Below the pieces are notes generated by a model. It was given only the letters and a program-made list of their open reading frames with translations. It was not told where the DNA came from and ran no database searches. Source: Fulvivirga sp. (GTDB lineage: Bacteria > Bacteroidota > Bacteroidia > Cytophagales > Cyclobacteriaceae). From it: a stretch of 48,776 bases of DNA. The stretch is taken from positions 1 through 48,776 of the forward strand of contig JANQLQ010000039.1 of the NCBI GenBank assembly GCA_028280565.1, written 5' to 3'. The position numbers were made by a program, and so were the translations under genes. Positions 1 to 48,776 of the stretch are shown here, piece by piece; position 1 is the first letter of the stretch; each line of letters starts with the position of its first letter.

Positions 1-217
1 GGGCGGGTTCATGGGTTTGCGTGAAGCGATCCCCCGACTATTAACGCTCGCAAGCAGTGTAGCTAACTCACCTGTTGTGGGGATGGCTTCGTAGCCCCCA
101 GCACCCTCACCGCCAGCCTCGCCAAGACGATCCGTTTTTTTTTATTATGTCATTTCCAGCCCTGAACCAACCCTTTCCCCGAATACTGGGTCTTACAAGT
201 GAAAAACACCTACTAAA

Positions 218-997
218 ATGAAGACCTCTCTACTTTACTCTTTCCTGCTGTTGATTATAATGTCTTCTTGCTGCGAAGAAGACGATGCTTCTTTGGAGCC
301 GGAATGCGGCAGCTTTGTAGTAATTAATGCTGCAGAATATAAAAACGTCTCGCACCCCTTAGCCATACAGTCCGTGGCTGTAGATGGCAGCTGCCTGACA
401 ACAACGTTTTCGTTTAGCGGATGTGATGATGACGTATCCGTAAAATTAGTAGACGAAGGTACCGTTTCACAAACTGATCCCCCTGGGCGCAACCTCAAGC
501 TGCTGGTAAGTGAAGCCGGCGATTGTTTAGCTGCCTTTTCGAAAACCGCCAGTTTCGACTTGGCCCCTGCACTAACTGCTGGGGCGCCCCGTCTACATTT
601 TAACTTAGAAGGATGGGAGAAAAAGATCGATTACCCGGCAGATGACGTTGCGGGAAAATGCGATGCCATTTTAGTAGAGGATTCAAGCCTTTACAAGAAG
701 AAATCGCACCCCATTCAAATCGAAAAAGTGGCACAAGTAGGAGATTGCCTGCAACTCACGTTTAATTTTAGTGGGTGCTCCAAAGAGGTAGACATGAAGC
801 TAGTGGATGCAGGGATTGTGGCAGAGTCTAACCCGGTACAGCGGTGGATAAAGCTGGTTGTTGAGGATGCCGGGGACTGCAGGGCCGCCTTTTCAGAAAC
901 AAAAAATTTCGATCTCAGCCCCTTAAAAACAAGGGAAGACGACGCCATCATATTCCATCTCGAGGGGTGGGATGAGAGGTTTAGATATGATTTTTGA
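218..997 (+). CDS. Two-domain surface lipoprotein, function unknown
   Basis: The N-terminus has a basic start, a hydrophobic stretch and a lipobox ending in Cys18 (IIMSSC), followed at once by Cys-Glu-Glu-Asp-Asp. In Bacteroidota an acidic run after the lipid cysteine is a known signal for display on the cell surface, so surface exposure is likely. The mature part is an internal duplication: residues about 30-139 and 148-259 align to each other. Shared landmarks are a start near Cys, a SHP(L/I)xI motif, LTFxFSGC, KLVDxGxV, a G-D-C segment and a closing HLEGW-like strand. The pattern of paired cysteines and beta strands suggests two extracellular beta domains. I do not recognise a named family. 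No operon partner is visible; the next gene is on the other strand. Confidence 0.8.
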   Translation: MKTSLLYSFLLLIIMSSCCEEDDASLEPECGSFVVINAAEYKNVSHPLAIQSVAVDGSCLTTTFSFSGCDDDVSVKLVDEGTVSQTDPPGRNLKLLVSEAGDCLAAFSKTASFDLAPALTAGAPRLHFNLEGWEKKIDYPADDVAGKCDAILVEDSSLYKKKSHPIQIEKVAQVGDCLQLTFNFSGCSKEVDMKLVDAGIVAESNPVQRWIKLVVEDAGDCRAAFSETKNFDLSPLKTREDDAIIFHLEGWDERFRYDF

Positions 998-1084
998 AAG
1001 GATTTGGACCCTGCCCGGCCTTAAGTTAAACATGAGTTTGATTGTAACTGCACTTCGAACTCATGTGGACTAATCCCATTAGCC

Positions 1085-1213
1085 TGGCCCTATAATCATT
1101 TATCGCTTTGATGTTACCCGGGGTAATTTTGGCTAGTAAGCTGGGTGTATTTTAGTGCATTTGTGCCTGGGGAACTTCGCTACCCAGGCCATCCAACTCA
1201 CGTTATTAGCTAT
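1085..1213 (+). repeat. Dispersed repeat family R4, copy 1
   Basis: This intergenic stretch matches two others at 4148-4336 and 12955-13138. All share the order: a TTTATC-like start, a small palindrome centred on CCGGG (here TTACCC-G-GGGTAA), a GTAAGCTGGGTG-like block, TTAGTGCATTTGTGCC, and an end near ACTCACG. This copy lacks most of the right half present in the others. It fills nearly all of the gap between the first two genes and has no coding potential. Confidence 0.7.
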
Positions 1214-1223
1214 TTTGCTTGTC

Positions 1224-2093
1224 TTAAGAAGCTACATGTTCATCCATGACCTCGCGTTCACCAAACTTTGCGCCTACCGGTGGGCGATATTTCTTAAAAG
1301 GGATCGCTAACAAATTATCTAACGCTGAATTTTCCCGGGGATCCATATGTGTATCTATACCGTAAACAAGATCTTCCGTTTTATCCACCTGCGCAAAGGT
1401 TTTGAACAAACGATCCCAAATAGAAAAAATGTTGCCATAGTTAGTATCCGTCAATGGCTGTGCATAATGGTGATGCACTTTGTGCATCAGTGGGGTGACA
1501 AAAATATAGGACAATACGCGGTCGAGCTTGACCGGCATCTTGATATTAGCATGGGTAATGTGGGCGAAAAGGACAGACAGACTTTGATACAACATGACAA
1601 ATCCAATCGGCGCACCAACCACCATCACGGCTACGATAGTAAAAAAGATCCGGAACAATGTCTCACCCGGGTGGTGGCGTAAACCGGTGGTGACATCTAC
1701 ATTTGTATCGCTATGATGTACCAAATGAAATTGCCACATCCATTTAACACGATGCTCTAGCCAATGAATGAAATAAGCGCCTATAAGGTCTAGCAAAAGT
1801 ATACCTACAATGACCTGTAGCCATAAAGGCATTTCCACCAGGTAAAGTAACCCAAACTGGTTTTCGGATACAAAATTGGACGCACGCAGTAAGAGCCAGG
1901 CCAGGCCAAGGCCAATGATGGCCGAAGTAAGGGTGAAAAATAAGTTGATCCCCGCGTGTTTTACTTTTTTGTATGGAGCTGAAAATAAAGGAATTACTCC
2001 TTCCAATGCCCAAAACAGCACAATTCCCCCCAACAATAGCCCTGTTCGAAAGCTTGTGGGTATGTTCCCAAAAAAAGCGATCAATTCTTCCAT
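1224..2093 (-). CDS. Sterol desaturase / fatty acid hydroxylase family protein
   Basis: A 289-residue membrane protein with the histidine boxes of the di-iron fatty acid hydroxylase superfamily: HWLEH at residues 110-114, HLVHH at 123-127, a histidine pair at 140-141, and HKVHHH at 204-209. These would bind two iron atoms for O2-dependent hydroxylation or desaturation of a lipid. Hydrophobic segments lie at about 15-35, 50-72, 92-110 and 150-175. The length is normal for bacterial members. The ATG at 2093 begins just before the first membrane segment. The substrate cannot be told; bacterial homologues modify carotenoids, hopanoids, sphingolipids or fatty acids. The gene stands alone, with divergent spacing to the histidine kinase gene. 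Confidence 0.88.
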   Translation of the reverse strand: MEELIAFFGNIPTSFRTGLLLGGIVLFWALEGVIPLFSAPYKKVKHAGINLFFTLTSAIIGLGLAWLLLRASNFVSENQFGLLYLVEMPLWLQVIVGILLLDLIGAYFIHWLEHRVKWMWQFHLVHHSDTNVDVTTGLRHHPGETLFRIFFTIVAVMVVGAPIGFVMLYQSLSVLFAHITHANIKMPVKLDRVLSYIFVTPLMHKVHHHYAQPLTDTNYGNIFSIWDRLFKTFAQVDKTEDLVYGIDTHMDPRENSALDNLLAIPFKKYRPPVGAKFGEREVMDEHVAS

Positions 2094-2331
2094 AGTAATC
2101 TAAGATAACCAATTTGCTCGAATAATGTTGTGTAATAGAACGGTAAACAAATAGTTAGACAAGCGTGGTCATAATTTTGCTATATTGTTATGGCATTACC
2201 CTTTAATTTTACTTTATTTAGCGACAGGTTGTATTTTATCCCTACTTGGTATGATGTTAAAAGTTCAAGAAGTGGGATAAGGAAAAGAAAAGATAGGATC
2301 TTATTTTTAGAGACAAATAAGTGGTGGGGCT

Positions 2332-3750
2332 ATGAACGAATGGATCAATATCGAGGACCGGTCCACAAAGGAGCTGCTTGATACCCTCAAATCAATTAAC
2401 AAGCAACTTCAAGAAACACGGTTTGAAAATAACAAGCTGCAAAAGGAAAACGAACGGCTCAAAGCCGAAGCCAAGAAGCACAAAAAGCAGCTTGATTCCC
2501 ATGAAGCATGGAAAAAATACTCGCATAAGCGACTAAATAATGCTGTAGAAGTACTTATATCGTTGGCTTCTCTCAATTTTGATGACGTGGCCGATGTAAC
2601 CGACCGTCATGATGAGTATGATGGCTTGGCCACCGGCCTGAATATGCTGGGACAAGAGCTAAAATCATCGACTGTATCGATCAATTACCTGGATGATATT
2701 TTCCAGAGTATGACGGAAATACTGATGGTAGTAGACCATGTGGGTAAGATTGCAGACTGCAATGAGCGGGGCAAACAGCTATTGGGGCACGAGATCATTG
2801 GGAAATGCATTAAAGATATTTTTTACGAAGACGACCAGGGGGACAGTAAGATCTTCACAAAAAAGGGCGTACAATCCATCATCAAGGAAAATAAACCTCA
2901 CCAAGTAGAATTGGATATCCTTACAGCGTCAAACCGGTCACTGCCCGTAGAGATCCTCATCTCCCCGATGAAAAGCCAAGAGGGCTTAGTGGTAATAGCT
3001 CGTGACATCGGTGAGCGTAAAGAGGCCGAGTTAAGGCAAAATGAGCTGGTCAAGAATTTAGAGGAATCCAATAACGAATTAAGGCAATTCGCCTATGTCA
3101 CCTCCCACGACCTCAAGGCTCCCCTACGGGGTATATCGATGTTATCCCAATGGATACTTGAAGACAGCGGTGACGTACTGAAAGAGGATTCGAAAGCCAA
3201 CCTAGAGTTATTAATAGGCCGTGTAAAACGGATGTATGGCTTCTTAGAAGGAGTACTTGCTTATTCTAAAATAGGGCTAAATAAAGATGTGGTTTTCGAA
3301 ATAGAGTTGAATGCCCTGGTTAACGAGGTGATCGACTCGATAAACGTGCCCAAATCCATGAGCATACAGATTGATCACACGTTGCCTGTAGTGAACGCGG
3401 TCAAGACGCACATGATCCAGGTATTCCAAAACCTAATTTCAAATGCGATAAAATACAACGACAAGAAAGAAGGGTTGATCAATATCGGCATGGAAAAAAG
3501 AGAGGATAAGGAGCTGTTTTACGTAAAAGACAATGGCATGGGAATAGAGACGTCCCATTTTGAAAAGATCTTCGTGATCTTCCAAACACTCAAACCCAGG
3601 GACACGGTAGAAAGCACTGGTATTGGCCTTACGATCGTCAAAAAGATCGTGGAATACTACGACGGTGAGATCTGGTTAGAATCAGAGTTGGGTACTGGCA
3701 CTACGTTTTACTTTACGTTACCGCCTAGCCAGCTGAACAGCATTAGTTAA
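2332..3750 (+). CDS. PAS-domain sensor histidine kinase, orphan
   Basis: A 472-residue cytoplasmic kinase with no membrane segment. Residues about 12-58 form a charged coiled coil, followed by a linker and a PAS domain at about 118-232 ending in the typical VIARDIGERKEAE. The HisKA dimerisation box has the phospho-acceptor His259 in TSHDLKAPLRG. The HATPase domain follows, with an N-box (QNLISNAIKYND), the KDNGMGIE G1 box and STGIGLTIVKK. This arrangement is common in Bacteroidota soluble kinases of the phytochrome/cyanobacterial subgroup. No response regulator gene is adjacent, so the partner is elsewhere. An upstream start in another frame was not preferred, because the coiled coil begins directly after this ATG. 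Confidence 0.9.
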   Translation: MNEWINIEDRSTKELLDTLKSINKQLQETRFENNKLQKENERLKAEAKKHKKQLDSHEAWKKYSHKRLNNAVEVLISLASLNFDDVADVTDRHDEYDGLATGLNMLGQELKSSTVSINYLDDIFQSMTEILMVVDHVGKIADCNERGKQLLGHEIIGKCIKDIFYEDDQGDSKIFTKKGVQSIIKENKPHQVELDILTASNRSLPVEILISPMKSQEGLVVIARDIGERKEAELRQNELVKNLEESNNELRQFAYVTSHDLKAPLRGISMLSQWILEDSGDVLKEDSKANLELLIGRVKRMYGFLEGVLAYSKIGLNKDVVFEIELNALVNEVIDSINVPKSMSIQIDHTLPVVNAVKTHMIQVFQNLISNAIKYNDKKEGLINIGMEKREDKELFYVKDNGMGIETSHFEKIFVIFQTLKPRDTVESTGIGLTIVKKIVEYYDGEIWLESELGTGTTFYFTLPPSQLNSIS

Positions 3751-3767
3751 GTTTAACGGTCAAACAA

Positions 3768-3797
3768 TCAATAATTTAACCCGGGTTAAATTATTGA
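3768..3797. repeat. Perfect 30-bp palindrome
   Basis: The half-site TCAATAATTTAACCC is followed directly by its exact reverse complement, with no loop bases. It begins 17 bp after the histidine kinase stop codon. There is no T-tract after it, so it is not a standard intrinsic terminator, although a cruciform or an RNA hairpin with a CCGGG tip could still act at the end of the transcript. A shorter relative, GATAAACC-G-GGTTTATC, is at 14682-14698. Confidence 0.8.
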
Positions 3798-3870
3798 CGA
3801 GTGATATTACCGGGTCAAAAAAGTGGCCGGCTATCATAAAACCTATCCAACCTAGAATCGATAGAGCATC

Positions 3871-4068
3871 ATTGAAAATTCTAGTGGCGTATGGTGGGGA
3901 ACATCCAGGAACAGCGGCCCATTTGAGGCCTGTGAGCAAGCGGCCTACAGGGGCTGGAGTGCGCGTTTCGAGGGGAAAATGGGCTTTGTTGCTGGCGCCC
4001 TTTTCCTTTGTTTCGTTTTATTTTGGGCGGGCAAAAGAAAATGAAAACTGGACTTAGAACCAAAAAAT
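3871..4068 (+). repeat. Dispersed repeat family R3, copy 1
   Basis: This segment aligns over about 200 bp to 28030-28230. Shared words in order are GAAAATTC-AGTGGCGTATGG, a CATCCA-GAACAGCG block, GGCCTA-GGGG-CTGG, GGAAAATG, TTGCTGGCGCCC, and GCAAAAGAAAATGAAAACTG followed by GACTTAGAACCAA. A truncated piece of the left end also occurs at 15263-15290. Neither long copy has a convincing reading frame. Together with the palindrome and the R4 copy it accounts for most of the 630-bp gap 3751-4380; I see no gene there. Confidence 0.75.
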
Positions 4069-4147
4069 CCAGCGTATACTACTCATATTGCATAATTCCC
4101 CAAAATTAAACGTTTTAACATCAAAGCTAATTTGAGAGAACGCCCTT

Positions 4148-4336
4148 GATAACCATTTATCACTTTAAGGCTACCTAGGGTAGTTCTGTCTAGTAAGCTT
4201 GGTGAACCTTAGTGCATTTGCGCCTTGGTGGCAAAGCATCCTCGGACACCAAGAAACCAAAGCTCAAAGAATCACAAAGGGGTCTTCTTTACGATTTAAT
4301 CCAGCCCGATTTTAATATCGCAACTCACGTACCCAC
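4148..4336 (+). repeat. Dispersed repeat family R4, copy 2
   Basis: Full-length copy of the family also at 1085-1213 and 12955-13138. It begins with CATTTATCACTTTAA, has the near-palindrome CTACCTAGGGTAG, then GGTGAACCTTAGTGCATTTG and GGTGGCAAAGC. It continues through CTCAAAGAATCAC, TCTTCTTTACG and a short AT-rich part to AACTCACGT. The match to the 13-kb copy is close throughout, so these are copies of one element. Confidence 0.72.
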
Positions 4337-4380
4337 TCCCGGATCAAAATCACATACCAAAAACAGACCTGTAAAACCTA

Positions 4381-6816
4381 TCAGGTTCTTTCCAATGCTA
4401 TAGTAGCCGACATCATTTCAGATTCATAGTTATCCTTAGCTTGGAAATATGCTACTTTCGGGTACAGTTTCGACCCTATCCTTTGTTTCTCCACTGATGC
4501 TGATATCCCAAAGTTCACCCGGGCGCAACCTAGTTCATTGGCTCTCATGATCATTTGGAAAAGGGACTGCCGGTATACCCCGTAGTCAAACACATAGTCG
4601 TAGTTCATACCGATCAGCATCGGGCTGTAGACATTATTTACATTTTTATGACAGAAGCCCACAGCGACCAATTCGGGAGCTGGCAGGTTCTCCAAGTTCA
4701 AATAAAGCACCAAGAACTCCCATTGAGGATCGTCATTCATGTTCTGGAATACTTTACCCGGGAAGTCGAAAGAGTTTATGGCATAATTGTTATTCTTTAC
4801 ATTTTGAAATAGCTGCTGCGCCTTTTTCAATTCCGTATCGTCTAAGGAAGACTTTACTTCTACCTGGTATAGCGGCGTGAATTTCTTCACTTTTTGTTTG
4901 TAGTGTCTTTTGCTTTTTTTGGACAGTGCCTCTACGAATCCCTCCTCTGTCTCCCAGTCGAGGCTATCAAATACACATGATTCCGGCATATCTATTTTTA
5001 CAAAGCTTTGCTCCAGTAAAAATTCATTGAGCTCCGTATCCTCGGCATCAAAGTCACGCAAGATAATATTTTTAGCTTGCCCCTCCTTCTGCTCCTTGTA
5101 TAGCTCGTCCAATAGCATTTTCATCGCCTCTTTCCAGTCGTTGCCCTGCCGGTTGATATAAAGATGGTCCCCTTCAGTGAATAAGCTCCCCATAACGATC
5201 GCTTTCGAAGTAAAATAGTAGGGGTCTTCCCTCCTTTTTTCTTCCATACTTTTTGAAATAGAGACCTCTGCAAACATATCTTCCTTATAAAGCGCTATCA
5301 CACAGAAGGTCAGCAGCACCGGTTCTCCTTTTTTATCCGTTACCAGGAAATACCTAAAGTCCCAGTTACTTTCCTTTTTTTCATTCCCGGAAAAAGACCG
5401 TTCCAAATAGGCCATACCAGTACTGTCAAACATTCCCCGGTGCCCTAAGACTTTATTCCATAGCTGCTGATCCAGGTCATGAATAGAGCGGTAGGTTTTC
5501 AAGGAAAGGTGTTTGTTTTTAAGCTCCCCCGCCGGAAGCTCTTCTTTCATAGGAGAAACCGCTTTAAACGCTTCCCAGATCTTAGCCTTGGTCTGGTCCA
5601 TTTCTTCCAAGGTTTCATTAAAGTGGTAACTAAGCTTATCCACCATAGTTTCGATATCCCTAAGCTCATTATGTCTTGAAATAGTGATGCGAGCACCAGT
5701 ATTCTTGGCGGGTACCCCGGGAAATGGCGCCAAGTTAACATAAATACCATCTTCGATCAGCCGGGAGATCAAGCGGTTACCGAAGGCCATGGTACCTGTG
5801 CCTACATAGAAGATAGGACTGGCATTTTCCGTGATCAAGGGAACCTGCGTTTGTTTCATCAAAGCATTGCAGTAGGCAATCTTTTCTTGCAATTCTTGCT
5901 GGTATTCGTAGATCTCATCACTCAAATGGATCTTAGCAGAGGCCACAGCAGCACCGAGTATGGGAGGCTCCATCTGTACCGAAAAAGTCAAAGGGCCACC
6001 AAATGTTTTTACCTTCCTAGCCCATTCGGGATCGGGAAAAACGGTTAGACCACCGCATGCGCCAAAGGCTTTCCCCATCGTAGCCGTGAGGATCATTTTT
6101 TCATAAAGGCCTTCCATTTGGCTCATTACATATCCCCCACCGTTCTTACCGGCCCAGCTCATACCATGGGCATCGTCTATGTATAAATAGAGCTCGTCGT
6201 ATTTTTCTGCCAAGGCAATCAAGTCCTGGATAGGAGCAAAATCACCATACATAGAATAGACCCCATCGGCCATATACCATATCTTTTCAAACTTGCCCCG
6301 TTGTTTCTTGATCCTGTCTTCAAGCATATCCAGGTTGCTATGGCGGATCATTTCCACCGTCACACCTTGGCTCAGAAGTTTCTTTACCGCCTCTTGAACA
6401 CTGCTATGCACCTGGTGGTCCAAAATCACCAAATGGGAATTCCTAACCAACGTAGGGATCGTGGCCAAATGGGACAACGTGCAATTTTTCGATATCACCA
6501 CGTGGGCATTATACATTTCTTGGGTCAATGCCTCCAATTCGGCATATAAAGGATTAGATACATACGTTTTTGACATTGGAAATTGGGTTCCAAACCGGTG
6601 AATGGCCTCTATAGCCCCATTCTTAATGGCGGGATGGTTTTCAAGCCCGAGGTATCCACATGTTCCGAAATGCAAGGCCTTATTTCCATTGAAGGATAAT
6701 GTCCTGCCGTCCATCTGCTCATCGTCCGCATAAAGATGTAGACTTCCTTTCTGTCTTGCTAGGGAAAAAATCTCATCTACCGTGTCCATCATGTTGTTGT
6801 GTCTGATCTTTGCCAT
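4381..6816 (-). CDS. Alpha-oxoamine synthase fused to a FemAB/GNAT-like acyltransferase
   Basis: An 811-residue bifunctional protein. Residues about 30-420 are a fold-type I PLP enzyme of the alpha-oxoamine synthase group (as in BioF, Kbl and serine palmitoyltransferase). The cofactor-binding DDAHG motif is at 214-218, the expected Schiff-base Lys249 lies in TMGKAFGACGG, and a histidine in LDHQVHSSV matches the residue that stacks on PLP. This half should condense an amino acid with an acyl-CoA and release CO2. Residues about 440-800 look like an acyl-CoA N-acyltransferase of the FemAB/DUF482 type, with KKSKRHYKQKVKKF. A long-chain amino-lipid (sphingoid or sulfonolipid-like) followed by N-acylation would fit, but the substrates are inferred. 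The gene is monocistronic. An AAGGAGG-like sequence lies about 30 bp upstream. Confidence 0.85.
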   Translation of the reverse strand: MAKIRHNNMMDTVDEIFSLARQKGSLHLYADDEQMDGRTLSFNGNKALHFGTCGYLGLENHPAIKNGAIEAIHRFGTQFPMSKTYVSNPLYAELEALTQEMYNAHVVISKNCTLSHLATIPTLVRNSHLVILDHQVHSSVQEAVKKLLSQGVTVEMIRHSNLDMLEDRIKKQRGKFEKIWYMADGVYSMYGDFAPIQDLIALAEKYDELYLYIDDAHGMSWAGKNGGGYVMSQMEGLYEKMILTATMGKAFGACGGLTVFPDPEWARKVKTFGGPLTFSVQMEPPILGAAVASAKIHLSDEIYEYQQELQEKIAYCNALMKQTQVPLITENASPIFYVGTGTMAFGNRLISRLIEDGIYVNLAPFPGVPAKNTGARITISRHNELRDIETMVDKLSYHFNETLEEMDQTKAKIWEAFKAVSPMKEELPAGELKNKHLSLKTYRSIHDLDQQLWNKVLGHRGMFDSTGMAYLERSFSGNEKKESNWDFRYFLVTDKKGEPVLLTFCVIALYKEDMFAEVSISKSMEEKRREDPYYFTSKAIVMGSLFTEGDHLYINRQGNDWKEAMKMLLDELYKEQKEGQAKNIILRDFDAEDTELNEFLLEQSFVKIDMPESCVFDSLDWETEEGFVEALSKKSKRHYKQKVKKFTPLYQVEVKSSLDDTELKKAQQLFQNVKNNNYAINSFDFPGKVFQNMNDDPQWEFLVLYLNLENLPAPELVAVGFCHKNVNNVYSPMLIGMNYDYVFDYGVYRQSLFQMIMRANELGCARVNFGISASVEKQRIGSKLYPKVAYFQAKDNYESEMMSATIALERT

Positions 6817-6929
6817 ATCCTTGCTATTATTTTGAAAATCAGCCTCCTTTTGAGGCAGGTCTATTGAATTTAATTATAAACATTGTATTTTGTGACATTG
6901 TTTTATAGTACAAACAGGGGCATAAGAAG

Positions 6930-7346
6930 GTGAAAACAATGAACACAGAGTATGTTAATATGACTATCAATGATGGCATATTACACTTCAGCTATAAGGA
7001 GATAGAGAATCTTGACCTGGACATTGCAAAGAAATGCGTCCGGGACAGGATCGAATTCAGCGAAAACACGTCATACCCTTGCTTAGTGGATGCCGTTTTG
7101 ATCAAAAATGTAAGCAGGGAAGCAAGAGATTATTTTGCCAACGAAGGAAATGATCTGATTACGGCCAACGCTTTGTTGGTTAAGTCCCACATTTTCAAGA
7201 TGATCGTTAACTTTTTCATAAACGTCAGCAAACCTAGGAACCCCACCAAGATGTTTACGGATAAATCGCAGGCTATCAAATGGTTAAAACAGTACAGGGA
7301 TAAAGCAGGCAGTAACGCCGAAGGAAATGCACAACAAACCCACTAA
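6930..7346 (+). CDS. Small SpoIIAA/STAS-like protein, function unknown
   Basis: A 138-residue soluble protein. Its pattern (an N-terminal strand that begins NMTINDGILHFSY, a central helix, and a closing FTDKSQAIKWLKQYR segment) resembles the small SpoIIAA-like proteins of Bacteroidota, in which the final helix follows the words 'tdk..Ai.WL'. I think it belongs to a domain-of-unknown-function family of that fold (possibly DUF7793), from memory only. The last 15 residues are polar and probably disordered. It reads away from the synthase fusion gene across a 113-bp gap. Two ATGs, at 6930 and 6939, are possible starts. A weak terminator follows. Confidence 0.6.
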   Translation: MKTMNTEYVNMTINDGILHFSYKEIENLDLDIAKKCVRDRIEFSENTSYPCLVDAVLIKNVSREARDYFANEGNDLITANALLVKSHIFKMIVNFFINVSKPRNPTKMFTDKSQAIKWLKQYRDKAGSNAEGNAQQTH

Positions 7347-7401
7347 ACATAAAGTTAACAATAAATTAACAGTATTTACGTAGTGTAAGTAGTTGGTTGA
7401 G

Positions 7402-7420
7402 AAGCCCATAGAGGCTTTTT
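7402..7420 (+). terminator. Short hairpin with T-tract after the SpoIIAA-like gene
   Basis: AAGCC and GGCTT form a 5-bp stem over a 6-base loop and are followed by TTT. The hairpin sits 55 bp after the stop codon of the plus-strand gene and touches the stop codon of the converging LOG-like gene. The stem is short, so activity is uncertain. Confidence 0.4.
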
Positions 7421-7958
7421 AAATGCCATCGCGGTAGTTGTATAGCCATTCATCTAGGTGAATATTCACCTCTTTTAAGCTGGATACCTCCCGGCATGTT
7501 GAAGTATCATTTTTACCCATTACAGGCAGGGGACCAAAATGCATCAACGTCTTGTTATAGGTATTTGCGAGCTGGAGTTCCGAGCGTGTGCCCTCCCCTC
7601 CCGGCAGAAACACTAGGATGTCTGAAGTTAGAACGTTGATATGATTTCTTGAAAGTGGATCAGTCCCCTGTGCCCCACTAAGTGGTAAATGGGTATAGAT
7701 CGGGATCTCTACATAGCGATTAGGATACCCAGGTTTCGAAAGCTTACCATCCGGTCCGCCGGGGATGATCCCAATACAACTCCCGGCTCGCGGCGCTACA
7801 GAGACAAATGCTTTTGATACCGCCTCCATCACACCTTTCCCACCCCCGGTGAGTAAGTGTACTGCTTTAGAGGCCAATAATACCCCAAGTGGTTTTGCTA
7901 ACACTGCGTGGTCCTCAGTACCTGATCCCATTACCCCCACAACTGGCAGCCTTTTCAC
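7419..7958 (-). CDS. LOG/SLOG family protein (TIGR00725-like)
   Basis: A 179-residue Rossmann-like protein of the SLOG superfamily, which includes LOG cytokinin-activating phosphoribohydrolases and molybdenum-cofactor carrier proteins. Visible motifs are GVMGSG near the N-terminus, LLTGGGKGVMEAV for nucleotide binding, and PGGEGTRSELQLA, the PGGxGTxxE catalytic signature. The start is a GTG at 7958 that overlaps the TGA stop of the glycerate kinase (GTGA), so the two genes are translationally coupled. A later ATG (codon 10) would remove the first strand, which argues for GTG. The coupling suggests a sugar-acid or nucleotide salvage role, but the substrate is unknown. Confidence 0.78.
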   Translation of the reverse strand: MKRLPVVGVMGSGTEDHAVLAKPLGVLLASKAVHLLTGGGKGVMEAVSKAFVSVAPRAGSCIGIIPGGPDGKLSKPGYPNRYVEIPIYTHLPLSGAQGTDPLSRNHINVLTSDILVFLPGGEGTRSELQLANTYNKTLMHFGPLPVMGKNDTSTCREVSSLKEVNIHLDEWLYNYRDGI

Positions 7959-9067
7959 AGCGATCGTGCTATTTCTTGACCAATGTTTTGCAAATAATCG
8001 CTGGCATTCTTCATGGCATCCTCCTTGTGTTTTGCCTGGTCTATAATAGCGTATGATCGGTCTATACCTGCCGAAGCCAGGTCAATGGATTCTATTACTC
8101 CTCCTACGGCTACCATGCGCTTTCCATATTCCCTTGCCATGGCCCCTAGCCGGGAGATCACCTTTCCCTGTAAGGTTTGGTCATCAATTTTACCTTCCCC
8201 GGTCACGATAAGATCGGCCTCTTTCGCTTTACGGGCTAACCCCGTGTACTCTGCCACAATGTCATACCCCGGCCTGAACTTTGCCCCCATGAAGGTAAGC
8301 AAGGCATATCCCATACCCCCTGCTGCGCCAGCCCCGGGGCTATTCGTGTGGTTTACTTGCAGCGCTTCGTTCACCTTTTCACTAAAGTGCCGGGCCCCGG
8401 CTTCTAAATGATCCAGCATTTCCCGGTTCGCTCCTTTTTGAGGGCCGTATACATAAGTAGCGCCACGCTCTCCCAGCAAAGGGTTAGTCACATCGCATGC
8501 CACGGTAAAATCGGCAGATCGAATGTGACGGCGAAAAGCCCCAAGCTCTACGCGCTGTACCTCCCCGAGGTACTGGCCTCCGTACCCGAGCTCACTGCCA
8601 TTTTCATGGTAAAACGCTCCCCCCAAGGCTTGTATCATTCCCATGCCCACATCATTGGTGGCGCTGCCTCCCAGCCCAATCACGATACGGGAGAACCCCT
8701 TGGATAGAGCGTCTTTGATCAACTGTCCTGTTCCGAAGGTACTGGTCAGCCATGGGTTTCTTTCCGACTCCACTAAAAGTTCTATCCCGGAAGCAAGAGC
8801 CATTTCGACAACAGCAATTTTACCGGGGATACTCCCATAATAAGTGTCAATAACCCGTCCTAAAGGATCGTAGGCCTGGCAGGGTATGATCTCTCCGCCC
8901 GTAGCATTAACCAGTGCCTTGGTGAAACCTTCTCCTCCATCTGACAGTGGCAAACAGGTCGTTTCTAAGGATGGGTTTATTGATAAAAGTCCTTTCTCCA
9001 ATGAACGTGCGGCAGCTTCTGCCGAAATGGACTCTTTATAATTATTGGGAGCGATCAGTATTTTCAT
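7955..9067 (-). CDS. Glycerate kinase, type 1 (GarK/GlxK family)
   Basis: A 370-residue enzyme that phosphorylates D-glycerate with ATP to give 2-phosphoglycerate (family members differ; some give the 3-phosphate), feeding glyoxylate or serine breakdown into glycolysis. The N-terminus reads ILIAPNNYKESISAEAAA, the family's substrate-loop signature. Further family blocks are LSDGGEGF, GLGGSATNDVGMGM, the PGAGAAGGMGYAL segment and VTGEGKIDDQTLQGK. The ATG at 9067 is chosen over an in-frame ATG seven codons upstream, because the conserved first strand starts directly after it. Its stop codon overlaps the GTG start of the LOG-like gene. Confidence 0.9.
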   Translation of the reverse strand: MKILIAPNNYKESISAEAAARSLEKGLLSINPSLETTCLPLSDGGEGFTKALVNATGGEIIPCQAYDPLGRVIDTYYGSIPGKIAVVEMALASGIELLVESERNPWLTSTFGTGQLIKDALSKGFSRIVIGLGGSATNDVGMGMIQALGGAFYHENGSELGYGGQYLGEVQRVELGAFRRHIRSADFTVACDVTNPLLGERGATYVYGPQKGANREMLDHLEAGARHFSEKVNEALQVNHTNSPGAGAAGGMGYALLTFMGAKFRPGYDIVAEYTGLARKAKEADLIVTGEGKIDDQTLQGKVISRLGAMAREYGKRMVAVGGVIESIDLASAGIDRSYAIIDQAKHKEDAMKNASDYLQNIGQEIARSL

Positions 9068-9217
9068 TACGATACCAGCGGCATACACTTTTATTTGACA
9101 ACCAAGTTAAAAAGAAACCGGCTAAGAAAACCTGCGAGAAACGTATTTTAAAAGTGCACAGGGACTGGAAAATTTAACCATTTCTATCGATACAAAATAT
9201 AAGTGCCATGACCAGGA

Positions 9218-9931
9218 TCAAGCGGCGCTAATATACCTTACCAGCAGCCTTTTGGCTACGGGGACCAAGGTAGGCGTAAAAGGAAAATGCAGCTTGGAAT
9301 GTATGATAAAAGTAGCCGGGTTGGGAAGGTCTTTGAACTTCTTTATGATCCCTGTCTTGAGGGTTTCGTAGGTTTCTCCTATGCCCTTGGTCAGTTTCTC
9401 TACAAAGGAAACGTGTATCCCCCTGTAGTTTTCACTGGCCTGCTGTATCAACGTGACCTGGTAACGATAAATGCTGGTATCCGAGCTGGTGGACGTATGG
9501 ATGAATAAATACCCTTCATCCACATAAAGTGGCAGTAAGCCCACCGGGGACAGCTCACAATTACTCTCAACAAACTCATAGATCTCCTTCCCTTCCTCTA
9601 AAGAATTTTTGAACATCGGAACGGCATATTCGATAATATCACCCAGCTCTTTCATGATCTCGTCGTCTTGGATAAGCTCATGGTAGATGATCTCCAATTT
9701 TTTCATGTCAAGTCCCTCTGCTTTGGCAGGGAAGTTCTTCGTTAGGTTTTCTTTGTTTTCTTTTAAGGCTACCAGGTTTTGGTAGTGGTGAACCAAATCG
9801 GCCAGGTGTGGATACAACTCGGTTTTATCAAAGGAATTCTTTACATTTTGTAGGTAGGACAGCAAAATATACTTCTTATATTCAAAATCTATAAGCCCGT
9901 CAGTGAGCCAGTCGTGCTTTAATTTCTCCAT
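9218..9931 (-). CDS. Conserved hypothetical protein, 237 residues
   Basis: A soluble, mostly helical N-terminal half (residues 1-120, rich in Lys and Glu, with a coiled-coil look) is followed by a more beta-rich half containing SPVGLLPLYVDEGYLFIHTS and a C-terminal PATFIIHSKLHFPFTPTLVPVAKR segment. I do not recognise a named family. It is transcribed divergently from groES. The 237-bp space between them holds a Crp/Fnr-like half-pair at 9968-9979, only 37 bp upstream of this start, so it may be controlled with stress genes; that is inference. Confidence 0.65.
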   Translation of the reverse strand: MEKLKHDWLTDGLIDFEYKKYILLSYLQNVKNSFDKTELYPHLADLVHHYQNLVALKENKENLTKNFPAKAEGLDMKKLEIIYHELIQDDEIMKELGDIIEYAVPMFKNSLEEGKEIYEFVESNCELSPVGLLPLYVDEGYLFIHTSTSSDTSIYRYQVTLIQQASENYRGIHVSFVEKLTKGIGETYETLKTGIIKKFKDLPNPATFIIHSKLHFPFTPTLVPVAKRLLVRYISAA

Positions 9932-9967
9932 ATGTTATTTATTCAACCCAGAATATACTGAAAAAAG

Positions 9968-10159
9968 TGATGCTTGTCAACCCTGACAAACTGCCAGCGC
10001 CCGGATTCGGAAAAATTGTCACTTTCGTACCGGTTTTTTATCGAGATATCCTATTTACTGACAGAATTTCTGCAAACCTGCCCCTATTGTCACATTCCTC
10101 CAGGTTGGCATAAAAGCTGATAGAAGCGTGCTGTAATAACGTCAAGTTAAATCTTAAAA
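9968..10159. promoter_or_regulatory. groES upstream region: no CIRCE, other candidate operators
   Basis: No CIRCE element (TTAGCACTC-N9-GAGTGCTAA) is present, so HrcA control is unlikely. TGATGCTTGTCA at 9968-9979 matches the TGAY-N4-RTCA core. A perfect inverted repeat TTGTCA-ACCC-TGACAA lies at 9974-9989. A direct repeat ATTGTCAC-TTC occurs at 10015-10026 and 10086-10097. Near 10105-10122 the bases TGGCATAAAAGCTGAT resemble, with mismatches, a sigma-54 -24/-12 promoter. All of these are candidates only. Confidence 0.35.
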
Positions 10160-10168
10160 ATAGTAAAA

Positions 10169-10447
10169 ATGTCAAAAGTTAAAATCCAACCTCTTGCAGA
10201 CAGAGTCCTGGTAGAAGCTGCTGCGGCTGAAGAGAAAACAGCATCAGGTATCATCATTCCTGACACTGCTAAGGAAAAACCTCAAAAAGGAAAAGTAGTG
10301 GCTGTAGGTACAGGTAAAAAAGATGAACCTTTGACCGTCAAAGAAGGTGACGACGTGCTTTATGGAAAATATGCCGGCACAGAGATCACTATCGATGGAA
10401 AGGAATACCTTATTATGAGAGAGTCTGACATATTTGCAATCGTCTAA
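10169..10447 (+). CDS. groES: Co-chaperonin GroES
   Basis: A 92-residue Hsp10. It forms the seven-membered cap of the GroEL folding chamber in the cytoplasm. The family pattern is clear: [31 protein letters not shown] with the mobile loop, [11 protein letters not shown], then [14 protein letters not shown] and the final RESDIFAIV. Full length for the family. It lies 44 bp before groEL in the same direction, the standard operon. Confidence 0.98.
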
Positions 10448-10476
10448 CCTAACTAACGAAAACTTTTTTTAACTAA

Positions 10477-12120
<1,644 letters not shown>

Positions 12121-12143
12121 GATCAAATATCAATAACCGTAAT

Positions 12144-12177
12144 AAAAGGCTGTTTCATAGGGAGACAGCCTTTTTTA
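12144..12177. terminator. Bidirectional intrinsic terminator after groEL
   Basis: AAAAGGCTGT (12144-12153) pairs perfectly with ACAGCCTTTT (12165-12174) over an 11-base loop, followed by TTA. The flanking A and T runs make it usable on both strands. It also serves the converging phasin-like gene, whose TAA stop codon (12175-12177) lies immediately next to the stem. Confidence 0.88.
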
Positions 12178-12804
12178 GTTTGACATCTCCCTTGCTTGCT
12201 CAGAAGGTTTATCTTTTTTCAGTAAGTGGAACTTGTTGGCCAGGGTGGATATGGCATACTCTAATCGCGCACCGCTTTCTTCCCCCATACACCTGAGACG
12301 CTCGGTAAAATTCGCCAGTTTACCCCCAGTATCCTCGTACTTGTCCTTTGTGTCCGCTATCATCTTATCTATCTTATTCCCCATACCCTGTTGCGCCTCT
12401 TCTACCTCATCCATGAACTCTGACCACTTCCTTCTCACTTCTTCACTGGAAGCATCCACTTGCACGGCCGTTCTCTCGATAAATTCCTCGATCTTATGCT
12501 TGAGATCTTCCCGGGCCTCTTTAGGTTTTTCAAGGACCTCGTTAAATATATGACGCACCTCGGCCACACCCATTGAAGAAGTATGTGCCAGTTTTTCAAT
12601 GAACTCCTCCCTTTTCATTTCAAATTGCTTGCTCGCCATATCGGATCTTGCTTCTAACTCGTGCAAGATACGCTTTCCTTCCTCCTTGGTCACCTCGTTC
12701 CTTCTAACAAGATCTTCCATCATATCCTCCAGTTTATTCTTCATGAACGAGGCCCATCCCACCGAGATATACAATAAATCCCTTAACGCATTATCCGTTT
12801 TCAT
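12175..12804 (-). CDS. Phasin-like coiled-coil protein
   Basis: A 209-residue, highly charged, almost entirely helical protein. The first 50 residues (LLYISVGWASFMKNKLEDM, then LVRRNEVTKEEGKRILHEL) match the pattern of the PhaF/PhaI-type phasin-related family: a short amphipathic membrane-like segment, a helix, and a 'GE-(V/L)-TKEEG' turn. The rest has heptad-like repeats of 'EEF-ER' helices. Such proteins coat storage granules or bind DNA in stress; the present role is inferred. A strong Shine-Dalgarno (AAAGGAGGGAGCT-ATG) precedes the start, which is unusual in this genome. A tandem Crp/Fnr-type site pair lies 51-84 bp upstream. Confidence 0.65.
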   Translation of the reverse strand: MKTDNALRDLLYISVGWASFMKNKLEDMMEDLVRRNEVTKEEGKRILHELEARSDMASKQFEMKREEFIEKLAHTSSMGVAEVRHIFNEVLEKPKEAREDLKHKIEEFIERTAVQVDASSEEVRRKWSEFMDEVEEAQQGMGNKIDKMIADTKDKYEDTGGKLANFTERLRCMGEESGARLEYAISTLANKFHLLKKDKPSEQAREMSN

Positions 12805-12854
12805 AGCTCCCTCCTTTTTTCAAAAAAGTTAAAAACAATCGTTTGAAATGGCAA

Positions 12855-12888
12855 TGACAGGAATCAAAGGGGTGCATGATGAAGGTCA
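12855..12888. promoter_or_regulatory. Tandem TGAY-N4-RTCA pair before the phasin-like gene
   Basis: TGACAGGAATCA at 12855-12866 and TGATGAAGGTCA at 12877-12888; starts 22 bp apart. Both halves match the consensus. The near site ends 51 bp before the start codon at 12804, a distance that suits an activator next to the polymerase. Confidence 0.6.
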
Positions 12889-12954
12889 GTAAAACTTACT
12901 AACCCGGACCCGGGACAACATGACAGGAATAAGAAACCATTGTTTATACCTGGA

Positions 12955-13138
12955 CTCGATAACTATTGATCAGTTTAATGTTATCCCGGGTAGTTTTGAC
13001 GAGTACGCTTGGTGAACCTTAGTGCATTTGTGCCTCTTGGTGGCAAAGCTTCCCAGGCCACCCGGCACTAAGACTCAAAGCATCACTAAGGGATCTTCTT
13101 TGCTCTTTAATTATTTTTATATCGAGCTCACGTTTTAT
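12955..13138 (+). repeat. Dispersed repeat family R4, copy 3
   Basis: Full-length copy matching 4148-4336 and, in part, 1085-1213. It shows TATCCCGGGTAG, CTTGGTGAACCTTAGTGCAT, GGTGGCAAAGCTT, CTCAAAGCATCACTAAG, TCTTCTTTGC and GAGCTCACG. It is followed at 13139-13195 by a fragment of another common intergenic repeat (CGTCATTGCGAAC ... GAAGCAATCCCC). No gene is seen in 12889-13531. Confidence 0.72.
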
Positions 13139-13229
13139 CGTCATTGCGAACGGCAGGACCGGGCATGTAGGGTCAGCGGTGAAGCAATCCCCTGCTCAAG
13201 AAGCCCATAGCAGGGTCCATGCGGTGATT

Positions 13230-13300
13230 ATCTTAAGTATTGAGTCCTTAGCCTGGAGTATGCTCAATACTCACGACTCAATACTATGGACTAAATACAC
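13230..13300. repeat. Dispersed palindromic repeat family R2, copy 1
   Basis: AGTATTGAGTC (13236-13246) and GACTCAATACT (13275-13285) form a perfect 11-bp inverted repeat, followed by ATGGACT. The same words bound the elements at 20770-21030, 44433-44477 and 46431-46630. This is a short version that consists of little more than the two ends. Confidence 0.72.
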
Positions 13301-13311
13301 CTTAAGCGGGC

Positions 13312-13340
13312 AAGAAAAAAGGCGAGCTTTGCTCGCCTTA
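13312..13340 (-). terminator. Intrinsic terminator on the minus strand
   Basis: Read on the minus strand, AAGGCGAGC pairs with GCTCGCCTT around a 3-base AAA loop (13319-13339) and is followed by a run of U residues (13315-13320) and UCUU. The stem is perfect and GC-rich. It lies 192 bp after the OmpA-family stop codon and is the first good terminator for that gene. Confidence 0.8.
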
Positions 13341-13531
13341 GGGTTGGCTAGTGCCTCGGATCTTTACGAAACCGGGCTACTGTACAGCCTCCGTAAATAT
13401 CTCCCGGCTGGTCACCTAGGAGGTACAATTCAAAGCTATACAGATAATATCTAAAACGGCATGACGAAAATCATCCCGGTGAAAGATGCAACGCATTGCA
13501 TGAGACTCGTCAACCGTTCTTTTTAAAAGAA

Positions 13532-14428
13532 TTAACCTGCTTTGCTTGCTTCGGTTGCTTGTTTCATACCTTCTTCGATCATATTGTAAAACTCATCCAG
13601 CTTAGGCAGTACTACAATCCTTGTCCGCCGGTTCCTGGCCCGGTTTTCTGCCGTGTCATTACCTGCTACCGGCACGTAAAAGCTCTTACCGGCAGCTGTC
13701 ATCCTGGCGGGGTCCACTCCAAATTCACTTTGCAGCACCCTGACGACCGAAGTAGCACGTAGTACACTTAGGTCCCAATTGTCAGAAATTCCGGGCTGGT
13801 TGATAGGCACCGTATCGGTATGACCTTCTACCATGAAATCAATGCTAGGCTTATCATTGACCACTTTGGCTATTTTCCCAAGTACTCCCCGGGCGCGATC
13901 TGTTATCCTGTAACTACCGCTCTTAAATAGCATCTTATCGGAAATAGAAATGAATACCACGCCTTTCTCCACGTTAATTTCAATATCTTCATCATCCAGG
14001 CTACCTAATGCGCCTTTTAGGCTAGTGACTAAGGCGAGTGTAACCGAATCTTTTTTGGACATTGCGTCTCTCAAATACCGGATCTGCAGGTCTTTTTCCC
14101 GGATACTTTCCAGTGATCTTTCCAAGTTTTCTGCTTCCTTTTTAGACAATGTGGCCATATCGCCAAGGTTATTCAGCAAGGCGGCGTTGGTATTTTTAAG
14201 TTCGTCCACCCTATCTTTCAACGCTGTATTCGTGGCTTCTAATGCACGTAAACGAGCCAAGGCTTCGGCCTTTTCTTTTTCACAAGTATTGAATTTTGAC
14301 CGCTCGGTGGTAAGTTCACCGGAAATTGCAGAGTTACGCTGGTTTATTTCAGCGTATTTTTTTTTAGATACGCATGCCGCCGTCAATAAGGACAGCACGC
14401 ACGCTATGAACATTGCGTTTTTTCTCAT
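13532..14428 (-). CDS. OmpA-family peptidoglycan-binding lipoprotein
   Basis: A cell-envelope protein of about 298 residues from the chosen start. The N-terminus MRKNAMFIACVLSLLTAAC is a lipoprotein signal peptide. A long coiled coil follows (roughly residues 25-130, with Lys/Glu/Leu-rich repeats), then a C-terminal OmpA/MotB domain. Its signature is VEGHTDTVPINQPGISDNWD, with LSVLRATSVVRVL and ENRARNRRTRIVV, the residues that bind diaminopimelate in peptidoglycan. It probably tethers the outer membrane to the wall. Upstream in-frame ATGs (14449 and 14500) would hide the signal peptide, so 14428 is preferred. It is monocistronic, with a good terminator downstream. Confidence 0.9.
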   Translation of the reverse strand: MRKNAMFIACVLSLLTAACVSKKKYAEINQRNSAISGELTTERSKFNTCEKEKAEALARLRALEATNTALKDRVDELKNTNAALLNNLGDMATLSKKEAENLERSLESIREKDLQIRYLRDAMSKKDSVTLALVTSLKGALGSLDDEDIEINVEKGVVFISISDKMLFKSGSYRITDRARGVLGKIAKVVNDKPSIDFMVEGHTDTVPINQPGISDNWDLSVLRATSVVRVLQSEFGVDPARMTAAGKSFYVPVAGNDTAENRARNRRTRIVVLPKLDEFYNMIEEGMKQATEASKAG

Positions 14429-14500
14429 GGTTATCATTGTTAATTTCATACATAATAAATCCATTTCCTTTTCGGAAGCGAACAAAAATCGCCTAAGCAA

Positions 14501-14819
14501 CTTATTGATCTTCTAAAAGGTACCAGGTCATTTAAGCTGTTCCCTTGTTATTTATGCTATTTCATCCTTGACAAGCCCCATAGTAAATAGCTCATATGCT
14601 GGGTTTACCATTCATGCCTAGGGTTGAATTTTAACATACTGGTCCAAACCCCATTGACCTCCACGGACGCAAAAGTCTGTCGATAAACCGGGTTTATCAA
14701 TGATCGTGATCACAGGTAGAGATAGCTTATGCCAACTTACTGGTATTGAACAACTTCAATCATCCAATTCATTGATAGCCATCACTGGAGAATTGGCTAA
14801 AAGATTTGTAAATTACTAC
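14501..14819. other. Intergenic space with a palindrome and a Crp/Fnr-like core
   Basis: No gene is seen before the ATG at 14820. GATAAACC-G-GGTTTATC at 14682-14698 is a perfect palindrome. TGATCGTGATCA at 14701-14712 matches TGAY-N4-RTCA, but no partner lies 22 bp away on either side, so it is weaker than the paired sites. It would sit 108 bp upstream of the zinc-ribbon gene. Confidence 0.4.
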
Positions 14820-15104
14820 ATGGAAAATCCGGAAATCATTTGTCAGAGTTGTGGAATGCCAATAGTAACGGCTGAGGATTGTGGGTCAGATTCTCTAGGT
14901 TCCAGGAGTTTTGAGTATTGCTACCATTGCTATTCCGGCGGGAAGTTCACCGATGAAGGGATCAGCATAGAAGAAAGAATTGAACAGAGTGTCAAGGCCG
15001 CAGTGGCAAAAGGTATACCCGAGGAAAAGGCACGTAAAATGGCCACGCTTGTCATACCCCAACTTAGCAGGTGGCATAAGAAAGACCACTACCCTGTACG
15101 GTAG
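14820..15104 (+). CDS. Small zinc-ribbon protein with helical tail
   Basis: A 94-residue protein. The N-terminal half has a zinc-ribbon pattern: CQSCGMP (residues 8-14), a spaced cysteine in EDCGSDS, and YCYHCYSGGKFT. This matches the 'putative zinc ribbon' family (PF12674-like), whose members begin with almost the same words (xCxSCGMP). The C-terminal half, with IEERIEQSVKAAVAKGIPEE, is helical and ends in LSRWHKKD. Function is unknown; family members occur as free-standing small proteins. The ATG at 14820 is chosen because the region upstream in the same frame does not look coding. Confidence 0.75.
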   Translation: MENPEIICQSCGMPIVTAEDCGSDSLGSRSFEYCYHCYSGGKFTDEGISIEERIEQSVKAAVAKGIPEEKARKMATLVIPQLSRWHKKDHYPVR

Positions 15105-15463
15105 GATGTAGCTTTCATCAGCACCTCACTCTTTGTCCAAAAGAGCAGTAAGATAACCTTCGTTACTTCCCTAGGAGCCGACCACTTGAACCCTATTATG
15201 GCCCTGCAAAAGTATTCAAACAAGCATTGCAGTCGACTATTTTAGGAGCGTTACCCTCGGACATCATTGAAAATTCCAGTGGCTACGTTTTACGGTCAAC
15301 GCTAATTTTCAAGGACGCCTTACCCAAGTGCACGGGAAGAACCGATTGAACATTGGAAGGTTTACAAGAAAGTTTCCCTGGACATACGTGTCTACTACAA
15401 GGGTATCGTTATGCTACTCAAGCGTTTCCCCTGTCATACTTCGAACTGCTTACCTGTTTCGGA
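15105..15463. other. Intergenic space, fragment of repeat R3
   Basis: No gene is seen. Bases 15263-15290 (ACATCATTGAAAATTCCAGT and onwards) match the left end of repeat family R3 at 3866 and 28030 and then diverge. The two neighbouring genes converge here; no clear terminator hairpin was found. Confidence 0.4.
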
Positions 15464-15799
15464 TCAGGACAGTTCTAAATAATAACGATCCGCATAACCA
15501 TCTGGGTATACTCCTTCAAGCATGACCCCGGCCTTGTTTTCTATAGCATTGGCAAAGTCTTCCAAGGTATAGACCCCCTTATGGTCGACTGCCGTGATAA
15601 CAAAGCCCTGGCACATATTGGTCCTTTCTGCCAATTTTCCCGTGATATGCGCCGTCACTTTTAACCCACCCGTTATTCCTAACCTGCGCATATCCATTGC
15701 GGATACTTCCTTTAACCGCGAACGCATCAACTCGAAGTAATTGATGCTGGCCGTTCCTGTAGCTTGTTGTTTTTTTGTTCCCTGCTCCTCTCCCACCAT
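15464..15799 (-). CDS. Stand-alone PDZ domain resembling the C-terminus of HtrA proteases
   Basis: A 111-residue protein. After about 25 polar residues, the stretch MDMRRLGITGGLKVTAHITG, then CQGFVITAVDHKGV, TLEDFANAIENK, GVMLEGVYPDG and a final YYLELS matches the second PDZ domain of Bacteroidota Do-like (HtrA/DegP) proteases. Those typically end with an 'EGxYPxG...YYAFGL' segment. No signal peptide and no trypsin-like domain is present, so it is not a protease. The ATG lies 11 bp after the CBM48 gene's stop codon, implying one transcript. It is either a free adaptor domain or a relic of a protease gene. The intact frame and clean start favour a working gene. Confidence 0.65.
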   Translation of the reverse strand: MVGEEQGTKKQQATGTASINYFELMRSRLKEVSAMDMRRLGITGGLKVTAHITGKLAERTNMCQGFVITAVDHKGVYTLEDFANAIENKAGVMLEGVYPDGYADRYYLELS

Positions 15800-15810
15800 A
15801 AGATTGTCAT

Positions 15811-16119
15811 TTAAGTTATTAAAACAGAATTATCATCACCGCTGTACCCGTTGGAAATGTATTTATCGGCTTCCGAGTCATTCTCCCATCGTTCATCGTC
15901 TAAAAAATAGCGAAACTGGTATTCATTTTCTTTTTCCAGCTTTAAGGTAGCTTTAAATGATCCATTCTTTAGTTTTTGCATGGGAGTAGCTTTTACATCC
16001 CACCCGTTGAAATCACCCACTAACATTACCTTATCCGCCGATTTCGCCTTTTCTTGCGATAGGGTCAGCGTTACTTTACATATACCGTCTTTCTTTAAAT
16101 ACTGCTTCTTAATACTCAT
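15811..16119 (-). CDS. CBM48 / isoamylase early-set (glycogen-binding) domain protein
   Basis: A 102-residue single-domain protein. It has the carbohydrate-binding module 48 pattern found in glycogen branching enzymes and AMPK beta subunits: VTLTLSQEKAKSADKVMLVG, DFNGWD, the TPMQKLKNGSFKATLKLE strand pair, and YQFRYFLDDERWENDSEAD, ending in NSVLIT. The conserved FNGW and the RYFLDD...W residues would contact alpha-glucan. It has no catalytic domain, so it is a probable glycogen-binding or regulatory subunit. The ATG at 16119 is preceded by a typical AT-rich leader. It is followed closely by the PDZ gene. A Crp/Fnr-like core lies about 80 bp upstream. Confidence 0.82.
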   Translation of the reverse strand: MSIKKQYLKKDGICKVTLTLSQEKAKSADKVMLVGDFNGWDVKATPMQKLKNGSFKATLKLEKENEYQFRYFLDDERWENDSEADKYISNGYSGDDNSVLIT

Positions 16120-16197
16120 CGTTTCTTGATTTTGTAAACCCAGGCAGGTGTACCTATCCTTTAACACAAAAATGCAAAAAACGACGCTTACTCTCAA

Positions 16198-16209
16198 TGA
16201 CGCTTATCA
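16198..16209. promoter_or_regulatory. Single TGAY-N4-RTCA core before the CBM48 gene
   Basis: TGACGCTTATCA matches the consensus and lies 79 bp upstream of the ATG at 16119. There is no partner at 22 bp, although GACGCTTA recurs 16 bp away at 16183-16190. It is weaker than the paired sites. Confidence 0.35.
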
Positions 16210-16310
16210 TCCAGGAGGTAGGTTCTTTGAGAATTTATCTTACCACAAAAATGGCAAAATTGTTCCCATTTTAGAAGTATTTTTATAATTTTTCTTAAAC
16301 AAACCACTTG

Positions 16311-16366
16311 CCATTACGTAATGGGTTGTTAGGCTATCAAGCAACCCCTAGATTTAATAGCCTAAC
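16311..16366. repeat. Inverted repeats downstream of the GH57 gene
   Basis: CCATTACGTAATGG (16311-16324) is a perfect palindrome. GTTAGGCTAT (16328-16337) pairs perfectly with ATAGCCTAAC (16357-16366) over a 19-base spacer and extends outward with one mismatch. On the minus strand this hairpin begins 58 bases after the GH57 stop codon at 16425. It may close the glycogen transcript although it has no U-run. Confidence 0.5.
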
Positions 16367-16424
16367 CACCAGCAACCTACATACTCAATGACTATTAGTC
16401 CTTTGGCCTGGGTTCGTTTACGGC

Positions 16425-17621
16425 TCAGACTTTCGCTTTAGGTCTTTTTAATTCTTTCTCTACCCTGAGTGTAAAATCTGCGAGTACATTCATATAGTTG
16501 ATAAATGCATCGTAAGGAGAGGCATAAGGACTGAACTTTTTATGTTCATTTTCATATTTTGTACTCATATAATAAAAATGATCACTCCCCTGAAGGTAAC
16601 TCCAATCTTTCAGCAGGCTGGAATTCGAAAGCATCTCGATCTTGGGGTGGATAGCGTAAAGCGTATCATAGGCTTCCTGTTGCATATCATTTTCAAGCCA
16701 TGGAGAAAGCGTACGGTCATCCGCACACGACACCACGGAGTTGATCGCCAATGATTTCGGCTTTTTACTTAGCCCTATTAGCTCACTGGCCGTGGAAAGT
16801 TTAAAGCTTTGTTCTTCTGCCAAAGCAGTGAAAAGCTCCTCCATAAACTCGAAAATACCCGTGTCCTTGTTCTGATGTTCGCCAATAGCGCCGTAATCCA
16901 TCCAGAGGTTCAGTGTTTTATCTTTCTTGCCGAGCTTTTTTAGCCAGCTCACGTAAGTACGGGGTGACAGTGGCCAATGATCCCAACTACGATTAGAAAA
17001 GCGCAGGCTTAGATCATCACTTAAATGGGGGTGGCGTAACAAGATCTTCAAAGAAGAAGACGCTTTTGAGCCATAGACCCGGTTAACCTCCACATCATTC
17101 GAAGGAATACCGGGGCTTTCTGTCAATACTCCTTCATAGCCATGGTCCGTTAATACCTTTGCTGCCTGGTCAGAATATAACAAACAGGTATTGCCATATA
17201 CCTTAGGCGCTTGGTTAAATAATTCCTTTGCTTTGGCAGCATACTGCTCCAGTTCCATGGAAAAAACTTTCTCATCTTGCAAGAAAGACAACGAATGGGA
17301 GTAGGTGGTGCCGAGTAGTTCTGCTTGGCCTGTTTGAAACAACTGCTGGAAGCTTTCCAACGTTCGCGGCGAATACCTTTCCATTTGATCTAACACGGTC
17401 CCGGAAAGAATATAATTGAGTTTCACCCGGTCTCCGTATTTATCAACGAGTTGTTGGAACATTTCATTCGCAGGTAAATAGCTGTTATCAACTACTTGCT
17501 GTAGTATGGTCCGGTTTACGGTGTCATCGTAATAATTGCGTTTTTTACCGATATCGAAAAAGAGGTACTTCCTAAGCCTGGCAGGTTGATGTACCTGGAA
17601 ATAAAAAGCAACGTTAAGCAT
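16425..17621 (-). CDS. Glycoside hydrolase family 57 alpha-amylase-like enzyme
   Basis: A 398-residue cytoplasmic enzyme acting on alpha-glucan. The GH57 conserved regions are visible: FQVHQPARLR at residues 8-17, GQAELLGTTYSHSL at 98-111, YEGVLTESPG (candidate nucleophile region), and LNLWMDYGAIGEHQ (candidate acid/base aspartate). Length matches the GH57 amylases that pair with GT4 glycogen synthases in Bacteroidota. It starts 12 bp after the stop codon of the glycosyltransferase gene, so the two form one operon for glycogen building and trimming. The exact assignment of catalytic residues is from pattern memory. Confidence 0.9.
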   Translation of the reverse strand: MLNVAFYFQVHQPARLRKYLFFDIGKKRNYYDDTVNRTILQQVVDNSYLPANEMFQQLVDKYGDRVKLNYILSGTVLDQMERYSPRTLESFQQLFQTGQAELLGTTYSHSLSFLQDEKVFSMELEQYAAKAKELFNQAPKVYGNTCLLYSDQAAKVLTDHGYEGVLTESPGIPSNDVEVNRVYGSKASSSLKILLRHPHLSDDLSLRFSNRSWDHWPLSPRTYVSWLKKLGKKDKTLNLWMDYGAIGEHQNKDTGIFEFMEELFTALAEEQSFKLSTASELIGLSKKPKSLAINSVVSCADDRTLSPWLENDMQQEAYDTLYAIHPKIEMLSNSSLLKDWSYLQGSDHFYYMSTKYENEHKKFSPYASPYDAFINYMNVLADFTLRVEKELKRPKAKV

Positions 17622-17633
17622 GCATTTACAAAT

Positions 17634-18838
17634 TTACACCGTAGCGCGATACATGGTATCTACCAAAGTGGCCGTTCTTGTCCAAGTTAGGTCCCTCAAA
17701 TTATTTTCTCCTTTTCTTTTGATCTCTTTTGCCAGCGAGGGATACAGGACCAGGCCGTTGATCGCATTAGCTAAAGCATCGGTATCCCAAAAGTCGATCT
17801 TTATGGCAGATGACAATACCTCGGATACACCGGATTGCTTCGATACAATGACGGGTACTCCCGACCTTACAGCTTCGAGCGGAGCTATTCCAAAGGGTTC
17901 GGATACGGACGGCATGACGTAGACATCTGACATCCCTAGCACCTGGTCTACCTGCCGACCTTTTAAAAACCCTGTGAAGTGGAATTTTGAAGACATCTTA
18001 TGCTGGGCCACTTTGAGGATCATTTTGCTCATCAGGTCGCCATTTCCAGCCATAACAAAACGCACGTCACTATTCGTCTCTAAAACTTTCTTAGCGGCAT
18101 CAATGAAATACCCCGGCCCTTTTTGGTAGGTAATCCGCCCCAAAAAAGTGACCACTTTTTCTTTAATACACCGGGTAGAGGGGTTTTAACCTTTTTGTTA
18201 GACGTGGTGATACCATTGTAAGATACGATCACTTTTTCTCCCGGGATACCATATTTCTCAATGATCGTTTTCCTAGTGAGTTCGCTTACCGCGAAAATCA
18301 CATCTGCCGAACGCATTCCTAAAGCCTCGAGGTGGAATATCGTAGGGTTCACTTTAGGAGACCTGTCATACTCCGTGGCGTGAACATGAACGAAAAGCGG
18401 CTTGCCGCTAAGAGCCTTAGCAGTAATGCCTGCCGGGTAGGTAAGCCAATCATGGGCATGGATCACGTCAAACTCACTGGCCTTTGCCACGGTCTCCATA
18501 GCACAAGTATACCAGTACACCTCTTCGTAAAGCCGGGCGCCATAGCCCCCGGAAAAAGGATAAAGCGACCTTGGTGGATTACTCCCCTTAAACAGGTGAT
18601 CCCTTTCCAACTGGTCAAGGCCTGTCATAGCTTTATCTACTTTATGGGTATCGATGGGTACACCGCTGGCGCTTATAATAGAAAAAGATTTCCGTCTCTT
18701 TTTCACGTCGGCATGGGGAAGCATAAAATCTATTTCCACCCCTTTTTTCAAAAGTGCTTGGCTCAGCCCGTGACAAGCCGTTCCTAAACCCCCGGATATA
18801 TACGGTGGGAACTCCCACCCAAGCATTAAAACACGCAT
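17634..18838 (-). pseudogene. GT4 glycogen synthase, interrupted by a frameshift
   Basis: Two frames together make a normal GT4 glycosyltransferase of about 400 residues. The first part (18838 to about 18160) has the start MRVLMLGWEFPP, the GGLGTACHGLSQAL nucleotide-sugar loop and VIHAHDWLTYPAG. The second (about 18160 to 17634) has VTFLGRITYQKGPGYFIDA and the SEPFGIAPLEAVRSG motif with the E-x7-E pair. The frame breaks at a run of five A (minus strand; 18156-18160 on the plus strand). One extra A would restore GVLKKKVVTFLGR. This is either a true single-base deletion or a homopolymer error in the assembly. The intact GH57 partner and full motifs on both sides favour an error or a very recent mutation. 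Confidence 0.85.
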
Positions 18839-18897
18839 ATGATTTCTTTTGTTGGTTAATTAGTGACTAAAATAAAATTTGCCTTTTGGCTTTTTAA

Positions 18898-18931
18898 TGA
18901 TACATGTTCCAACAAGTACTGATTTATATCA
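18898..18931. promoter_or_regulatory. Tandem Crp/Fnr-type sites before the glycogen synthase
   Basis: TGATTTATATCA at 18920-18931 is a full match; TGATACATGTTC at 18898-18909, exactly 22 bp away, keeps the left half only. The near site ends 60 bp before the start codon at 18838. Confidence 0.5.
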
Positions 18932-19065
18932 AGCTTTTTGACATTGTGGGGTATGGAATGCCTCATGAGCAAATGGTCATAGCGTACAAGCCCCTTGCAT
19001 TTCACATTCGAGGATCGTCAAATTAAATCCAACCCTCTCCCATTTTGTCACGTGTCAACCCGCTT

Positions 19066-19099
19066 TGATCCATATCAAAGGGCTCGATGACCTCCATCA
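19066..19099. promoter_or_regulatory. Tandem TGAY-N4-RTCA pair before the coiled-coil lipoprotein
   Basis: TGATCCATATCA (19066-19077) and TGACCTCCATCA (19088-19099) start 22 bp apart. The first is embedded in TTTGATCCATATCAAA, a perfect match to the FNR consensus TTGAT-N4-ATCAA. The near site is 79 bp upstream of the ATG at 19179. The 340-bp gap 18839-19178 holds this pair and the divergent one at 18898-18931, and no gene. Confidence 0.65.
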
Positions 19100-19178
19100 A
19101 TCCAATTTCCATGCTTATTGTATTCCTTTGTGTCGTTAGGAAAAGGTCGAGTGAGGGAAAATCATAAACTATAACCAC

Positions 19179-20087
19179 ATGAAAAGATCATACATCCTCC
19201 TAATCTGCCTGGGGTTTTTGAGTACTTGTCAATACCGGGCTGAAAAAAGGGCACTTCAAGCCAAAATCGACAGCTTGGAAATAGAGAACCAGCAGCTCTC
19301 CAGTGGCCAGCTGAAAATGACCATGACCGTGGAGGAGTACCGGCTGGCATTAGGCGAGATCAACAAAAACTTGGCCTCCATAGACGAAACTAAAGCCCTC
19401 GTAAGGTCATTATCACCTGAAACCGGGCAGCAAGATGCCCCGGTTATCGAAAGCATACAGCAACACATGATCAATATTGGTGCCTTGCTAGAAAACTCCC
19501 GGCTAAAGATTGTAGCCTTAGACAAGCATTTGGAAAAACTAGGCAAAGACTCTGCTGATAAAAACAAAGAATTATTAGCGTTAGATACGAAATTAAAGGA
19601 GATGGCCGAGAGGTTCTTAAAGAAGGAGATGGAAATGTATGACTTGGAAGAAGAGCTTCGGGCACAGATCAGCAATATGCAGATCATTATGGATGAACAA
19701 CTCAAAAAATCACACCAGTTGGAAGCCTTACTGAATCGTGCCTTTTATATCAAAGGAACGAGCAAGGAGCTGAGAGAATTGGGTATCATCAAACAAGAAG
19801 GGGGTTTCATAGGGCTGGGACGTGTAAAAGTATTGAATGCATCGGCTCCTAGTACACTTTTTGAACAAGTCAAAAAAGATCAAACCTTATCCATAGTCCT
19901 TTCCTGTAAAAAGGCCAAGCTGATCACATCACACCCCGAGGACAGTTACACCTTTCAGGGAGATAGCTTGATCGATCGCCTTTACATCCGGGATCCATCC
20001 TTTTGGCGGAATACTAACTACCTGGTGATAGAGGTAGACAAGGAAGTAGGCCCTGAAAAAGACGATGATGTTTACCCGGCTTTGTAG
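19179..20087 (+). CDS. Coiled-coil lipoprotein, function unknown
   Basis: A 302-residue envelope protein. The signal peptide ends in the lipobox LSTC (Cys17). Residues about 20-190 are a long coiled coil with leucine and charged heptads. A conserved-looking C-terminal globular part begins AFYIKGTSKELRELGIIKQEG and continues with GGFIGLGRVKVLN. The 'Y-GT-KEL-E-GII-GG' block with the preceding coiled coil recalls a family of Bacteroidota lipoproteins sometimes named after a collagen-binding adhesin; that match is from memory and does not prove a function. A perfect Fnr-like site pair upstream links it to the proposed stress regulon. Confidence 0.7.
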   Translation: MKRSYILLICLGFLSTCQYRAEKRALQAKIDSLEIENQQLSSGQLKMTMTVEEYRLALGEINKNLASIDETKALVRSLSPETGQQDAPVIESIQQHMINIGALLENSRLKIVALDKHLEKLGKDSADKNKELLALDTKLKEMAERFLKKEMEMYDLEEELRAQISNMQIIMDEQLKKSHQLEALLNRAFYIKGTSKELRELGIIKQEGGFIGLGRVKVLNASAPSTLFEQVKKDQTLSIVLSCKKAKLITSHPEDSYTFQGDSLIDRLYIRDPSFWRNTNYLVIEVDKEVGPEKDDDVYPAL

Positions 20088-20282
20088 AGGCATATCCTGG
20101 ATAGCTGCTGCCGGGGAAATGGAAATGAGTAAATGTACTATACCACAAGCCTTGGAAAAGTGTAATGCCATTCAACCCGCGCTGTTTCAAAAATGAGCTT
20201 TAAGTACCGTCTATTACGGGGTATGGTATAGTGTAATCCTTCAAAACTGGTCCTGGACAGAAATCTATTAAAAAAGAAAGCT

Positions 20283-20702
20283 ATGAACACAAAACACGTT
20301 ATCATTACTGGCTTAATACTATTTACCTGCACGTCGTGCACCACCTCTGGCTTATTTTTTTCTACCCATCTGACGAATGTAGAACTTTCAGAAAGTAATT
20401 ATAAGATCGTAGCCAAAAATGTAAAAGGCGAGGCCCAAGCCGAATACATCCTAGGTCTCAGCGCTGCATTCCGTGGAGAACTACAAACACTAGCCATTGC
20501 GCGGATCGGGGGAGAAGAAATGCTATACCAGCAAGCAATGGAAAACCTTTGGGAAAATTTCGAAACCCAATACTCCCAGCCTGTAGAAGGAAGAAAATTG
20601 GCGCTGGTCAACGTGCGATATGACTCTGATGCCATCAATTTACTGCTCTACACCCGGCCTAAAATCTCTATTCGCGCAGATATTATCGAGTTTAGCCCCT
20701 AA
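20283..20702 (+). CDS. DUF6567-like lipoprotein
   Basis: A 139-residue lipoprotein with lipobox TSC at Cys19 (LILFTCTSC). After it come LTNVELSESNYKIVAKNVKG, AEYILGLSAAFRG and EGRKLALVNVRYDSDAINLL, ending in ISIRADIIEF. This order of blocks is that of the DUF6567 family, small lipoproteins found mainly in Bacteroidota, function unknown. It is 195 bp from the previous gene in the same direction; the gap shows no clear terminator or paired operator. Confidence 0.75.
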   Translation: MNTKHVIITGLILFTCTSCTTSGLFFSTHLTNVELSESNYKIVAKNVKGEAQAEYILGLSAAFRGELQTLAIARIGGEEMLYQQAMENLWENFETQYSQPVEGRKLALVNVRYDSDAINLLLYTRPKISIRADIIEFSP

Positions 20703-20769
20703 GATTATGTTAGGTGTAATTTGACAGTTATATTATTACTTTGCTAGGTTAAGTCATTGATAAACCTAT

Positions 20770-21030
20770 ATAGTATTGGGTCGTGAGTCTTTTAGTCTTG
20801 AATAGGCTGCTGACAAATGGTGAAATTTGTTCCCTTTCCGAAGGGTATCAAGTACACCACATCCTCATACCATGCTTCCCAGCTAAACGGGCTCTTTTTC
20901 ATCTACAAAACGCCGGGGTTAGCAGCGTAACGGGTTTTTATTTTATGGTAAAACTTAGACCCTATCTATGTTCTACGTGTCTCTTTAAATTACTCAATAC
21001 TCACGACTCAATACTCAATACTATGGACTC
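20770..21030. repeat. Dispersed palindromic repeat family R2, copy 2
   Basis: The left end TAGTATTGGGTCGTGAGTC (20771-20789) is the inverse of the right end GACTCAATACTCAATACTA (21006-21024). The body carries CCCAGCTAAACGGGCTCTTT, close to CCCGGCTAAATGGCCTCTTT in the copy at 46431-46630. At about 260 bp it has the size and symmetry of a non-autonomous mobile element. It occupies most of the 20703-21085 gap, in which I see no gene. Confidence 0.72.
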
Positions 21031-21052
21031 GATATGCCGCCTGTTAAAGAGC

Positions 21053-21079
21053 CGCCATTCTCCATAATGGGTAATGGCG
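21053..21079 (-). terminator. Possible hairpin terminator after the Gfo/Idh/MocA gene
   Basis: CGCCATT (21053-21059) pairs with AATGGCG (21073-21079) over 13 bases, starting 7 bp beyond the stop codon of the minus-strand oxidoreductase gene. There is only a weak U-stretch after it, so activity is uncertain. Confidence 0.35.
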
Positions 21080-21085
21080 ATTATC

Positions 21086-22702
21086 TTATCCCATCGTTTC
21101 CACTACCGAAGCAGGGTTCATAATACCATGGTATATGTTTTCAGTGTCTGCTAATAAGATCCGGTCTAGTTCCTCACCTGGCATTGCCACGATCTCCTCT
21201 TTAGCGGGGTCCCATTCTATCCTTCTCCCGATCTTATAGGCTAAACCCGCCATGTGGGCCGTTATAGCCTCTTCAAACCCTTCATCAATACCACAGCTTG
21301 GTTCACCTCCATGCCTGATACAGCTTAACCATTCTTTAATATGCAGGAAGGTAGAATCGACACGTTTCCCATCGCGGTAGGTCCATAGTAAACCTTTATC
21401 CGCAAAATATTTAGAGGTGGCCGAGGTTACCCCATCCATAGCATTAGCAGCAGGGTCATAACTATAGATGGCATCTCCTCCCTCTATGATATCCTGCTCG
21501 ATCATAGATTTGAAACGTTTTGAAGCAGGATCGGCATAGATCGTCAAGCTATTTCCCAACTCCATGGTAGCGTCGTTACCCATAAGTATAGTTCGCCGGT
21601 TGTGCTGGTTTCCTAGCGTAGCACTGTATACGAGTGTCATACCTCGTGTTTTGTCGTTCCTCTCACCGGACACAAAACCCGGGTACTCCATATTTACCTG
21701 GTAAACATCCGGCACGTTGCGTCCGTCCCTGTGGGTGTAGATCCCACCGGAAGCCGTTACGTATTGAGGAATACCCATGTTAAGAACACAGTTTACCCGG
21801 TCATAGTCATGGGTCATAAGGTCGCCAGACAGTCCTGAGCCATAGGCCCACCATTTTCTCCACCTGAAAAAATGCTCTTTATTAAAGGGGATCTTAGGGG
21901 CATCTCCCAAGAATTGGTCCCAATCAATGGTTTGCGGGCTTGCTTTTTCATGGATATGATACTGCCATGCGCCGTTGTCCGAATTCCTGTTGGTATTGGC
22001 TTGTATCAGTGAAATATGCCCCAAAATATTTTTTTTGATGATATCTTGTGCCGTTAGGAAACTTTGGGTTTGCCTGTGCTGGTGTCCCACGGCGAAAACC
22101 ACTTTCGGGTTATTTCTGACCGCGTCACGCAAAGCATAGGTTTCGGCAATATTGTGTGTCATAGGCTTTTCCACGTACACATGCTTCCCAGCTTCTATGG
22201 CCGCTATGGAGATGGGGGCATGCCAGTGGTCTGCCGTAGCAATGATCACGGCATCTACATCGCTCTTTTCCAAAAGCTCTTGGTAAGAACGGTATCGTTT
22301 TACATTATTACCAAAAGATTCTAAAGCACTTTCTGCTCTTACATCAAAAAGATCGCACACCGCGGTGATCTGTGTGTTCAGGTTTTCTTGATCCTTAAAC
22401 GCTTTCAGCCCTCCCTCACTGGTCCTTTCCAGCCATTGACGTGTAGCATGCCCTGAAGCACGGCACAGGTGTTCTCCACGGCCTCCAAAACCAATGATGC
22501 CTATTTTTATCGGATCCCCGCTCATTGATCCCACCGGGGGCGGAGGAGAAGCACTGATATTCAATGAGTTTAGGATCTTTTCTTTTTGACTTTGCGCAGA
22601 TAGGCTTTCACTTAAAGCGCCGGCTAAAGCCCCACCTACGATAGGTATCCCGGCCAACCCTTTTAAAGCAGACCTACGGCTGAGTTTATTTTCGTCTTCC
22701 AT
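21086..22702 (-). CDS. Gfo/Idh/MocA family oxidoreductase with Tat signal
   Basis: A 538-residue NAD(P)-dependent oxidoreductase. The N-terminus has a twin-arginine motif (SRRSALK, residues 8-14) and a hydrophobic stretch rich in Ala and Gly, so the protein is exported folded, probably with its cofactor. The Rossmann fingerprint is GIIGFGGRG at 68-76, and the family's cofactor-binding EKP is in HVYVEKPMTHN. Periplasmic members in Bacteroidota act on sugars or inositols, or on glycans by a redox-assisted mechanism; the substrate here is unknown. It follows the DoxX gene by 16 bp and is probably cotranscribed with it. Confidence 0.9.
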   Translation of the reverse strand: MEDENKLSRRSALKGLAGIPIVGGALAGALSESLSAQSQKEKILNSLNISASPPPPVGSMSGDPIKIGIIGFGGRGEHLCRASGHATRQWLERTSEGGLKAFKDQENLNTQITAVCDLFDVRAESALESFGNNVKRYRSYQELLEKSDVDAVIIATADHWHAPISIAAIEAGKHVYVEKPMTHNIAETYALRDAVRNNPKVVFAVGHQHRQTQSFLTAQDIIKKNILGHISLIQANTNRNSDNGAWQYHIHEKASPQTIDWDQFLGDAPKIPFNKEHFFRWRKWWAYGSGLSGDLMTHDYDRVNCVLNMGIPQYVTASGGIYTHRDGRNVPDVYQVNMEYPGFVSGERNDKTRGMTLVYSATLGNQHNRRTILMGNDATMELGNSLTIYADPASKRFKSMIEQDIIEGGDAIYSYDPAANAMDGVTSATSKYFADKGLLWTYRDGKRVDSTFLHIKEWLSCIRHGGEPSCGIDEGFEEAITAHMAGLAYKIGRRIEWDPAKEEIVAMPGEELDRILLADTENIYHGIMNPASVVETMG

Positions 22703-22718
22703 TTTGAAATGTCGTTTA

Positions 22719-23210
22719 TTAGGTAGTGGGGTTGTTTTTTAATTTCTTTTTGAATAAGAGCTCCACGCCGAAGTAACTTGCCGTAGGGAACTGGACGAGG
22801 ATGGCCAACGCCGCAGCTTCTATCAAATTTTTATTGATAAGAAAATAACTGCCTTCAGAGGGGCCTGTCACCTCCCATCCGGGCAATGGAGGATACGCTA
22901 AGTAATATAAAATCAACAGCCCGATCCCAAAATAAGAAAACAATTTGGTCCAGAAACCTAAGGTGAGCGACAGCCCTACCAGTATCAGCAAGGCTATGTT
23001 AAGAAAATCAATAGCCCCGATCATGGCATCACCAGCCAGCCATTGAAAAAGCCCTTTAAATGGACCGCTGGAACCCGCCAGGTATCCTTTTGCCGTCCAA
23101 GAAGGATTGAGGAGTTTGATCAAACCCTCGTATAAAAAGTGCCACCCAATAAATAATCTTAGAAGGACTAGGGCATTAAGTTGTCCTTTTGAATAACTGT
23201 CATTTTTCAT
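22719..23210 (-). CDS. DoxX family membrane protein
   Basis: A 163-residue inner-membrane protein with four hydrophobic segments (about 12-32, 65-85, 88-108 and 128-146). The opening LNALVLLRLFIGWHFLYEGLIKLLNPSW is split by the family's typical 'R-fiGw-fl-eGl-Kl' pattern. DoxX proteins are linked to quinol or thiosulfate oxidation and to other redox membrane complexes; the exact role is unknown. In Bacteroidota a DoxX gene next to a Tat-exported Gfo/Idh/MocA gene is a familiar pair, and the 16-bp gap supports joint action, perhaps in returning electrons. Confidence 0.85.
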   Translation of the reverse strand: MKNDSYSKGQLNALVLLRLFIGWHFLYEGLIKLLNPSWTAKGYLAGSSGPFKGLFQWLAGDAMIGAIDFLNIALLILVGLSLTLGFWTKLFSYFGIGLLILYYLAYPPLPGWEVTGPSEGSYFLINKNLIEAAALAILVQFPTASYFGVELLFKKKLKNNPTT

Positions 23211-23620
23211 GGGAATAGTTTAGATCATATTTGTATGGATATTTAAAATTGCCAAGAAAAATACGCAAAAAAATCGTATTTGCGATATAATTCCCCCCGG
23301 TAGGTCAAGCTATGATTTGGGCGGTATCTTGGCTCTATTCATCTATTAAAGACTTTACTACTGCGTATAACATCCCTGGCCGGAGCTATCTCCAGGCAAG
23401 GGTATGGACTAAAGGGTTAGTTGTGGTATTGGGTTGCTGCGTGATTAAAATGTAATGAATTATGGCGGTTAAACTCATTTTCAAGGCCCGTTCTTAAAGT
23501 CGGCAGTCGGCAAAAGACAGTCAGCAAAAAATAGGGTTGCCGACTGATCGAAAGTTTCCTGGCACCGCAAAACATAATTCATCCTATACCCGGTTAACTA
23601 GTCACTTGATATGACCTACA
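23211..23620. repeat. Intergenic space with a partial R1 repeat
   Basis: Bases 23488-23550 (CCCGTTCTTAAAGTCGGCAG ... GGGTTGCCGACTG) are the core of repeat family R1, whose complete copies are at 43555-43728 and 48358-48557. The AGTCGGCAGTC and GACTGC words can pair to form a hairpin. No gene is seen. TGACCTACATCA at 23612-23623 overlaps the end of the DUF892 gene and matches the operator core, but it has no 22-bp partner. Confidence 0.6.
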
Positions 23621-24136
23621 TCAGTCCCCCTGGCTGATCATTTGGGCTTTTCTATTCACTACTTCTTCCGCGATAATGGCCAGCTTTTTATCCATATTTT
23701 TTTCCTCTTCCAGGTTTTCATGGATGATCGCTCCCAACGGATATTGTCCCAGCATATTAGCATAGGTACATATTGCTCCATAACTCGCGATCTCATAATG
23801 ATTTACATGCTGTATAGCTGTAATGATAGCGGCATCCATCACCTCGGGATCGGCGCTCATCTTTACCAAACTTTTCAGGCGGCTGATCAAAGCCTCGATA
23901 ACTTCTGCCTCTTTCTTTTTTTGTTTTACATATAAAATATCAAAGGCCCGCTTAAGCCTCATGATCTGGTCTTCATTAGTAGCAATATGTTTTTCAACAG
24001 CTTCTAACAATTTAGGCTCCGTAATATTTGTTTTTATTTTCTGTAACGCTTTTACCAGTTGCTTCTCACCATTGTATAATTCCTGCAACTGCTCCACCAT
24101 GAGGTCTGTCAAATCAAATATTTTGTTGTCTTTCAT
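23621..24136 (-). CDS. DUF892 (YciE/YciF) ferritin-like protein
   Basis: A 171-residue all-helical protein. The opening DLMVEQLQELYNGEKQLVKAL, with its E-L-Y-x-x-E-K-Q signature, and the later HVNHYEIASYGAICTYA motif are those of the DUF892 family. Members have a four-helix ferritin-like bundle in which paired E and ExxH residues (here E18 and later HYE) may bind a di-metal centre. They are typically stress-induced in enterobacteria and other groups; the reaction is unknown. Two full operator matches lie 168-201 bp upstream, so a long untranslated leader or a distant activator site is implied. Confidence 0.88.
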   Translation of the reverse strand: MKDNKIFDLTDLMVEQLQELYNGEKQLVKALQKIKTNITEPKLLEAVEKHIATNEDQIMRLKRAFDILYVKQKKKEAEVIEALISRLKSLVKMSADPEVMDAAIITAIQHVNHYEIASYGAICTYANMLGQYPLGAIIHENLEEEKNMDKKLAIIAEEVVNRKAQMISQGD

Positions 24137-24303
24137 CTTTCAAAAAGTTTTAAGGTCTATAGTATGTTCGTTACCAGTATTTTGTGTCTTAGCTTTTACC
24201 AAAGTCACTACCCTTATGGGTATATTTCTCTTCTTTTGCTCCGTCACTCGGGGTATCAATTTTTCCCCGGCATAAAACTAGCTGTGTAGGGCAGAAAAAT
24301 CGA

Positions 24304-24337
24304 TGATAGCCATCAGTTGACATTTTGATTATGATCA
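24304..24337. promoter_or_regulatory. Tandem TGAY-N4-RTCA pair before the DUF892 gene
   Basis: TGATAGCCATCA (24304-24315) and TGATTATGATCA (24326-24337) both fit the strict TGAT-N4-ATCA form and start 22 bp apart. The only gene they can serve is the minus-strand DUF892 gene that starts at 24136, because the next gene on the other side ends here. Confidence 0.65.
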
Positions 24338-24356
24338 CCAGTATGTTGATATTTAT

Positions 24357-24445
24357 CCCGTTCTTAAACCTGGGTTAAAGTCGGCAGTCGGCAATAAGCA
24401 ATCGGCTACCCTACTTTTTGCTGACTGCCTATTGACTGCCGATCG
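24357..24445. repeat. Partial repeat of family R1
   Basis: CCCGTTCTTAAA, AGTCGGCAGTCGGCAATAAGC, TCGGCTACCCTA and GACTGCCTATTGACTGCCG reproduce the inverted core of family R1 without its TTAAGTTAAG ends. The DUF892-dnaE gap of 377 bp consists of this copy, the operator pair and the DUF892 leader. Confidence 0.6.
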
Positions 24446-24513
24446 CGAGCTTCCCAATTACCGAAATACAGATCACCATGTGCCCTGCTTGTCCATTAAC
24501 GTATGACTGGACA

Positions 24514-27480
24514 TTAGTGATGAGCAGGTACTGCTTGATCATCATACCTGGGATCGGTGATGTAGAGCTCTTTTTCCATAGTTGTTACTTCAAGGGAATA
24601 AAAACCGAACTCTTCTACTACGCAACCTGTGATAGTGTAAATGCCCGTACCCCTAAAAGGATACTTGGCCGCTACGGGTGGAAAGTGTACCGTGTCGATA
24701 AAATAGCCCTCTAAGTCCAGGAAAGTACCAAAATGCATGCGCTCCCCCTTGGAAGTGCCTGTATTTTTTATCGTGGTGAGGTATCCCATAATGGTCACCT
24801 CTTTGCCTAAGTAGGCAGGCAAATCACGTACCCCCAGGTCACTCTTCGGCTTTCCTTTTAGTAGATGGAACGGGCTGCACAGTGGGAAGCCGATAAGTTC
24901 CATTTCGTCGAAGGCATCCTCTAAAGAGTTAAAAGATAATTCGGGCAGGGTAAATTCTTTCACAGGCGGATCAAAAAGGCGTGGCGACGGGTGATTCTTT
25001 TTTATGCCTCCCAACAAGAAATGGGCTTTCCACAGGAGTTCCTTTTTGGTTGCACCGGTAAACCTAAACCCTCCTACCCTTATGAGCAGCACCAACTGCT
25101 CTAATGAAACACTGACCTTTTTCACAAAATCTTCTAAGCTACGGAATTCCCCTACAGTATTTCGTACCGTCATAAACTGCTGCACGATCTTTTGCTCCAG
25201 GTCTTTTACTAAATTGAAGCCTAGGTAGATTGTCTTCCCGGAAATCTTGGTATGATCGTTACTCTCATTTACACAAGGAGGGTGAATAATAGCGCCATGC
25301 ATCCTAGCTTCATGAACATATAGTTCTGTACGGTAGAACCCTCCAAAGTTGTTGATGGTGGCCACCATGTATTCCAGCGGGTAATACGCTTTCAGGAATA
25401 GGCTTTGGTAACTTTCCACGGCATACGAAGCAGAGTGCCCTTTGGAAAAGGCATAACCTGCAAAACTTTCTATCTGTCGCCAGATCTCGCCTGCCAGCTC
25501 CGGGGAATACCCCTTCGCTTTACAGTTTTCAAAATACTTACCTTTTACCTGCTGGAATTCTTCCCTGGAGCGGAATTTACCCGACATTCCCCTGCGCAAT
25601 ACATCCGCTTCAGCCAGGCTGAGCCCGGCAAAATAGTGGGCTACTTTGATCACATCTTCTTGGTAGACCATGACCCCGAATGTATCCGGCATAATTTTCA
25701 GCATAACGGGGTGAGCGTCTTCCCTGCGCTGGGGCTGTCTAAACCTCAAAATATATTCCCGCATCATTCCTGATTTGGCCACCCCGGGGCGTATAATAGA
25801 GCTGGCCGCCACCAACCCGAGGTAATGATCGGCTTTCAGCTTCTTGAGTAACATCCGCATAGCCGGTGATTCTACATAAAAGCAGCCAATGGCTTTACCT
25901 TCCCTTAACAGGTACTTTATAGCCACATCCTGCTTAAACCTTTTCATATCATGGATGTCTATGGCAGGGTCAGCCGGGTTGTTTTCGGGGATTAGCGCTA
26001 AGGTATCTTTTATTTTTCCTAACCCCCGCTGGCTTAAAATGTCAAACTTATATAACCCTACATCTTCGGCCACGATCATATCAAAATGGGTAGTGGGGTA
26101 TCCTTTAGGAGGCAGATCCGTGGCGGTGTAACAGTGAATAGGGTATTCCGAGATCAAAATGCCCCCGGCATGGATACTAAGATGACTCGGGAAGCCGTGA
26201 ATAAGCCGCGCATATTGTAATACCAACTGCCCGTATTGATCTACCTTGTGGAAATTCCCCCCTGCCAACGCTTCAATTTCGTGGGATGGCAGGCCAAATA
26301 CCTTGCCTAATTCACGCACTGCCGCACGATATTGAAATGTACTGTAGGTGGCAAGCAAGGCCACATGCTTAAACCTATGGAAGATGTATTGGGTAATATC
26401 TTCCCGGTCTTTCCAAGAGAAATCAATGTCAAAATCCGGTGGATTTTTGCGGTATAGATTTATAAATCGCTCAAAATACAGGTCTAACTCTATAGGGTCT
26501 ACATCCGTGATCCTAAGCAGGTAAGCCACAATACTATTCGCCCCGCTCCCCCTCCCCACATAAAAGTAATCTTTCTCACGCGCATAATTGATGATATCCC
26601 AATTGATAAGGAAATAGGAAAGGAAACCTTTCTCCCGGATAATGTTGAGCTCCTTCTCCAGCCGCTTGAGGATAGCTTCCCCGGGGTTGTCGTACCGGTA
26701 GCTCATTCCTTCCTCACATAATTTACATAGGAGCTGATAGTCTTCTTCTTCAGACCCTGTATAAGTTTGCTGATTTTTGTGGGGATGTTCATCCCCAAAC
26801 TCAAATTCAATTGAACAGGCAGCAAGCAGCCGTTCCGTGTTTTCGATGATCGAGGGAAAGTCACGGTAAGCAGCTATAAGCTCCTTCACCGGGAGCATTC
26901 GGTGGTCTGTACTCCCTTCCTCTGTTTTAGGCAGTTTACTTAATAAAACATTATTATCTATGGCCCTTAACAACCTGTGCGCATTGAAATCACGCTTGTT
27001 ACGAAAGGTGACCGTTTGTAAGATCACCAGCTTTCCCAAATATTCCTGGGGGCCTAAAAGCCGTAGCATCCCAAGATCTGCCGGGGTAACTCCCAGGTAT
27101 TCATTCGCTTTGAGCTTAATGTCCCGGGCAGTTTTAAAGGGATAGACAATAAAAGCATGTTTAAACGCGGGCGCTACTGTAGGGATCGGCTTCCCTGAAT
27201 GCAGGTAGCTAGATAGATGATCGTTAAGTTCTTCAAACCCCCGGTTATTCTTGGCTATACCTATATATCGCTGCTGTACACCCTTCCTGAAATCAATCCC
27301 TAAGATCGGTTTCACACCGTATTTGGGGGCCAGCCGTGTAAAGTTCATACAGGCGGCCGTGGTATTGATATCGGTTAGCACCATCTCCCGTACACCATGG
27401 GACTGGGCTTCGCTTAGGAGATCTTCTGTGGGTAGCGTCCCGTATTTAAAACTATAATAGGTGTGAGTATTGAGATACAC
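24514..27480 (-). CDS. DNA polymerase III alpha subunit-like polymerase (second-type DnaE)
   Basis: A 988-residue C-family polymerase, shorter than a replicative DnaE (about 1150-1450). Polymerase motifs are complete: GRGSGANS at 309-316, PPDFDIDF with Asp349 and Asp351, HAGG at 437-440, and the third catalytic aspartate in YKFDILSQRGLGK (Asp480). An HhH region and a C-terminal OB domain (about 880-960, with GYLTTIKNTGTSKGERMHFG) follow. The PHP domain is degraded: THTYYS and LTDINT replace the metal-binding HxHS and TDH motifs, so proofreading activity is unlikely. Such enzymes often do mutagenic repair synthesis together with an ImuB/DinB-like partner, but no partner gene is adjacent. The start is a GTG. 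Confidence 0.9.
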   Translation of the reverse strand: MYLNTHTYYSFKYGTLPTEDLLSEAQSHGVREMVLTDINTTAACMNFTRLAPKYGVKPILGIDFRKGVQQRYIGIAKNNRGFEELNDHLSSYLHSGKPIPTVAPAFKHAFIVYPFKTARDIKLKANEYLGVTPADLGMLRLLGPQEYLGKLVILQTVTFRNKRDFNAHRLLRAIDNNVLLSKLPKTEEGSTDHRMLPVKELIAAYRDFPSIIENTERLLAACSIEFEFGDEHPHKNQQTYTGSEEEDYQLLCKLCEEGMSYRYDNPGEAILKRLEKELNIIREKGFLSYFLINWDIINYAREKDYFYVGRGSGANSIVAYLLRITDVDPIELDLYFERFINLYRKNPPDFDIDFSWKDREDITQYIFHRFKHVALLATYSTFQYRAAVRELGKVFGLPSHEIEALAGGNFHKVDQYGQLVLQYARLIHGFPSHLSIHAGGILISEYPIHCYTATDLPPKGYPTTHFDMIVAEDVGLYKFDILSQRGLGKIKDTLALIPENNPADPAIDIHDMKRFKQDVAIKYLLREGKAIGCFYVESPAMRMLLKKLKADHYLGLVAASSIIRPGVAKSGMMREYILRFRQPQRREDAHPVMLKIMPDTFGVMVYQEDVIKVAHYFAGLSLAEADVLRRGMSGKFRSREEFQQVKGKYFENCKAKGYSPELAGEIWRQIESFAGYAFSKGHSASYAVESYQSLFLKAYYPLEYMVATINNFGGFYRTELYVHEARMHGAIIHPPCVNESNDHTKISGKTIYLGFNLVKDLEQKIVQQFMTVRNTVGEFRSLEDFVKKVSVSLEQLVLLIRVGGFRFTGATKKELLWKAHFLLGGIKKNHPSPRLFDPPVKEFTLPELSFNSLEDAFDEMELIGFPLCSPFHLLKGKPKSDLGVRDLPAYLGKEVTIMGYLTTIKNTGTSKGERMHFGTFLDLEGYFIDTVHFPPVAAKYPFRGTGIYTITGCVVEEFGFYSLEVTTMEKELYITDPRYDDQAVPAHH

Positions 27481-27542
27481 GTCACTAGGATTCCTTGAAA
27501 CTTTAACACCACGGGAGCTTAATGTTTCTATGTCAATCGACT

Positions 27543-27589
27543 ATCCACCGGGTAAGGTCACTACCTAACAGGAGGACCACCCGGTGGAT
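27543..27589. promoter_or_regulatory. 11-bp inverted repeat upstream of the DnaE-like gene
   Basis: ATCCACCGGGT (27543-27553) pairs perfectly with ACCCGGTGGAT (27579-27589) over a 25-base spacer. It lies 63-109 bp upstream of the GTG start at 27480. It may be an operator for a dimeric repressor (such polymerases are often under damage control) or a hairpin in the leader RNA. I cannot assign a regulator. Confidence 0.45.
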
Positions 27590-28029
27590 GACAAGCAAAA
27601 TGAACATAGATAATAGAAGAACTGTCTTGTGTATCCAATAGTAAAAGTCGCCTTATTTTTAGCTCGATTACTCGAAGTATACACAATTCAAATATACTAA
27701 AATTTTTAGCTTTAAATAAAAAATATAGCAATTAATTAATGGAGGTACTATAAACCTCGGTTCGATTTACAATCCTAGTAGCCTATTACCATGAGGTTTT
27801 GAATGCTTTCACAGTCTTTAAGCTGGGGAGTAGCTTCCGTTCTACGAGACAGCAGATTCCGACTCTCCCAATGAGCCCTCCCACAACCACCGAGCGAATG
27901 ACGATCTTTTTTTTATCGAGTCCTGGTTTGTGGGAAAACCAGGAATATGAAATATGAAATCAGAAAAACTAGGGTGTATGGAGAAACTTAGCCAAAGAGT
28001 GAATTTGATCAATTGAATGATTTAGGGCA

Positions 28030-28230
28030 TTGGTGAAAATTCAAGTGGCGTATGGAGGGGAGGCATCCAAGAACAGCGCGGCACATTTGAAGCTTGTGAG
28101 CGAGTGGCCTATGGGGACTGGGCAGTGCGTTTAGCGCGGAAAATGAGCTTGGTTGCTGGCGCCCTTTTTCTTTTGTTTCATTTTCTTTTGGGCGCCCAAA
28201 AGAAAATGAAAACTGGACTTAGAACCAAGA
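28030..28230 (+). repeat. Dispersed repeat family R3, copy 2, with a perfect 30-bp palindrome
   Basis: Aligns along its whole length to 3871-4068. Inside it, 28180-28209 is a perfect palindrome whose half is CATTTTCTTTTGGGC; the first copy has a decayed form of the same site. The rest of the 931-bp gap 27481-28411 holds the inverted repeat at 27543 and AT-rich sequence; I see no gene. Confidence 0.75.
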
Positions 28231-28411
28231 AATACCACTTAAACTGCTCATTGCCAGGTTTGCATTATCCGAAACATTTTCAAAATATGGCCTGACCTGC
28301 CAAAACTAAACGCCTTTCTATCGAATCTAATTATCAAAAGCGATTTTCTTCAAGTTAAGATTTGGTAAAAATTAATAACTTATTAAAAATCAATACATTA
28401 TATCTTTTTTA

Positions 28412-28864
28412 TTAAGCAAATTTCTCAAACCTTCCCGTTGCTTCTTTCACTTTGATCCTGAATACCACCATTTTCATTTTTGGGGTAACAGCTTCATGGG
28501 CCCGGTCCAGCCCATGCTTTGGCCGGGAGGTTTCTCCTACGGTAAGCGGATGAACACGATTAGAAAGAATTTGCAATGCTTCTTCGGCTTCCCGGGTCCC
28601 TAGCTCTTCGTATTTCCCCCAAGCAACCACACTCTGCCAATTTGCCAAATTTTCTACCCTATCCACCTCAAAACATACGTCCGGGTTATCCCGCATCATA
28701 TTGATCTTCATTCCATCAATGGTATGACAATAAATATACTCACCATCATAAGCAAAAGTGATGGGCACTACATAGGTTTTTCCATCGGCATGACAGCCTA
28801 TGCGGCCAACCACTTCTGCCCTTAGTAGGTTGTCCACTTGCGATTTATTTAATGAACCTAACAT
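28412..28864 (-). CDS. Pyridoxamine 5'-phosphate oxidase-fold flavin-binding protein
   Basis: A 150-residue split-barrel protein. The start LNKSQVDNLLRAEVVGRIGC, the VVPITFAYDGEYIYCHT strand pair and KINMMRDNPDVCFEVDRVENL followed by WQSVVAWGKYEEL are typical of the NimA-like/PNPOx branch that binds FMN, F420 or haem. Close families reduce nitroimidazoles or quinones and are frequent members of stress or dormancy regulons. Full length for the family. It lies next to the Crp/Fnr and universal stress genes, but no paired operator was found in its 71-bp upstream gap. Confidence 0.85.
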   Translation of the reverse strand: MLGSLNKSQVDNLLRAEVVGRIGCHADGKTYVVPITFAYDGEYIYCHTIDGMKINMMRDNPDVCFEVDRVENLANWQSVVAWGKYEELGTREAEEALQILSNRVHPLTVGETSRPKHGLDRAHEAVTPKMKMVVFRIKVKEATGRFEKFA

Positions 28865-28935
28865 ATATATCGAAGATTGTGAGTCATATTTTTCTTACTT
28901 TATGGTATAGTATCCATACTGGGGACACTAGCTAT

Positions 28936-29340
28936 TCAAATTGCATTTTCCAATGCTTGTTTTAAGCCTTTCGTTAAGATGATAATACTATGATGGTAAC
29001 GTTTAAGCCGCTCATGTGCATCTTGTGTATGATCATGCCGGCGGCGCTCCTTCTCATGATCCTTGCCGGTCACTGCATCAAAAGAAGCATCTTCCCTCGC
29101 ATGTTTCAGGCCTGTTTCATGCTTTTGTACCGCCCCCCTATGCTCTTTGATGGAATCTCCATGCGATTTTAAAGCATCTTCATGATTATCAATCGCCTGG
29201 TTAATGGATTTCATGGCCTCCTTTAACGCGATAAATTCCAAGTCCCATGTTTTGAGATCCTGCTCCCACATTTTAATATCTGAGTTCCACGCAGAATGAT
29301 CGCGGTGCATGCGCAAATGAACATCGAGTTGGTCTTTCAT
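28936..29340 (-). CDS. Small His-rich coiled-coil protein, function unknown
   Basis: A 134-residue, strongly hydrophilic helical protein with 16 or so histidines, many in heptad-like order (DNHEDALKSHGDSIKEHRGA, then VQKHETGLKHARED). A central segment ends in HEKERRRHDHTQDAHERLKR, and the last helix is hydrophobic (YHHSIIILTKGLKQALENAI). It has no signal peptide and I recognise no family. Histidine spacing might allow metal binding. A tandem operator pair lies 176-209 bp upstream of its start, and the neighbouring genes are stress regulators. Confidence 0.6.
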   Translation of the reverse strand: MKDQLDVHLRMHRDHSAWNSDIKMWEQDLKTWDLEFIALKEAMKSINQAIDNHEDALKSHGDSIKEHRGAVQKHETGLKHAREDASFDAVTGKDHEKERRRHDHTQDAHERLKRYHHSIIILTKGLKQALENAI

Positions 29341-29515
29341 AGTACTTTACATTCCAGGATAACCTCTACTAACTCGCGTTATTCGGTAAGAAGCCATCCA
29401 ATCATTTTAGGAATTAATAAACTGATAATCAAAAGTTTAAAATTTCGTTAACTTAAAACTAACCAGCTTATCCTTTGACTTGTGTGAATATCCATGTCCA
29501 TGCGCAGACTCTGTA

Positions 29516-29549
29516 TGACCGACCTCAATTCCCCTCGTGATATTGATCA
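29516..29549. promoter_or_regulatory. Tandem Crp/Fnr-type sites before the coiled-coil gene
   Basis: TGATATTGATCA (29538-29549) is a strict match and overlaps the last codon of the Crp/Fnr gene. TGACCGACCTCA (29516-29527) starts exactly 22 bp away and has one mismatch in the right half (CTCA). They precede the minus-strand gene starting at 29340. Confidence 0.5.
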
Positions 29550-30239
29550 TACATAGAGCTGGGTAATACGTTCCAAGCCTTGAATGTCCTTGACGATGAT
29601 GGCAGGTCCGTCAATGGAAATGAGGTGTTCTGATTTAAATTCGGAAAGGAGCCGAATGGTGGTTTCTTTGGCTGTACCCGCCAGTTTGGCCAGGTCGCCG
29701 CGGCTTAAAAAAATTCTACCTTGTACGTCACCGTCACGTTTGTAAACATCGATCAGGTTCAATAGCAGCCGGGCCAGCCGTCCCCTTACCGGCATGTAAG
29801 CGGTAGAGATCAAACGTTCTTCCACCAATCGAAGATCGTCACACAGGAGACGTAAAAAGTGAGAAGATATATCGGCATCCGAATAGAACAATTGCAAAAA
29901 ATCTTCCTTGGCAACAAAGCATAGCTGTACCTCTTCCAGTACCTTGGCGCTTAGGGCATGCTTCATCTCCCCCAGTAGCGAGTGATACCCGATGAAATCC
30001 CCACGGGTTAAAAGTTTTATGATCTGTTCCTTGCCTTCGCTACCGTGTTTAAAAATTTTAACCTTACCACTCTTGATCAAATAGACTCCCCTGGGCATCA
30101 CGCCTTCATTGTAAAGGACCTGGCCTTCTCCATAGTGTTGGACCTCCCCCGCACTTTCAAATAAATGTAATTTACTTCGAATAGAGGTATGGCTCACTTT
30201 CAACGGGGAGTGATTTGAAAAAATGAATTTGGTATTCAT
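29547..30239 (-). CDS. Crp/Fnr family transcriptional regulator
   Basis: About 230 residues from the ATG at 30239. Residues about 20-130 form the cyclic-nucleotide-like beta-roll sensor (VLYNEGVMPRGVYLIKSGKV, then GDFIGYHSLLGE), followed by the dimerisation helix and a winged helix-turn-helix. The recognition helix GTAKETTIRLLSEF keeps the Glu and Arg that in FNR and CRP read TGA half-sites. There is no N-terminal cysteine cluster, so it is not an Fe-S oxygen sensor like FNR; the ligand is unknown. A paired operator sits 27 bp upstream of its own start, suggesting autoregulation. I propose it as the regulator of the TGAY-N4-RTCA sites (inference). Confidence 0.88.
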   Translation of the reverse strand: MNTKFIFSNHSPLKVSHTSIRSKLHLFESAGEVQHYGEGQVLYNEGVMPRGVYLIKSGKVKIFKHGSEGKEQIIKLLTRGDFIGYHSLLGEMKHALSAKVLEEVQLCFVAKEDFLQLFYSDADISSHFLRLLCDDLRLVEERLISTAYMPVRGRLARLLLNLIDVYKRDGDVQGRIFLSRGDLAKLAGTAKETTIRLLSEFKSEHLISIDGPAIIVKDIQGLERITQLYV

Positions 30240-30265
30240 GCAATGGTGGTTTAGATGGTTTATCA

Positions 30266-30299
30266 TGATAAAGATCATCAATACCCATGACCTGTGGTA
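30266..30299. promoter_or_regulatory. Crp/Fnr-type site pair before the regulator's own gene
   Basis: TGATAAAGATCA (30266-30277) is a strict match; TGACCTGTGGTA (30288-30299) starts 22 bp away and keeps only the TGAC half. The near site is just 27 bp before the start codon at 30239, close enough to overlap the promoter, so autorepression is more likely than activation. Confidence 0.5.
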
Positions 30300-30388
30300 G
30301 ACGTCAAACACTGAAAGAAAAATTTACGGTTTTAGACGTAGTGACTAGGTGTTTCTACCGAGTTGGGGTCGATAGGTGCCATGTTACA

Positions 30389-31054
30389 CTAGACCAAGTC
30401 ATGCCTGAGGGCATATTTGACCAGCCCGGCCGTGTTTTTGGCTTGTAGTTTTTGTAATAGGTTACGACGGTGAGTATCTACTGTACGCGGACTCAAGTAC
30501 AGTTTTTCGGCGATCTCGGGATTTGTATATTCTTCAGCGATCAGTTTTAACACTTCTATCTCGCGAGAAGTGAGGCAGGGATCGACAAATTCCTTTTTTT
30601 CTTTGGGAGCTCCTTCTTTCGAGAAGAACTGCAAGATCTTTTCAGAGGCCTGCTTGTCGAAATAAGTTTCACCTTGGGCCACTTTTTGAATGGCTTCAGC
30701 CAGCTCTGCCTTGCCTGTAGTTTTTAATACGTACCCGGCAGCGCCTTCCTGCAGCATTTTTATGACATGAGCCTCGTCGTCGTGCATGGTCAAAGCCAAT
30801 ACCTTGACTCCGGGGAATTTTTTCCGGACCTGGTGGGTGGCTTCGATACCATCCATCGCTGGCATTTTTATGTCCATGACCACGAGGTCTAAACTTTCGT
30901 GATGTTTATCAAGAATTTCCAACGCCTGGAAACCATTGGATGCCTCGGCTTTTATACGAATCCCGTCCACTTTGTTTAAAAGGGCTTTAATTCCATCCCT
31001 GATGATCTGGTGGTCATCGACAATGAGTACCCGGACATTTTGAGGTAGAGTCAT
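30389..31054 (-). CDS. NarL/LuxR-type response regulator
   Basis: A 221-residue two-domain regulator. The receiver has the acidic pair Asp13-Asp14, phospho-acceptor Asp61 in VVMDIKMPAMDG, and the T/K residues in ALTMHDDE and VLKTTGKAE. The LuxR-type helix-turn-helix (about 152-215) reads LTSREIEVLKLIAEEYTNPE, then SPRTVDTHRRNLLQKL. The ATG at 31054 is chosen over a GTG four codons upstream. It lies downstream of and in the same direction as the PAS-PAS kinase (116-bp gap), and both kinase type and regulator type fit a NarX/NarL-like pair. Its target sites are unknown. Confidence 0.92.
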   Translation of the reverse strand: MTLPQNVRVLIVDDHQIIRDGIKALLNKVDGIRIKAEASNGFQALEILDKHHESLDLVVMDIKMPAMDGIEATHQVRKKFPGVKVLALTMHDDEAHVIKMLQEGAAGYVLKTTGKAELAEAIQKVAQGETYFDKQASEKILQFFSKEGAPKEKKEFVDPCLTSREIEVLKLIAEEYTNPEIAEKLYLSPRTVDTHRRNLLQKLQAKNTAGLVKYALRHDLV

Positions 31055-31170
31055 GGCTGGTGGCACTTTTAAATAAATGACCCTCCGATCAGATCATAGA
31101 AAATTCATCAACACCTCCCCTTATTTTGTTTAAATTTCGCAATAAAATGATTAAACAGCTAACAACCCGG

Positions 31171-32592
31171 TCATTTTAATTTTGAAGAAGGCACCTCTAC
31201 GACCACGGTAGTGCCATCAGCAGTGGTAGAGTCCAGCACCAGCTTGCCATTCATAGACTTTACACGGGTGGAAATATTACGTAAACCGATTCCATTGGAC
31301 TGCATCTCTTCGGGAGATCCTTCAAATCCCACACCATTATCTTTAACCCTTAAACGGATACGGTTACCGATCTCCCACAGCTCCACCTCTACCTCTGAGG
31401 CTTGGGCATGCTTTACAATATTCTGCAATAACTCTTGTAAAATCCGGTACAAATTGGTGATCATGTAAAGATCACGGATATCATAACCAAGATTGGTCTT
31501 AAAGTCTATGATCAGTACCTTATTTTTAGAAGTACGATAAACAAGGTCTTCCATCGCTTTTATTAACCCGAAACGTTCTAACGCAGAAGGCATAAGATCA
31601 TGGGAGATAAGACGTGTATCTTGAATAGCATGATCCAAAAGGTCCATAGCGTTTTTGTAGGCTTCTACCTCGGAGTGTTCCAGCCGGTCGATCTCGTCTT
31701 CCAATGCCTTTAAGTTTAACGAGATGGCAGATAAGGTTTGCACCAAGCCATCGTGAAGCTCAGTGGCTATGCGCTGGCGTTCTTGTTCTTGCCCCTGTAA
31801 CATGGCAGTGGTCCTTACTTTTTCAGTATCGAAACGGTCGGTAACATCAATTCCTGAGCTTAGCATACCTTCTATGCCACCTTCGGCCGTTTTGATCAAC
31901 GAATTATGCCATTGAACCATCTTTCTTTTACCTTCCAAGGTAATGATCTCATTATCAAAAAATTCCACTCCCTCTTTTTGTCCTTGCAGCAAAGCTTGGA
32001 AAACCTCCTGTACCATTTCCTGGTTGTCAGCGGGCACGAAGCTTTCAACCCAATTCATCCCCAATACGGCAGCCGGGTCCTTGACCTCGAGAATACGGCA
32101 CCCTTCCTGGTTGATAAATTGTAGCATCATATCCGTATCCAGCACAATGAACATTGCTTTGGCCAGGTTGAGGTAAAGACGGCTACGCGCTTTCTCTTTG
32201 TGTAATTCGCACTGTGCCTTTTTTCTTTGCGTTATATCCGAAACTATAGCTATTACTTTAGAGAGACCGTTCCTGTCCAGGTAATTAAGGCCTACTTCTA
32301 CAGGAAATAACCTGCCATTCTTCTTCACTCCTTTCAGTTCTTCAAGACCTGCGGCCATAGGCCGGTTTTTAGGTCTTTTTTCGAACATTTCCCGGAGCTG
32401 CGTATGATCTTTCCTGAGTGGGCTAGGCACTAATACTTCTATCCGTTGGCCTATGAGTTCCCCGGGGCGGTAGCCAAACATTTGGTCTAAGCTAGGATTA
32501 GTCAGTTCAATATACCCCTTCCGATCCGCCACCACGATCCCTTCGCCTATGGATTCGAAAAGGAGTTCATATATACTCGGCATAGCTTCCAT
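31171..32592 (-). CDS. PAS-PAS sensor histidine kinase, NarX/DesK-type (HisKA_3)
   Basis: A soluble kinase of about 473 residues. PAS1 (residues about 5-125) contains MFGYRPGELIGQRIEVLVP and a PLRKDHTQL segment as in oxygen-sensing FixL-like PAS domains. PAS2 (about 140-255) contains QFINQEGCRILEV. Next comes the dimerisation helix ERQRIATELHDGLVQTLSAI with the phospho-acceptor His near 280, and a HATPase domain with VKDNGVGF and GIGLRNISTRVKSM. I could not identify a haem-ligand histidine with confidence. A TTG at 32631 could add 13 residues. A strict operator pair lies just upstream at 32645-32678. Confidence 0.9.
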   Translation of the reverse strand: MEAMPSIYELLFESIGEGIVVADRKGYIELTNPSLDQMFGYRPGELIGQRIEVLVPSPLRKDHTQLREMFEKRPKNRPMAAGLEELKGVKKNGRLFPVEVGLNYLDRNGLSKVIAIVSDITQRKKAQCELHKEKARSRLYLNLAKAMFIVLDTDMMLQFINQEGCRILEVKDPAAVLGMNWVESFVPADNQEMVQEVFQALLQGQKEGVEFFDNEIITLEGKRKMVQWHNSLIKTAEGGIEGMLSSGIDVTDRFDTEKVRTTAMLQGQEQERQRIATELHDGLVQTLSAISLNLKALEDEIDRLEHSEVEAYKNAMDLLDHAIQDTRLISHDLMPSALERFGLIKAMEDLVYRTSKNKVLIIDFKTNLGYDIRDLYMITNLYRILQELLQNIVKHAQASEVEVELWEIGNRIRLRVKDNGVGFEGSPEEMQSNGIGLRNISTRVKSMNGKLVLDSTTADGTTVVVEVPSSKLK

Positions 32593-32644
32593 GATCGAAG
32601 CAATTTTATCATTGAAATTACTAAGGATCAAAAGTCAGTTCAAG

Positions 32645-32678
32645 TGATAAAGATCATATATGCAAGTGACTGCAATCA
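32645..32678. promoter_or_regulatory. Tandem TGAY-N4-RTCA pair before the PAS-PAS kinase
   Basis: TGATAAAGATCA (32645-32656) is identical to the site before the Crp/Fnr gene; TGACTGCAATCA (32667-32678) starts 22 bp away. Both match. The near site is 52 bp upstream of the ATG at 32592. The divergent lipoprotein gene starts 120 bp away on the other side and might share the control. Confidence 0.62.
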
Positions 32679-32798
32679 ACAAAAATTCCCCGGGCAGGAC
32701 AGCGTTGGTACTTTTGAATCTTCCTCCCCGGGGCTTAAGCACCCATACCAACCTTAAGGCCAAATACAGTGTCTTGTAAGCAAACTGACTAAAAAATC

Positions 32799-33185
32799 AT
32801 GAAAAGATCATTGAATTTATGGGTATTTGTTATGTCCCTGCTTGTAGTACTCGGATGTAACGACGACGAAACATCGGCAGTACCACCGGTGCTAGAAGGT
32901 AATTACGAAGGCACGTTCGAAAGGGATGACATGCGTTCGGATGTAACGCTGACGTTAGAGAACGGGGAGTTTTCCGGGAGCAGCAACAAGGATCGATTCC
33001 CGGCTATCTGTAACGGGACGTATACCCAAGAGGATGGCCAAGCTACGTTCTCCGATGTATGCGTATGGACAGCTGACTTTGACTGGACCCTGATACTATC
33101 GGGGGAATGGGATGTACAAGCTAACGCAGATGCCTTGATCATGCTCAATGAAAACGGCGATAAGTACACCCTCGTGCGGAAGTAA
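32799..33185 (+). CDS. Small surface lipoprotein, lipocalin-like beta protein
   Basis: A 128-residue lipoprotein. The signal peptide ends in VVLGC and is followed by Asn-Asp-Asp-Glu, an acidic run consistent with surface export in Bacteroidota. The mature part begins LEGNYEGTFERDDMRSDVTL, a strand pattern with 'GxYxGTF' found in small lipocalin-like lipoproteins. It contains two cysteines (AICNGTY and SDVCVW) that could pair. The function is unknown. It is divergent from the PAS-PAS kinase. Confidence 0.7.
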   Translation: MKRSLNLWVFVMSLLVVLGCNDDETSAVPPVLEGNYEGTFERDDMRSDVTLTLENGEFSGSSNKDRFPAICNGTYTQEDGQATFSDVCVWTADFDWTLILSGEWDVQANADALIMLNENGDKYTLVRK

Positions 33186-33188
33186 CTA

Positions 33189-33366
33189 GTGTCAGTCAAA
33201 TCTCAAATGACCTATTGCACAGGATAAGCTATGTTCGAGGTATTGATCCGTCGGCAAAAGGCAGTAAGCAAAAAAACAGGGGGTTGCCTACTCCTTTGCC
33301 AACTGCCAACTTTAAGAACGGGATGAAAAAAAATAGCAAACTGTTCAACAACGCTCTCTAACAACG
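33189..33366. repeat. Dispersed repeat family R1, decayed copy
   Basis: Same orientation as the copy at 43555-43728: TCAAATGACC, TATGTTCGAGGTATTGATC, GGCAAAAGGCAGTAAGC, GTTGCCTACTCC, CCAACTTTAAGAACGGGAT, AATAGCAAACTGTTCAACAA. The TTAAGTTAAG ends have decayed. The 861-bp gap 33186-34046 also holds 33367-33720, where I see no convincing gene, and the operator pair and leader described next. Confidence 0.65.
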
Positions 33367-33720
33367 AAACTCTTTTAACGTTCCTGGTGTGCATTTGGCG
33401 TAGCGTAATGCGTGCTTATGGTAGTCATAGGATTGTAATCCGGGCGTTCTCCTTTACGATCAATGACCAAAACCCTGGCGGACCTTTCCTGTAGAGTCTG
33501 CATAAGAAGCAGGAAACATCAAGTCCTTTCCCAAGTGCATTTAGCGGTTAAAGAAATGTTACAAAGCGCATTACAAATGCCCAGGATCGGACGTCATTCA
33601 CAACAGAATTTGTTGAAGATGGTCACACTTTATAAAAGTACGACAGGGGGAACAGGAGATTACTTTAGCACCATTCCATTCAATTTAAACGTTTTAGATC
33701 ACATCATTTTAAGAAATAAT

Positions 33721-33754
33721 TGATGTATGTCAGCCAGTCTCTTGATGCTGGTCA
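33721..33754. promoter_or_regulatory. Tandem TGAY-N4-RTCA pair before the Usp leader
   Basis: TGATGTATGTCA (33721-33732) and TGATGCTGGTCA (33743-33754) start 22 bp apart; both match. They lie 292 bp before the universal stress gene but only about 39 bp before the first small frame of its leader (ATG at 33793). Confidence 0.6.
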
Positions 33755-33792
33755 TAGTCAACTGGCAGCGATGGTTATAATTTCATTCCAAG

Positions 33793-34046
33793 ATGAAAAA
33801 GGAGGTGAAGATGTCGCCAACAGTCAAATTTGACCTACTTTCGGGAGGGCAGTCTTTTTGATGAAAGGGTCCCAGGACTGTTACGGAGACAAGATGTGAT
33901 GGAGGCTTATTTACCTGGAATGCCTAGGTGTGCCAAAAGAAGAAAGAGAGAAATACGCCTAAACGTAAGCGTATCATGTGTAAAACCCCAGGGTGGGTCC
34001 GGTGGATCTGTGAACATCCCGGACCGGTCCTACAAATTATACTACG
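33793..34046 (+). other. Leader region with overlapping small reading frames
   Basis: A perfect Shine-Dalgarno (AAGGAGGTGA) precedes an ATG at 33811, whose frame of 16 codons stops at 33861. The stop overlaps the next ATG (TGATG), which opens a 12-codon frame ending at 33899, where a second TGATG starts a third frame that overlaps the Usp start. The strong ribosome site is unusual for this genome. The chain may be a translated regulatory leader. Alternatively it is a decayed short gene: joining three frames gives a natural-looking ending, EAYL then ECLGVPKEEREKYA. I cannot decide between them. Confidence 0.4.
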
Positions 34047-34877
34047 ATGTTACAAAAGAAACTATTGGTTCCCGTAGATTTTTCAACGTGCTCTATCAAT
34101 GCCGTACGATATGCCGTGACGTTAGCCAAAAAAATGAAGGGCCAGGTCTTATTAATGCACAGCCTGAATGTGCCGGTGACCCATGGAGAAATTGGGGCGA
34201 CTGCGATCGTTAATGAACTGAGCCAAGGAATAGAAGAGGATGTAAATGATAGCTTCACGGAGCTCATCGATAAAATACCTATGATCAAGGAAGTGCCCTA
34301 TGACACGGTGATCAAAAGTAGTTTTATCACCGATGCAGTATTATCCGTGAGTAAGTCCAACGATATCAACATGATCGTAATGGGCACCAAAGGAGCCCAT
34401 GGGCTGGAGGAAATGGTGATGGGCAGCAATACCTATTCGGTGATCCGTGATATCAACATACCGGTAATAGCGGTGCCGGGTAATGCAGAATTCAAAAGTG
34501 TACAACGTATCGTATTTGCCAGTGACTATAAAAAAACCTCGCCAGAAAGCTTGGAACCTTTGTTAGACCTGGCACGGACTTTCGGGGCCGAAGTACATGT
34601 TTTGCATATCTCCCCAGGGCAAGATATTACGGCAGAAGAAATGGAAGAAGCCAAAAAATTTGACAGGTATTTAAAAAACATTCGTCATCATTATCATTTT
34701 ACTAAAAATGACAACTTGGAGGAAAGTATCGAGAAGTATGTTGAAGAAAACAACATTAACATGATCTCCCTCATGCCAAGAAAGCATAACATCTTTGAGC
34801 TGATCTTCGGCAAATCACAGAGCCGTAAGATCATATTGCATACGGAGCTGCCATTATTGGCTTTGCCTCATTGGTGA
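34047..34877 (+). CDS. Universal stress protein with two Usp domains
   Basis: A 276-residue cytoplasmic protein made of two UspA domains (about 1-145 and 150-276). The first begins KKLLVPVDFSTCSINAVRYA and has the ATP-binding signature G-2x-G-9x-G-S in GTKGAHGLEEMVMGSNTYSV. The second starts RIVFASDYKKTSPESLEPLL but lacks the glycine signature (it ends in FGKSQSRKIILHTELPLLAL), so only the first half should bind nucleotide. Tandem Usps are common in low-oxygen and starvation regulons. An operator pair and an unusual leader lie upstream. The start ATG at 34047 fits the first beta strand. Confidence 0.93.
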   Translation: MLQKKLLVPVDFSTCSINAVRYAVTLAKKMKGQVLLMHSLNVPVTHGEIGATAIVNELSQGIEEDVNDSFTELIDKIPMIKEVPYDTVIKSSFITDAVLSVSKSNDINMIVMGTKGAHGLEEMVMGSNTYSVIRDINIPVIAVPGNAEFKSVQRIVFASDYKKTSPESLEPLLDLARTFGAEVHVLHISPGQDITAEEMEEAKKFDRYLKNIRHHYHFTKNDNLEESIEKYVEENNINMISLMPRKHNIFELIFGKSQSRKIILHTELPLLALPHW

Positions 34878-34984
34878 GTTGCTTTTGATTATTAAATCAT
34901 TGTTTATTAAGCAGGGAAGGCCTTATTAAGCAATACCCCATAACGAATCCATTTTCAAGTGCAACGCTTGATAAAGAGGAACTA

Positions 34985-36040
34985 ATGCATCTAAACGACT
35001 TAGGATACTACGAAGCGATCGACCACTATCGTGACCAGCATGATCTCGGCTCTTTTGACATAGCCCGCGTATTGGCAGAACATAAGGAGCGATACGTAAT
35101 TCAAACCTCGCAGCTGGAACTCGAAGCAGAGATCACGGGTAACCTCAGGTTTTCTGCAAAGGAAAGAACCGATTTTCCAGCCGTGGGTGACTGGGTAGCA
35201 GTTTCTGTTTTTGATGATCAAATGGCGATCATTCACCAGGTGCTGCCACGAAAAAGTATGCTCCGGCGCAGGGCTGTAGGCAAATTTGGTGAACAACAAA
35301 TTATTGCCACTAACATCGATTATGCTTTTATAGTTATGGCCGTAGACCGCGACTATAACCTAAACCGCCTAGAAAGATACCTCGCCCTATGTTATGATGG
35401 TGATGTGACCCCTATCCTATTGTTGAGTAAAATAGACCTAATCCCCGGTGAGGCTTTACAGTCGAAAGAACAGAAAATTAAACAGGGTCACCCTTCTATG
35501 AGGGTGATTCCTTTTAGCAATACGACCCGCCAGGGCCACACGGAGATCAAATCACTCATCCAGCCGGGCCGGACGTATTGTGTGATCGGCTCTTCCGGGG
35601 TAGGCAAATCCACGCTCACCAACTGGCTTACCGGCAAGGACCTGGTGAAAACCGGGGCCATCAGTGAAAGTACGCAGAAAGGAAAGCATGTAACCAGTCA
35701 CCGGGAGCTGTTCATGTTGGACCAAGGAGGTTTGCTCATCGACACGCCGGGTATGAGGGAAGTAGGGATCATGGAAAATGTAGAAAAAGCATTTGACACC
35801 ATCCAGGCCCTTTCCGGTCAATGCAAATACAATAACTGTACGCATACGCAAGAGGACGGATGTGCCATATTGGAAGCACTGGAAGAAGGCATGATCACCC
35901 CGGAAGCTTATGGCAATTATATAAAGATGCAAAGAGAGGCTGAAAGAATACAGGCCTCTATCGCGGAAAAAAGAAAGAAAGACCGGGCCTTTGGAAAGAT
36001 GTATAAAGAATTCAAAAAACATAACAAACGCGAAGGATAA
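34985..36040 (+). CDS. rsgA: Ribosome small-subunit-dependent GTPase A
   Basis: A 351-residue circularly permuted GTPase that helps mature the 30S ribosomal subunit. The order of motifs is the permuted G4-G1-G3: LLSKIDL (146-152), GSSGVGKS (202-209), and DTPGMRE (253-259). An N-terminal OB domain contains AVGDWVAV. The C-terminal zinc site is formed by Cys280, Cys285, His287 and Cys293 in CKYNNCTHTQEDGC. The C-terminal tail is strongly basic. AGAGGA lies 5 bp before the ATG as a ribosome site. It stands alone, 107 bp after the universal stress gene. Confidence 0.96.
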   Translation: MHLNDLGYYEAIDHYRDQHDLGSFDIARVLAEHKERYVIQTSQLELEAEITGNLRFSAKERTDFPAVGDWVAVSVFDDQMAIIHQVLPRKSMLRRRAVGKFGEQQIIATNIDYAFIVMAVDRDYNLNRLERYLALCYDGDVTPILLLSKIDLIPGEALQSKEQKIKQGHPSMRVIPFSNTTRQGHTEIKSLIQPGRTYCVIGSSGVGKSTLTNWLTGKDLVKTGAISESTQKGKHVTSHRELFMLDQGGLLIDTPGMREVGIMENVEKAFDTIQALSGQCKYNNCTHTQEDGCAILEALEEGMITPEAYGNYIKMQREAERIQASIAEKRKKDRAFGKMYKEFKKHNKREG

Positions 36041-36496
36041 AACGGAAGACAGGGTTTGAAAACAGCCTTAAGCTCCTGGTAGGCTTAATATTTGGCGATT
36101 TTTTACTATTTATAGATAACAACGTGCCTAAACTTTGTAACAGTCAAGATCAGGGATTGGCCGGTGTTATTGTGATTTAGGTTTATTATGAAATTGTTAG
36201 AATATAATATCGGCCATCCTTTGTTATCTTCTTAACCTGGGCCGGGATCATAAGATTGTCCCGGGTGGTGATTAGGAATTTTGAGGGATGTGCTTAATAC
36301 GGTGCCTAACGCGCCATAGCTTGAAGTGAAACAGGAATATAACAGGTCAATTAATTTTATGGAATAACTCCGAAAAAGAAACAAAGCCTATGTAACAACA
36401 CGTTGATTGATCATAAGATCAATAGGCTATTGTGTCATGGGCTTGTCGATAAGGCTTTAATGTAAAAAATTGAATAGAACATTTTGACTTTTCAAC
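36041..36496. other. Intergenic space with several inverted repeats
   Basis: No gene is seen. TTAAGC and GCTTAA (36068-36088) form a weak hairpin after rsgA, followed by AT-rich sequence with TTTTTT. CCGGGA and TCCCGG pair at 36242-36264. ATTGATC-ATAA-GATCAAT at 36406-36423 is a perfect palindrome 74 bp before the kinase start; its TGAT/ATCA halves are two bases too far apart to count as the operator seen elsewhere. Confidence 0.4.
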
Positions 36497-38338
36497 GTGA
36501 AGAAATATCCCCTGCTGGTATTATACTTCTTGCCCCTAATGGCCTTGTTGTACCATCAAAGAGTGAGCGCATCTCCACTTGATTCTGCCAGGTTAACAGC
36601 GCTGATCAATCGTTACGTATCCAACCTGGGTCAAGATAGTGCTACGGCATACGGATCCATCCAAGAAGCCATGGCCCTTGCCCGGCAAAATAAAGAAACG
36701 GAACTGTTCATAGAACTGCTCAACACGCGAGCTGCCCTCAAGCTAGAAAAACGTGACAAGGTGAAAGCGAAACAATTGATCGATATGACGCTTGACCTTG
36801 GCCAAAGCCTCGGTGTAAGTGAGAAGAAAATGGCCACTGCCTACCTCAACCTGGGCACGTATCATTACAATCTCATCCAACTAGAACCTGCCTTAGTAAA
36901 CTATCTAAAAGCAGTGAAAATGGCAGAAAATGAACAAGACACCTTGTTGCTCTTAAAGGCTTACACAAACATTAGCAGTATACACGTAAAGCGGAAAAGT
37001 TTTGCGAACGCCAAGGAATACATCCGTCAAGCCTATGGAATAGCCGAAAAAAGAGAATCCGGGCGAACCCTGGGGCGCCTCTTGGGCAATTCAGGCATCA
37101 TTTTAGAGGATGCAGGCGAATTAGATAGTTCGTTAGCGGCGTATCGCGCCTCTATGCGGATCTTCGAAGAGGAAAACCTGCCGGTCTACGTATCGCTTGT
37201 CTATTGTAACCTGGCCAACGTCTATGAAAAGCTTGGTCATCGCGATTCTGTCGGGTTCTACTACAAGAGAAAATACCACTTGGACCAATCCATTGGGTAT
37301 GAAGTGGGCATGATGATCGCGAGCTTTGCTTTAAGTGATATTTCGTTAAAAGTTAACAAGGTAGATTCGGCTCTCTTTTACCTAAACCGTATCGCACCCC
37401 TGATCCAAGGCACTTCTCTAGGCACGTACAAACGGAGGTACTACGAGCTCTTATCCGGGGTATTGGAAAAAAAGGGAGCTTTTCAAAAGGCTTTGGAGGC
37501 CCGGAAAAAATATGAAGAGTACCACGATATTATTATGCAAGATGAACGGTCTGCCAACATTGAAAAGCTTGAAATAAAGTATCAAAGCGAAAAAAAAGAG
37601 TGGGAAATTGCCAAGCAGAAAACACAACTTACAAAGCAACAGAACCAGCTAAAGCTTACCATCCTGCTCGCCATTTTCACCCTGGTCAGTATGATCCTAA
37701 TCTTCTTTCTGCTTCGGCAAAAAAGGGAAAATCGCTACCAGAAACGATCTATTGATGCCATTACCGATGCCCAGGAAAAAGAACGCCAGCGGATCGCCCA
37801 AGACCTGCACGACAGTGTAGGTTCGCTCCTTGCCGACCTAAAGCGCCGCTTATCCCTAAAAGAGCACAACACCGAAGAGCTGGTACTACTCGAAAGCCTT
37901 CGGAAAGAGATCCGCCAAGTTTCATATGCTATTATGCCGGATTCGTTGGCCCGTTTCGGACTGGAGGCAGCGTTAAAAGGAGAACTTGACAAGACCGCAC
38001 GCGACCTCTCCCTAGAGGCACAAATGACCTCCTGGGGATTGACCTACGACTTATCCAAAGGCACAGAGATCCACATTTACCGCATTGTGCAAGAGGCCCT
38101 CCAAAACATCCGGAAACATGCTAAAGCCACTAGGATCAGCCTTTCACTGCTTCAAAAAGGGAATAACCTGAACCTGGTCATCGAGGATAACGGCAAAGGA
38201 TTTAACAGAGAAGAGGCAAACCGGGGATTAGGATTAAAAAATATTATTTCGAGGATCAACCTGCTCCGGGGGCAAGTGACCATCGATAGTAACCCCAAAT
38301 CAGGCACCACTTTAAACATCAATTTGCCCGTATCATGA
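36497..38338 (+). CDS. TPR-containing sensor histidine kinase (HisKA_3)
   Basis: A 613-residue membrane kinase. A signal peptide (about 1-26, cleaved near VSAS) is followed by a periplasmic region of tetratricopeptide repeats (about 35-345; for example AYLNLGTYHYNLIQLEPAL and NLANVYEKLG). Next are a coiled coil, one membrane segment (387-406, LTILLAIFTLVSMILIFFLL), and a cytoplasmic kinase. The HisKA_3 box QRIAQDLHDSVGSLLADL has His438, and the ATPase part has IEDNGKGFN and GLGLKNIISRINLL. The start is a GTG. The stop overlaps the start of the regulator gene (ATGA). The TPR part probably senses a periplasmic protein or peptide. Confidence 0.92.
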   Translation: MKKYPLLVLYFLPLMALLYHQRVSASPLDSARLTALINRYVSNLGQDSATAYGSIQEAMALARQNKETELFIELLNTRAALKLEKRDKVKAKQLIDMTLDLGQSLGVSEKKMATAYLNLGTYHYNLIQLEPALVNYLKAVKMAENEQDTLLLLKAYTNISSIHVKRKSFANAKEYIRQAYGIAEKRESGRTLGRLLGNSGIILEDAGELDSSLAAYRASMRIFEEENLPVYVSLVYCNLANVYEKLGHRDSVGFYYKRKYHLDQSIGYEVGMMIASFALSDISLKVNKVDSALFYLNRIAPLIQGTSLGTYKRRYYELLSGVLEKKGAFQKALEARKKYEEYHDIIMQDERSANIEKLEIKYQSEKKEWEIAKQKTQLTKQQNQLKLTILLAIFTLVSMILIFFLLRQKRENRYQKRSIDAITDAQEKERQRIAQDLHDSVGSLLADLKRRLSLKEHNTEELVLLESLRKEIRQVSYAIMPDSLARFGLEAALKGELDKTARDLSLEAQMTSWGLTYDLSKGTEIHIYRIVQEALQNIRKHAKATRISLSLLQKGNNLNLVIEDNGKGFNREEANRGLGLKNIISRINLLRGQVTIDSNPKSGTTLNINLPVS

Positions 38339-38958
38339 AGATCCTTTTGGCTGACGATCACCAAATGTTTATCGATGGAATATCTCATATTCTCGAAAAG
38401 CAGGGCTATGAAGTTTTGGGGAGAGCAAAAAATGGCTGGGAGGTCTTCAACATCATACAACAGCAAGAGGAACCGGCGGCCGTGATCCTGGACCTTAAAA
38501 TGCCCGGGCTGGACGGTGTGGAAGTTGCCAAAAAACTGCGTAAACACTGGCCAGGAGTAAAAATACTGGTAGTCACCACCTATGACGAGCCCGGGTACGT
38601 TTACGAGGTGTGGAAAATCGGCATCGATGGGTACTTGCTTAAGGACGCCGATGAAAAACAATTGATCGAGGCCTTACAAACCATCATGGAGGGCAAACCT
38701 TTTTTCGACGAAAGAATTGCTCAAATCATAATGTCTGGTCTTAATGGCTTAAAAAATAAGTCCACCTCACTATCTGCCAGGGAGATGGACATTATCAAGC
38801 TGATCGCCGACCAGAAAACGACAGTAGAAATCGCGGATCAACTATTTTTAAGCAAGCATACCATAGAAACACATCGCCGCAATATATTATTAAAGTTAGG
38901 TCTCAAGAATAGCGTAGGATTGATCAAACATGCCATGAAAATGGGTTGGATAGAATGA
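38335..38958 (+). CDS. NarL/LuxR-type response regulator
   Basis: A 207-residue regulator, partner of the preceding kinase by overlap (ATGA) and by type. The receiver has Asp7-Asp8 and phospho-acceptor Asp53 in VILDLKMPGLDG, with a DGYLLKDADEKQL switch region. The LuxR-type DNA-binding domain reads LSAREMDIIKLIADQKTTVE, then SKHTIETHRRNILLKL. Its stop is directly followed by an ATG that leads into the next gene, so the downstream lipoprotein is probably expressed with it and may be its functional output. Confidence 0.94.
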   Translation: MKILLADDHQMFIDGISHILEKQGYEVLGRAKNGWEVFNIIQQQEEPAAVILDLKMPGLDGVEVAKKLRKHWPGVKILVVTTYDEPGYVYEVWKIGIDGYLLKDADEKQLIEALQTIMEGKPFFDERIAQIIMSGLNGLKNKSTSLSAREMDIIKLIADQKTTVEIADQLFLSKHTIETHRRNILLKLGLKNSVGLIKHAMKMGWIE

Positions 38959-39003
38959 ATGACGGGTATTAAATATCTTTTTGGTGTAAATTTCCACCTT
39001 ACC

Positions 39004-39951
39004 ATGGTGAGAAGAATCGTAGTATTCGGTTTGATAATGCTAGCCGTGAGTTCCTGCGCCACGCTACTCAACGGTCCTACGACTAAAATTGAAATTCAAA
39101 CGGACAAGCCGGGTGGGATCATCTACGGAGCGGACACGTTTCATACGAATCTTGCTAAACGGGTCATTCTAAGACCAAAACGAAGCGCTGATCCGCTGGT
39201 GATCGGGGTTTTCGATAATACCAGCTATGCAGAAACCTCGGTACCTGCAATTAATTCTTTCGCTTACCTTTTGAATATACCTTACAATAGTGGGCTTGGA
39301 ATGTTAGCAGACAAAAACGATCCTAAACGCTATACCTATCCCAGGAAAATACGCGTCAGCACCGAAGGGGTACTGTTACAATATGATGAGTATGACCATC
39401 GCAAAAATGACCTGGACCTGCACGTCTCCATCCCGTATATTAATCATTTCCTATTGCGCCCCGGAGAGGGACCCGGCGAAAGAGAAAAATCCAGTACGGG
39501 TTTCCTCGGTCTAAGCGCAGGGCTGGACTATTACCTTTCCCCGCGCAGGAGCTTGAACCTACAGGTAGCGGCCGTAACAGACTTTGATTACCCATTGCCT
39601 ATTCCTTATGAGCTTGAAGGAGAATATGAGATCTTTAGCTCGGTGTTTTTTGGATTGGCCCATACCCATAAGATCCACCGGTTAAGCCTAGGGTATGGCT
39701 TATCGTATGCACTGAACACTTGGGATCTGCGCTATTACGAAAGATCGGGAGCGCCCCCTCCTACCCGTCCACCGGTGAAGAGGCAAAGCCAAGCCATCGG
39801 GCTGTTTTTCCCCGCCTACTTTCAAGTTGGCCAATACTTTAACATAGGGCTAACGTACAGGCCCACTTTATACAGGGTGGACACAACACCGGCTTTCGAA
39901 TATGAACACCTGGTCAGCCTGGAGCTTATTGGAAAAGTAAAATTACGCTAA
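39004..39951 (+). CDS. Lipoprotein with a probable C-terminal outer-membrane beta barrel
   Basis: About 315 residues from the ATG at 39004, which opens a lipoprotein signal (MVRRIVVFGLIMLAVSSC). An earlier in-frame ATG at 38959, touching the regulator's stop, would put 15 extra residues before the signal. After the lipid cysteine, ATLLNGPTTKIEIQTDKPGG resembles Bacteroidota lipoproteins with a PEGA-like strand. The second half alternates aromatic and small residues (GFLGLSAGLDYYLSPRR, FFGLAHTHKIHRLSLGYGLS, FFPAYFQVGQYFNIGLTYRP), as in small beta barrels. Cotranscribed with the TPR kinase and its regulator. Confidence 0.7.
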   Translation: MVRRIVVFGLIMLAVSSCATLLNGPTTKIEIQTDKPGGIIYGADTFHTNLAKRVILRPKRSADPLVIGVFDNTSYAETSVPAINSFAYLLNIPYNSGLGMLADKNDPKRYTYPRKIRVSTEGVLLQYDEYDHRKNDLDLHVSIPYINHFLLRPGEGPGEREKSSTGFLGLSAGLDYYLSPRRSLNLQVAAVTDFDYPLPIPYELEGEYEIFSSVFFGLAHTHKIHRLSLGYGLSYALNTWDLRYYERSGAPPPTRPPVKRQSQAIGLFFPAYFQVGQYFNIGLTYRPTLYRVDTTPAFEYEHLVSLELIGKVKLR

Positions 39952-40324
39952 GCAACACCCGGGAGCCCATAAATACAAGCAAGGCATGATAATCAGCAGG
40001 ATAAGTATACCTGAAAACAGCCATTTTGATTTTAAAGTGGCACTTAGAGGCATGGAATTACGTTTGTACAACAGGGTTGGTTTAAGTGTTTATTCCTTTG
40101 CTTTAGTGTCATGCTTGAAATGACGTATTCTACGATCCCCCCTTAGTCTAAAGGGGAAGTTAACACGCGGTGGATTGCCACTTAAGGGGTGAATGGTATG
40201 TAAGAACGCAACAAAATGAATACGACTCGACACTTGACCAGTATAAGGACCACCTACCCCCCCATAGTTCTTCAAGAAAATCTTTTTAAAATTGACCGGA
40301 AGTAAACCACAAAGAATTAATCCA
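39952..40324. other. Intergenic space, nothing clear
   Basis: No gene is seen. Bases 40131-40170 contain CCCCTTAG-T-CTAAAGGGG, an imperfect hairpin that recalls the longer inverted repeat at 46686-46813. The start used for the next gene is the ATG at 40325, since the in-frame TTG at 40292 would place polar residues before the signal peptide. Confidence 0.35.
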
Positions 40325-42583
40325 ATGTACCTGGTACTTACCTTAAGTCTAGTTGCTTTCTCCTTTTTACAGGGCTTTTCCCAGTGGAAAACCATAACAC
40401 CTAATAAAGATTTCATATACGGAGTCACGAAGATCGTACCGATAGAAAAGGAAAATACTTTCCTTGCCCTAGGTACACAGGAAGTGAACTCTGTAGATAA
40501 CGGGGCCAATTGGGAGGTGAAAAATGAACATGGGCTCCTTAAGATCGACAAACTACCCCCGTCAAATGACATACGGTATGACTTAGCGTTCCCAACTAAA
40601 AATACCGGCTACCTGGTCAGCAATAATGAAATATATAAAACCACGGATGGCAACAAAACGTGGGAAAAAAAGCTTGAATTGACCGATCGAAGTACTACCG
40701 ATTGGGTACCGCTGTTTAACGCTATCCATTTCACCGATCCGCTGGTCGGGTTTGCAGTAGGCCATCACGAAAAGATCTTCAGAACGGTAAACGGCGGGGA
40801 CCACTGGGAGGAAATCAGTTGGACAAATACCATTGACCCTTATATTGAATACACAGATGTCACTTTTGTGGACTCTTTATACGGTTACATTTCAGGATAT
40901 GAGGCACCCGATGTATGGACCAATTTCGCCTTCCAGCCTTTCATAATGAAAACCACCGATGGGGGGACCACTTGGGATCGTTTTCCAATCCCCACAACCC
41001 GTTCTGCCCACCGCAGTATCCACCTGCAATTTCTTAACAAAGATCAAGGCTATGCTTTACTGACTGATGACCAATTATTTGATGATGAAGTTTTTAGTAC
41101 TCTCGATGGCGGCAAGACTTGGGAAAAAGTGCCGCTTCCCAGTGGCTTTGAGATCAATGCAGCGCATTGGACGGTCCCAGGGAAGGGATACTTAGTCGGC
41201 AGCGAAGGGGGTGCTTTTGCAAAAGAAGCACTTTACCAAACAAGTGACAGCGGGTTGACTTGGGAAAAGCGACTTGGTGAGGGGAATTATAACTTAAACG
41301 ATATTGCATTTAACTCTCCCGATGAAGGAGTGATCGTAGGGGAAGGCGGTGAATTACTGGCCACCAACGACGGTGGTATTTCTTGGCAGCTCATATTTGA
41401 GCCCCAAATCCAACTGAGGTCATTGGCTTTTCACGAGGATACGGCATATGCCATGATCGATGGGGCATTATGGCAAAATCCTGTTAGCCAGCTTAGTGAA
41501 CCATGGAATGTCAAAAATGATTCCAGTCTTTTAGAGTTCACACCAGGGCTGGAGGTATTGGCTAATGGTCACTTGGTATTCCAAGCTTTTACAAATGCCC
41601 TCCTCTATTCCTCCACTGACAAAGGAAAAACCTTGGACCAAATATCCTCACAGCCTTTATTGGGGCCAAAACTGCTCATCTCGGGAAATGCTATCATGAC
41701 AGTGGGAAGTATCCTACCAGGAAGAAATGTTGTATTCCTAGTATCTCATGACCTAGGGCAAACATGGAAAAAGCATGATGTCACGGGCTCAATTGATTTC
41801 CCTACTTCATTTTCTCAAGGTAGCGACGGCAGCCTGTTCGTATGTACAGGAGAGGATGTTTATGTTTCCGGTGACAGCGGGGAAAGTTGGCAAATGATCA
41901 GCTCATTCCCGCAAGAGGGGTTAGTCAATGGTTTCTTTATTAATAGTGATACTGGAATGGTGGTATTGCGAAACCAAAAGATGTACCGGACTGCCAATGG
42001 CGGCACCAATTGGTCAGAGGTAACTTTTATCCCCAGCAAAGAAGTTGTTGAAAGCAAATTTTTATTTCTAAATGATACACTGGGTTATATGGCAGGTTTA
42101 GCCCGGATGCCGCAAGAGCATCAATTTAAAACATCCGTATGGCGGACCATAGACGGGGGAAACGTATGGTACGAAGAAGAACTGCCGAGACAATTCCAAG
42201 TATCCATCAATGAATTAATAATGCATGACTCCGCAATCTACGCAGCCGGCGGATACGGGCTCATGTTAAAAAAAGAACTTGAAAGCAAAACTCCCCCTAT
42301 TCCTGTAACCCCTCCTATAACATCCTTAGAAGACCCATTAGACGATGGGATATTTTTGTACCCCGTACCTTCATCTCGTTCACTAACCTTAGCCAGCGAA
42401 TTTCAGTTAAACGAGGGAAAAGTGCATATTTATAATGCTAACGGTCATCGAGTTACCTCGTATGACATCACTGGGGATACAAAAGAATTAAAACTAGATA
42501 TATCAAACCTTTTACCGGGTTTGTATTTTCTTACCTTGCATATAAACGATCAAAACAGACGATACAAAATCATAAAAAAGTGA
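40325..42583 (+). CDS. Secreted YCF48/BNR-like beta-propeller protein with T9SS sorting domain
   Basis: About 752 residues with a cleavable signal peptide (MYLVLTLSLVAFSFLQGFS). The body is a series of repeats with the words NGG/DGG-TW-E and 'FLN--GY' (for example TTDGNKTWEKK, VNGGDHWEEI, TTDGGTTWDRF, LDGGKTWEKV, NDGGISWQLI). This is the pattern of Ycf48/sialidase-type propellers. The last 80 residues form a type IX secretion C-terminal domain: YPVPSSRSLTLAS, VHIYNANGHRV, LDISNLLPGLYFLTL, ending in YKIIKK. It should be exported across the outer membrane and possibly anchored. The function of the propeller is unknown. Confidence 0.88.
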   Translation: MYLVLTLSLVAFSFLQGFSQWKTITPNKDFIYGVTKIVPIEKENTFLALGTQEVNSVDNGANWEVKNEHGLLKIDKLPPSNDIRYDLAFPTKNTGYLVSNNEIYKTTDGNKTWEKKLELTDRSTTDWVPLFNAIHFTDPLVGFAVGHHEKIFRTVNGGDHWEEISWTNTIDPYIEYTDVTFVDSLYGYISGYEAPDVWTNFAFQPFIMKTTDGGTTWDRFPIPTTRSAHRSIHLQFLNKDQGYALLTDDQLFDDEVFSTLDGGKTWEKVPLPSGFEINAAHWTVPGKGYLVGSEGGAFAKEALYQTSDSGLTWEKRLGEGNYNLNDIAFNSPDEGVIVGEGGELLATNDGGISWQLIFEPQIQLRSLAFHEDTAYAMIDGALWQNPVSQLSEPWNVKNDSSLLEFTPGLEVLANGHLVFQAFTNALLYSSTDKGKTLDQISSQPLLGPKLLISGNAIMTVGSILPGRNVVFLVSHDLGQTWKKHDVTGSIDFPTSFSQGSDGSLFVCTGEDVYVSGDSGESWQMISSFPQEGLVNGFFINSDTGMVVLRNQKMYRTANGGTNWSEVTFIPSKEVVESKFLFLNDTLGYMAGLARMPQEHQFKTSVWRTIDGGNVWYEEELPRQFQVSINELIMHDSAIYAAGGYGLMLKKELESKTPPIPVTPPITSLEDPLDDGIFLYPVPSSRSLTLASEFQLNEGKVHIYNANGHRVTSYDITGDTKELKLDISNLLPGLYFLTLHINDQNRRYKIIKK

Positions 42584-42615
42584 GATCAACATTCATCCTG
42601 TCCAAAACTTAAAAT

Positions 42616-43518
42616 ATGAAGCTAATGATCATATGCAAAAGAGTGGTCCTTGTGATCGCTTTCGCTTTCTACACTAGCGTTGGCAACGCACTGATAATAC
42701 AGCAACAAGCAGTAACAGGCACATTTACCAACGCCAACAGGACCATCACGCTACAGCTAAAGCCGGTAGAAAATGAATACCATGGCATGATGACGTCAGC
42801 AGCAGGTACCTTTGTTATGCAAGCCCAAGAAGAAAACGGGGGGCTTACCGGTAAAATTTACGGCGCTCAAGCGGTTTCGGATTTCAAGATCCAAATGTCA
42901 CCGGGCCAGCTAACGTTTACGGCATCCGGTTACCAGGAGATATTCTATCATATTTCTTACCAGCATTCCTTGCACGAGGTAGACCTTTCTGCTTACTTCA
43001 GGTCCAGCCAACCCGTGACGACCCCCCAAGGGGATTTTGATCATAGCTACTCACACACGCATAACCAAGCTACGGAAAAGATCACCCGTAGTCCGAGTGT
43101 GGATTTAACCCACACGGTAGAGGGTCTGAACAAAGATCACTTTCTCTACCCTTACATTGCCGGGAGTCAATTAGCGCATTTCAGGGGCACATCCATATTT
43201 AACAGCAGCAGGGCCAGTTCCCTGACCTACGTCAATTTTTGCCCCAATGGCACCTTTACCCGTACATACGACGGATCTTTTACCATAGCCAGCACCCATG
43301 GATCTAATAATGACATAAATGCAGCCGGCGCTAGTTATGGCCGGAATAGTGGTACATGGAATATTCTTGAAGACAATGGGCAGCCCGTGGTAAAATTGTT
43401 TTTCAGTGATGGAAGAACGGACTTCTACCGGGTGAGCAAAGAATGGGCCGAAGCAGGAAGTTGGCGCATCGGCAATGATAAATATGCAATACAACGGGGA
43501 AAGGTGACTTGCAATTGA
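42616..43518 (+). CDS. Secreted two-part beta protein, function unknown
   Basis: A 300-residue protein with a signal peptide ending near VGNA. The first mature half (about 30-130), beginning VTGTFTNANRTITLQLKPVE, looks like a small beta sandwich or lipocalin-like fold. The second half (about 185-300) contains SLTYVNFCPNGTFTRTYDGS, NSGTWNILEDNG, LFFSDGRTDFYRV and RIGNDKYAIQRG, a pattern of lipocalin-like domains in secreted bacterial proteins in which a 'GTW' turn follows a signal of reporting strands. I do not recognise a named family. It lies 32 bp after the propeller gene and is probably cotranscribed. Confidence 0.7.
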   Translation: MKLMIICKRVVLVIAFAFYTSVGNALIIQQQAVTGTFTNANRTITLQLKPVENEYHGMMTSAAGTFVMQAQEENGGLTGKIYGAQAVSDFKIQMSPGQLTFTASGYQEIFYHISYQHSLHEVDLSAYFRSSQPVTTPQGDFDHSYSHTHNQATEKITRSPSVDLTHTVEGLNKDHFLYPYIAGSQLAHFRGTSIFNSSRASSLTYVNFCPNGTFTRTYDGSFTIASTHGSNNDINAAGASYGRNSGTWNILEDNGQPVVKLFFSDGRTDFYRVSKEWAEAGSWRIGNDKYAIQRGKVTCN

Positions 43519-43554
43519 CCGGGATGCCAATCGTTTTTGAGAATGGGCACCACT

Positions 43555-43728
43555 GTGTTAAGTTAAGCTTCAAATGACGTACCAGTTACAGGGTGAGCTC
43601 CGTTCGAGGTATTGATCAGTGGGCAGTGGGCAAAAAATATAGAGTTGCCGATCGCCCTTTGCCTACTGCCGACTTTAAGAGCGAGATTGGAAAAATAGCT
43701 AACCGTTCAACGACACTTAACTTAACAC
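43555..43728. repeat. R1 element with perfect 13-bp terminal inverted repeats
   Basis: GTGTTAAGTTAAG (43555-43567) and CTTAACTTAACAC (43716-43728) are exact inverse copies bounding a 174-bp element. The interior has a second inverted core (GTGGGCAGTGGGCAAAA versus TTTGCCTACTGCCGAC). It has no coding capacity. Size and symmetry are those of a MITE-like element. A copy in the opposite orientation is at 48358-48557 and a decayed one at 33189-33366. I could not identify a target-site duplication. Confidence 0.78.
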
Positions 43729-43788
43729 TAGGACTACTTTGTCAGATTTAAGTAACTGATAATGAGGTTTGTAGTTTTAAACCTAGTG

Positions 43789-43995
43789 CCAGCGAACTGC
43801 AAAGTATGGGTGATCAACCTCCTGTTCTAAATCCATCCAAAACCATACCTAAGAACGTTATCCCTTACTTTCTAATATCGTCATTCCTTGCAGCCTGTGC
43901 ATTGGGCTAGGCGTGACAAGGAATCTACGAAGTCGTGAAACGAAAACCCAGTATACTCAAAAAAAGGTTCACGTTCAACGACACAGCAGATTCCT
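43789..43995 (+). repeat. Repeat family R5, copy 1
   Basis: Aligns to 48560-48776 in the same orientation: AGTGCCAGCGAACTGCAAAG, TATGGGTGATC, CCTGTTCTAAATCCATCCAA, ACCATACCTA, CTTTCTAATATCGTCATTCC, GACAAGGAATCTACGAAGTC, GAAACGAAAACCCAGT, GTTCACGTTCAACGAC. It directly follows the R1 element, as in the second copy. No gene is seen in 43519-44645. Confidence 0.75.
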
Positions 43996-44228
43996 GCTCT
44001 CACGCATCGCTCACCCTGCAAGGCTGGCAGGAATGACGATAAAGAGTTTTTTTTCGTTTTTGATGAGGATACCCAACGGGCTCATCTTTCGCTAAATCAC
44101 TATCTATCAGATAATTGAATGTGACAAAGTAAAACTAGCTCCGCCTTGCCAGGTTTAACTTTTTATTGAAAAATTAGCTTGAATTCGGGATAAGAAAGCT
44201 TCAAAACACTCTCAACACAATCAAAACA

Positions 44229-44345
44229 CGTCTTTGCGAGGTTTTCAGGTAGGTTTAGTGCAGGAAGCCGCGGCAATCTCCCGAAACAAGGGGACTGCCG
44301 CACCTTTTCCAACGCATTTGCCTGCAAAAAAGGTTCGCAGTGACG
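44229..44345. repeat. Palindromic repeat of the CGTCATTGCGA type (R6)
   Basis: CGTCTTTGCGA (44229-44239) and TCGCAGTGACG (44335-44345) are near-perfect inverse copies, and inside them GGCAATCTCCC and GGGGACTGCC also pair. Fragments of the same kind of sequence (CGTCATTGCGAAC, GAAGCAATCCCC) are at 13139-13195. Related intergenic palindromes are widespread in bacteria of this phylum. Confidence 0.6.
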
Positions 44346-44432
44346 ATAATGGTTTTTCAGGGATTTTTATCCCGAGTTCACGTCAAAAAATTACTTAGCT
44401 CTAAAGCCAGGTCGCGGTACTATTTAGTCCAT

Positions 44433-44477
44433 AGTATTGAGTCGTGACAACCTACTCAAGACTCACGACTCAATACT
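44433..44477. repeat. Dispersed palindromic repeat family R2, copy 3
   Basis: AGTATTGAGTCGTGA (44433-44447) and TCACGACTCAATACT (44463-44477) form a perfect 15-bp stem over 15 bases. This minimal copy, like the one at 13230, consists of the two ends of the longer elements at 20770 and 46431. Confidence 0.72.
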
Positions 44478-44645
44478 CCATACTAGAATAGGGTTAGCAA
44501 TGACTTAAACCTAGAAAAGTAGAGCTAGCAGGTCCTTACCCGTGTCCGCAAATCGAAATATACTTGTTTTCAGGGATGTGAATTAATACATCACGAAGTT
44601 ATCTTTGGTAAGAGTCCAGGCATTCACCCCTAATTCTTTCCTCAA

Positions 44646-45473
44646 ATGACATTTCGACTTGAAAAATTCTGCGCTCCCGTCGTTCTTCAGCATTTTATTC
44701 GTGGTTATTGCATTATGAGCACCTACAAAGAGGGGCACCCCTTTTCTCATAATGTGGATAATCCCTCCCAAGTGAGCCTTCACCTCGTCTTCGTGACCCG
44801 TGGTGAGTGGGTCGTGAGATCTACAGACACGCCGCAAGAACAGGTTGGTAAAGTATTTCTCGTAAAACAGCAGGATAATGATGCTTCTTTTTCCATAGCA
44901 CCAAACAGCCAGGCATACGGTATTGCCTTTACTACCCAAGGGGCGACTAGGTGGATCAAAATCCCACTTCCGGGAGAGACAAACACATTACTCCCGGTTA
45001 CTAACAATGATGTAAGGTTTGATATGGAACAAACGCTAGACGTACTCTCCGGGGATTTTACCACACCGCAAAAAATAGCCTGGCTCAGCAGTATGTTTCT
45101 ATTACAAGCGAAAGATGTAGACCCTTATTCGAATGAAATGGACCAGAGAATGATCCATTTGGACCAGTCAGACCGTTTACTCACTATAAAAGACCTCATG
45201 AATTACCTGAACATGTCGCACCGAACGTTGCATCGAAGGTTTAAGACCATCTATGGGTTAGCGCCTAAACAATATCTTCAAATACGCAGGTTTCAAAAGG
45301 TACTGGACCTGATGAAACAACATCAAAGGCTTTCGTTGGGTGACATTACCTATATGTGCGGCTATTTTGACCAGAACCATTTTATTAAAGAATTCAAAAC
45401 CATGACCGGGCTCTCTCCCAAGAATTTCATCAAAAACACGCCACCACTCACAGGTTTTTTCTTCAAAACTTGA
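44646..45473 (+). CDS. AraC family transcriptional regulator
   Basis: A 275-residue regulator. Residues about 15-110 form a cupin-like N-terminal domain of the kind found in Bacteroidota AraC proteins (VLQHFIRGYCIMS, then LHLVFVTRGEW). The C-terminal AraC domain (about 170-268) has two helix-turn-helix units: LTIKDLMNYLNMSHRTLHRR, and the second with LSLGDITYMCGYFDQNHFIKE followed by FKTMTGLSPKNFIK. Effector and targets are unknown; the downstream DUF3050 gene, 176 bp away in the same direction, is a natural candidate. It lies inside the segment bracketed by the two R1-R5 composites. Confidence 0.92.
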   Translation: MTFRLEKFCAPVVLQHFIRGYCIMSTYKEGHPFSHNVDNPSQVSLHLVFVTRGEWVVRSTDTPQEQVGKVFLVKQQDNDASFSIAPNSQAYGIAFTTQGATRWIKIPLPGETNTLLPVTNNDVRFDMEQTLDVLSGDFTTPQKIAWLSSMFLLQAKDVDPYSNEMDQRMIHLDQSDRLLTIKDLMNYLNMSHRTLHRRFKTIYGLAPKQYLQIRRFQKVLDLMKQHQRLSLGDITYMCGYFDQNHFIKEFKTMTGLSPKNFIKNTPPLTGFFFKT

Positions 45474-45649
45474 AGTCTTACTGGCTATAGTCACAATTTT
45501 ACGGGGTATTTCTTATAACGTCAAAAATGGTCTTTCCGACTGGATGGCTGAAAACTACCATTTTATCTTTTACTTACTTCAAGGGATAAAAATGTGAGGA
45601 CATTTAGAAATCTTAGTGGGGAATTGAAACTTAACACCCTAATCAAACC

Positions 45650-46432
45650 ATGGAAAACACGCAAATACAGAACATTGAGAAAAAGCTTTCCCCCTTGAGA
45701 GAAAAGTTGATCCAGCACGAGCTTTACAAAAATATCAATACTACCTATGACTTGAGGGTCTTTATGCAGCATCATGTGTATGCCGTGTGGGATTTTATGT
45801 CATTGGCTAAATTTTTACAGCAACAGCTGACATGCATCAAAGTACCTTGGGTACCGGTAAAAGATACCGCCACTGCGCGCATGATCAACGAGATCGTTTG
45901 GGGAGAAGAAACCGACATAGACCGGCATGGAAACCCTGTAAGCCATTTTGAAATGTATTTACAAGCCATGAAGTCTGCTGGCGCTAACCTGTCGCCCATT
46001 ACTGATTTTATAGATCATGTCCAAGGAGGGTTGGATCCTTTGGCAGTAGCAAGGGCGCTGGATGTTGATGAGTCGATATACAAATTCTTGCAGTATACCT
46101 TCCAAGTGATCGATAAAGGGGAGTTGCATAGGGTAGCTGCCGCGTTCACTTGGGGCCGGGAAGACCTGATCCCGGACATGTTCACCTCCATTGTCAAAGA
46201 CATAAATAGCCGGGAACGGGAGCGACTGGATGACTTTGTTTATTACCTGGAGCGGCATATTGAGCTCGATGCCGATGAGCATGGACCTATGGCTATGAAG
46301 ATGATAGAAAATCTTTGCGGAAATGATGAGCAAAAATGGGAAGACTGCCTGGATGCGGCATACAAGGCACTCGAAACTCGGTTGGTCCTTTGGGATGGTA
46401 TATTAGAAAGCACAGCAGCCAAGGTAAGTTAG
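45650..46432 (+). CDS. DUF3050 (haem oxygenase-like fold) protein
   Basis: A 260-residue helical protein whose blocks are those of DUF3050: LIQHELYKNINTTYDLRVFM, the HHVYAVWDFMSLAKFLQQQL segment, INEIVWGEETD, and FTWGREDLIPDMF near the end, followed by RHIELDADEHGPMAMKMIEN. The family is predicted to share the haem oxygenase/TenA-like bundle, in which the conserved Glu and His residues (EETD, HH, LDADEHG) may bind a di-iron centre. Full length. Some Bacteroidota members sit beside lipid or pyrroloquinoline-like genes; here the neighbour is an AraC regulator. Its stop codon is part of repeat R2 copy 4. Confidence 0.85.
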   Translation: MENTQIQNIEKKLSPLREKLIQHELYKNINTTYDLRVFMQHHVYAVWDFMSLAKFLQQQLTCIKVPWVPVKDTATARMINEIVWGEETDIDRHGNPVSHFEMYLQAMKSAGANLSPITDFIDHVQGGLDPLAVARALDVDESIYKFLQYTFQVIDKGELHRVAAAFTWGREDLIPDMFTSIVKDINSRERERLDDFVYYLERHIELDADEHGPMAMKMIENLCGNDEQKWEDCLDAAYKALETRLVLWDGILESTAAKVS

Positions 46433-46630
46433 TATTGAGTCTATAGTATTGAGTCGTGAGTCCACTGGAAGTGTAGAAATAGGTTCTAAATTTTATAGCG
46501 AAATAGAACCCTGTTACGTTCCCAGTTCCCGGCTAAATGGCCTCTTTCACTCAATATCCTTCGAAAGGAAAACCGATTTCATCGTTTCCCAGTGGCTTAC
46601 TCAAGACTAAGGACTCATGACTCAATATTA
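46431..46630. repeat. Dispersed palindromic repeat family R2, copy 4
   Basis: The left end AGTATTGAGTC is present twice (46431-46441 and 46445-46455) and leads into GTGAGTCC; the right end GGACTCATGACTCAATATT is at 46611-46629. The body shares CCCGGCTAAATGGCCTCTTT with the copy at 20770-21030. The TAG stop codon of the DUF3050 gene lies inside the left end, so the element inserted at, or supplies, the end of that gene. Confidence 0.72.
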
Positions 46631-46685
46631 TTTCGCTGATTATCAATTTTTTAGATCTAAAAAGTAGGACTAGTCCAGTTACATT

Positions 46686-46813
46686 TGTTTCGTCGCATTC
46701 CTCCGCACCCTCTAGTCCCTAAAGGAGCGATCCACCATGCCGTTGGTTCTCCTTTAGGGGACCAAGGGGTGAGCGCAGGACACATCATTTAGAGTGTGAC
46801 GAGACGACAGGAC
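46686..46813. repeat. Long imperfect inverted repeat upstream of the repeat lipoprotein
   Basis: GTCCCTAAAGGAG (near 46715-46727) pairs with CTCCTTTAGGGGAC (near 46749-46762, one bulge). Outer arms GCACCCT/GGGGTG and GTTTCGTCGCATTC/GAGTGTGACGAGAC extend the symmetry to about 128 bp. It lies 138 bp before the ATG at 46951. It looks like a palindromic mobile repeat rather than a terminator, since no T-run follows. Confidence 0.6.
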
Positions 46814-46950
46814 AAAACAATGATGCATTAAGGCCATAGATTTAACCATTTTTTTTAGATACCCAGGCAACGAAATTCAGTCCACTCCTGTCTTGGTAAG
46901 TATAAGGAAACAGATTTTTTTTACTATACCCACATAACATCAATACAACA

Positions 46951-48159
46951 ATGCAAAGATTTAGCCCCAGTATCGTGTATGTGTATTTGGCTTTAGTTAT
47001 AGTTATATCAGCTTGTGAAGGCGAGCAAGAAGGCCCGGGTGAGTGCTTGGAAGAACCTTTCACGGTAACTGCCGGTACGAAAGCAGGTGTGTTTACTTTC
47101 ACTGCTGACACGCGCCGTGATGATGTCCTTTACTATTGGTACATTGATGATGTTTTGGCCGGCGACGCAGGCAATCACATTTTTAGTTATGATTTTTTAC
47201 TGGACACCTCGGGAAATGTACCGGGTGGACCTGGAGAGTACACCATTTGCTTAAGTGTGGTATCACCCGAATGTGAGCAAGGTACTATTCGTTATTGCGA
47301 AACCATTACGGTAGAGCAACCAGTGAGCACCTGCCCTGCGGCAAATTTTGACACCGAGCAGGAGGAGCCCGGAACATTTATGTTCACCTCAAATTTTCAA
47401 GAGAATGGGCTTTTCTACTGGTACATTGATGATATTCTTTCGGGAGATGCCGGAAATCCCGTCTTTACCTATAATTTTTTACAGGAAGGTACGGCTGGTC
47501 TGCCTAACGGTCCCGGGGAATATGAAATCTGCTTGAAAATCACTACGGAAGACTGCCCACAAGGCACCGAACAGTATTGTGAGACGATCACCGTAGAAGC
47601 TCCGGCTGCCCCATGTGCGCAGGTGAAGTTTTCCACCGACGAAACAGCGCCCAAGCTATACCGGTTTGAGTCACAGTCCAATGCCCCGGGCACCTTGTAT
47701 TATTGGTATTTGAATGGTCGATTATCCGGTGATGCAGCCAGGGATTATTTCGAATACGATTTTTCGCAAAACCCCGCAAATACGGCTACAGGCGCTGGCG
47801 AATACGAGATCTGCCTTAAAACCCTCACCCCTAGCTGCCCGGATGGCTCTGAGCTTTATTGTGAAACGGTAAAAATAGCGGCTGAAAATGGCTGTCCCAG
47901 TGCGGTATTTGAAACGAAAAACGTACAAGGCAGTGTATATAAGTTTACTTCGTCCTTTGAACAAGGCATATACTATTGGTATATAAATGGGAAGTTGGCT
48001 GGCGATGCCGGGAGCAACGTCTTCCAGTATGATTTCTTGTTAAGCAATGACCCTACTATACCGGGCGGTCCGGGGAGCTATGACATTTGCCTTAGGATCA
48101 TCACCCCGGGATGTGTACAAGGAAGTGAGCTTTATTGCACAACTATTGATGTAAAATAG
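46951..48159 (+). CDS. Four-repeat surface lipoprotein, function unknown
   Basis: A 402-residue lipoprotein. The signal ends in ISAC (Cys22) and is followed by EGEQEGPGE, an acidic stretch suggesting surface export. The mature part has four tandem domains at residues about 32-122, 128-215, 222-310 and 315-402, each about 90 residues. Each repeat runs: Cys-x-A-x-F, a FTFTS-like strand, YYWYI(D/N), LxGDAG, YDFL, GGPGEYxICL, a Cys-x-x-G block, and YCETITV. Three cysteines per repeat suggest one internal disulfide. The fold is probably an immunoglobulin/PKD-like sandwich. No known family is recognised. Upstream lies the palindromic repeat at 46686-46813. Confidence 0.82.
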   Translation: MQRFSPSIVYVYLALVIVISACEGEQEGPGECLEEPFTVTAGTKAGVFTFTADTRRDDVLYYWYIDDVLAGDAGNHIFSYDFLLDTSGNVPGGPGEYTICLSVVSPECEQGTIRYCETITVEQPVSTCPAANFDTEQEEPGTFMFTSNFQENGLFYWYIDDILSGDAGNPVFTYNFLQEGTAGLPNGPGEYEICLKITTEDCPQGTEQYCETITVEAPAAPCAQVKFSTDETAPKLYRFESQSNAPGTLYYWYLNGRLSGDAARDYFEYDFSQNPANTATGAGEYEICLKTLTPSCPDGSELYCETVKIAAENGCPSAVFETKNVQGSVYKFTSSFEQGIYYWYINGKLAGDAGSNVFQYDFLLSNDPTIPGGPGSYDICLRIITPGCVQGSELYCTTIDVK

Positions 48160-48357
48160 GCATGTGTAATGGAAGGTAAGATCAACATAAGTTTTGGCTT
48201 AATAGGCTGGATTTTTCATGGTATGACTTAAGATATGAGCTACCATGAGAACCCCCTCATATTTCGATGAACAATTTTGTTCCTGTGATAACACTTAGTT
48301 TCCTTTTGCGACCTTGGCAGGCCCCATTCCCGTGTTTGGGGCCGCTGGGGGACGCTG

Positions 48358-48557
48358 GTATTAAGTTAAGTGGAATTGGACGGTTAGCTATTTTTTCCAA
48401 TCCCGTTCTTAAAGTCCGCAGTCGGTAATGAGCAATCGGCAACCCTATATTTTTTTGCCTACTGCTCTTTGCTGATTTCCGACTGGTAGAGAATTTGCCA
48501 ATACCTCAAATATACTCATCCCGTACCCGGTACGTCATTTGAGACTTAACTTGACAG
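48358..48557. repeat. R1 element, inverted copy
   Basis: GTATTAAGTTAAG (48358-48370) and CTTAACTTGACA (from 48545) bound an element of about 200 bp whose interior is the reverse complement of that at 43555-43728. Shared words are GGACGGTTAGCTATTTTTTC, CAATCCCGTTCTTAAAGT, and CAATACCTC ... GTACGTCATTTGAGACTTAA. No gene is seen in 48160-48776. Confidence 0.75.
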
Positions 48558-48559
48558 TG

Positions 48560-48776
48560 CCAGTGAGCTGCAAAGGATGGGTGACCCACATCCTGTTCTA
48601 AATCCATCCAACACCCATACCTAGAAACGTCATTCCTCACTTTCTAACCTCGTCATTCCCTTTCATACCGTCATTCCCTTGCGGGCTTGGTGCTGGAATG
48701 CGCGTGACAAGGAATCTACGAAGTCGTGGAACGAAAACCCAGTGCATTCGCAAAGAGAACGTTCACGATCAACGAC
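48560..48776 (+). repeat. Repeat family R5, copy 2, cut by the window end
   Basis: Matches 43789-43995 closely in the same orientation, including CCTGTTCTAAATCCATCCAA and GACAAGGAATCTACGAAGTC, and runs off the end of the window at GATCAACGAC. It carries an extra CGTCATTCCCTT block near 48670 that copy 1 lacks. Confidence 0.75.

Follow-up and report, generated by a model that had tools for sequence, protein, structure and literature searches.

Paired FNR-like sites, two copies of TGAY-N4-RTCA placed 22 bp apart from start to start, recur in the genome of a Fulvivirga species and in related genomes and are followed by a Bacteroidota-type -7 element at a fixed distance. Eight of these pairs are found in the window, the whole stretch of 48,776 nucleotides that was analysed. 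We interpret the pairs as double operators of a low-oxygen activator of the Crp/Fnr type. A FixL-like kinase would act on a receiver-Crp fusion protein, which would bind the pair and activate transcription from the -7 box, and a cysteine-poor Crp/Fnr protein encoded in the window would bind these sites as well. We give this scheme a probability of almost four in five.

Site pairs in the window

The original prediction had listed eight pairs, and all of them were found at their positions with a start-to-start distance of 22 bp. Both 12-mers match TGAY-N4-RTCA exactly in the five pairs starting at 12855, 19066, 24304, 32645 and 33721. The three degenerate pairs have one mismatch (29516) or two mismatches each (18898 and 30266), and the spacing is still 22 bp. 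When exact pairs were counted at distances of 1 to 79 bp in the window, five were at 22 bp and one at 72 bp. With up to three mismatches the window contains 14 matches, compared to a mean of 1.82 and a maximum of 7 in 100 dinucleotide shuffles.

The exact pair 12855-12888 (minus strand) lies upstream of a coiled-coil gene (12175-12804, minus strand, start at 12804), and is followed 23 bp later by a -7-like TAACTT at 12831-12826 (minus strand). This predicted target gene was labelled phasin-like in the original prediction, and its Pfam matches are weak and confined to coiled-coil-type families. The pair 18898-18931 (minus strand) is upstream of a gene that had been labelled glycogen synthase (start at 18838), and TATTTT follows 23 bp after the pair; a similar gene in genome G010 has two pairs upstream (L234). 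On the plus strand, the exact pair 19066-19099 precedes a coiled-coil lipoprotein gene (start at 19179) with a weak -7 element. Upstream of the DUF892 gene (23621-24136) is the exact pair 24304-24337 (minus strand), which is followed by TAGTTT at a distance of 23 bp (24280-24275, minus strand). The exact pair 32645-32678 (minus strand) lies upstream of both a PAS kinase gene and a divergent lipoprotein gene (32799), with TAATTT 24 bp after the pair on the kinase side, and the G010 kinase gene also has an exact pair upstream (L143:1931). The exact pair 33721-33754 (plus strand) is located 293 bp upstream of a universal stress protein gene (34047-34877) and is followed by TAATTT after 23 bp (33778-33783).

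The pairs are mostly intergenic, as had been claimed, but two are only marginally so. The pair 29516-29549 (minus strand), upstream of a His-rich coiled-coil gene (28936-29340) with a weak -7 element, overlaps the crp stop codon; in G010, a pair with one mismatch is also found immediately 3' of crp (L143:5106). The pair 30266-30299 (minus strand) is within a GTG-started ORF, yet upstream of the crp ATG at 30239, which aligns with the start of the G010 protein. It has no -7 element at 23 bp, and G010 has a pair in almost the same position, 27 bp from the crp start (L143:4355). An extra weak pair with two mismatches, absent from the original list, was found at 14751-14784 within the ORF 14700-15104 and is doubtful.

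Genome-wide and clade-wide occurrence of the pairs

When up to two mismatches were allowed, the own genome (G000) contained 57 pairs compared to 8 with a reversed-pattern control. In 58 genomes, the own genome included, 411 pairs with at most one mismatch were found compared to 24 in the control. The eight pairs of the window are part of a genome-wide and clade-wide system. Among the exact pairs with gaps of 0 to 30 bp in the own genome, 10 of 15 have a gap of 10 bp, which corresponds to 22 bp from start to start. In six genomes the same count gave 22 bp for 49 of 87 pairs and a second, smaller peak at 23 bp (10 of 87). The claim that the distance is always 22 bp is therefore correct for the listed window pairs but does not extend beyond them. 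In the stretches fetched from nine genomes, only 5 of 125 pairs are inside called ORFs of at least 80 amino acids.

The predicted FNR-like paired-site regulon is thus supported by the genome-wide excess, the preference for 22 bp, the extragenic location and the recurrence of pairs before comparable genes in related genomes. The original prediction would have been abandoned for a lack of excess at 22 bp, for pairs equally frequent in coding regions or for a lack of conservation upstream of orthologues; none of these tests refuted it. An origin of the pairs by chance or from a mobile or repeat element is virtually excluded. Another repeat with TGAY..RTCA at a 41-bp spacing is present in the own genome (G000:C49) and in G010 (C3 and C267). 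Chance, however, is ruled out by the shuffles, the reversed control and the spacing counts, and a repeat element was rejected because the N4 and N10 spacers are weakly or not conserved in the logo. The extragenic location and the recurrence across genera also argue against such an origin.

Promoter geometry

The Bacteroidota-type -7 element TA..TT was found exactly 23 bp after the pair on 69 of 172 gene-facing sides, and at most 8 times at any other offset. The full TANNTTTG occurred 21 times at offset 23 and at most twice at any other. This fixed distance between pair and -7 element is an addition to the original description. Counted per pair, TA..TT was present at 22 to 24 bp on at least one gene-facing side in 75 of 116 pairs, with one mismatch in 38 and not at all in three. 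In the logo of the 69 aligned promoters the -33 element is absent. The core TGAY-N4-RTCA is present, and a T at -35, directly after the proximal TCA, is found in 83%, while the outer T/A of TTGAT-N4-ATCAA is not conserved. The promoters show the class II feature that the putative activator site replaces the -33 element at a fixed distance from the -7 box. In the usual numbering, the site centres would be at -41.5 and -63.5 as in a class II activator layout, a figure that depends on taking the T of TAnnTTTG as -12, and the transcription start is placed by the same convention.

We infer from this layout that each pair would serve as a double operator: two dimers, centred near -63.5 and -41.5, would sit two helical turns from each other on one face of the double helix. 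The proximal dimer would occupy the place of the -33 element and recruit RNA polymerase to the -7 box (TAnnTTTG), which in the commonest case starts exactly 23 bp downstream of the pair. Cooperative binding of the two dimers is plausible from the spacing.

Repression is possible at crp itself, since its upstream pair has no -7 box at 23 bp. This pair, only 26 bp from the ATG, would also fit a reading of the pairs in general as repressor operators, which we consider improbable. The missing -33 element in the 69 aligned promoters, with the pair in its place at a fixed distance, is instead the layout expected of activator-dependent promoters.

Where the spacing differs, the box was found on one side or the other of 11 of 68 pairs, which is above background. 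A perfect -7 box also accompanies some single sites that lack a good partner, showing that the pair is not strictly obligatory. In the window, a single site at 13462-13473 belongs to a candidate small-RNA gene (13312-13473, minus strand), with TAGCTTTG 23 bp later (13438-13431) and with a hairpin and a T-run at 13338-13315. The predicted RNA would be about 112 nt long (13426-13315). A DNA search with this candidate across 148 family genomes gave matches in six; the match in the own genome covers the full length, and those in the five others cover the terminator part only. A copy in G010, outside those six matches, was seen in a fetched stretch. Rfam returned nothing for the window at gathering thresholds.

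Genes adjoining the pairs

In the own genome, pairs adjoin the genes for HemN, PflB, HemA, PFOR, SdhC, HPF, the CcoN subunit of the cbb3 oxidase and KatG. Among the 114 proteins encoded next to pairs in nine genomes, the universal stress proteins are the commonest family (14 proteins). With the cbb3 oxidase, HemN, HemA, pyruvate-formate lyase and PFOR among the neighbours of pairs, together with many universal stress proteins, the content is FNR/FixK-like. As in such a microaerobic regulon, sites precede the genes for the cbb3 oxidase and HemN as well as anaerobic and stress genes; the case of HemN is clearest in G002. The original prediction of stress or storage genes was too narrow, as genes of microaerobic respiration, heme synthesis and fermentation are included besides stress genes. 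In the own genome the box is weak (one mismatch) before PFOR, SdhC and HPF, the strict box at the intergenic pair of HemN and DUF4136 faces the DUF4136 gene, and the KatG pair has two mismatches. The regulon would turn on microaerobic and anaerobic respiration, oxygen-independent heme synthesis, pyruvate fermentation, ribosome hibernation and stress proteins.

Candidate regulators

The Crp/Fnr-family regulator of the window (29547-30239, minus strand, 230 amino acids) has the Pfam domains cNMP_binding and HTH_Crp_2, both above the curated cut-off. It contains two cysteines (107 and 133) and no CxxC, and therefore lacks the N-terminal cysteine cluster and central cysteine of FNR. It had been put forward for testing as the regulator and remains a candidate binder, but it is not the sole one. 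A receiver-Crp fusion is encoded outside the window (G000:C300), with the receiver and the Crp output on one chain and a PAS kinase gene adjacent, as in a two-component response regulator. The fusion has one cysteine only (Cys 51) and hence no FNR cysteine cluster. These two proteins are the only matches to the Crp protein in the own genome at E<=1e-20.

A full-length fusion was found in 31 of the 40 genomes with at least three pairs and in none of the 18 with fewer. The fusion gene is also linked to the pairs: 15 of 19 genomes have a pair no farther than 10 kb from it, with 0.83 expected, and no pair was found within 10 kb in the other four (G024, G026, G039 and G064). The class sample contains 32 genomes with a fusion, of which nine have fewer than three pairs; six of these nine have none (G159, G163, G174, G186, G190 and G237). 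The strict claim that the fusion is the sole binder was ruled out by nine genomes, of the 27 without a full-length fusion, that have at least three pairs. In three such genomes the -7 box was again found at 23 bp, in 9 of 14 pairs.

The window Crp/Fnr protein could be the main or only binder, with the fusion controlling something else, a reading that we regard as rather unlikely. Its gene is flanked by pairs on both sides, as is its G010 orthologue, and the fusions have a similar recognition helix. Genome G030 has 24 pairs, two relatives of 51% identity and no full-length fusion that we could find, and its -7 box is at 23 bp on one side in 6 of 10 fetched pairs. However, in 12 of 15 genus genomes (with 6 to 22 pairs) the best match of the window protein is a fusion, and a close orthologue (78%) outside the own genome was found in G010 alone.

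It is less likely still that Fe-S FNR-like proteins, whose CxxC is close to the N terminus and is followed by a further cysteine, were the ancestral binders and that the fusion and the cysteine-poor Crp are later substitutes. FNR-like relatives that share the E-[TS]-x-I-R helix, classified from one locus per genome, are the best Crp match in the fusion-less, pair-bearing genomes G015, G018, G022, G027, G034 and G035. FNR-like proteins without a fusion, however, also occur in genomes with zero to two pairs (G016, G032, G041, G043, G046, G049 and G053), and the own genome has no FNR-like match at E<=1e-20.

A NarL/LuxR-type response regulator (30389-31066, minus strand; Pfam Response_reg and GerE) is encoded in the same gene cluster, flanked by crp and by the PAS histidine kinase of the HisKA_3 type (31171-32631, minus strand; Pfam PAS, HisKA_3 and HATPase_c). 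That it binds the pairs is very improbable, since the TGA-N6-TCA palindrome is generally Crp/Fnr-like and not NarL-like.

The PAS kinase of the window is without the arginine of the GxGR motif. For the PAS domain of the fusion-linked kinase, the best matches among solved structures were FixL heme PAS chains, with the histidine and GxGR aligned, and this signature was found in 20 of 27 neighbouring ORFs. We take these residues to be the heme-ligand histidine and the distal arginine of FixL. The fusion-linked kinase is therefore likely a FixL-like putative heme PAS sensor. In the scheme that we favour, oxygen or the redox state would be sensed by FixL-like PAS kinases that pass the signal to the receiver-Crp fusion, and the cysteine-poor Crp/Fnr protein of the window would bind the same sites.

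More tentatively, and with somewhat less than even odds, this may be an oxygen switch of the whole class. A FixL-type kinase would phosphorylate the receiver-Crp protein, condensing FixL-FixJ-FixK into one step and locking two dimers side by side at -63.5 and -41.5, where they would substitute for the -33 element in promoters with TAnnTTTG. The small RNA would then belong to the regulon as a functional counterpart of the enterobacterial FnrS.

Comparison with known systems

Seas, soils and guts harbour many Bacteroidota, and to our knowledge little is known about the low-oxygen response of the aerobic members of this phylum. We found no published description of a paired-site low-oxygen circuit in what our search of open-access PMC covered. 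The promoter signature, a pair of 12-mers at 22 bp followed after 23 bp by TAnnTTTG, is precise and can be scanned for. With candidate regulators named and a regulon predicted for dozens of genomes, it makes this response directly testable.

The proteobacterial FNR, Anr and FixK proteins recognise the core TGAY-N4-RTCA at about -41.5 and target the cbb3 oxidase, HemN, universal stress proteins and fermentation enzymes. The system described here shares the core, the targets, a candidate regulator of the Crp/Fnr family and, as judged from the -7 box, probably the proximal position. In contrast, two sites at 22 bp prevail here, the outer T/A is not conserved, the -7 box is of the Bacteroidota type, and neither candidate regulator of the own genome has the FNR cysteine cluster. 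The FixL-FixJ-FixK cascade likewise has a FixL-like PAS kinase, a final regulator of the Crp/Fnr type and the cbb3 oxidase as a target. Here, the receiver and the Crp DNA-binding domain are on one protein with no FixJ in between, and the path from kinase to promoter would therefore be a single step. The structure 2gau, which we take to be a Crp/Fnr-family protein of Porphyromonas gingivalis, was the best solved-structure match of the window protein and the best Crp-type match of the fusion, but it is a stand-alone protein. The class II and tandem (class III) CRP and FNR promoters of E. coli also have an activator at -41.5 and, upstream of it, another dimer facing the same side of the helix. 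Their tandem sites are found at varied distances, whereas here 22 (or 23) bp prevails throughout the genome.

Pairs at a fixed spacing in the window and among relatives

The original prediction described eight pairs of the 12-mer TGAY-N4-RTCA in the window, five of them strict and three with a degenerate member, always 22 bp apart from start to start. All eight lie exactly where they had been placed; five are exact, one has one mismatch and two have two mismatches. Allowing up to three mismatches, the window contains 14 matches, compared with a mean of 1.82 and a maximum of 7 in 100 shuffles. When exact pairs in the window were sorted by distances of 1-79 bp, five were found at 22 bp and one at 72 bp. 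The whole genome (9.05 Mb, 337 contigs), in which the window is contig C60, was scanned with up to two mismatches, yielding 57 pairs versus 8 for the reversed control pattern. Ten of its 15 exact pairs with gaps of 0-30 are at 22 bp, and the window holds five of those ten.

The 22-bp distance applies to all eight window pairs, but not without exception beyond them. In a hand count over the six genomes with complete lists (the own genome G000 and its relatives G001, G002, G010, G023 and G029; G030 was left out), 49 of 87 exact pairs were spaced by 22 bp and 10 by 23 bp, the remaining 28 being scattered. Therefore, 23 bp is a minor alternative spacing. With at most one mismatch, 411 pairs versus 24 control matches were found in 58 genomes including our own, and 197 versus 8 in 15 members of the genus. 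Of 198 genomes sampled evenly across the phylum, 49 belong to the same class, and 28 of these have at least three pairs; a hand count gave 7/149 for those outside the class. Triple arrays were seen at G023:C279:12070-12126 and G064:C2:2518584-2518639. A different repeat has the 12-mers at a 41-bp spacing (G000:C49:19119-19212, G010:C3:35912 and G010:C267:39876); its spacer is similar in each copy and it looks unrelated to the promoter pairs.

A probable promoter layout around the pairs

The paired-site promoter architecture is real. Stretches around pairs were fetched from nine genomes and ORFs were called with a simple longest-first script. Just 5 of 125 pairs (at most one mismatch) lay within ORFs. 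The Bacteroidota -7 box, TA..TT, started 23 bp past the pair end on 69 of 172 gene-facing sides, pairs flanked by divergent genes contributing two sides each; the runner-up, offset 24, had 8. The full element TANNTTTG occurred 21 times at offset 23 and at most twice at any other offset. These counts are not independent events, since orthologous promoters of related genomes were counted separately. Per pair, 75/116 have TA..TT at 22-24 on one gene-facing side or both, 38 have it with one mismatch, a weak criterion, and 3 lack it. With overlapping stretches kept in, a box was found on either side of 74/134 pairs at 22 bp and 6/10 at 23 bp, compared with 11/68 at other spacings.

An alignment of the 69 promoters, whose TA..TT columns are fixed by selection, showed both 12-mers and the -7 box, with 83% having T at -35; a -33 element was absent from these promoters selected for a box at 23. 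If the T of TA is taken as -12, the predicted site centres are -41.5 and -63.5. In the genome, a single site followed by TANNTTTG at a gap of 10-36 was matched 23 times, six at gap 23 (hand count). Two of the six are members of pairs. For the other four, no partner at 22 bp comes closer than three mismatches, so single-site promoters may also exist.

One such candidate is a small RNA gene of about 112 nt at 13312-13473 on the minus strand. From its single FNR-like site (13462-13473) it is 23 bp to the -7 box TAGCTTTG; the roughly 112 bases that come next finish with a strong hairpin plus T-run, an intrinsic terminator. The stretch 13312-13424 folds with -42.5 kcal/mol (z -3.4). The region is 80% identical over 190 bp in G010 (locus L235), with a lipoprotein gene of the same type alongside, and spacer and flanks have diverged more than the site, -7 box, transcript and terminator. 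By analogy with FnrS, the candidate may be a small RNA of the low-oxygen response.

Genes beside the pairs

The genes behind the window pairs had been described as stress or storage genes. Stress genes are indeed there, but the set is not limited to these. In the own genome, pairs lie beside genes for oxygen-independent HemN, pyruvate-formate lyase, HemA, PFOR, SdhC, HPF, KatG (a pair with two mismatches), universal stress proteins (Usp) and the cbb3 subunit CcoN, truncated at the edge of its locus. Several Usp genes, like those for pyruvate-formate lyase, HemA and CcoN, have a strict -7 box; at PFOR, SdhC and HPF the box is weak, with one mismatch. The pair shared by HemN and DUF4136 has its strict box on the DUF4136 side; in G002, a pair belonging to HemN itself has a strict box. 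Pairs were seen at the gene for cbb3 subunit I in G000, G001, G002, G010, G023 and G030. The 116 promoters gave 114 proteins, among which Usp was the most frequent Pfam family (9/79 and 5/35 in two sets, the fusion protein described below being added to the second, 35 to 36), and COX1/FixO, MlaE, Hsp20, DUF4136 and PAS kinases recurred. The regulon under the paired sites is probably a low-oxygen one.

The predicted glycogen synthase gene at 17634-18838 (-) consists of two overlapping frames (18080-18838 and 17634-18155), by a frameshift or a sequence error; a similar G010 gene (L234) is a single ORF of 399 aa. At 24514-27480 (-) lies a relative of DnaE-type DNA polymerase III alpha, whose top matches on plasmids, at 51% or less, come from Bacteroidota, with dinB annotated under the match in two of the first five.

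Candidate regulators

In the window, the genes for a Crp/Fnr protein (29547-30239, minus strand), a NarL-type regulator and a PAS kinase adjoin one another. Inspection of the Crp sequence, 78% identical to that of G010, did not reveal the FNR cysteine cluster. The pair at 30266-30299 lies 26 bp ahead of the crp ATG and lacks a -7 box at 23; G010 has a pair in nearly the same place. Possibly, crp is autorepressed through it.

A search of the own genome with this Crp returned two proteins at E<=1e-20, Crp itself and a receiver-Crp fusion of 357 aa encoded beside a FixL-like PAS kinase gene (G000:C300:10029-12384, L120). Also on contig C300 are, as judged by eye, three Usp-like genes; one of these has an upstream pair, 5 kb from the fusion. 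Cytochrome bd-like genes lie about 8 kb away (for subunit I, E 8e-96 falls short of the curated cut-off). A metallo-beta-lactamase-like gene was seen there by eye.

A full-length fusion was found in at least 31 of the 58 genomes. At least three pairs, a threshold picked after the counts were seen, occurred in 31/31 genomes with and 9/27 without a fusion among the best 35 candidates per genome (Fisher 1e-8; relatives are not independent), and in 16/16 versus 9/27 when the own genus was left out (1.1e-5). In the class sample, with the best 10 candidates per genome, the figures were 23/32 and 5/17 (0.006). Pair positions were listed for 19 fusion-bearing genomes (10/11 pairs for G090); 15 of them had a pair within 10 kb of the fusion gene, a distance picked after looking, versus 0.83 expected; G024, G026, G039 and G064 had none. 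G001 has two fusions, one with a pair and strict box about 200 bp upstream.

Among solved structures, heme PAS chains of FixL were the closest matches to the PAS domain of the kinase beside the fusion (2cmn, E 1.2e-16). The His and GxGR of FixL line up with it, and this domain may bind heme or oxygen. The H...GxGR signature was present in 20/27 ORFs adjoining fusions; several of the other seven are incomplete. The window kinase has the His and lacks the Arg of GxGR.

As a strict claim, the fusion as sole binder was rejected. Nine genomes with at least three pairs had no full-length fusion among the best 35 candidates, and 9/32 fusion-bearing class genomes had fewer than three pairs, six of them none. 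In G030, G015 and G018, three of the nine genomes without a full-length fusion, the box stood at exactly 23 bp in 9/14 fetched pairs and at 22-24 in 10/14. The recognition helix E-[TS]-x-I-R is common to Fe-S FNR-like proteins, Cys-poor Crp and fusions where readable (35/60 loci of one comparison), so all three types may read the same site. Fe-S FNR-like proteins with CxxC, a later Cys and the fusions' recognition helix were seen in G018, G022, G002, G024, G031 and others.

Comparison with known systems

Our comparisons with E. coli FNR and CRP, FixLJK and the low-oxygen small RNA FnrS, and the promoter numbering, draw on general knowledge. FNR and FixK regulons have a gene content like that beside the pairs. 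The paired-site architecture, unreported in the part of the literature that we searched, is a variation on the FNR/FixK kind.
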